Assembly (NCBI GenBank): GCA_950022655.1
Contig: OX465580.1
Location: forward strand, 126,091,016 to 126,155,015
Origin: Alentia gelatinosa
Taxonomy: Eukaryota > Annelida > Polychaeta > Phyllodocida > Polynoidae
Reading direction: 5' to 3'
Length of the DNA: 64,000 bases
The translations under genes were made by a program, and so were the position numbers. The notes under the pieces were generated by a model, which did no database searches, had not been told where the DNA came from, and saw nothing but the letters and a program-made list of their open reading frames with translations. The first letter of the stretch is position 1; each line of letters starts with the position of its first letter. Below, piece by piece: positions 1-64,000 of the stretch.

Positions 1-315
1 ATTACCGAGTAACTTTGACTTTCTCTCTCTGGAAACTTAGTTTCCCTATTCCTATATATCTTCAAATATAGTTTGATAACGATATATAGTGTAATTTGCT
101 TACCTGCCATCAAATGCAAAGCCAAATACAACCTTATCTAGTAACTTGACACTTATGTTTTCTCCCCTACTGCGCCTTTCATATGAATTTTGTAAGAGAC
201 GATCTGATTGGTCTAAACGTAAACCTTGGGTAGTATATTAATATATGTAAGTTATTCCACCCCCCGTAGGATGGTGTAACCATAGAATGTTCGGCCATAG
301 GTATATAGGAATATT
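1..315 (-). repeat. Foldback MITE copy, truncated by the window edge
   Basis: Reverse-orientation relative of the element at 22998-23340. Shared blocks include TAACTTTGACTT near the left edge, the interior around GGGTAGTAT and CCACCCCCC, and the end CCATAGGTATATAGGAATA. The left part of the element is cut by the start of the window. No coding potential is visible. Confidence 0.7.
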
Positions 316-1334
316 GTGTACGTATTCGTCGAAGTAACAAGGTTAATCTCTGCATAAAAACAAACGCATCTGTGTGAGTACTTTTCCCTGTCGTCTACAC
401 AGTCATGCACATGGCTCGGCCTGAGCGTATCTAGAACAATAGAGGCAATAGATGAGCAGCCAATAAAAACACAAAGAAAACAAGTACACACATCATTAGA
501 TCTAGAGTCTCGCGAGAATGCGCGAGAGCATCGCGTGGCTCCATCTCGCGGGGGAAGTTGGCGATCACTGAAAGCCAAGGTCACGGCGGTCACGCAGCTA
601 AGGTCGCGAGGTTAATCATCCAAGTACACGCGCCAACCAGCGTTTCGTGTCTGATTGAAATGGATGAACGCTACCGAAAGAAGCAGACGATAATTAATCA
701 ATGTATGAGTTGGTCACGGCGTCGGTCGGGCAGGTGGGCCTGGTCGGCTGCAAGGTGGTCCAATAGGGGTGTTGACATTGGGGTGTGGATGGACGGAGCG
801 AAGAAAGGCTATTTTCCGCAGATTACTAACAGTCTCTATGAAAGCCCAGTGGATTGGATAAGGCTAAACACAATTATATAGATCAGCGGTATGGATATAA
901 GGAGAAACTCACTGCAGTGGGCGGGAGAGTTCAAAGGTGCCAGGACACCCTCCTCTCATTTTCCTCTGACTTGACCTGCGCGATAGATTTTTCTGGTGTT
1001 ATCTGATTGGATCAAAGATCAATCGTCTTTTGGCGTCAGGTTGGATCTCTGCTCCACGTCATCACCACTCTCACCATCACCATCACCATCTCCACTGACT
1101 GTTATTGGGGATGGTTTCTTATAGAACTTTGACGTGAAATGATTGGAATTTATTATCCACGTAATACAAAGTGTCCATAGAAAGACATTGGGAGTGTGTA
1201 TCACCATACCCGGAGCATACAGATATGTTGTATGCTCAAGCGCATACGGAAAAATAGTGGGTAAGAAAAAGATAGCGCATACCTAAATGAACGAATATCA
1301 GTACGTTGGAAAAAGGTGGATGATAAATACAATA
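316..1334. other. Unassigned intergenic DNA
   Basis: No protein family, RNA gene or complete repeat is recognised here. The open frames are short and lack recognisable domains. A small CAC/CAT-rich run lies near 1063-1092. GC content is higher around 530-800 than in the flanks. Confidence 0.4.
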
Positions 1335-1450
1335 TAGACTGTTTTCAGAAAAAACGTTTGTATGCTACTGGGAGTTGACTCAGCACAATATCTTTGCATG
1401 CGATCGGACATTGCTACACGTTAACTCCTCGGAGCATACGACCGCTTGTA
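1335..1450. repeat. Imperfect hairpin of the foldback superfamily
   Basis: Left arm blocks GTATGCT and GGAGTTGAC pair with right arm blocks GTTAACTCC and GGAGCATAC around a central TTGCATGCGATCGG. It is close in sequence to the hairpins at 1915-2060 and 31640-31740, so it belongs to the same subfamily. Confidence 0.55.
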
Positions 1451-1509
1451 TCTTAAACCAGTCAATATCATTGATGTCTTCTCCAGACACAGTGTGAGCC
1501 CTTATTCTC

Positions 1510-2066
1510 TTTTATTACCCACCGATTATGGAGTCTCCATAGGAAATGCATAAGGCACCTAGAATTAGCTACCTGGAGATTCTGGCATGTCAGAATCTCC
1601 TGCAGGAGATTCCGGAAAAATAGTCCTGTCTTTAATGAGGTTGAATTATCATGTACTTTGAAATGAGTATCTTGAATGTTCATTCAATGCTAATTATTTA
1701 GAATCAATCATAATAATCTCATTTATCATCAGAAATCACTGTCATAACACACTTTGCATGCTAAAAATACAGGTTAATGGCGAACTATATTATTGGTGTA
1801 AGTCTACACCGAATTACTGCCACACTTGACAGTGCTGTGATGTCTGGAACTAAATGGCCTACAGAAACTTTTTGATTGCAATACATTTATTATCAATCTT
1901 GTAGGTGGGTAATAAATACAATAACGACTGGTTTTGTATACGTATGACCGTAATCTCCTCATAGTTGACGACGTAATATCCTCGCTAATCGCTCGGATAT
2001 TACTATGCGTCAACTACTCGGAGATTACGGCCACTCGTACACAAAACCAGTCATTATTGTGTATAT
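1510..2066 (+). repeat. Long foldback element, TTATTACCCACC subfamily, copy 1
   Basis: The element has two modules. The first runs from TATTACCCACC near 1512 to its inverted copy GGTGGGTAATAA near 1904-1915. The second is a hairpin at 1915-2060 with arms GACCGTAATCTCC / GGAGATTACGG and apex CTCGCTAATCGCTCGG. A short internal hairpin (GGAGATTCTG / CAGAATCTCC) lies near 1577-1600. A paralogue in the same orientation spans 61332-61886 along its whole length. Confidence 0.75.
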
Positions 2067-2070
2067 AAAC

Positions 2071-2150
2071 TCCTAACTATCAGCCACCTCACTAATACAG
2101 TATGAGCCCTTATTCTCTTATAAACTCCTAACTATCAGCCACCCCACTAA
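2071..2150. repeat. Short direct duplication
   Basis: The block AACTCCTAACTATCAGCCAC occurs at about 2066-2085 and again at about 2124-2143, each followed by a CACTAAT-like segment. It directly abuts the right end of the preceding foldback element. Confidence 0.6.
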
Positions 2151-2940
2151 TGTGGCTGTAGCTTCTTTGTATTAATGTTTATGTACACCCCTCTAATTAT
2201 ATACGGTCACGCCGTGATGCGGCGTCCCTTTCTGTTGTCATCAAATTATCAATCCTTACTGACCCTTTACTACCTCAGATGTCTCCACTGGTTAACAAAA
2301 GACACAATAAACTGCACATAATTTTCATATTAAATATTTAGCTTTAAAAACTGATATCACTGGTCCTTATTTGATCACATTGATGCCAACAAATGTGCGA
2401 TTGAAGACATATATTTTCCCTTCAACCCATTTGAAATAGAAATCAGTGTATTCTGTTCATATTTGCATCGCATTTGCAATTCCAGACACCGAGGTCTAAA
2501 ATTTCCCTTCTTGGTGTTCTTGCAATATAGATGAACAGCAGGGGTGAGACCTTTTAAGGTGTTTTTAAAATATTATTTCCTGTTTGGAATATTTCTTAAT
2601 AAAGAATAATCGAAGCATCATTGCTTTAATAACAAAATGCAATATGTGGCCAGTCAGTATCAGTCTAATCATATAGACATTGCTTTCTAAAATATGAAAA
2701 AAAAACCCAAAAAAAACAGATGCAGTTATTTGTATTTATCTATATTTAATTAATACAATATCAAAACGATCTTCATGGTTATCTAATAGACATATAATGC
2801 TTTTATACATGATGTCTGTAGTAAACTCCAAGTCAGAAGTCCCTTTTCACGACTCGTGGTGTTGTACTGAACCGCTGCGTGGTAATGCAGTCCCCAAGTC
2901 CCACGGGAGAGGCTAGATAGGAATAAATGGCAAAATAACG
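2151..2940. other. AT-rich unassigned DNA
   Basis: No coding signal or repeat end is recognised. There are several A/T homopolymer runs, for example near 2695-2720. Confidence 0.35.
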
Positions 2941-3340
2941 GCCCCTCAACGTCTCCCAAAACAAGCATCCAGCCCTGTCTGTATCTGCCAGCACCTCCCT
3001 GCCAGTCCTACCTCCGGTCTCCTACAACCGTGTACCGGGGCCTTTCACGGCGCCCACGGGACCCATGGATCCTTTCTCCCGGCGCGGGTACCGCCCCCTC
3101 ACGGCCGATGCGCCAATATACACGATTAGGCGGCATGCCGAGATGGGGTGTCCTGATAAGGTGCACAGTTACGTCGGCGCGTCCCTGCCTAACGCAGATC
3201 TGTCGGCTGGTTTCCCCACAAAGGACGCCCGTTCCCAGGCTGGTCACGCCGCCTGGCGACGAGAAATGAGGCGGGAAAATCCCGCTGATTCCCGAGCGTC
3301 GTGGCAGACGACATCCAGCTACAGATTCGTCAAACTCCCC
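2941..3340. other. GC-rich island without recognised gene
   Basis: A sharply bounded GC- and CpG-rich block in AT-rich surroundings. Overlapping open frames occur on both strands (3008-3247 minus, 3065-3427 plus), but neither shows a recognisable domain, and simultaneous openness on both strands is expected in GC-rich DNA. It may be part of an unrecognised transposon or an isolated CpG-rich segment. Confidence 0.35.
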
Positions 3341-3429
3341 TCCATGATTTATAGTGCCTCTGCTACAGGTACCTTAATGGTTGAGCTCCAGTATATCTTC
3401 ATACATGTATATATGTATACGTATTGAGC

Positions 3430-3840
3430 TTCTGTGTAGTATCTCACTCCTGGTATTTTTCCCATAGACATAACATTGGGAACTCGTATCCAACACCCAT
3501 GAGATATTTAAGAAAAATATCTAATGTGGGATTATGTCACAAATTTTAGCCAATTAGTCAGTGTGAGGGGTGAGATAAATTCAGACACGTATTCAAGTTT
3601 AGGGTCAGAGCTCGATATCGTCTATTTGAATCGCTACGTAATTCATGCGGCTTTGTTTTGTAAATTACTGTGAGATTCAAACTCGATGAGATACGAGCTC
3701 TGACCATAAACTTTCAAAGTAGTGAGTGAACCCGTAGAGATTCCGTTCTCGATCTTTTGTCCCATAAAATATGTCCCTCCGCCTCTGGTGTCTGGGCGTA
3801 TTTTATAGCTAACTATTACTACGTTTTCTACCATTACCGC
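3430..3840 (-). repeat. Foldback element, TCTCACCCC subfamily
   Basis: Begins with TATCTCACTCCTGGTATTTT, then a block related to CCATAGACTTAACATTGGGA, then GGGGTGAGATAAATTCAGA near 3568. A hairpin follows (about 3598-3715) whose arms carry CAGAGCTCGAT and ATACGAGCTCTG around a decayed apex GCGGCTTTGTTTTG. Confidence 0.7.
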
Positions 3841-4339
3841 AATATAACGGACAGCTTTTGATAATATGAATGGCTAGTAGAATCACATACGGAATTATAA
3901 AGCATTATTTGTTGCTCCTGACAAGCCACTCAGTTCTGTGAGGAACTCTTATTGTGCATGGAGATTGGTGAGGGGACAGGTGCATGCGTTCATTAGATTA
4001 CATTACAACAACAACAAACAAAAAAATTACAACTGTTGTTGGTTAAAAATTTCACCAGAATTACTGGATGGCTGGATGCAGATTAAGAAGACACTGAGAA
4101 GTCTATATTCATTATGGTTAGAGTAGGATAAGGTTGATACACCATATGAGGTCGACATGTGGTCATACATTTATGCATAAATCACGCAATAAACCAATGT
4201 AGAACATTGCAGAATATATCGTGTAATCTTTATCGATTATATCTATGCATAGGAAGTAGCACCTGCCAGTAAGACTTCCACACAGGTGGCAAATTTACAA
4301 ATAAAATTGATGAGAACGTTGTTCAGTAACCACCTTACC
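3841..4339. other. Unassigned AT-rich DNA
   Basis: No gene or clear repeat boundary is seen. ACAACAACAACAAA-like simple sequence is present near 4005-4022. Confidence 0.35.
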
Positions 4340-4384
4340 TCCTTTAAATGGTATTGCTTTCCCCCCTAAAATGATAATAAGGAA

Positions 4385-4535
4385 CTGCATCGAGGTCCAT
4401 AGATACTGAAAATATTCCACGCGGTTTTGTTGAGGAGTAATCTCACGCGGCAAAGCCGAATGAGATTATATAGTAAACCAAAATGAATGGCGTATTTTCA
4501 GTATCTATGGATCTATGGATCGAGTGCAGTTCAGA
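4385..4535. repeat. Perfectly organised hairpin, GGCAAAGCCG apex
   Basis: Left arm AACTGCATCGA then TCCATAGATACTGAAAATA. Right arm TATTTTCAGTATCTATGGA then TCGAGTGCAGTT. Apex GCGGCAAAGCCGAATG. The stem sequence is not the one used by the copies just downstream, although the apex theme is the same. Confidence 0.7.
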
Positions 4536-4544
4536 TTTTATCTC

Positions 4545-6270
4545 ACCCCTATCATTGACTAATTGGCTAACATTTGTGACATCATCCCCCATTGAGTCTT
4601 TTTCTTCAAATACTCCATGGTTGTTGAGTACGACTTCCCAATGTTAAGTCTATTGGGGAAACATCTCAGCTAAATGTCTCAGAGGTAAGTCTCAGTTATT
4701 ATAGAGGAAACCTATGAAAGTTTAGGATCAGAGCTTATATCCCATCGAGTTTGAATCACATAGTAATTCACAAGGCGAAGCCGCATGAATTATGTAGCAC
4801 TTCAAACGAGATGGGATTGAGCTCTGACCTTAAACTTGAATTGGTCTCTGAATTTATCTCACCCTTCACATTGACTAAATGGGCTAACATTTGTGACATA
4901 ATCCCCCATTGGATATATTTCCTAAATATCTAATGGGTGTTAGATATGAGTTTCCAATGATAAGTCTATGGAGAAAAAATATCTGGGGTGAGATAATATA
5001 GAGGAAACCTATGAAAGTTTAGGATCAGAGCTTATAGCTATGAAAGTCTAGGATCAGAGCTTGTATCCCATCGAGTTTGAATCACATAGTAATTCACAAG
5101 GCGAAGCCGCGTGAATTATGTAGCAATTCAAACGAAATGGGATTGAGCTCTGACCTTAAACTTGAATACATTTCTGAATTTATCTCACCCTTCACATTGA
5201 CTAAATGGGCTAACATTTGTGACATAATCCCCCATTGGATATATTTCCTAAATATCTAATGGGTGTTAGATACGAGTTTCCAATGTTAAGTCTATGGAGA
5301 AAAAATATCTGGGGTGAGATAATATAGAGGAAACCTAGGAAAGTTTAGGATCAGAGCTTATAGCTATGAAAGTCTAGGATCAGAGCTTGTATCCCATCGA
5401 GTTTGAATCACATAGTAATTCACAAGGCGAAGCCGCGTGAATTATGTAGCAATTCAAACGAAATGGGATTGAGCTCTGACCTTAAACTTGAATTGGTCTC
5501 TGAATTTATCTCACCCTTCACATTGACTAAATGGGCTAACATTTGTGACATAATCCCCCATTGGATATATTTCCTAAATATCTAATGGGTGTTAGATACG
5601 AGTTTCCAATGTTAAGTCTATGGAGAAAAAATATCTGGGGTGAGATAATATAGAGGAAACCTATGAAAGTTTAGGATCAGAGCTTATAGCTATGAAAGTC
5701 TAGGATCAGAGCTTGTATCCCATCGAGTTTGAATCACATAGTAATTCACAAGGCGAAGCCGCGAGAATTATGTAGCAATTCAAACGAGATGGGTTTGAGC
5801 TCTGACCTTAAACTTGAATTGGTCTCTGAATTTATCTCACCCTTCAAATTGACTAAATGGGCAAACCTTTGTGACATAATCCCCCATTGGATATTTTCCC
5901 TAAATATCTCATGGGCGTTGGATACGTGTTCCCAATGTTAAGTCTATGGAGGGGTGAGATAAAAACCTTTATCTCACCCCAGATATTTTTTTATCCATAG
6001 ACTTAACATTGGAAACTTGTATCCAACACCCATTAGATATTTAGGAAATATATCCAATGGGGGGTAATGTCACAAATGTTAGCCCATTAGTCAATATTAA
6101 GTGTGAGATAAATTCAGAAACCCATTCAAGTTTAGGGTCAGAGCTCGATCCCATCTCATTTGAATCACATAGTAATTCACGCGGCTTCGCCTTGTGAATT
6201 ACTATGTGATTCAAACTCGATGGGATACTTATATAGAACTGCATCGACCCTAAATTTTCATGGGTTTCCT
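4545..6270 (+). repeat. Tandem array of about 326-bp foldback units
   Basis: Four successive units have exactly the same spacing. The apex GGCGAAGCC lies at 4774, 5100, 5426 and 5752, i.e. 326 bp apart. Each unit carries a hairpin (arms CGAGTTTGAATCACATAGTA / GTAGCAATTCAAACGA-like), then TTATCTCACCC, then CCAATGTTAAGTCTATGGA and GGGGTGAGATAA. The array is closed by an inverted copy at about 5950-6240 whose apex reads GGCTTCGCC at 6183. Units 2 and 3 are nearly identical, which suggests recent unequal exchange. Short open frames repeat in each unit only because the DNA repeats. Confidence 0.85.
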
Positions 6271-7319
6271 CTATAATGTTACCTCATGGCTGTGAAATAT
6301 TACGAGTTCCAAATGTTAAGTCTATAGAGAAAATATACCATGGATGTGATAAATGTGAAGAACGGTATGATAATAACCCAGAGGTTCAAGCCCCTAGATG
6401 TGATACACAAGGTAATGTCATATTGTGCGATTTGAGGACGGGGCGGGGTGTGGAGCGCGTTCCTCTTGGCAGAGCAGACGACTTTTGAGCGGTGCGACGA
6501 GTTTTCCCGCGTCCCTTTTGTCGACCCGGGTTAACGACATCAACCACGCCGACGACCGCGCCGGGTGTTCCCCGACTGCTGCCTAACAGGACCTGACACC
6601 CACACAGAGCACACTGAATACCGTGTCTATTCATTAACCACGCGCTCGTCTCCAATTCACGCAGCCAGCAGCAAATATTACATGCTCCTTTACACAGCAG
6701 CAGCGGGACTCCAGTTTCGAAATATGATCTTGAGTTTTTTATTATTTCATTTGATCAAATTTTAATTTGGAATATTGCAGTCGCTGATGGGTCTATCCGA
6801 ATCCTCCAGTCATGGATGTAAATCGCACTCGTTATCAGGACTTTAAATCTGAATCTCAGTAAAACGTCCGGAAAATGTTATCCCCAGTAATTCATACACT
6901 TATTTGGTGTGCTAGCATATAATTAGAGCGTGCATCTATATATGTTACCTGAAGGTTAGAGTGGTCACATATAGCCCTCCAGCTTACTGCAAAAAATGTA
7001 ATCCTTCATTATCTGTGTGCTACTCACTGTGATACTGGGAAAGGAGCAGGATGCCAGTGTCTCAGTGATTTAGAAGCGTGTCCAACTGACCATGACCAAT
7101 CACTTAAGACTGAAATACCTGATTGACCCACTGGTGTTTGATGTATTTGGATCCTCGACTCAGGCAGTTGAAGAAATGGCAAGTTGACAGAAAACGATCC
7201 ATAGACTGAATGTAACCCAGACCTTTCAATTGTTATCCATTTATGATTGCACACTCATTCATCAATGATGAACATACTATTGGCTCCTAGCTGTATCAAC
7301 TATGTATACTGCCTGCTCT
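6271..7319. other. Unassigned DNA with a GC-rich core
   Basis: A GC-rich block at about 6420-6600 interrupts AT-rich sequence. Its open frames on both strands show no recognisable domain. The rest (6700-7319) is AT-rich with no recognised feature. Confidence 0.35.
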
Positions 7320-7600
7320 TATCATAGCGTATATATGTAGTTTATACCCGTACGTCACACGGTGAAGTACGGGATATGTGATCACGTGACCAGGTAAAAT
7401 TTCGCAATTTTTAGGTATATAATAATACGAAAACAGGTTGTCTTCGTACGTCAAAATACTTGGTAAAATTATTGATCACATACATGCCTCTGTCTATGGC
7501 ATCGAGATGTATCTCTTCAATAATTTCACCGTGTATTTTTGAAGTACGACAGTAAGCCAGTTTCCGTAAATCATTCTCAGTCTGTTTGTTATAATCATTT
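7320..7600. repeat. Foldback element with CGTACGTCACAC ends
   Basis: Contains CCCGTACGTCACACGGTGAA near 7348 and a hairpin near 7465-7540 with arms ATTATTGATCACATACAT and ATGTATCTCTTCAATAAT around GCCTCTGTCTATGGCATCGAG. A second copy of the same family lies at 12610-12900. Confidence 0.65.
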
Positions 7601-7639
7601 ATCTGGAAGCACGTATATACAAAAACTTACTATTATATT

Positions 7640-7890
7640 CATCACTATCTCCACCGAGTTTGACCTCGGAGTGATTTACGTAGCGGTCAAATGAGGTGAA
7701 GTGTGGACCAAGTTATTTTCATCGAATGGGTTTCTGATTTTATCTCAACCCATATAACATAAGTAATTGATAAAATAAACCACCCAATTAGCAAATGAGT
7801 ATTGGTTACGCTACCTTCACGGCAGTTCCCAATGTTAAGCCTATGGAGAAAAATACCGGGGGGGGGGATGAAGAATATAATCTTACAGTA
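7640..7890 (+). repeat. Partial foldback element
   Basis: Retains CGAGTTTGAC near 7658, ATCTCAACCC near 7741 and CCAATGTTAAGCCTATGGAG near 7829 followed by ACCGGGGGGG. The hairpin apex is deleted. Confidence 0.55.
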
Positions 7891-8149
7891 CGGTGTTTCC
7901 ATTATATTTACACTACAGAAGAATAAAGCCCATTTTCAATCACATACTGGCTCATTTAAATATAAAAAGAACCTATATAACAATGTCTATTGAAATCATC
8001 CTTTGCTGTGGTATCGTGATAATTGGACATCCATCTGAATTAGTCTGGCATGCCTTTTGTGGCGTCTTTAAAATACCAGATAGGCTGGACAAGTTCTTAG
8101 CAATTAGACTACCACTGGTCAACTAAGAATATCGCAGAATGATAATGTT

Positions 8150-8545
8150 TTATATTCGCGCCTACATACTTATATAGAACTGCATAGAGAATCGTATAAA
8201 TACACAATACTCCACGAGTTTGTAAGGGCGGCAATCTTCATCGAGGCGAAGCCGAGTGACGATTACGGCACTTTCAAACGAGTGGAGTATTGTTTATTTT
8301 ACGATTCGAGTGCGGTTCTGGATTTATCTCACCCCTTTCAAGGTTAGGGGAGTTGAAATTTCTTGTCTTGTCTTGTCATCTCTCTGAAATCCTGGCCGCT
8401 GATTGGTCAATCGCCTGTGACGTCATCTCGTATTCACTACGCCACGACCATGGCGTAGTATTGTCACTTTACCGGGGTGATCGTTGAGTATTTTTTTCTA
8501 ATTTTATTCCTATGGCTACACTTGTACCAGGGGTGAGATAAATGC
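8150..8545 (+). repeat. Foldback element with GGCGAAGCC apex
   Basis: The hairpin at about 8165-8320 has arms GAACTGCAT..AATCGTA and TACGATTCGAGTGCGGTTC, with inner arms CAATACTCCACGAGTTTG / CAAACGAGTGGAGTATTG and exact apex GGCGAAGCC at 8245. The TIR module follows, from TTATCTCACCCC near 8323 to GGGGTGAGATAA near 8530. Confidence 0.8.
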
Positions 8546-9078
8546 TTACACACATTGAGTACGCGTAGTTTATGAGAAGTTTGTGGTTGTGTACATAGGT
8601 AGGCTATGTAAGTGCAGGCTCACTGTGAATAAAATTGCACAAATAAGGCAACGAATATCCATTGGCAATAAGATCTCCACAATCAGTATCAATATATTTT
8701 TTAGAACATTCATCATTCAAATTAATATGGAAAAGGTCCATATATCTTGTGTGCATCTGAAATGAGCTAATGCATCAATATGAAATATGTCTGTCTCTCA
8801 TGTAACCTTATTTGCATCCACAAGGAGATGGTACCGGAAGCTCTTCCTCTCCGTGAAATGTCGGCTGCAGCACCGAGTTTTGGCGGGAAAATTCTCGCGT
8901 CCGACAGGTACGGACATTCTTTGTAGTTCCAGGCCCGCGGGTCTTCAATAAATTAACATTATTCCTATAAATTGTGGGTATAGATGTTGAGGAATGGTGA
9001 ATGATAGCAGCTTTAATTATACCAGGACGAAGTGGCTCCATGTCTTACCTTCATATGCATTTTCACTCCCTGTTAAGA

Positions 9079-9399
9079 GCTGGTTCCACCAACACAGAAG
9101 ATATAGCGAGTTTTGTCACTATTTGGTTGTCTTGCTAAATCTTGCTAGGTTTTGAATGATCATGTGCATACTCGCTGCGAACCAAGGGTTTGGCTAAGCA
9201 CCTTTGATGGGCTCTTGCCAGGATAGATTGTGATATGCCGGCAAGAGCTCACGAGATGTCATAGTGGTGGAGTACCAAAATATAAACACATCATGAAAAA
9301 GCAGATATATCCTCTCGCGCTATGTGCAAAGGATGTAAGACATATCATAAGATACACCAAGATTTAATATGGCAAATAGATCGTGTTGGTGGAATCAGC
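9079..9399. mobile_element. TIR element with GCTGGTTCCACCAACAC ends
   Basis: Left end GCTGGTTCCACCAACAC and right end GTGTTGGTGGAATCAGC are inverted repeats. A second copy of the family is at 50373-50617. No transposase frame is present, so this is a non-autonomous element. Superfamily not assigned because no clean target duplication is visible. Confidence 0.75.
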
Positions 9400-9488
9400 A
9401 CTTTATCATTGCAATTATCATACACACATTTGTTGTAGTTGTTATGGTTGTAATTGCCTGGGAGGGCGATTGTAATCATCGTGAGCAA

Positions 9489-9816
9489 CCCTTAAGGACG
9501 GCTGCCTGGGGTCCAGCTACTCCCATAAGGACGGATACTGGTGGCAGTCTGTCTGGCTACAGGACGGCAACATGATAGTTAAAACTGATATCCAAGTTTG
9601 TAATCATGCAATATGATACATAATCATAAATATTCTATTTCTTTTTAATAGAAATACTAAAAATGATATTATATTTACATTTTCCGAAGATTTTATGAAT
9701 ATTGCTCTATTATTTCTTTGTTAAAATATTGTTCTTAATATTGGGACAATGATGCCTCAAGGGATCATGCGTCTTTAGCGCGGTGATGCCTCCAGGCATC
9801 ATGCGTCCTTAAAGGG
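9489..9816. mobile_element. piggyBac-like MITE
   Basis: Left end CCCTTAAGGACG and right end CGTCCTTAAAGGG are inverted repeats. The right flank is TTAA; the left flank reads GCAA where TTAA is expected. A partial relative with an intact TTAACCCTTTAAGGACG end lies at 14691. CCC-starting TIRs with a TTAA target site fit the piggyBac superfamily. The assignment is inference, since no transposase is present. Confidence 0.6.
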
Positions 9817-9822
9817 TTAAAA

Positions 9823-10312
9823 ATACCTATTCTGGGTGATCTCAATTCACGTTAGTGCTGAGGATATTAACAGCCAGCGTCGTATAACGAGATCCAATTT
9901 CTGAGATGAAGTCAACAGGCAATTCACACATCGACACCGAGCGATACAGAAACCGCACACATGTAAGACTCGAACCAAGGACCTTCTGATGAGCATGGAA
10001 GGGTGCCACTGACAGTGCCACACCATTAATTGGATCTTACATATTCATGTAATTTGACGATGTGTGCTATTGCCTTCATATCCGGGTGGTTTTTTCAACA
10101 GTTTTCCCAACATATCCTACCAGCACAGTTTTATAGTCAAAACTATGTCCATAATTATCAATTTTTAATATCGTGTTTCAAGGATTTTGGCTGTGTATTG
10201 CTTAATGCTATACTCTGACTCCAGTGATGTATTGAGGGCTTCTGCTACTAACATATCCGCAGTAAAGTAAATGAACTTTTCTCATTTCTGATAATGAGTG
10301 TGAATAAACTGT
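9823..10312. other. Unassigned AT-rich DNA
   Basis: No gene or repeat boundary recognised between the preceding MITE and the one starting at 10316. Confidence 0.35.
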
Positions 10313-10315
10313 GTA

Positions 10316-10477
10316 GGGGCCATCCATAAAGTACGTTCACATTCAGGGAGGTGAGGGTCAAGTATTTTGGAAATTAAGCGTATGCTCCTTCTTTGTTCTG
10401 TTGCGTACAAGATTGGTCGGGAGTCGGGGGTAAAAAAAAATACATGATATCTGCGTACATACTTTCTGGATGGCCCC
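10316..10477. mobile_element. GGGGCCATCC MITE, copy 1
   Basis: The TIR begins GGGGCCATCCATAAAGTACG and ends with TGGATGGCCCC. It is flanked by the 3-bp duplication GTA (10313-10315 and 10478-10480). This copy has lost most of the poly-G tracts seen in its relatives. Confidence 0.85.
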
Positions 10478-10589
10478 GTACCATATGTAGTTTTTGTGTT
10501 GATATGATAGAAGCAATAAGCAGAGGTAATGAGGCACAGGCCAACAGTGTAAGGTCACTATAATGGTAAACAGGACACAGAGCTACCCT

Positions 10590-10896
10590 TTTAGTTTGTT
10601 TGGGTACTTTAACCTCTAATATGTTCTATTAGATTTACTCTGGGTTTGACCGAATCTATGAGATGAATTTAAGTAGAGGGCTCACCCCTACACATTTACT
10701 GAAGTGAGAGTTCTTTTACTTCCCACACCACATAGACATGGTATGAAAAGGATTGGCCTTTGATATAGCAGCAAATCTACCACTGCTGTGGGGGTGAAGG
10801 AGGAAAGTGGTTGCAATGGGACTCCAAACCACAAAGTCAGACAACCTTGGGATTAAGAGTCCAGTGCTATTTACCCCTGAGCTAACTCTCCACCCT
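10590..10896 (-). mobile_element. tRNA-derived SINE, minus orientation
   Basis: The 5' head is at the right. On the minus strand it reads GAGTTAGCTCAGGGGTAAAT (A-box region), then CTCTTAATCC (a tRNA-Lys-like anticodon region) and GGTTTGGAGTCCC (B-box position). The body contains ACCACATAGACATGGTATGA on the plus strand and the tail ends in an AAACAAAC-type run. Related copies lie at 18730-18926 and 55650-56035. Confidence 0.75.
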
Positions 10897-11472
10897 GGTC
10901 ACTTTGTAGTTATGCTTGCATGCAAGCATATCCAACCTGCACCACACGGAGGCAAGGCGACCAAGAGAGCTGGCTTAAAGACAATAGTTGATCTGGGACT
11001 ATTTTTTTTCATCTCATCGTCAAGACCCTAGAGGTCAACCTCATAACCACGTCACCTTGGCAATGTTCATGTAATTAACGGCACAATTGCTGCCACCAAC
11101 AATGTCAACAATAGCCCAGTAGATTTCATTTTTGATTGAGCGACAACAAAAAAGCCTTATAGAAGTTCAAGAAACACAGAACACTGGCTGAGGTAAGCAT
11201 AGCATAGGCACTCATTTTATATAAAACGGAAAATGTGGTATACAATGGTTTAGTCCTGCCATACGTCTATGAAACCAGCACGACAGTGTCGTGAAAACAT
11301 GCCCACGAGGTTTAGAGAACGGTACACTGAACTCTGTCTACCATCACAGTTAGGAACAGGTGTTCTGTTTACTTGATACAAGGGACCTTGATATGGGGTG
11401 GTTCGTGAAAGGTAATGAGAAAATGCCGGAGTTACGACCTTGTAATAATGTACACCAATGAAGCTGTGACAA
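10897..11472. other. Unassigned DNA
   Basis: No recognisable gene or complete repeat between the SINE and the next MITE. Confidence 0.3.
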
Positions 11473-11651
11473 GGGGCCATCCATAAAGTACGTACGCACC
11501 GAGGGGGGGGGGGGGTGGGGGGGGGGTCAGAAATTTTGGAAAATCTGCGTATGCTCCCTCTTTGTTCTATTGCGTACAAGATTGGGGGAGGGGGTGGGGG
11601 GGGGGGTCCAAAATTTCAGAAATTCTGCGTACATACTTTATGGATGGCCCC
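11473..11651. mobile_element. GGGGCCATCC MITE, copy 2
   Basis: Left end GGGGCCATCCATAAAGTACG, right end TACTTTATGGATGGCCCC, flanked by CAA on both sides (11470-11472 and 11652-11654). Two long G runs, near 11502-11526 and 11584-11607, sit inside the termini. Confidence 0.9.
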
Positions 11652-11654
11652 CAA

Positions 11655-12600
11655 CTCATTTCAAAACTGCAAACACAACTTACAAATAAAAATGAAGGGG
11701 ATTTGACCAGAATCCACACTTTTTTATTTATTTATTCAGGAAGTTCGCTACAAAAGTTGCGGTCTGCCACTCACGTCAAACCGAATGGATGGTTCGGAAA
11801 TTTATTACTTGTTAATAAACCAGTTGTATATCAACCACTTGTATAATACATTTTGTATCCGTTTCTTGGCCACGTTTCGACCAAAAATATTCAAATAAAA
11901 AAAATAGCATTCCTTCTGAACTCTCACATCTTTAAGAAGCATGTAAACATTGGCAAAAGCGGGAGTAGTTCTTGACTTGCAGTTCCCATCTATTTCACCT
12001 GTACCTATTTTATAAGCCGATAACAAGTAAACTGACTCCAGTGGAAGAACTGTCCTTATAGTAGAACTAGTAGAAATGAATTTCAGAATACAGGAGTAAT
12101 TCTTCAGAGGGTGACACTTTTGATTAAAAGCATTCGAGTTAGTTTGATCTCGACATAACACATGAAAAAGCCGAGTGATCCGATGATCTGATAAATAATT
12201 AAAAACTAAAACACATTACTTTCTGATTCCTCGGAGACGTGAATTGTTCTTCACAGACACATGTCTCCCGTGGTATCTTTTAGACCATCTTTACTCTCAG
12301 AACCAGGTTTTTAGATCGAATAGAACATAAATTTCCAAGGACAAGTAAATAATTCAACTTGTCCCTAATTAAAGGCAAATACCGGTTCTTCAGTGCCGCC
12401 TAACCTATTAGAGCTAATTATCAGGTTTAAAGTTGAAATTAAGTGTTCAAATAAATCAGAAGTCTTATCCACGATAAATCTACGGTTACGAATAGCTTCT
12501 CCCCACATATATCACACTCTTGCATAGTTTCTCAGATACATGAATATCACAAGGCAATGTCTCTCCTGGGTAGGAGATATCATCATATATATCTATGGCC
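11655..12600. other. Unassigned DNA
   Basis: A 118-codon open frame on the minus strand (11805-12161) has no recognisable domain and a composition typical of AT-rich noncoding DNA. No splice-consistent extension was found. Confidence 0.3.
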
Positions 12601-12609
12601 GTATGACCT

Positions 12610-12900
12610 GCACATACTGCCCGCGACTACACATGACGTATTTATGGCTGTACGTCACACTGTGACGTACGGGGTATGACATCATGTGACTAGCGAAAAT
12701 TTCGCCATCTTTAGGTATATAATAATACGTTAAGAGGCCGACTTTCTTAGTACGTCAAAAATACTAGGAAAAATAATTGATCAGATACATCCCTCTGCCT
12801 TTGGCATCGGGATGTATCTGATCAATAATTTCACCACGTATTTTTTATGTAGACAGACAGTAGGCCAGTTTCTGTATATTATGCAACGAAATCTAAGTCT
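12610..12900. repeat. Foldback element with CGTACGTCACAC ends, copy 2
   Basis: Contains GTACGTCACACTGTGACGTA near 12651 and a strong hairpin near 12773-12832 with arms ATTGATCAGATACATCCC and GGGATGTATCTGATCAAT around TCTGCCTTTGGCATC. Homologous to 7320-7600. Confidence 0.7.
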
Positions 12901-13451
12901 GAGGCGCAAATATATGTTTATACAGTTGTCTCTAGAAATACAATGAGGCGGTATATCTAGATCCACCCACTGTGAAATAAATACATATATCTGTGATAAG
13001 AAAGGATGATTCAACTAAAACTTCGTTTACTTGAATAAGGATGAGGAATCGGACTTCATGAACATGATATATAATGTTATCAATGACAATCTAAGCCTGA
13101 CAATTAACGCTTTACTCATATTTTCAAAATCCAGGTTTCCTCAGAAAGGTCAATACTAGAGCGAGTTGACTTAAATCTAGTTAATCTAGAATTAAATCTT
13201 AATGGCATTTCCGATGAATATGATTTACTTAAATTTCATCAATAACACTGTGAGTAACATTTAGAGCCATGTAATCTCATTTCCATAATCGACTCTAAAG
13301 TATAGATTTTCCTTTTGATAGAGAACCACTATAACAGAGTATCTTAGGTAAAAACTCACGAAAAATGATTCAACTGTATAGAACATGGCATGTGTTATCA
13401 GCTATGCCAAAATAATATTTAGAAAATCAACAAAAAGAAACGGGCGCATAT

Positions 13452-38935
<25,484 letters not shown>

Positions 38936-39014
38936 TTTTCTGCTAAAAAAATCAAGACGTCCCAGTTATATTAGGTCACAACAGGCATTTTCAAATGATA
39001 GTTCCAATGGGAAT

Positions 39015-39292
39015 TGGACGCCTTGAGCCTTTTACCGTTTGAGCCTCTTGTCAGCGCGAAAACGTGGACGCCTTGAGCCTACCTCATTTTAGTTCCGATT
39101 AGCGAGTTATGGTTAGAAAAGGGTTGGGTAAGGGTTAGGGTTGAATATATATGACTATAAACCAGCATAATTGTACTTGTCAAAGTTTTTACATCTATAG
39201 GCTCATGGCCACCGAAACGGGGTAGGCTCAAGGCGTCCACAGAAAGCCTCAAGGTGTCCAGGGCTCGAATCGTCCCGGGCTCAAGGCGTCCA
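39015..39292. mobile_element. TIR element just upstream of the PYROXD1 start
   Basis: Ends TGGACGCCTTGAGCC (39015-39029) and GGCTCAAGGCGTCCA (39278-39292) are exact inverse. Inner copies of the same word lie near 39064-39080 and 39223-39261. The interior has GGGTTGGGTAAGGGTTAGGG near 39119, a telomere-like run. It lies 80-360 bp upstream of the ATG, in the promoter or a 5'-UTR intron. Confidence 0.8.
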
Positions 39293-39314
39293 TGAACTGT
39301 TCCAATCATTCAAC

Positions 39315-39612
39315 TATGTCATACCCCTGATATTTTTTCTCCATAGACTTAACATTGGGAACTCGTATCAATGCCCATGAGATATTTAGGAAAAATATCC
39401 AATGGGGGATTATCTCACAAATGTTAGCCCACTGGTTAATGTGAAGGGAGAGATAAATTCAGAAACCTATTAAAGTTTATGGTCAGAGCTTGATCCCATC
39501 TCTTTTAATCACTACGTAATTCACGTGGCTTTGCCTTGTGAATTACTTCACGATTCAAACTCGATGGGATACGAGCTCTGACCCTAAACTTTCATAGGCT
39601 TCCTCTATTATA
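39315..39612 (-). repeat. Foldback element, inverted relative of 25855-26152
   Basis: Contains CCATAGACTTAACATTGGGA, GGGAGAGATAAATTCAGAAA and a hairpin with arms GGTCAGAGCTTGATCCCATC / GATGGGATACGAGCTCTGACC-like, apex GTGGCTTTGCCTTG, ending in GAAGCCTATGA-type flank and TCCTCTATTAT. Confidence 0.8.
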
Positions 39613-42600
39613 CAGCAGCTTCCACTGGCATGCTATGAAATTGTTAGTACCATCAGGTCCCTTGACTGTAGCCTCAGAGTATGACATGGAGCAGAAAGCA
39701 TCACTATTAATCTTGATCTTTCAGAAGTGTAAGATCCCAATATCATATGAATTTTTCTGTTGATATGTTGGATCAGTAACGGTTAATGATTTGATGTTGC
39801 GGCAATCAACATCCTTCAGGTATGGTGCATTATAAAGCAATAAACCAAAGCAGGTAGGCCAAAGGTTCTTATCAAATACTCTGATGGAGACAGTGACGAT
39901 CACACTACACTTAAATCTTCTATCCTATCTGCATTATTAAAGAGTTTGCCTATGACTTATATATCAAAGTAGACTGTGCTACAGTACAAAACTGGTGAAA
40001 TCCAGCAGAGAGAGTCCTGTCAAATCCAAACCTTGCACTTCAAAATGATGGACCTTGCAACTTATGGGGCAGATGTCATACTGAAAAGTTGCAACTGAAA
40101 GGCAGTTATCCTAAGTGTACTTCAGCTCAATGAGGAATGAATACGCTGACAAGTAAGAAATTGAAAGGTTTGTTTGAGCATTTACTTATAGAGGAAATGT
40201 TCCAGGTGTTGGAATCAAAATCCAAAGAAAGTCTAGATGAAGTGAAAGGGGCTGTCTGTTTGTTGGGTTTTTTTCTCAATAAAATGGAAAGTAATTGGTC
40301 AACATAAATGAAACTTCTACTAAATGTAGGTATAATATCACATTTAAATTCCATAGGGAAATGATAAATAATATCAAGTATGTATAATATCACATGATGA
40401 AGTTGTCATAATTAGCCAGTGGAGCTATCTCCCAGCAGTATAAAACTTCTATTTTAAGTTTGGTCCACTTTAATCATTTGCGGATTAGCCACTAGAAATT
40501 AAAAGTAAAACTTTCAAACATTCAAAAGAATTTTTCCAACGCTGCTATTTCCGCACAGACAGCGAACGAAATTGTTTTTACAGCAAAACTTTCAAATGAC
40601 GTTTATATCCTAGATTTCACAAGTTCCTAGACGTGCCTCGTGGTGAAAAGATACCTATAGAAATGCTCCTTGCATTACCTTCAGAATGTTCCATACATTG
40701 CAATGGGAAAGCAGCCTCTCTCTATCCATACAGGTAAATAATTTGTGTCTCCTTTTCGGCGCGTACTTCCAGTTTCATTCAAGTTATATCACTGTGGTTT
40801 CATACCTTGCTATTTGTAAACATGAACAGTGTTCTCTATGGGATATCACTCATTTATCGCCCAGAGTGGGAACTTCCCATCTTCAACTCGATTCCGGGTG
40901 TGATAGGTCAAAATTCCTACTATTATGTTTATGAAATTAAAGTTTTCATAATAAACAACAATTTCGTGACTGATACTGTTCATCATATAGAGAAAACAAA
41001 GTTTCGTTGTTCTTTCTGAACCTGAGCGGTGGTACCAGTCCGTGTTGTCACATTTTAGTAGCTGTAACAGACACTAGGGGGTGCACAGGGTACAAGCACA
41101 CTGCGCCGCTCCGGTTTTCCGCAAAACGAGTTTTCAGTATGTTGCTCTAGCGGTGCAGTGTGAGGGTACAAGCTAGACTGTAGTGCGTCCAGCGGTCGCC
41201 AGGGATTCAAACTGTATGATACACTGGTGAGACTGCCCAATGAAATTGTGAATAATATGGATCATTGTACAGAAAAACGTGTGCATCTTCTCAGGGAACG
41301 TTTAGTATGAGGCTGTGTTATTCTTTAGAATTCATCAAAACACAAGTGACCTAACATTTCCATTAAAAAACAAAGTTCTTAGCATAGCCAAATATATCAT
41401 CTAACACATGGAAAATATGAAGTCTCTTATGTAAGAATTTAAATTATAGGATTTAATCTATCCCTTCTTGACTTTTCATGGTAAAATATACAGGTAGTTA
41501 TCTTCTAGATAAATATATGAATATCTTTTTTTATAGAGCTATAAAATCCACATACCGAACGTTTCATACAAAATATTGTTTTTAATAAGGTCCTAGAGAC
41601 TTAGTAAATCACTTGAAACAGCTGGAGTGTGTGCATATTATAACCTGAAAGATCTGTGGATGTAATTATTTTGAATTATTTGGTTGGTATTAAGTGATAT
41701 ATCACCTTATGAGGTGAGTTGTTGATATATTACTTCAGAAAAATTGTTTGATTTACATGTTTGTTAAGTGTTTTTGGACGTGGCGTAACGTGGTTGAAAA
41801 TCCGACTTGGCCACCGCCATTTTTTCCGACCATGGACAATCATCGGGTCCGCTGGAACCGAAAAAATTACACCAAAATTACATGTTTGTTAAGGTTTCAA
41901 TAACTCCAAAGATTTGGACAAGATACCCTTAATATGTACATTTTCTGTTGTATTATAATGGTTTCTGTCCATGAATACCAGATATAACTCTGTCAGGTAA
42001 ATACAAATAGGCCAACTGTGACCTTCTGTAGAATGTAGGAATGTAGAGAAATTGTCCTATGTAGGCTACGTTTTTCCATACAATGGCCCATTTATGAATG
42101 AGTACATGGGTCAGGCTTCCAGTCTGTTTGAGAGTTCTGAGATGAAAGATGCTCACTAGTGTAAACTTCCTGGGAGCTGTTTCAAAAGCCGGGGGAGTAA
42201 ACAGGAATGGCCACCGCCAAAGCGAGAGCAATCAACGGCATTAAAAGCGAGAGTTCTGAGGTCTCATTTCAGAACTGGCGTCGCTGTTAAGATCCCAGTG
42301 CCGTTAGCTATGCCACCATAACAAACGAGACATTTAATAAATCACTATATATCGATTGATTTAATAATTCCAAATTATTCCTTGTATTTTTCCCCACATT
42401 TCAGTTTTTATTTGACGCTTCTATATGAATTCTTAGCGGAGTTACAGAGCTGAACTATTGAAACGGGTACTACCACTGTTGGTGCCGCTTTGGTCCAAAG
42501 TGCCGCTCGCTGTTAGCGAGATGCCGCTATTTAGTTAGTGAGAGCAGCTACGAGAGTTTTTTCAACTGATGAAACAGCTCCCTGATCCCCGAGTCTATCG

Positions 42601-42983
42601 ATCCTATTCTGTGGACAGGAAAGGAGACTCATTTATGATGCTTCAGGCCCATTATGAACTCATTGCTGGGGCTGTTTGAATCTACCAGATTTGTCAAATG
42701 AGTACTGGTACATATCTTGGTTGGTGGACATATTTAAAGGTGGGTAGTGAAGTAAATGTGTTGATATGAGTTCCGTTCCGTTTGATATAACATGATGTTA
42801 GAACAAGGAAACTGTGAGTAACCTGTACCCTACTTCATAGAACTAAGCCATTTTGGAAGGAAGAAAGACTTGTTACTGGTTACTGAAAGTTGACAGTTGG
42901 GACCCTGCTGAGTCAGGGTGAGTGATAATAAGAGAACTTAGAGAAAGGACTGAGATAATACTGCTGTTGGGTATTCCAAAGTT
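39613..42983. other. Intergenic DNA between PYROXD1 and the Ty3-type element
   Basis: No host gene recognised. A 60-codon minus-strand frame (39721-39903) looks protein-like in composition but matches no family I know and has no clear splice context. CCGCCATTTT near 41813 resembles sequence near transcription starts, without further support. The last few hundred bases before 42984 may be the leader of the retroelement; no LTR could be defined. Confidence 0.35.
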
Positions 42984-44435
42984 ATGTCTGACCCATTGCC
43001 CAAGTATCCTCCATGCCCAGAAAAGGAGAGTCCTAACTTAGCACAAGAATGGGAGGATTGGATAGAGGGACTTGACTCTATGTTAGCTGCCATGAAAATT
43101 ACTGACAATACAGAAAAACATGTCAAGCTGTGGTACTACTTAGGGACAACTAGAAAGACATTAAAGAAATTGGAGGCAAATGGGATTGAAGCTCAAGACT
43201 ATAAAGCATCAGTGCTAGCTTTGGAAAAACATTTTAGTCCAAAGAGAAACAACATATATCTGTTGAATCGGCTCTATCATACTAAGCAAGACAAGGGGGA
43301 GTCTATGGATTGCTTCTACATGTGTGTTAAGGAGCAAATGGACAAAATTAATCTGTTAGAAAAGACACCTGAAGAGATTGTTGATTTATTGACTTTAGCC
43401 CAGTTAGTGAATTGCACCACTGATCCTGCATTGCGTACGAAAGCCCTGCGTGACTCTGAGTTGAAATTAAAAGGGTTTTTGGATACGGCACGGTCTTTTG
43501 AGATGGCGTATAAGCAAGCAAATGAAATTGGAGGCGCAGCTGGGACATCAGAAGTTGATACAATCAGACAACACCAGAAGAAGTTTGTCAAGAAGCAGTA
43601 CAAGAAGCCTGACAACAAGAGTGATCCGCAGAAGGCTGATGGCAAACATAAGGGTAGGAGGTGTGGTACATGGCATGAGACAAGGAAGTGTCCTGCCTAT
43701 GGTCAGAAGTGCTACAAGTGTAAAGGACTGAACCACTATGCGAAGTTGTGTCAAAGCCGAAAATACAAGACGGATACTGTTGAAGAAACGAGTGATGATG
43801 ATGAGTTTACGTTTCAAGTGCCAGTTATTACTGTCAATGAAGTTCACGGGAGCCAGCAGAAAACAGACTGGATAGTGCCGATTGCAGTAAATGGAAATAA
43901 ACTGAAAGTGAAGTTGGACACGGGAGCACAAGTAAATGTAATCTCTGAACAAGACCTACAGCGAGTTAGTCCGTCTACGAAAGTGTTTCCGACGAAACAG
44001 GGAATACAAGGTTATTATGAGCACAAGATTCCAGTAAAAGGAAAATGTGTACTGGAAGTTGAAAGAAAACAGGAAAAGTGTAACGTTCCGTTCTTTGTTG
44101 TGCCAGGCAACACATCACCACTGTTAGGAAGAGAGTATTGTGTGAAGCTGAAGTTCATCAAGCTTGTCAATACTGTGAGTTATGAGTCGATTACATCGGA
44201 GTACAGTGATGTGTTTCGAGAACTTGGATGTCTTCCTGGGGTGAACAAAATTGTTGTTGATCAGGATGTACCGCCAGTGGTCAATGCATGGCGTAAAGTG
44301 CCGTTCACCATGATGAAACCACTAAAAAAGGAACTTGAGAAAATGGAAGCCCAGGAAGTGATCACAAAAGTCAGTGAACCGACCGATTGGGTGAGTTCTC
44401 TTGTAATTACACCAAAGAAGTCAGGAGATCTTTGA
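42984..44435 (+). pseudogene. Ty3-type Gag, protease and start of RT
   Basis: Codons 1-483. The N-terminal 210 residues are a helical Gag-like region. A basic stretch is followed by a zinc knuckle CYKCKGLNHYAKLC at about residues 242-255. The aspartic protease active site LDTGAQVNVIS is at about 310-320 and LLGREYC near 390. The RT N-terminus begins near 425 with WRKVPF and EKMEAQEVITKV, and the frame ends in a TGA directly after PKKSGDL, in the middle of a conserved RT segment. Because the next frame continues in the same phase, this is a nonsense change rather than a designed gag/pol boundary. Confidence 0.88.
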
Positions 44436-46208
44436 GTATGTCTAGAACCGCGAGATCTCAACAAGGCGATAAAGAGACAGCATTACAAATTACCTACAAG
44501 AGAGGAGGTAATGGCAAATTTTGCAGGGGCGAAGATATTCAGCAAGCTTGATGCATCTGCAGGATTTTGGCAGTTGAAGCTTGATGAGGAAAGTAGCAAG
44601 CTTTGTACTTTCAATACCCCATTTGGAAGATATAGGTTCATGAGACTTCCGTTTGGCATATCCTCAGCTCCAGAAGTGTATCACAAAGCAATCGGTGAGA
44701 TCTTCGAGAGTATTGAAAACGTGGATACATCAATGGATGATATCATAGTCTGGAGGAAGACTGTGGAAGAACATGATGTAGCCCTTAGGAAAGTGTTAGA
44801 AGCAGCTAGGAAAAACAATCTGAGCCTGAACAAAGCAAAATGTCAATTTGGAGTAGAGCAACTGATATTCCTAGGAGATCTGCTCACTTCAGAAGGAATC
44901 AAACCAGATGAGGTGAAAGTGTCTGCGATAAAGAACATGCCAAGACCAGAAAACAAAGAGCAAGTACAAAGGTTTCTTGGTATGGTTACGTACCTAGCCA
45001 AGTGGATTCCTGAGTACTCGACGATAGCTTCACCTCTAAGACGACTTCTCAAGAAGAAAAATGCTTGGGAATGGGGTCCGGAGCAAGAAAAGGCGTGGAA
45101 GAAACGGCAGGAAATTATCATTAAGAAACCAGTACTTGAGTACTTCGATCCGAACAAAGCGATCAAGATATCGTCTGATGCGAATAAAGATGGACTCGGT
45201 GCACTTCTCATGCAGCAGCATGAAGTAGAAGGTGAAACGAGGTGGAAACCGGTAGCCTACGCATCTAGATCGATGACCAGCGCAGAACAGCGTTATGCAC
45301 AAATAGAGAAAGAACTGTTAGGTGTTGCATTTGCATGTGAACGATACCATCAGTATATATATGGTACTCGTGTAAATGCTGAGACGGACCACAAGCCTCT
45401 AGTGAACATATTCAAGAAGCCGCTCAATGACTGTCCCTTGAGGATACAAAGGCTTCTCCTGAGACTGCAGAGGTATGATTTGGATGTGTTGTATACCCCT
45501 GGAAAGCTGTTAGTTGCAGCTGATGCACTGTCAAGAGCCGTTGAAGGAGGACAAAATGAGACTCCCGAGGAAGAATTGCAAATGTATGTGGACACGGTTC
45601 TGAAATACATGCCAAAGTCAGACAAGTTTGTGTCGCACATAAAGCAGGAAACCGCCAAGGATCCTGAACTAGTGATGGTGAAGTCGACAACAGTGAAAGG
45701 ATGGCCTGAAAGTCGTAGTCAGTGTCACCCTAGCGTTCAACCATATTGGAACGTAAGAGATGAACTCTCTGTAGCAGATGAACTCTTACTGAAAGGATCC
45801 AAGATAGTCATTCCAATGTCATTACGTAAAGACCTTTTGGAACAAGTCCACGTAGGTCATCTAGGCATTGACAAGTGTCAAAGAAGAGTACGGGATTGTG
45901 TCTTTTGGCCTGGAGTAACCAAAGACGTGAAGCAAATGGTTGAAAAGTGCTCTGCTTGTTTAGCATATAGTGCGAAACAGCCCAAAGAACCGCTTCAACC
46001 TCATGAAGTACCCATCCGAGCATGGCAGAAGGTTGGTAGTGACTTGATGACATACAATGGGCAGGATTACCTAGTGCTATGTGACTATTTCTCACTATAC
46101 CCAGAGGTTATACCTCTGAATAGCACTACCAGTAGAGTAGTCATCAGTGCAGTCAAATCCATATTCGCAAGACATGGAATACCAGATGTGCTGATAACTG
46201 ACAATGGA
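44436..46208 (+). pseudogene. Ty3-type RT, RNase H and integrase (3'-truncated)
   Basis: Same phase as the preceding frame; first ATG at 44511. RT motifs FSKLDASAGFWQ, TPFGRYRFMRLPFGISSAPE and the catalytic box TSMDDIIVW, in which the residue before MDD is Ser instead of the usual aromatic (Tyr/Phe-x-Asp-Asp). RNase H ISSDANKDGLGALL and SAEQRYAQIEKELLGVAFA. Integrase zinc-binding HVGHLGIDKCQRR..CSAC, then the first Asp in GSDL and the second in ITDNG. The glutamate and the C-terminal domain are missing. The frame ends by chance at 46257-46259. Confidence 0.88.
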
Positions 46209-46434
46209 CATGATAAAGTCAGTTTAGTACTGCTTTTTCCCCAACAGTTTACTCTCTGACAGCTATTTATTGTCACCAACATGCCCGTTATCTGGGCTCT
46301 TTGGAGGGTATTTTGGAGGGTCACATTACCCTATGTTTCTGGCGGGATCGGTGAATATAGTATTATCAAGAGGAACATGGGCTGTATTGTTCCTCTACAA
46401 TTGTCTCTTTATCTAATCTTATTACGTTAAAAGT
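46209..46434. other. Unassigned DNA between the two retroelements
   Basis: No homology recognised. Its last 16 bp (46419-46434) are the left copy of the Penelope-like element's target duplication. Confidence 0.4.
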
Positions 46435-46980
46435 TAGATTATAGGATGTGGCGAAGTGTACAATTCAAGCTACCACATTGAAGTGAGGAGCAGATCGTCT
46501 TCTCCGGGTATTTATAGTCAGACCACTCGCTACCATGGCGACCTTAACTACGGAGCAGTTTGTATAGCAACTGACCGTTTGTTGACAGTGTGATGTCACT
46601 ATTGGGGAAGGGGTTTTTCCCTTTTTGTGTGACATCGAACGTGGATTTTCAGAAAAGATCTGATCATCCTAGTGGTTTCGCAAGGTGTTCTTCAAGCTCG
46701 ATATGGGGGAGGGTTTTAGGTGATACTGTCAAGTGTCAGTATCCACTAAAGCCCCCATGATGGTACCTCAACCAGGGGGTTGTTGGGGATTGATGAATGG
46801 GAGTCTTAACTTCCCTGGAGGAATTTGGCAATGTGGCAACGGTCAACTACTATTTTAACTGGTCAAAAACAGGTTTTGGTGGTAGCGCTCAGCAAGTCAG
46901 TGAGAAGAGGAGTGGTCAGGAGTGGACCCAAGTGGGTGTTCTCCTGCTATGAATAAACAATCTACAATGGGCAAATACGA

Positions 46981-47255
46981 TTGAAAAAATTCCGGCATGC
47001 GAACCCGATACACCCCACTATCAAGTTCACAGAGGAAACCTCTCCGGACAGGGTTAACTTCCTCGACACAACCATCCACCTGAAAGATGGCAATCTCAGT
47101 ACTAATCTCTATGTCAAACCCACTGACAGCAGCAACTACCTCAGATACGATTCAGCACACCCCAAACACTGTATCCAAGGTATCCCATATGGGCAGTTTT
47201 TGCGACTACGCAAAATCTGCACCAATGAAGATGACTTTGTCTCTAAAAGCCTGCT
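46981..47255 (+). pseudogene. Penelope-like RT C-terminal segment
   Basis: Contains HPTIKFTEE, VNFLDTTIHLKDG, LYVKPTDSSNYLRYDSAHPK and IPYGQFLRLRKICTNEDDF, the conserved string that follows the palm domain in Penelope-like elements. The catalytic palm motifs upstream are missing. The frame is broken by the nested MITE. Confidence 0.88.
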
Positions 47256-47627
47256 CCCACCTACCACGATTCTGGTCCCGATTGGCCTTACGAAGGCCTT
47301 CCTGACACCATTCCGATTCTAGCGTGAGGTCTGGCAAAATCGTGGTAGGTGGAACAGGTTTCTGCAATTCCGTTTACGACAGCTCACGATAGGCTGCGAT
47401 GAAAACGCCAATCGTAGAGGTCCCGATAATTTCCAACATGTTGGAAATTTCGTAGCCTGGCGTTGGGTATTGTAGCCTATCGGGAAGATATCGTGGTCAG
47501 CGTGTATGATTCACCGATTGGATCACGACAGAGGTCTACGATTCGGGGACCTCCCGATAGGTCACGATTTCGCCATTTCAAATCGTAGCGATCGGTAAGC
47601 ATGTCGTGGCCTATCGTGGTAGGTGGG
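47256..47627. mobile_element. 372-bp TIR element nested in the Penelope-like element
   Basis: CCCACCTACCACGAT (47256-47270) and its exact inverse ATCGTGGTAGGTGGG (47613-47627) form the ends. The interior repeats ATCGTAG and CCTATCG words. Target duplication unclear. The host reading frame resumes at 47638 in the same phase. Confidence 0.8.
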
Positions 47628-47637
47628 GGTCCCCTCT

Positions 47638-48414
47638 AACTGCATCACGAAAGGTCAATACTTCGTGAGACGAGGCTACCCTGAAACTCTCCTTGAGGCA
47701 TTCTCCAGGGCCCTCAATACTCCATGAGAGAGCCTGTTGAACCCTAAAAAAGATTCAACAGAAACTACTCCCAAAAATGTAGTGGTTAACACCTACAACC
47801 CGGGCTTTAACGGCCTCCTGAAGGTGGTTTCCACAAACTGGGACCTACTTGGAAAGTCATGCTCTACACGCACAATCCACCAACAGAAACCGATAGGGGC
47901 TTACAGACAACCAAAAAACCTGCGAGACCTACCGGTCAGCACGAAACTGAAACCGGAAAATACCCCAGTGTTGATTCCGAACGATAACTGTTGCCTCCGA
48001 CCCAACAGTTGCAGATACTTCCCGAAGCTCAACACCGATGGACGAATCAAATGCACAGCCTCTGGAAGGACTTACATGAGCAGATATAATGTGAGCTGTT
48101 GCAGCTCCAACCTTATATACTGCATTACATGTAAGCGCTGCGGCATCCAATATGTTGGGCAGACCAAACACAAACTGAAATTGGTCTTCACAGCACATTT
48201 AGGGAACATCGCGAAAAACAATGTGTGGGAAAGTGAGGTGGCCCGACACTTCAACTCTACCGATGTCACTAGACACCTTGTCGACTTTGTCTACGCAGCA
48301 CCAGATACTGCAAAGGCAAAATACCTCAGAGACCTCCTGGAATTCAACTGGATCCAGCATCTACACACGAATGCACCGGTGGGCCTAAACATCATGGACC
48401 CATTAAAGCATTGA
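47638..48414 (+). pseudogene. Penelope-like linker and GIY-YIG endonuclease
   Basis: Begins YFVRRGYPETLLEAFSRAL, then TGA at 47725. The following 225 codons include the CCHH-type zinc-binding stretch (CCLRPNSCRYF..) and NLIYCITCKRCGIQYVGQTK, the GIY-YIG core. Where active members have an Arg before the FxxH segment, this copy reads KLVFTAHLGNI, so the catalytic Arg appears to be lost. The C-terminal EFNWIQHLHTNAPVGLN is the usual domain ending. Confidence 0.87.
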
Positions 48415-48480
48415 TCCTTTTCTTGCCTGTAGCTACAATGACCAAATCCTAGCCACGTCAAAAATTATTACGTTAAAAGT

Positions 48481-49854
48481 GAATGCAATTTAACCATTAT
48501 AGTATTACTTCTCTAACAAATAACCATAAAATAAAAAAACATAGAACCACAGTATAGAATCTATATTCTTTATTAAAAATGTCATTACTATGCAGATATT
48601 TCTTCTGATTTAAGAACCTCTATGTTGATGGTTGTATTACCATCTTAGGAATTCATATTTCGGTCAAGGTAGCAATAACTGTTCGTCAATAATAATTTCA
48701 AGTTATCTTTATAGAGTCAAAAACTTTCGCTACACCTTGAATAATCTTATTTCGCAAACTGCCGACATCTTCTGTACATAATTACTGCAGATCTCCAATT
48801 GCAAATTAAAAACCGATTTGAGGTTCTATTCCGTTTTTCGCATGAGATTTAAAGCTGAAAAATTGTAACCTTTGATATATCCGGAAGAACGTCAAGATCA
48901 CCTTGAATGGTTTTAGGAAATATATAATACATAATTCTCTGGGGGTACCTTGAGCATTATCTAACTTTATTATTCTAGCACCATCTGAAAAAAGATGGGA
49001 TTCCCTGTATGTCAGTCAATGAAAAATAGAAAGCATAATTCATGGATGAGCATGATTGAACCCAAGAATAGAAATATTGTCTCTGGTATGTCAAATGTAT
49101 TTACAAACCTGAATATGCACCATTTTGAATTTCTGCATCATATTTTATACACTTTTCATGTACATATATACATAGAACATCAGTAGCCTGGTTTACATCT
49201 CTCTTTGGTATAGAACCTGATGAAATGCTGCCATCGCAGAGGAGTAGGATAAACAGAATCAGTCAGGTTCAACACTAGGAACCATGTCTCAAACAAAATA
49301 ATCATCTAAAAAAATCTTTTGTGCAATGGTAACACAGTTACCTCCGCAATAAAATAAAATAAAAATCATTTAATCCAATCGTACGGCGCAGTTAAACTTA
49401 CATATCTTTTAAAGGAAAACGCCACCAGATCCATGTCTCACGATGAGAGAAAGCTTCTGGTTAAACGTTGGGCATTACCTTTAAGGGTTACACATATTTC
49501 GGTTCACTGAACGCTCGTTTGAGTATGGGAATATTTCTTTCAGGTTGGAAATAAAGCCAAGAAAAAAAAAGGGAATTACGCAGCCACTGAAGGGCTCCCA
49601 AAGACCTAAGTAAAACCAAATAAAAACAAGCTCCTTACAACCAGGAAGGATTTCTAGGTTGGAGAAGGAAAAGGACAAGGAACTCAAATCAAGCCCAATA
49701 GAATCATTTACAAGAGGAAAAATGAGATATACTCTCCATTAATCGGTAAAGAGCAGGAAAACAACACAAAACAGGTTGAAATGCAGCGGCTCTATTGTGT
49801 GTTTAGGTATTGAGATGGAATATCGTAGCCGGATGGCATGAATGAGCTCGGGAT
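48481..49854. other. Unassigned intergenic DNA
   Basis: AT-rich, no gene or repeat terminus recognised. Open frames are short and without domains. Confidence 0.35.
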
Positions 49855-50372
49855 GTCCCGAAGTTGAGGTGAGCATACCACAGCGTTATAGTTATACCAA
49901 GTACAACGCTGTGTCTGCCACACAGACTGTACTCACAGACATAGGCAAACTTTGAGATCCCTTGCGAACCAAACAGGGGCCCGTTGAATAATCTAGGATC
50001 GTACATGTAGACCCTTTTCCGTATGCCATAGAGACCCAGGGACAATGTGGGTCAAATTTATTCAACACTTATGGGCGACCTTATTGACCGATAAGACTTT
50101 GTTAGCGAACAGACACAAATATTATCAAACAATAACCCTTGTACGAGGTCCAGAAAAGGGTCTATATGTACGATCCTATTTTATTCAACAGGCCCCTGGT
50201 TCGCACGATAATGTTTGTAAAGGAATTCACCTGAAAGAAAAAGACAGTTGAATTCAACAACTTACATAACAATCTTAAGTCCCACTTTATATCAGAAGCA
50301 GTTACCAGCCTTCTCTTCATAAAATCCCCCTTTGAAATTGTCAGTCTCAAAGTTTGCCTATGATATTGAAGT
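49855..50372. repeat. Dispersed repeat, paralogous to 15590-16000
   Basis: Shares AAGTACAACGCTGTGTC, TTGCGAACCAAAC, TGTTTGTAAAGGAATTC-like, GTTGAATTCAACAACTTACA and TCAAAGTTTGCCTATGAT with the intron 12 copy. Interrupted by the TIR element at 49976-50196. Confidence 0.6.
49976..50196. mobile_element. TIR element with GGGGCCCGTTGAATAA ends, copy 2
   Basis: Left GGGGCCCGTTGAATAATCTA, right mirrored as TTTTATTCAACAGGCCCC, extended by GGATCGTACATGTAGACCC / GGGTCTATATGTACGATCC. It splits a second repeat exactly where the paralogue at 15700 is continuous, which confirms it is an insertion. Confidence 0.8.
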
Positions 50373-50617
50373 GCTGATTCCACCAACACACAAGATATAG
50401 CGAGATTAGTCACGATTTGGGTGTCTTGCTAAATCTTGCTCGGTTTTGAATAATTGCATGCATATTTGTAGTGATGCATCATGGGGTGTCATGGTGGTGG
50501 AAAAGTATGCACACCATTGTGTGCAACGTATCGCGACAAAGGAGGTATGATATATCAAGACACTGTAAGATACAACAAGATATACCACGGCAAATCGACC
50601 GTGTTGGCGAAACCAGC
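50373..50617. mobile_element. TIR element with GCTGATTCCACCAACAC ends
   Basis: GCTGATTCCACCAACAC at the left and GTGTTGGCGAAACCAGC at the right. Shares ACAAGATATAGCGAG and TCTTGCTAAATCTTGCT with the copy at 9079-9399. Confidence 0.75.
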
Positions 50618-50754
50618 CTTTAAGTCTTACTCTTGTGAGGAATGAACAGAGTCGCACTACATCTGAGTACAGTATTAAGGACCTCATCAGGATGGAGGAT
50701 GGTGTGTGCCTCTTCATCGAGCGTATAACTGTTCGCAAATCCATGCGGTACAGT

Positions 50755-50815
50755 AGAACCCTGCGTAAGCGGGCACTGTGTGTTCCGGGCAAAAGTGTCT
50801 GCTTACGCAGGGTGT
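50755..50815. repeat. Hairpin with ACCCTGCGTAAGC stem
   Basis: Left arm CCCTGCGTAAGCGGGCACT and right arm AGTGTCTGCTTACGCAGGG around TGTGTTCCGGGCAAA. Similar design to 29165-29260. Confidence 0.7.
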
Positions 50816-50819
50816 ATGT

Positions 50820-51980
50820 TATGCGGGAATCTAATGTATACGAGTATTTCTGGAGGATTCATATTGGCACCAACAAGTCTCAACTTCACGCCTCTACTGG
50901 CGTATATGTAGCTAAACCGATGGTTGTAAAATAAAATTTCTATCACCCCTTTATCAACTCTATTACCATGCAATTCACCTAGAAACGCGTTGATATGCAT
51001 GGTGACTGTTCGAAACTGGTATGTGATGGCGGGCGGAAATTGGCGTCCTGCGTTTTCAATAAAGAAAAAAAGAGAAGTGGAAGCTGAGATTTGGTGAGAT
51101 GTCCAGGGAGTTCTACCACGAACCACCAGTGTTATTTTTTTCAGCAGCTCACTTTATCTGAGGTCCTTCGCGGTCTACAGGGTTCGGGACTTTTACTCGC
51201 CATCTATTTCACTGAATTAAGATAAAAGTGGTAAAAACCTGCCTTGCTGAAAAAAAAAAAAAAAAAATGTAGGCCATCTCTTTTATGAAGGCACATGACA
51301 AACTATTGTTCGCAACCGACGTCTTTAAATCAGAGATTATGAAGACGTGGCAATAACACCTCTATGGCAAGCCAATGCTCCAAATAAAATCTTTTAAAAA
51401 AATTACTTTTATAAATCAGTTCTTACATGCTGTTCTATGATGTCTAATACACCCTGTATACCAGCGAGTTGGTTAAAATATTTTCTTCTCCTGACCAATA
51501 AAACTAAATCTATAAAACTTGAGATTGAATGCCTACCTTCTCATTCATATGGTTAATACAGACCTCGTCATCGTACCTCATACCCTTCTGGATAATTTCT
51601 GTGGCTTCGTTTTGAAATATCAAGAAATCCCAATGTAATTTTAGTAGAATGACACAAAATGCAACGTGATTCGTAAAAGGTAAAAGGACAGAAATCCATT
51701 GCCTCGTTATTACACCAGTAATGAGGATATTTATGCCTCCTGATACACGGAATGACAATTATATCCCTGATCATGAAATGCAGTTCGTTCCGAAAATACA
51801 ATGTTCTGTAGCTGGGATTACTCGTCAGTAAAAACTCACAGGTGACTAAATCGATATAATACGTCAGATGGATAGTCACTAATAATTACGCAAATATATG
51901 AGACTATATCTAGCATAGTTCCACATTTCAGGATTTTATCACATTTCATTCCACTCAAAGAAGAGTATGTATCACTGTAT
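50820..51980. other. Unassigned intergenic DNA
   Basis: No gene recognised; frames of about 100 codons on the minus strand (50803-51126, 51568-51879) have no known domain. An A run lies near 51250-51268. Confidence 0.3.
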
Positions 51981-51984
51981 GGAC

Positions 51985-52300
51985 TTTTACCTCACCCTGG
52001 TATTTTTCTCCATAAGTTTAATGTTAAGATTTTTCTTTAATTGGGTCAGTACGCAGAATTCATACTCCATGGCCATTAAGATATTGTACCCAATACTCAA
52101 TGGCTAATGAGGTGAGTTATTTTATTGATTAATAATGTTTCTGATCATGTATAAGGGGTGAGATGAAATCAGAAACCCACTAGTATGACTGCTATCCAAT
52201 TCACTCAGCTTTGCTTTGTAAATTACTCTGCAGTCAAACTCGGTGGATTATGGACCAAGTTATTTTCATCTCATGAGTTTCCTTCTAAATTCGTCATCGT
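51985..52300 (-). repeat. Decayed foldback element
   Basis: Contains CTCACCCTGGTATTTTTCTC, a degraded AAGTTTAATGTTAAG block, GGGGTGAGATGAAATCAGAA and a hairpin with apex CAGCTTTGCTTTG. Substitutions are more frequent than in other copies. Confidence 0.6.
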
Positions 52301-52697
52301 ATACCTTGCGGCTGGATGATGACTTAATGCTGCAATTCCACAACTCAGAAACTGCAGTGAAAATATTATCATATCATTGTAATAAAATACTAATAAGAAT
52401 ATGATTAACTTCTACCACTCTCACACTTTGAAGGCTAGTGACCATAAGAATGCTGTAGAGATAACCTTCACCAATAATTATTGAACCGTGAAAAAGTGGT
52501 AACTTATAGAATCACCCCTTATTATATACCCGTGCAGTATTTTTGATAATTACATACTGCTGCTCCCTATGCAGTATAAATTGTGAACTGATCCCTGTGC
52601 ATTGAAACATCAGCAGTGTGTGGGCTTTCACATTGACATGGCTTCTATGCCAATATATGATAAGATTCTATCAATTTTGGGTATATAATGAATAATA

Positions 52698-52852
52698 TAT
52701 AACGACCCATCATGCTTGTAAATGCTACAAAACTTAATGGGAATTGATGTTACTTATGGAACTCGACCTAGGGCCTCGTTCTGTAAATAACAACAGTTCC
52801 CCATCTCGTTTTGTAGCATTTACAGCATGGTCAGGTCGTTCTATATAATTAC
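52698..52852. mobile_element. TIR element within about 230 bp of the ABCB7 stop
   Basis: TATATAACGACC..CATGCTTGTAAATGCTAC at the left mirrors GTAGCATTTACAGCATGGTC and GGTCGTTCTATATA at the right. A related, shorter copy is at 57205-57306. It sits downstream of the ABCB7 stop codon and may be transcribed as 3' UTR. Confidence 0.7.
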
Positions 52853-52928
52853 CGCGCGGAATATTTGCCTGGAGTACCATTCACCCTTGATCGGTCCATT
52901 TGACCATGAAAGTTAATACACGTCAGTT

Positions 52929-53216
52929 TCATTGAGGTTCCTGGGGTTTCTTCTCAGCATTGTTGCTGTTGTTATTGTTGTTGTTGTTGTTGTTGGCGAA
53001 CTTGGCCTCTTCCAGCGCCACCTCGTTCTGTTTCTGCCACAGGTCGGCGTAGAGGGAGCCCGGGCGGGAGACGAGGTCGCGGTGCGTGCCCCGCTCCGCC
53101 ACCTTCCCGTCTCCCAGCACGAGGATCTCGTCGGCGTCCACCACCGTCGACAGCCGGTGAGCGATCACGATCGTCGTCCGGTCCTGCGTCACCCGGCCCA
53201 GAGCGTCCAGAATTCT
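52929..53216 (-). CDS. ABCB7: ABCB7 terminal exon
   Basis: Acceptor TTTGCACAG, stop TGA at 52931-52929. Starts [20 protein letters not shown], contains the H-loop His and [19 protein letters not shown], then a tail with nine Asn in a row encoded by a TTG/GTT microsatellite (plus strand, about 52960-52996) and a KKPQEPQ end. The exon is GC-richer than its surroundings. Confidence 0.95.
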
Positions 53217-56200
53217 CTGTGCAAACAAAATTTTTTGTAAATTTTGATGATTACGTATGGAATGACAACAACACCGAGAATTAAAGTCCCCAATATTTAA
53301 GGGAAACTAGTTATCCTAATTGGGATGGGTCCTCGTCCCGTATTACTTTCACTAAACCTACCGCATGAACTTGTAGAGCGAATGCGGTAGGTTTAGCGAA
53401 AGTAACAAGGGACGAGGACCTATCCCTATTAGGTTAACAAGTTTCACTTGTACTATACACCTCTAAATATCTGTAAATATTTAAAAACTTGCCAAAATGT
53501 GTCAATGTTTAAGTGCTACACAAAGTCGTCTGGGCAGGCGGAAGTGACTTTCTGCTATGTGACTTTCTCACAACGTTCATAGCCACGATTTCGTAAATGA
53601 AATTCAAACTATTAGAAAATTCTTTTCTTTGGGAATAATAGTGTCATAATATTATTCATAAATTTCCTGTGTATTTTTTTTCTCCAGATATGTATTGTTT
53701 ATCATTTATTTTGGTATTTCCGATAATACACATACTCACGTTTCAGATTAAGTGTTCAAAGTGTGGTGGTATGGCGCCATACCGGCACAGTATAGTGGTA
53801 TGCCTCAACTACCACTTGGATAGCAGAGGTTGGTATTTGGAGTATTTTGGGGCATATGTGTATAGTACGTTGTAGCAATAAAGCACATGTACAGTTAATA
53901 ATAACCAACAGTCAATAGTCCTAACTGCTCTATATTACACAGATATGTCAGTTGGGGTCGTGAAAAAGAGAGGAAGTATTTTTCATGTGGAATTTACTGA
54001 CGCAGAGAGACAGGAAAAGCATGGAAAACACATAGTTATTGGCCATGGAATGGAGTTTGGGCGTATGGGGAGGTTTGAACCACTGTTTATTGGTGTGCTT
54101 GAGGACAAAGTTTATTCTCTCTTGGTCTTATATAAAAAAAATATTTTCATGAACCGAAACTGAAAACAAGGATTTCCTTGGAAACAAGGAAAACTGCCAT
54201 CTCTGATTACAATAGGCAGAGAGTATGCTGCACCACAGTGGTGACTGTACAGAGAGCTGGCGCACCAGAGTGTCTTGACTGAGTCGCGATTAGAAGAACT
54301 AGTCGATCCTGTTCTGAAAAAAAAGTTCGATTTCCTCCTGGTAGGGAGCCACAACCGTTATACTTAAAAGAAAATTATTTGTATTGTTAGGATAAATTCT
54401 CCAGCGCTACCACTAAAGGTACGCATTAACTAGATTGAACCAGATGTACTATTGATTTCAAAGTAACCAACCTGTTCTGTTATGGAGTCCAGAGACGATG
54501 TAGCTTCATCGTACACTAAGATAGGTGGCTTCTTCATTATCGCCCGAGCAATGGACACCCTCTGCTTCTCACCACCTGCAAAACACATGTAACATTTAAT
54601 AAATAATCATAACATCATATGAAATCCACTACATCTCTTTTTTAATCAAATGTTTCTGCTGGACAGAAACTATATTGTAGAGGGTAACTCAAAAGACAAG
54701 GGCATTGAGACGCTTCTTAATAGTTTTTTTTTCTTAATATTCTATTTTTATGCATTATCCAGTAAAACAGAATACATGTACTACGTATGATGGACACTAT
54801 ACTTAAACGGTAGCTTGTCATACACTACTACAAACTATGACACAGCATTAACGGAATTTATCCAGAAAGAGTTTTTAGTTCATAAAACCTCACATTTCCT
54901 CTTCACTGACTGAAATTATCATTAATCCACAGAATCACCTGATCACTTTATCTCACCCCTGGTATTTTTTTCCCCATCGGCTTAACATTGGGAACTCGTT
55001 CTCCATGCCCCTATGAGTATTGCAGCCCGTTCTCCATGGTCTATATCCTGCATGTCTTCCACTTTTTTTAATGTGTACAGGGGTGAGCTAAATACAGAAA
55101 GTAACTTGTTTGGTTAAAGTCATAGTTCTCCAACTCATTTGAATGCTATGTGATATTCACTCAGCTGTCGCCTCATTCATATCACTCTGCATCAAACTCG
55201 ATGAGAACGCCAACTTTGACCAAAACGTGTTGGTTTCTTCTTTAAATGTTGGTTTCTTCTTTACGTGTTAGTTTCTTCTTTAAATGTTGGTTTCTTCTTT
55301 AAGTGTTGGTTTCTTCTTTAAACATATCTGACATGTATAGTAGAAGAGGACCACTGCCCGCGGTGTACCTGAGAGTTTGAGTCCCCGCTCGCCAACCTGA
55401 GTGTCATACTTGTCCGGCCACTGCTGGATGAAGTTGTGGATGTCGGCCATCTCCGCCGCCGCCATTACCTCCTCCTCACTGGCTTCCACACGCCCATAGT
55501 TTATGTTGTGTCGTATCGTGTCGTGAAATAGTATTGTCTCCTGAGATGATGCAAAAATAATAGCAGACAATTGGTCAGAGCCTCTTTACAAAAAATAGCA
55601 ACAATAGCCATAGAACTGATGTGAGACGAGCGACTTCCTATGTCTTAGAGGGGGTGGGGAGTTATTTTGAAAAAAAACTTTTCGTCTGCTCTCCCGCTCG
55701 GGTATCAGCATTGGAAAAATTTGGGGGTGGGGAGTTAGCTCAGTGGTTACAGCACCAGACTTGTAATCCCAGGGTTGTAAGACTTTGTGGGTTAAAGTCC
55801 CACCCCCAGCAGTGGTAGATTTACTGCTATAACAAAGGCCATCCTTCTCATACCATGTCTATGTGGTGTGGGAAGTAAAAGAACTCTCACTTCGGTAAAT
55901 GTGTAGGGGTGAGATTTCTACCTGAATTCATCACATAGATTCGTTCACCACCCTAGTGGTGTAAAAGAACCTTGAGAAAGTCTGGAAAGGACCTATAATG
56001 GTTGACTGGACGTAAAATCAAACCAAACAAACAAACTATGTCTTAGAACCTAAATCCCTTCATATTACCAGCGTACTCTGAATAATGTGAAATTTCTGGA
56101 GGTATCTGTCCAGTTCATTTGCATTGGTTCTACAAGTGAATAACTCAAGTGCCTGAATGCGTGACCACTTTTTTTTTAAATTTGGTATTATACTGGACTG

Positions 56201-59200
56201 ATCTGTAAGGCTTAGGCTGCCTATCTTCCAGTTCCTACGTTCCTTAGTATCCACATGTCTAGTATATGGACGTACAAGTGGCATTGCTATGGGTACATGG
56301 CTAGTGGTTACAATATTTATACCTATACAATTATATAGATTTGATACGTGGCAAAATCCGACCTGTACAGTTGAGCAGTTGGAAAAAACCAAACAAAAAA
56401 AAACCCTATACAATTATATATGATAATTGTTTCTAAACTAACATAGTCCATTTAACATATTGAGAAATTGTTTATATTGGATGAATAAGAAAAATACACA
56501 GCAGATTTTCTATCTTTGGTTACTACACAATCAATGTTTTTTATGGTCTATAAGTACAAGATTACAACTGTCATGACCACACTCACCTGTGGGACCACGC
56601 CTATCGTATGCCGCAGACTCTCCAGGTTCACTTTACGGATGTCCTGTCCGTTCACCAGGATGCGTCCTGCCTGTGGATCGTAGAAGCGGTACAGCATCCG
56701 CACAATCGTGGACTTCCTACAAGACCAAAACACACACTATCGATGCAAGATTCAACATTAGATCTCTAACCGCATTACGAAACCATGATATTGCCTATTT
56801 ATAAATGAGTTTATCCCGCGTAATATAACATATATATTGTTTACTGCATCGTCTCATGTCTTATCATATTACGGCAAAGTACATCTATACGGATTGATGT
56901 AAACACAATACTTATTGGTGAACCAATGTTTAAGTGTTGAAAAAGGGAGGCAGAAGACCACGACTTCAATGTATGCGAACTGACCAATTACAAAAAACAT
57001 ACAAAAAATACACTAGTTACTATATACCCATGCCGTGTATACTGTAAATACGCACCGTTTCGCCATATAACGTATAAATACCGTACGAAACACTGTTTCG
57101 TACGGGAAAATACGGAACACTTGTTCTGTTTACGAAGACTAAAATATTAGTTCTTAAGCCAAATGAAATGAATAATTTTTCTTAATTTCGGGTATACCGA
57201 TATAGTAAATATATAACGTCCAACCATGCTTGTACAAGTCACAGAACTCGATACTAATTTAGGGTTTGTAACCTGTACAGCATGGTCAGGACGTTCTATA
57301 TAATTACTTTGCATGACGGATTGGTATTGTCTTCGCATAAGATAGAGGATCAAAAAGAAAATTTACGTATTAGGATTAATTACACTGAGGAAAAACTATT
57401 AGAGCTCGTGACAACAGATCGCTACTAACTAGATACACATGTCGGTATAGCTCAGGGATGAAGGGAATAGGTATTTTTTAAATGTTACAACACTCTTAAT
57501 GGAATACTTGAAAATAAATAATCTCGTTGTAACACTCAGCCAATATTGGCGAGATTCGTAGCCCAGGAATTACCTAGTCGTATAAGGATGGGAAAATGTG
57601 ACCTATGTCAAATTACATTAAAATGTAGTATCCAAACGTTCCCCATTACGGCAGTACTATCTTTTTTCTTTGTTTTTGTTTATTTCAACCAGTTCTACCA
57701 GTCCAGGCAGATCTTATTTTTGTTGAATTAGTTTATCATTCTGCTTGTATCGTCTATCTCATTTATAATTATAAATGTTATTAAATTATGTCACCACTTT
57801 CAGTTTGACTTACCCAGAGCCGCTGCCGCCCACGATTGCAATTTTCTTGCCAGAAGGTACGGAGAAGGAGAGTTTGTTAAGAATTTTACGACCCTCCACA
57901 TACTGAAAGATGACATCCTCGAAGGTGACAGATGACTCCTGTGGTGTCAACTGTAAGATGGGTGCCCCTGGTAGACTCTGTGTGAGAGATAAAATATAAG
58001 TTTATTAAAAGACTCAAAAGACGTGTCTGACCACTGGTTTCCTGTGTATGTAATGAGTAATATTAGGAAACGTGTTTGTAATTTCTTCGTTCCGCTGGAC
58101 CTGTCGAGGATCAGTGGTCGCATGTGGTGGGAGAGAGACTCACACTTCAAGATACGCCACGTTTTCCCATATAATATTAGGAAACGTCCTTACTGTGGAC
58201 GAAACGGTTCCTGTTTGAGGTCAGTCGTCGATATCATACTGCCTGACGCCATAGGCGGAAGGCAGTATGAAATCGACGATTGACCGAGAACGAGAATCGT
58301 TTCGTCTACAGTCAGAACGTTTGCTTATTATTATATACCTTAAATCGATGAAAAAATGACATTTCAATGACTTATTTAATCACTCTCACAGCGGGCACGT
58401 ACATTATTATTACTGCACCCCTAGTAGCAGGCAGTATTTCATAGACATTCGCACACAGGTATATAATAAAATGTATTGTGCTGTTCTTGTGCTTGGTCCC
58501 TTTCTTGTCAACTTTCATTTTTATATGTTTTTTTGACGTTATCATAAAACACAAAAAAAGACAAAAAATAAAAAATGAGCAAGCTCATACACTAAGGGTA
58601 AGGTTATCAGGTAATGAATATTTTTCTTTTATGATTATCATACTGCAAAAGGGTACATACGCTGGTCTCTGCGTTGGTTATTCTGACCAACGGTTTAAAT
58701 ACCAGTAGAAGGTTTAAAAACACATACAACAACAAAGAAATGTAACCTTAGGTCATATCAAAAACACAGGTAGACTTCCCTACATGAATTAAAATATCAA
58801 GACATACAGGGCGTTGACATAGAAAGTCACCCAATTTGTGCCAATTGTTTAGAAACCCCCAGCACACCTGGGGCCTCACAGTGCCCCACTTCCTTAAATA
58901 GGTTTTGAAAATCAAAATATAGGTTTTTACAGGTTTTTCAAGGCCCCAAAACTAGGCTTTTATAGGTTTTTAGGGTTAAAATATTCAGCATAATGAGAGT
59001 CAAAATATAATGAATAGCTTATTTTCAGTTCTTAATTTCTAAAAAAATGTATCTAGTACTAAATTGCAGGACGTCCGGATGTCTCATCAGGTTACAACCA
59101 GCAAGCATGTATGCCTGTGTTGAGTTTCAAACAGGCAAGCCAGCCTGACAAGAAGTCACACCAACTATTGATTCATAAACACTTTTATGATATATTAAAT

Positions 59201-62200
59201 AAAACAATGATGTGGATTTCTTGTCATCTAACAATCTAACTTTGTGTCAATTTAACTTCTAAGATTTCATGTACAAGTCAATCTGGCTCATGAATCAAAA
59301 TATAGGTTTGACTGGGAGGCCTGCTAGGGTCATAATATGAAGAAACATCACGAGTTTGAGTCTGAGTTTATTCATGCCACACATTTTGTTGGCTCCATAA
59401 TTTCACGAGTCGAAGACGAGTGACATTACGGAGCCAACAAAATGAGTGGCATAAATAAGCTCAAACTCAAAAGAGGGGCGTCTAGATTTTATCCTACCCC
59501 ATTTCCATATTTTTTCAGTATCAGAAAGTAGTGGCATAAACAACACTTTATGTCACACCCGTGACATAAACAAATCCCATGTTAAGCCTATGACGCTTTT
59601 TATTAGGGGTAGGATAAATACAACAATGGGGCATACCCTGTACTGCCGTGTGCGACAATCGAGTCGCACCAGTGGGGCCGGACCTTAACGCTATGAACAA
59701 TCATCTGCTTTGATGGACAGGAAGTTCAAATGAGCAGTTCCGAGCAGCTCATGGCAGAATCAGACCACTAGACGTAGGGTTGTTCTTCGAGACATTTTTA
59801 ATCACTCCATCAACAATTCAAGAGATGAGGAAGGAAAGAGACCAGGCTTACTTGAACGCTAGCTTGGTTTTCTAGCAGACTGAAGAGCGTGCTCATGTCG
59901 ATGAGTGACTGGCGAACCTCCCGGTACACGGAGCCCAGGAAGTTGAGCGGTATGGAGAGCTGGAAGAGCAGCCCGTTAACCATCACCAGATCACCAACCG
60001 TCATTGTCCCTGCAGGTAAAAATAATGTATGTATTTATATCACCCTTAGTATTTTTTCCGCAAATAACTAACATTGGGAACTCTTACTCAACGCACATGG
60101 AGTATTGTAATCAAATACTTAATTTGGGATGATGCCACAAATTTGAACAAATTAGTCAGTGAAAGGAGTGAGATAAAATCTGAGCCGCACTAGATCCATT
60201 CATTTTAGTTTGCTACATAATCTCACTCAGCTTTGCCTCGTGGGATTACTTCGCAACCCAAACTCATGGCATATTGTTAGTGCATATGGACTTCGATGCA
60301 GTTCCATATTAGTACCTTGCAACGATAGATGGAAAACAAATTTAGAGAGTGAGTCAGGTTGGAGCAAAGAAAACCCACATATCACTCGCTATTTACAAAT
60401 GAATTTGTATTATTTTTTGTCACAAATCATCCACGTGTATTGTAAATTCTAGATGCCAAATAGCCTCATGAAAATAGTCAGAATGTGATATTTTGTAGCT
60501 TTTTCGATGAGACTGGTCACACCAAGGCGAGACGGAATCTACATGAAGAGGTGACAGAGTTGTAGCGAAGTGGACTGAGTGGGAACCAAACACGTAAGGT
60601 ATGATGCACATAATATAATCTTGTAAATACTGACTCGCTCTCTTGCCTCTATACCAATATTTATGTTGTCCACTGTGAATTTTATGACTCCAATCTAGAA
60701 GCGACATATATGGCGAAAATGCTTTTGAAATTTTAGACGATGTAAATCTTATAAAGATGACATCATCTGGAAAATAAGGTTTTAACCCTCCAAAAAAGAC
60801 AGGACATCATATCATAGTAATAATAGTTTTTTTTAAATTACAAAAATCTGTTTTCATATAAACAAGAAAAGGTTTCTTAACACCATGTTTATCTGATCTA
60901 CCTCTGTATGTGACCGTGGTCTCCAAACTTTAGGGGTAAGTCATGTCAGTCTATTGACCGATACCCCCGCAGTATAGATAAACAACATAAAAAATATATA
61001 CTATTTTTTTCATTTTTTTTCATTGATACTGCCTAACTATAAGATTCCTGATGGGTCCGATCCGTATGAAACCTTAGAGCCCCACCCCTCTCTGTCAAAT
61101 CTGATAGTGTCCAAAACCAGACATCTGCTTGGTTATTCACCTATTCACTGACTAAGAAACGCTGGGAGAATAGCCACGATAGTGCGATGTCACTGTTGTG
61201 AAGGGTGGTTGTTATGCTTCATTATTTTTATAACAATGTCTCCTGGGAGAACCCATAGCAACGGTTTGGTCATGACGTGTAGATATCATTTTGAAGGTAG
61301 CATCGGTTGTGTATAGAAGTGTATCTGCCTCTATTACCCACCAAATACGGAGTCTCCATAGGAAATGTATAGAGCACCTGGAATCGGCTACCGGGAGATT
61401 CTGACATGTCAGAATCTCCTGCAGGAGATTCCGGAATAAAAGTTCCATCTATAATGAGGTCAAATTACAATTTATTTCAAAATAAGTTTTCTGAATTTTC
61501 ATTCAATATTAATCATTTGTAATCAGTCATAGTAAACTCATTTATCATCAGAAATCATTGTCATAAAACTTTTTTAATGCTAAAATCACAGAAACATAGC
61601 GGACTATATAACTGGTTTAAGTATACACCGAATTACTACCATGCTTGATAGTGCTGTGGTATTATCAAATGTGTAATCATCCTATATGTCGATTCATGTT
61701 CCATTCTTGTTATCAATCTAGTAGGTGGATAATAAATACAATAAAGACTGGTTTTAATTAAGAGTGTCCGCAATCTCCTCGTAGTTGACAACGTAATATC
61801 CTCGCTAATCGCTCGGATATTACTACGCGTCAACTACTCGGAGATTACGGCCACTCGTAATCAAAACCAGTCATTATTGTGTATGTATTCTTAACACAAA
61901 ATTATATTAAAGAAAGCGTCACACTGGGCACCATGGCGCGCCCATGACTCACCGTTAACGATGCCCTGACTGGCCAGGACCATGATGGCGGTGAGTCCCG
62001 CACTGAATATGGCGTTCTGCCCCCAGTTCAGAAAGGCCAAACTGGTTGTTGTCTTCAGGGAGGCTTTCTCGTATGCTGCCAGAACCTTGTCATATCTCTC
62101 CGCTTCGTAAAGCTCGTTGTTGAAGTACTGAATGGAAAAAGACAAACATTTATTTGTACCCAAGTTACTCAGATATTGCCATTTATAAACTTCTATAAAG

Positions 62201-63395
62201 TTACCCAATTAATATTCCTGAGTTAAAGAAATTAAAATTCTGTAGTGAAACGCCTGGTCGCTGAAAGTGTATAACTACTCTCCACACTCGGCTGTCGACC
62301 AAGGGCCCGAGACTATGGTCGCTACCCCGTACTTACCGCGCCAGTACGGGTGGGTTGGGATTGACCCACTGGAAAGGGCAGGGAGATGCGGGATCTACAA
62401 CCTATCGCTACCGGTGGACACAAAACTATTTAATTATACCAGCTTTTATTCGGTATATGTAGTGGATACAGTAAGTTGGTGCTATGGGGCACCAACTAGT
62501 GCAGGAAGAGATTCTGGTCTCTTCGTCGTTGAAAGGTTCCGAACCAACCTTACCAACTTGTGAGGCTCCAGGCTCTACAGGGAGGCACCGCGAGGAGTCC
62601 TGTCAACTCGCTGCAGACTCAGTCTTATATACTGAATGAGATACGTAATGCGGGCGACCCCGTAGTATTTGCATACACGGGTCCGCCGGCCTTACCGCAC
62701 AGCAGGGATCAGCACTCGCGCCATCTAGCGTAAAGTGAAACAATGCTGCTCGACTACCCCGACCTCTACAATTCTAATCAGATACCAGATTTATTATACC
62801 ACACTAGTACTAGTTTGGAGTGAGCAGTAATATGAACTTAAGTGGCATATGTAGCGAGGTATGAAATCTATCTATTCTAATCAGCACCTCTGAGTGGCTC
62901 AGATATGATGAATGAATATAGTCTTGGAGAGTACATCCCAATCAGCAGTTCAATGACCTCCCACAACATTTTACTTTGAATACTGTTGGAATGGTTGTTC
63001 TTTGTATCAAAACTCACTGTAAATCACACCTTCTCATCACATCAACCACATCCCCATATTATATTTACATTCTTTCTTACTATTAATGATACAGGTTTAC
63101 TGCTGAAGTTTGCTCCGTTGTTGAATGTTGTGCTAGCAACAGGAAGACCTGACGTATCAGATGTTGAGTGGTTAAATAAAGAAAATTATGTACACAATTT
63201 AAATTTTGAAAAAATGCTAAACGACATTAATTTGTCAACAGACGTATTTTTCTAAACTGACTTACTTTGACAGTTTTGTTTTTTTTTAATTATAAAAAAA
63301 GACTTACTTTGACAGTTTCATAATTGATGAGGGAGTCTACGGCCTTATTGCCGGCCTCCTGGTCCGCCTTATTCATCTGAACACGAAACTTCGTC
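52929..63395 (-). CDS. ABCB7: ABCB7-type mitochondrial half ABC transporter, C-terminal 425 codons
   Basis: ABCB7 (yeast Atm1) is a homodimeric half-transporter of the mitochondrial inner membrane that exports a glutathione-linked sulfur or iron-sulfur precursor needed for cytosolic Fe-S protein assembly. Eight exons with GT..AG introns and consistent phases are visible. They cover the end of the transmembrane domain ([68 protein letters not shown]) and the whole nucleotide-binding domain: Walker A GGSGSGKST, Q-loop VVPQ, signature LSGGEKQRV, Walker B ILVYDE, D-loop SSLDS and H-loop IAHRLST. The transmembrane segments match ABCB7 far better than other ABCB families. The first exons lie beyond the right edge. 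The C-terminus differs from vertebrates: a poly-Asn run replaces the Cys-containing tail. Confidence 0.95.
53305..53450. repeat. Foldback hairpin in ABCB7 intron
   Basis: Arms TTTCACTAAACCTACCGCAT / ATGCGGTAGGTTTAGCGAAA and GGGTCCTCGTCCC / GGGACGAGGACC, apex GAACTTGTAGAGCGA, outer arms GTTATCCTAATTGGGAT / ATCCCTATTAGGTTAAC. Confidence 0.75.
53940..54205 (+). mobile_element. CAGRGATG-ended MITE with open reading frame, copy 3
   Basis: Left end CAGATATGTCAGTTGGGGTC, right end AAACTGCCATCTCTG, flanked by ATTACA on both sides (53934-53939 and 54206-54211). A 72-codon frame starts at the ATG inside the left TIR (53945): [20 protein letters not shown], then [11 protein letters not shown] and [10 protein letters not shown]. 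It aligns with translated segments of the copies at 18262, 18609 and 23950. Confidence 0.75.
54472..54575 (-). CDS. ABCB7: ABCB7 exon with signature and Walker B
   Basis: Acceptor TTTTGCAG, donor [26 protein letters not shown] then [15 protein letters not shown]. Holds the end of the LSGGE signature, Walker B with its catalytic Glu, and the D-loop. Confidence 0.96.
54945..55230 (-). repeat. Foldback element in ABCB7 intron
   Basis: TTATCTCACCCCTGGTATTT, GGCTTAACATTGGGAACTCG, GGGGTGAGCTAAATACAGAA, then a hairpin with arms TAGTTCTCCAACTCATTTGA / TCAAACTCGATGAGAACG-like around CAGCTGTCGCCTCATT. Confidence 0.7.
55222..55320. repeat. Tandem repeat, five units of about 20 bp
   Basis: Units of TGGTTTCTTCTTTAAATGT type with small changes (one unit has ACGTGTTAG). 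Placed 50 bp inside the intron from the donor of the exon at 55369. Confidence 0.85.
55369..55540 (-). CDS. ABCB7: ABCB7 exon with helical subdomain
   Basis: Acceptor ATCTCAG, donor GTACAC. Residues [36 protein letters not shown] and [12 protein letters not shown], the structurally diverse helical part of the NBD, ending one base into the signature Gly codon. Confidence 0.96.
55638..56047 (+). mobile_element. tRNA-derived SINE with perfect 12-bp target duplication
   Basis: CTATGTCTTAGA at 55638-55649 and 56036-56047 bounds the insertion. The tRNA-like head (from about 55725) has TTAGCTCAGTGGTTACAGC as A-box region and GGGTTAAAGTCCC at the B-box position. The body is shared with 10590-10896 and the tail is AAACCAAACAAACAAA. 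The first 15 bp of the head (GGGGGTGGGGAGTTA) also occur about 75 bp further left, so the 5' end is partly duplicated or interrupted. In an ABCB7 intron, antisense to the gene. Confidence 0.85.
56587..56716 (-). CDS. ABCB7: ABCB7 exon, post-Walker A to Q-loop
   Basis: Acceptor CTTGTAG, donor GTGAGT. Begins with the Lys of Walker A ([20 protein letters not shown]) and ends with the Q-loop GVVPQ. Confidence 0.96.
57205..57306. mobile_element. Short TIR element, relative of 52698-52852
   Basis: TATATAACGTCCAACCATGC at the left mirrors GCATGGTCAGGACGTTCTATATA (given here in parts) at the right. In an ABCB7 intron. A small hairpin TACGAAACACTGTTTCGTA lies just upstream at 57082. Confidence 0.65.
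57814..57977 (-). CDS. ABCB7: ABCB7 exon, linker and Walker A
   Basis: Acceptor CTCACACAG, donor [26 protein letters not shown], the A-loop aromatic in FQYVEG, and [12 protein letters not shown] leading into Walker A. Confidence 0.96.
58030..58450. repeat. Foldback element in ABCB7 intron
   Basis: Hairpin with arms GTCGTCGATATCATACTGCC / GGCAGTATGAAATCGACGAT and apex TGACGCCATAGGCGGAA. Outer arms GTGGACGAAACGGTTC / CGTTTCGTCTAC. A direct repeat TAATATTAGGAAACGT occurs near 58059 and 58171. Confidence 0.7.
58850..59335. other. Unassigned intron sequence with TATAGGTTTTT words
   Basis: Short direct repeats of the type TATAGGTTTT are dense at 58897-58970. This may be a decayed hAT-like MITE, as at 13692-14111, but no TIR was found. 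Confidence 0.35.
59340..59630 (+). repeat. Foldback element, TTATCCTACCCC subfamily
   Basis: Hairpin arms TTTGTTGGCTCC / GGAGCCAACAAA and GAGTTTGAGTCTGAGTTTAT / ATAAGCTCAAACTC around CACGAGTCGAAGACGAGTG. Then TTATCCTACCCC near 59490 and GGGGTAGGATAA near 59607. Confidence 0.75.
59852..60009 (-). CDS. ABCB7: ABCB7 exon, last transmembrane helix
   Basis: Acceptor CCTGCAG, donor [26 protein letters not shown] then [18 protein letters not shown] and the linker to the NBD. This block is almost invariant in ABCB7/Atm1 proteins. Confidence 0.96.
60035..60320 (-). repeat. Decayed foldback element in ABCB7 intron
   Basis: ATCACCCTTAGTATTTTTTC, AACTAACATTGGGAACTCTT, GTGAGATAAAATCTGAGCCG, and a hairpin with apex CAGCTTTGCCTCGTG between ATAATCTCACT and GGGATTACTTCG. 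Confidence 0.65.
60321..61330. other. Unassigned ABCB7 intron sequence
   Basis: No repeat terminus recognised. The 95-codon minus-strand frame (60420-60707) is intronic and lacks a domain. Confidence 0.3.
61332..61886 (+). repeat. Long foldback element, TTATTACCCACC subfamily, copy 2
   Basis: Paralogue of 1510-2066 over its whole length, same orientation. The inner hairpin GGAGATTCTGACATGTCAGA and the terminal hairpin with apex CTCGCTAATCGCTCGG are preserved. The left TIR word reads TATTACCCACC and the inner right word TAGGTGGATAATAA has one change. Confidence 0.75.
61953..62127 (-). CDS. ABCB7: ABCB7 exon, transmembrane domain
   Basis: Acceptor CCATTCAG, donor [69 protein letters not shown] and LNWGQ-type motifs lie at the glutathione-facing region in Atm1 structures (established for the family). 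Confidence 0.96.
62230..62830. other. GC-rich segment in ABCB7 intron
   Basis: GC-richer than the flanks, with a 98-codon plus-strand frame (62267-62563) that has no recognisable domain. Could be a solo LTR or part of an unrecognised element. Neither TIR nor target duplication found. Confidence 0.35.
63259..63318. repeat. ABCB7: 18-bp direct repeat duplicating the ABCB7 donor
   Basis: GACTTACTTTGACAGTTT occurs at 63259-63276 and 63301-63318. The right copy spans the exon end and GTAAGT donor (minus strand); the left copy is 42 bp into the intron and carries an equally good GTAAGT. Confidence 0.85.
63308..63395 (-). CDS. ABCB7: ABCB7 exon, most 5' exon in the window
   Basis: Acceptor ACATTCAG, donor [26 protein letters not shown] then SLINYETVK, the intracellular loop and helix conserved in ABCB7/Atm1. 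Begins one base into a codon split with an exon outside the window. Confidence 0.96.
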
Positions 63396-63549
63396 CTGAA
63401 TGTGAAGAACAAATCAATATTTATCTATTTCTACATACGGTTATTTATCAAGTAATATTTCAATAGAGTTATTACTGGTTTCTATATGGGTTAGCAGTTG
63501 TGATAATGAGGATAAAACATGAATGTTGTGTGTGGTCAGACATTAGGTT

Positions 63550-63850
63550 TCATTGATTTACTTTATCTTAGCCTGGTATAGATAAGAGGTTTAACATTAG
63601 GAACTCGTACTCAACAGGCATGTGAGTATGGTAACCCATACTCAATGGGCAACAAACAGATAGATATATCCAGGCTAAGGTAAAATCCGAAACATATTTG
63701 TGTCTTGTCTGACTCCTTGTTCGTCATCTCGTTTGGAGTGCTTTGGAATATTCACCCGGCTATTGCCTCGTTCACATTACTCTGCACTCTAAACTCGATG
63801 GCTAATGGGGACAGAGACAAAACACTCGTCGGTTACTTTCTGAGTAACCC
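63550..63850 (+). repeat. Foldback element, relative of 30715-30990
   Basis: TTTAACATTAGGAACTCGTA, CTCAACAGGCATGTGAGTAT, then a hairpin with apex CCCGGCTATTGCCTCGTT between CATCTCGTTTGGAGTGC and GCACTCTAAACTCGATGG. Confidence 0.7.
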
Positions 63851-64000
63851 TCTCTTGATAAAGTATAGAAACGAGACCCTTATTTAAAAGAATTGGATCC
63901 TTTATATATTACTAAGATAAAACAGATGTTTTACTCTTCTCTGTGAATATTGTGTCTGCATTTATATTTTTACATACATGTACAGACAATGCTAAAACCT

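Follow-up and report, generated by a model that had tools for sequence, protein, structure and literature searches.

What is conserved in the long hairpins that are scattered through a 64-kb stretch of DNA from the annelid Alentia gelatinosa (the window)? An earlier note had singled out their apex, proposing that it may be selected as a single-strand DNA fold while the stem can vary freely. When the AT-masked window was scanned for inverted repeats with gaps allowed, 51 hairpins scored 12 or more, of which 48 are left when three masked AT runs are removed. Dinucleotide shuffles (n = 3) gave only 2, 3 and 4 hairpins, with a top score of 13, so that the scattered long hairpins that had been reported are confirmed as real and not due to chance. 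Most are 120-180 nt long. The nine exact apices (GGCGAAGCC/GGCTTCGCC) are all present, each at the apex of a hairpin, one of them at 27477 and not 27478. The four near-variant words occur once each (at 4449, 39527, 30911 and 29576), and the estimate of about a dozen near variants is fair, with looser relatives at about 3595, 52170, 60234, 63762, 55169, 19958 and 28745. The exact apices are split over three stem families (A, six; B, two; C, one). Five of the nine lie within 1.5 kb, four of these being units of one 326-bp tandem array (4712-5951 by tandem-repeat analysis) and the fifth (6183) abutting it. The stems of different families are unrelated in sequence yet paired. Eight strong hairpins are without the GGC-GAA-GCC apex (1912, 12710, 14283, 23187, 52691, 53299, 58169 and 61738).

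Self-comparison of the window showed, among the matches listed, that homology runs beyond the hairpin on one side. As judged by these comparisons, the hairpin makes up the 5′ half of a putative interspersed element of about 300 bp, the 3′ half of which is closed by a short inverted repeat. The alternative that the hairpin is the whole element was ruled out by the 3′ domains that copies have in common. In superfamily I, this domain is about 150 bp long, has a TTTATCTCACCCC-like start and a GGGGTGAGATAAA-like end, and contains the core AATGTTAAGYCTATGG, which has 21 matches in the window at three or fewer mismatches against 1.66 expected. With a profile of 13 seeds, the domain was found at 23 places in the window with E below 1e-6. 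A hairpin stands upstream of 22 of these 23 best tail matches, the exception (6277-6354) being a short 3′ fragment; thus, there is little 5′ truncation. The most conserved stretch of the elements is near their 3′ end. By eye, the closing repeat co-varies between families (TCTCACC/GGTGAGA in A, TCCTAC/GTAGGA in B, CTTAGCC/GGCTAAG in F5), and this repeat, with its joint changes judged by eye, is all that is claimed for the 3′ domain. RNAalifold gave no consensus structure for an alignment of 20 3′ domains, which counts against a conserved fold of the whole domain. The 3′ domains of B27, B30, C8 and H21 hold a conserved TGACGTCAT palindrome. Superfamily II (K, P, M and N) has a tail of a different kind, with TTATATACC/GGTATATAA as its closing repeat, of which TTCC/GGAA is jointly changed in M (by eye). 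The start of M23 in this superfamily, TTATAGAGGGAAAC, resembles the start of family A, TTATAGAGGAAACC. By eye, elements start with TTATA..GAGGAAAC or GAAC, and finish with ..GATAA or ..GGTATATAA.

The elements are listed in Table 1. The hairpins were first sorted by hand into 15 groups, which become 14 families when H is merged with C. H as a separate family was dropped, because the start of H21 is like that of C8 and the module it holds is the outer one of C; the loop of H21 was accordingly taken out of the loop count. The family A array has three identical head-to-tail junctions, GGGGTGAGATAA/TATAGAGGAAACC, at 4985, 5311 and 5637. The array end and A6, lying tail to tail (5856-6088), form the top-listed inverted repeat of the window, with 95-nt arms.

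Table 1. Hairpin elements in the window; GA/GA internal loops are given as base pairs from the apex.
Element	Position	Strand	Hairpin, apex or loop	GA/GA at pair	Remarks
A25, family A	25854..26152	+	hairpin ~25863-26004; GAA apex 25930		best complete superfamily I element; 3′ domain ~26005-26152, core 26111-26126
Family A tandem array	~4697..5951	+	GAA apices 4774, 5100, 5426, 5752		326-bp unit, 3.8 copies
A6, family A	5966..6277	-	apex 6183		tail to tail with array
A3, family A	3437..3719	-	apex decayed		5′ end short
A39, family A	39323..39612	-	AAA
T52	51983..52260	-		none scored	decayed; grouped with A in counts, nearest T7 by BLAST
B27, family B	27406..27764	+	GAA apex 27477	4, 31
B30, family B	29905..30218	-	apex 30139	4, 30	near-perfect stem
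C8, family C	8168..8547	+	GAA apex 8245	29
Family C	28398..28810	-		none scored	decayed
H21, family C	21551..21800	-		outer module of C	most of hairpin deleted; starts TTATATAGAACTGCATCGAGAATCG like C8 (relation by eye)
Family T	4380..4670	+	AAA	none scored
Family T	60031..60306	-		4
Family F4	29352..29655	-	TAA	4, 61
Family F5	30704..30993	-	GATA	4, 8, 34
Family F5	63559..63840	-	AATA	8, 31
Family F5c	54943..55230	-	GACA	7, 29
Family F5c	19895..20180	+	AACA	8, 30
G59, family G	59345..59622	+	apex GTC-GAA-GAC	4
T7	7640..7876	+	apex part lost	one module retained
Family F7	1612..2067	-	hairpin 1912-2066; GATTA	3, 28	different tail
Second F7 element	61431..61888	-		3, 28
K7, superfamily II hairpin	7426..7568	-		3	tail on its left
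K12, superfamily II hairpin	12710..12891	-	AAA	5	tail on its left
K14, superfamily II	14112..14449	-	GCA	34
P58, superfamily II	58169..58465	+		5, 33
M23, superfamily II	23007..23332	-	apex module AA/GC	32
N52, superfamily II hairpin	52691..52850	-		5	tail orientation from weak matches

Stable DNA mini-hairpins have a GNA or GNNA loop on at least two G-C pairs, and GCGAAGC melts at 78 °C (PMC4686876, accessible text). In the window, such a loop with at least two closing G-C pairs was found at the nine exact sites and in seven of 15 apex representatives (in G59 the two G-C pairs are non-adjacent), so that these caps would belong to the mini-hairpin class. Loop and closing G-C pairs of d(GCGAAGC) are identical at the nine exact sites, and the same class recurs in F5, F5c, G and K14; unlike the isolated mini-hairpin, the motif here stands on top of a long natural stem that contains tandem G.A modules. 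At all nine exact sites, the GAA strand is the one that carries the tail 3′ to it. The apex strings of the representatives were set by hand, excluding H21, whose loop is a deletion product. Their loops are GAA (4), GCA, GATA, GACA, AAA (2), TAA, GATTA, CTA, ATA, CCTG and TTGTAGA, the last of these, from O53, being taken on the plus strand without tail orientation. GNA or GNNA stands on the tail strand in 7/15 representatives and on the complement in 0/15; the eight representatives with other loops are a counter-point to selection of the loop. AAA, AATA and AACA may be the expected products of CpG decay from GAA, GATA and GACA. Sheared closure of an AAA triplet is named in the title of a reference cited in PMC6479982.

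The special role of the apex had been made to depend on its diverging more slowly than the stem. In the six copies of family A, the two rates are about equal, with 7/54 differences in the apex (0.130 per site) and 104/782 in the rest of the hairpin (0.133), and within this family the result goes against the earlier note. Thus, the apex decays like the stem after insertion, and its conservation is visible between families only. The apex alone as the conserved object was rejected on account of this decay and of the several families without such an apex.

A second feature of the hairpins is found in their stems. For 34 hairpins oriented by their 3′ tails, the arms were aligned under a scoring scheme with one and the same penalty for every mismatch. 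Left out of this set were 17381, 18522 and 53299, which have no tail orientation, as well as 34113, 39064, 50758, the three AT runs, and hairpins scoring under 16 except 52170; three elements (7640-7876, 19895-20180 and 60031-60306) entered through their tails. Six of nine initially un-oriented hairpins were oriented later, K7, K12, N52 and N57 by tail and F7c and F7d by homology to F7. The tail side in superfamily II was set by comparing both flanks blind to GA. This comparison gives a firm tail side for K7-K12 and K14-P58 and a weak one for N (E 0.028); that of M comes from self-comparison. Among 86 two-by-two internal loops in the 34 hairpins, 38 are 5′-GA/5′-GA on the tail strand and none is TC/TC. 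The three hairpins without orientation have no GA/GA or TC/TC loops. Every family (14/14) holds at least one GA/GA loop. The one-strandedness of the 14 families has P 1.2e-4 in a two-sided sign test if families are independent, although they may have a common ancestry and hence not be independent trials. The loops lie mostly 3-8, 28-34 or 60-61 pairs from the apex; an outlier at pair 16 belongs to T7, which has lost its apex, and that at pair 7 in H21 is the outer module of C shifted in by deletion. The context is Py-GA-Pu in 33 of the 38, a context that favours stable sheared tandem pairs. In families A and M, the apex module is an AA/GC loop (6/86 loops).

Around the mid module, nine representatives have a pairwise identity of mostly 0.17-0.45 per position on both arms, and 6-9 of the nine are Watson-Crick paired at each step, with an outer closing C-G pair in 8/9; the columns at offsets 0 and 1 are identical by selection, so that the information is in the flanking columns only. 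A, C, T, T7 and F5c are alike beside this module. Near-random sequence in which pairing is kept has the look of a conserved fold after long divergence. The stem, then, is not free to change in the sense that had been proposed: its sequence drifts, but tandem G.A internal loops stay on one strand in every family. What stands of that proposal is the single-strand fold, for which the loops speak by their strand (GAA on the tail strand in 9/9, GNA/GNNA 7/15 against 0/15). Since GA/GA loops and apex loops are both tied to the strand, one single strand of the hairpin appears to be selected to fold. As far as sequence can tell, the conserved object is not the apex alone but the architecture, specific to one strand, of a mobile element in two parts.

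These features suggest that what some copying enzyme reads is a single strand in folded form, and not the usual double helix. We propose that the elements are non-autonomous mobile elements of about 300 bp whose tail strand is selected as a folded single strand, most likely single-stranded DNA read by a mobilising enzyme, an explanation to which we give an even chance. At its 5′ end the element would have the hairpin, each arm of which measures about 70 bp, and downstream of it the 3′ domain, closed by its inverted repeat. Once one strand has been laid bare by the mobilising enzyme, the hairpin on it would fold, and the G.A modules and the loop would serve as strand-specific handles marking the right strand and end, while the 3′ domain would mark the other end. 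The enzyme may bind the folded single-stranded DNA as TnpA-REP acts on mismatched REP hairpins and the Helitron transposase on a 3′ hairpin. Once inserted, copies would decay neutrally. Both the kind of enzyme and the choice of DNA over RNA as the molecule that folds are inferred; no transposase was found in the single 64-kb window. A single-stranded DNA route, REP-like or Helitron-like, is favoured, with RNA as the main rival. More tentatively, an animal transposition system may recognise its DNA as a folded single strand, using as marks a GNA cap and the sheared tandem G.A modules that recur in that strand; it would be a eukaryotic counterpart of REP/RAYT recognition, common to at least two superfamilies with unrelated stems and tails. 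We see this as possible rather than probable.

Which molecule folds was considered from wobble pairs and folding energies in 25 hairpins, three tandem copies being left out. G.T pairs exceed A.C pairs by 77 to 44 (P 0.003), and by 38 to 21 among isolated pairs (P 0.04); in B, F7, K, M and P, five families picked after seeing the data, isolated pairs sum to 20 G.T and 4 A.C. The tail strand is the better folded one in 21/25 elements with RNA energies and in 17/25 with DNA energies, the exceptions being A39, A3, F5b and G59 as RNA, and eight elements as DNA. As RNA, A25 has -152.5 kcal/mol on the tail strand and -130.4 on the opposite strand. The wobble excess and the folding bias speak for single-strand selection and do not single out one molecule, RNA being in no worse agreement with them than DNA. 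In the RNA reading, a transcript of the tail strand takes the form of two rods and serves as template for a reverse transcriptase, which recognises the conserved 3′ region and returns the element to DNA. In favour of this reading are how large the wobble effect is, the position of the most conserved stretch near the 3′ end, and the stability of tandem GA in RNA too. Against it, the hairpin is kept upstream of nearly all tail matches, which leaves no 5′ truncation gradient, and no A tail was seen by eye. Transcription by pol III, and with it membership among SINEs, is opposed by internal TTTT runs in 16/20 elements and B-box matches in 0/20, and ARAGORN found no tRNA. At gathering score, Rfam has a single match in the window, a weak tRNA at 55729-55808 that lies outside the elements; the four matches of A25 up to E 10 are far below that score and include no ribozyme, and no ribozyme family of the retrozyme or hammerhead kind reached it in the window. 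Loops of GAA, GATA and GACA are more in keeping with DNA mini-hairpins than with the common RNA tetraloops. DNA is favoured by loop class, scarce 5′ truncation, tandem junctions and internal TTTT, and the RNA reading is possible but less likely.

Selection of a folded DNA strand must also be weighed against an ordinary MITE or foldback DNA transposon, in which the palindrome matters as double-stranded DNA and the GA blocks are direct-orientation sites for a transposase. Many copies, TTATA-like ends, co-changing inverted repeats and both intronic and intergenic sites agree with such an origin, and MITEs and foldback elements are likewise short, non-coding, self-complementary and numerous. In those elements, however, the palindrome is not one half of the element with strand-specific non-complementary modules, as it is here, and a duplex site gives no reason for a purine GA exception on one strand amid kept pairing. 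The terminal inverted match, TTATA-like, is only about 5-8 nt by eye. Target duplication is not above control: the longest word common to both flanks has a mean of 7.1 over the 15 true pairs, compared with 6.3 when 210 pairs were mismatched, a result with which short duplications remain compatible. The two longest of these words come from a copy of an element nested in the site (A6, 14) and from a repeat that lies beyond the element's end (H21, 10). In a separate listing, flank matches of 6-12 nt occur in 13/21 rows at scattered offsets; by eye, TAA stands on either side of N52 and N57. We regard this alternative as improbable. A neutral by-product, in which hairpin-templated repair keeps the arms complementary and well-stacked tandem G.A escapes it, would suit stems that are unrelated between families yet paired, but it is very unlikely, as it leaves the recurring positions, the tail-tied strand and the prevailing Py-GA-Pu context unexplained and the arms of one family B copy have decayed apart (B27 compared with B30).

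For a strand folding as DNA, the closest likeness is with bacterial REP/REPIN sequences and TnpA-REP (RAYT). The stem of E. coli REP holds a conserved AA-GC mismatch, two by two in size, which is needed for cutting as single-stranded DNA, and a regular stem abolishes activity (PMC8266576, accessible text). Substitutions that leave the mismatch unpaired are still cut, whereas in two other REP groups mismatches reduce cutting and a perfect stem is preferred (PMC8266576, same part). Both REP and the present elements are high-copy non-coding palindromes, the present ones with strand-specific mismatches and REP with a mismatch in some groups but not in all; strand-specific recognition of folded single-stranded DNA has been described for REP, and is suggested here from sequence alone. 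REP sequences are bacterial and 21-65 nt long (PMC6006769, accessible text), a range that the hairpins mostly exceed, while here hairpins of about 140 nt in an animal have up to three scored GA/GA modules each and a second, 3′ domain. The AA/GC mismatch of REP is seen also in families A and M.

Helitrons begin with 5′-TC and end with CTRR-3′. Helibat1, for example, has TC/CTAG ends, and in Helraiser the 3′ hairpin is a terminator or stop signal (PMC4778049, accessible text). Helitrons, Helentrons, HINE and DINE-1 resemble the present elements in being eukaryotic and often non-autonomous, with palindromes near their ends and some tandem repeats, and Helitrons make no target duplication (PMC4778049, PMC4067079, accessible parts). 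Unlike in Helitrons, the long hairpin here is at the 5′ end and far longer. By eye, TC/CTAG-type ends were not seen in the elements, nor were HINE subterminal repeats or a TT insertion preference recognised. The elements can be assigned to neither the REP nor the Helitron families, defining ends not having been seen.

Outside the window, the core 18-mer has four exact matches in bacterial genome contigs, judged to be about chance, and none in viral contigs. CGAGGCGAAGCCGAG occurs in at least 120 viral-contig stretches; in 124 loci checked, with 124 matches, no more than 16/25 positions are paired beyond the apex, and these were taken as chance. A protein search with a chance frame of A6 gave nothing. 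Among the literature matches listed, no title or abstract opening connected a transposable element with tandem G.A or with GCGAAGC, most subscription papers lying outside the reach of this search.

Foldback elements of eukaryotes are usually regarded as passive palindromes. If folding of one strand is under selection, the non-Watson-Crick modules would be a signature independent of stem sequence, which can be searched for in other genomes, and would tell which strand the mobilising enzyme uses. They would also offer a natural test of the cellular reading of tandem G.A and GNA motifs, which are known mainly from test tubes.

The window, animal nuclear DNA by its exon content, also contains genes and other repeats. 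A gene for an ABCB7-type mitochondrial transporter (52932-62208, minus strand) has at least seven exon pieces, with six listed mobile elements or hairpins between exons; among the best 120 of 672 matches, the top named relatives are from Capitella teleta (68%) and the snail Bulinus (68%). Frames at 32025-32396 and 37424-37675 (minus strand) have no Pfam match, and by eye we take them to be possible exons of a PYROXD1-like oxidoreductase. Frames at 46957-48411 (plus strand), also without a Pfam match, resemble by eye the end of a Penelope-like reverse transcriptase with GIY-YIG. A Ty3/gypsy-like retrotransposon at 42954-46259 (plus strand) has protease, reverse transcriptase, RNase H and integrase zinc-binding domains in two frames. 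Long (AT)n microsatellites lie at 24273-24366, 36231-36321 and 37149-37221.
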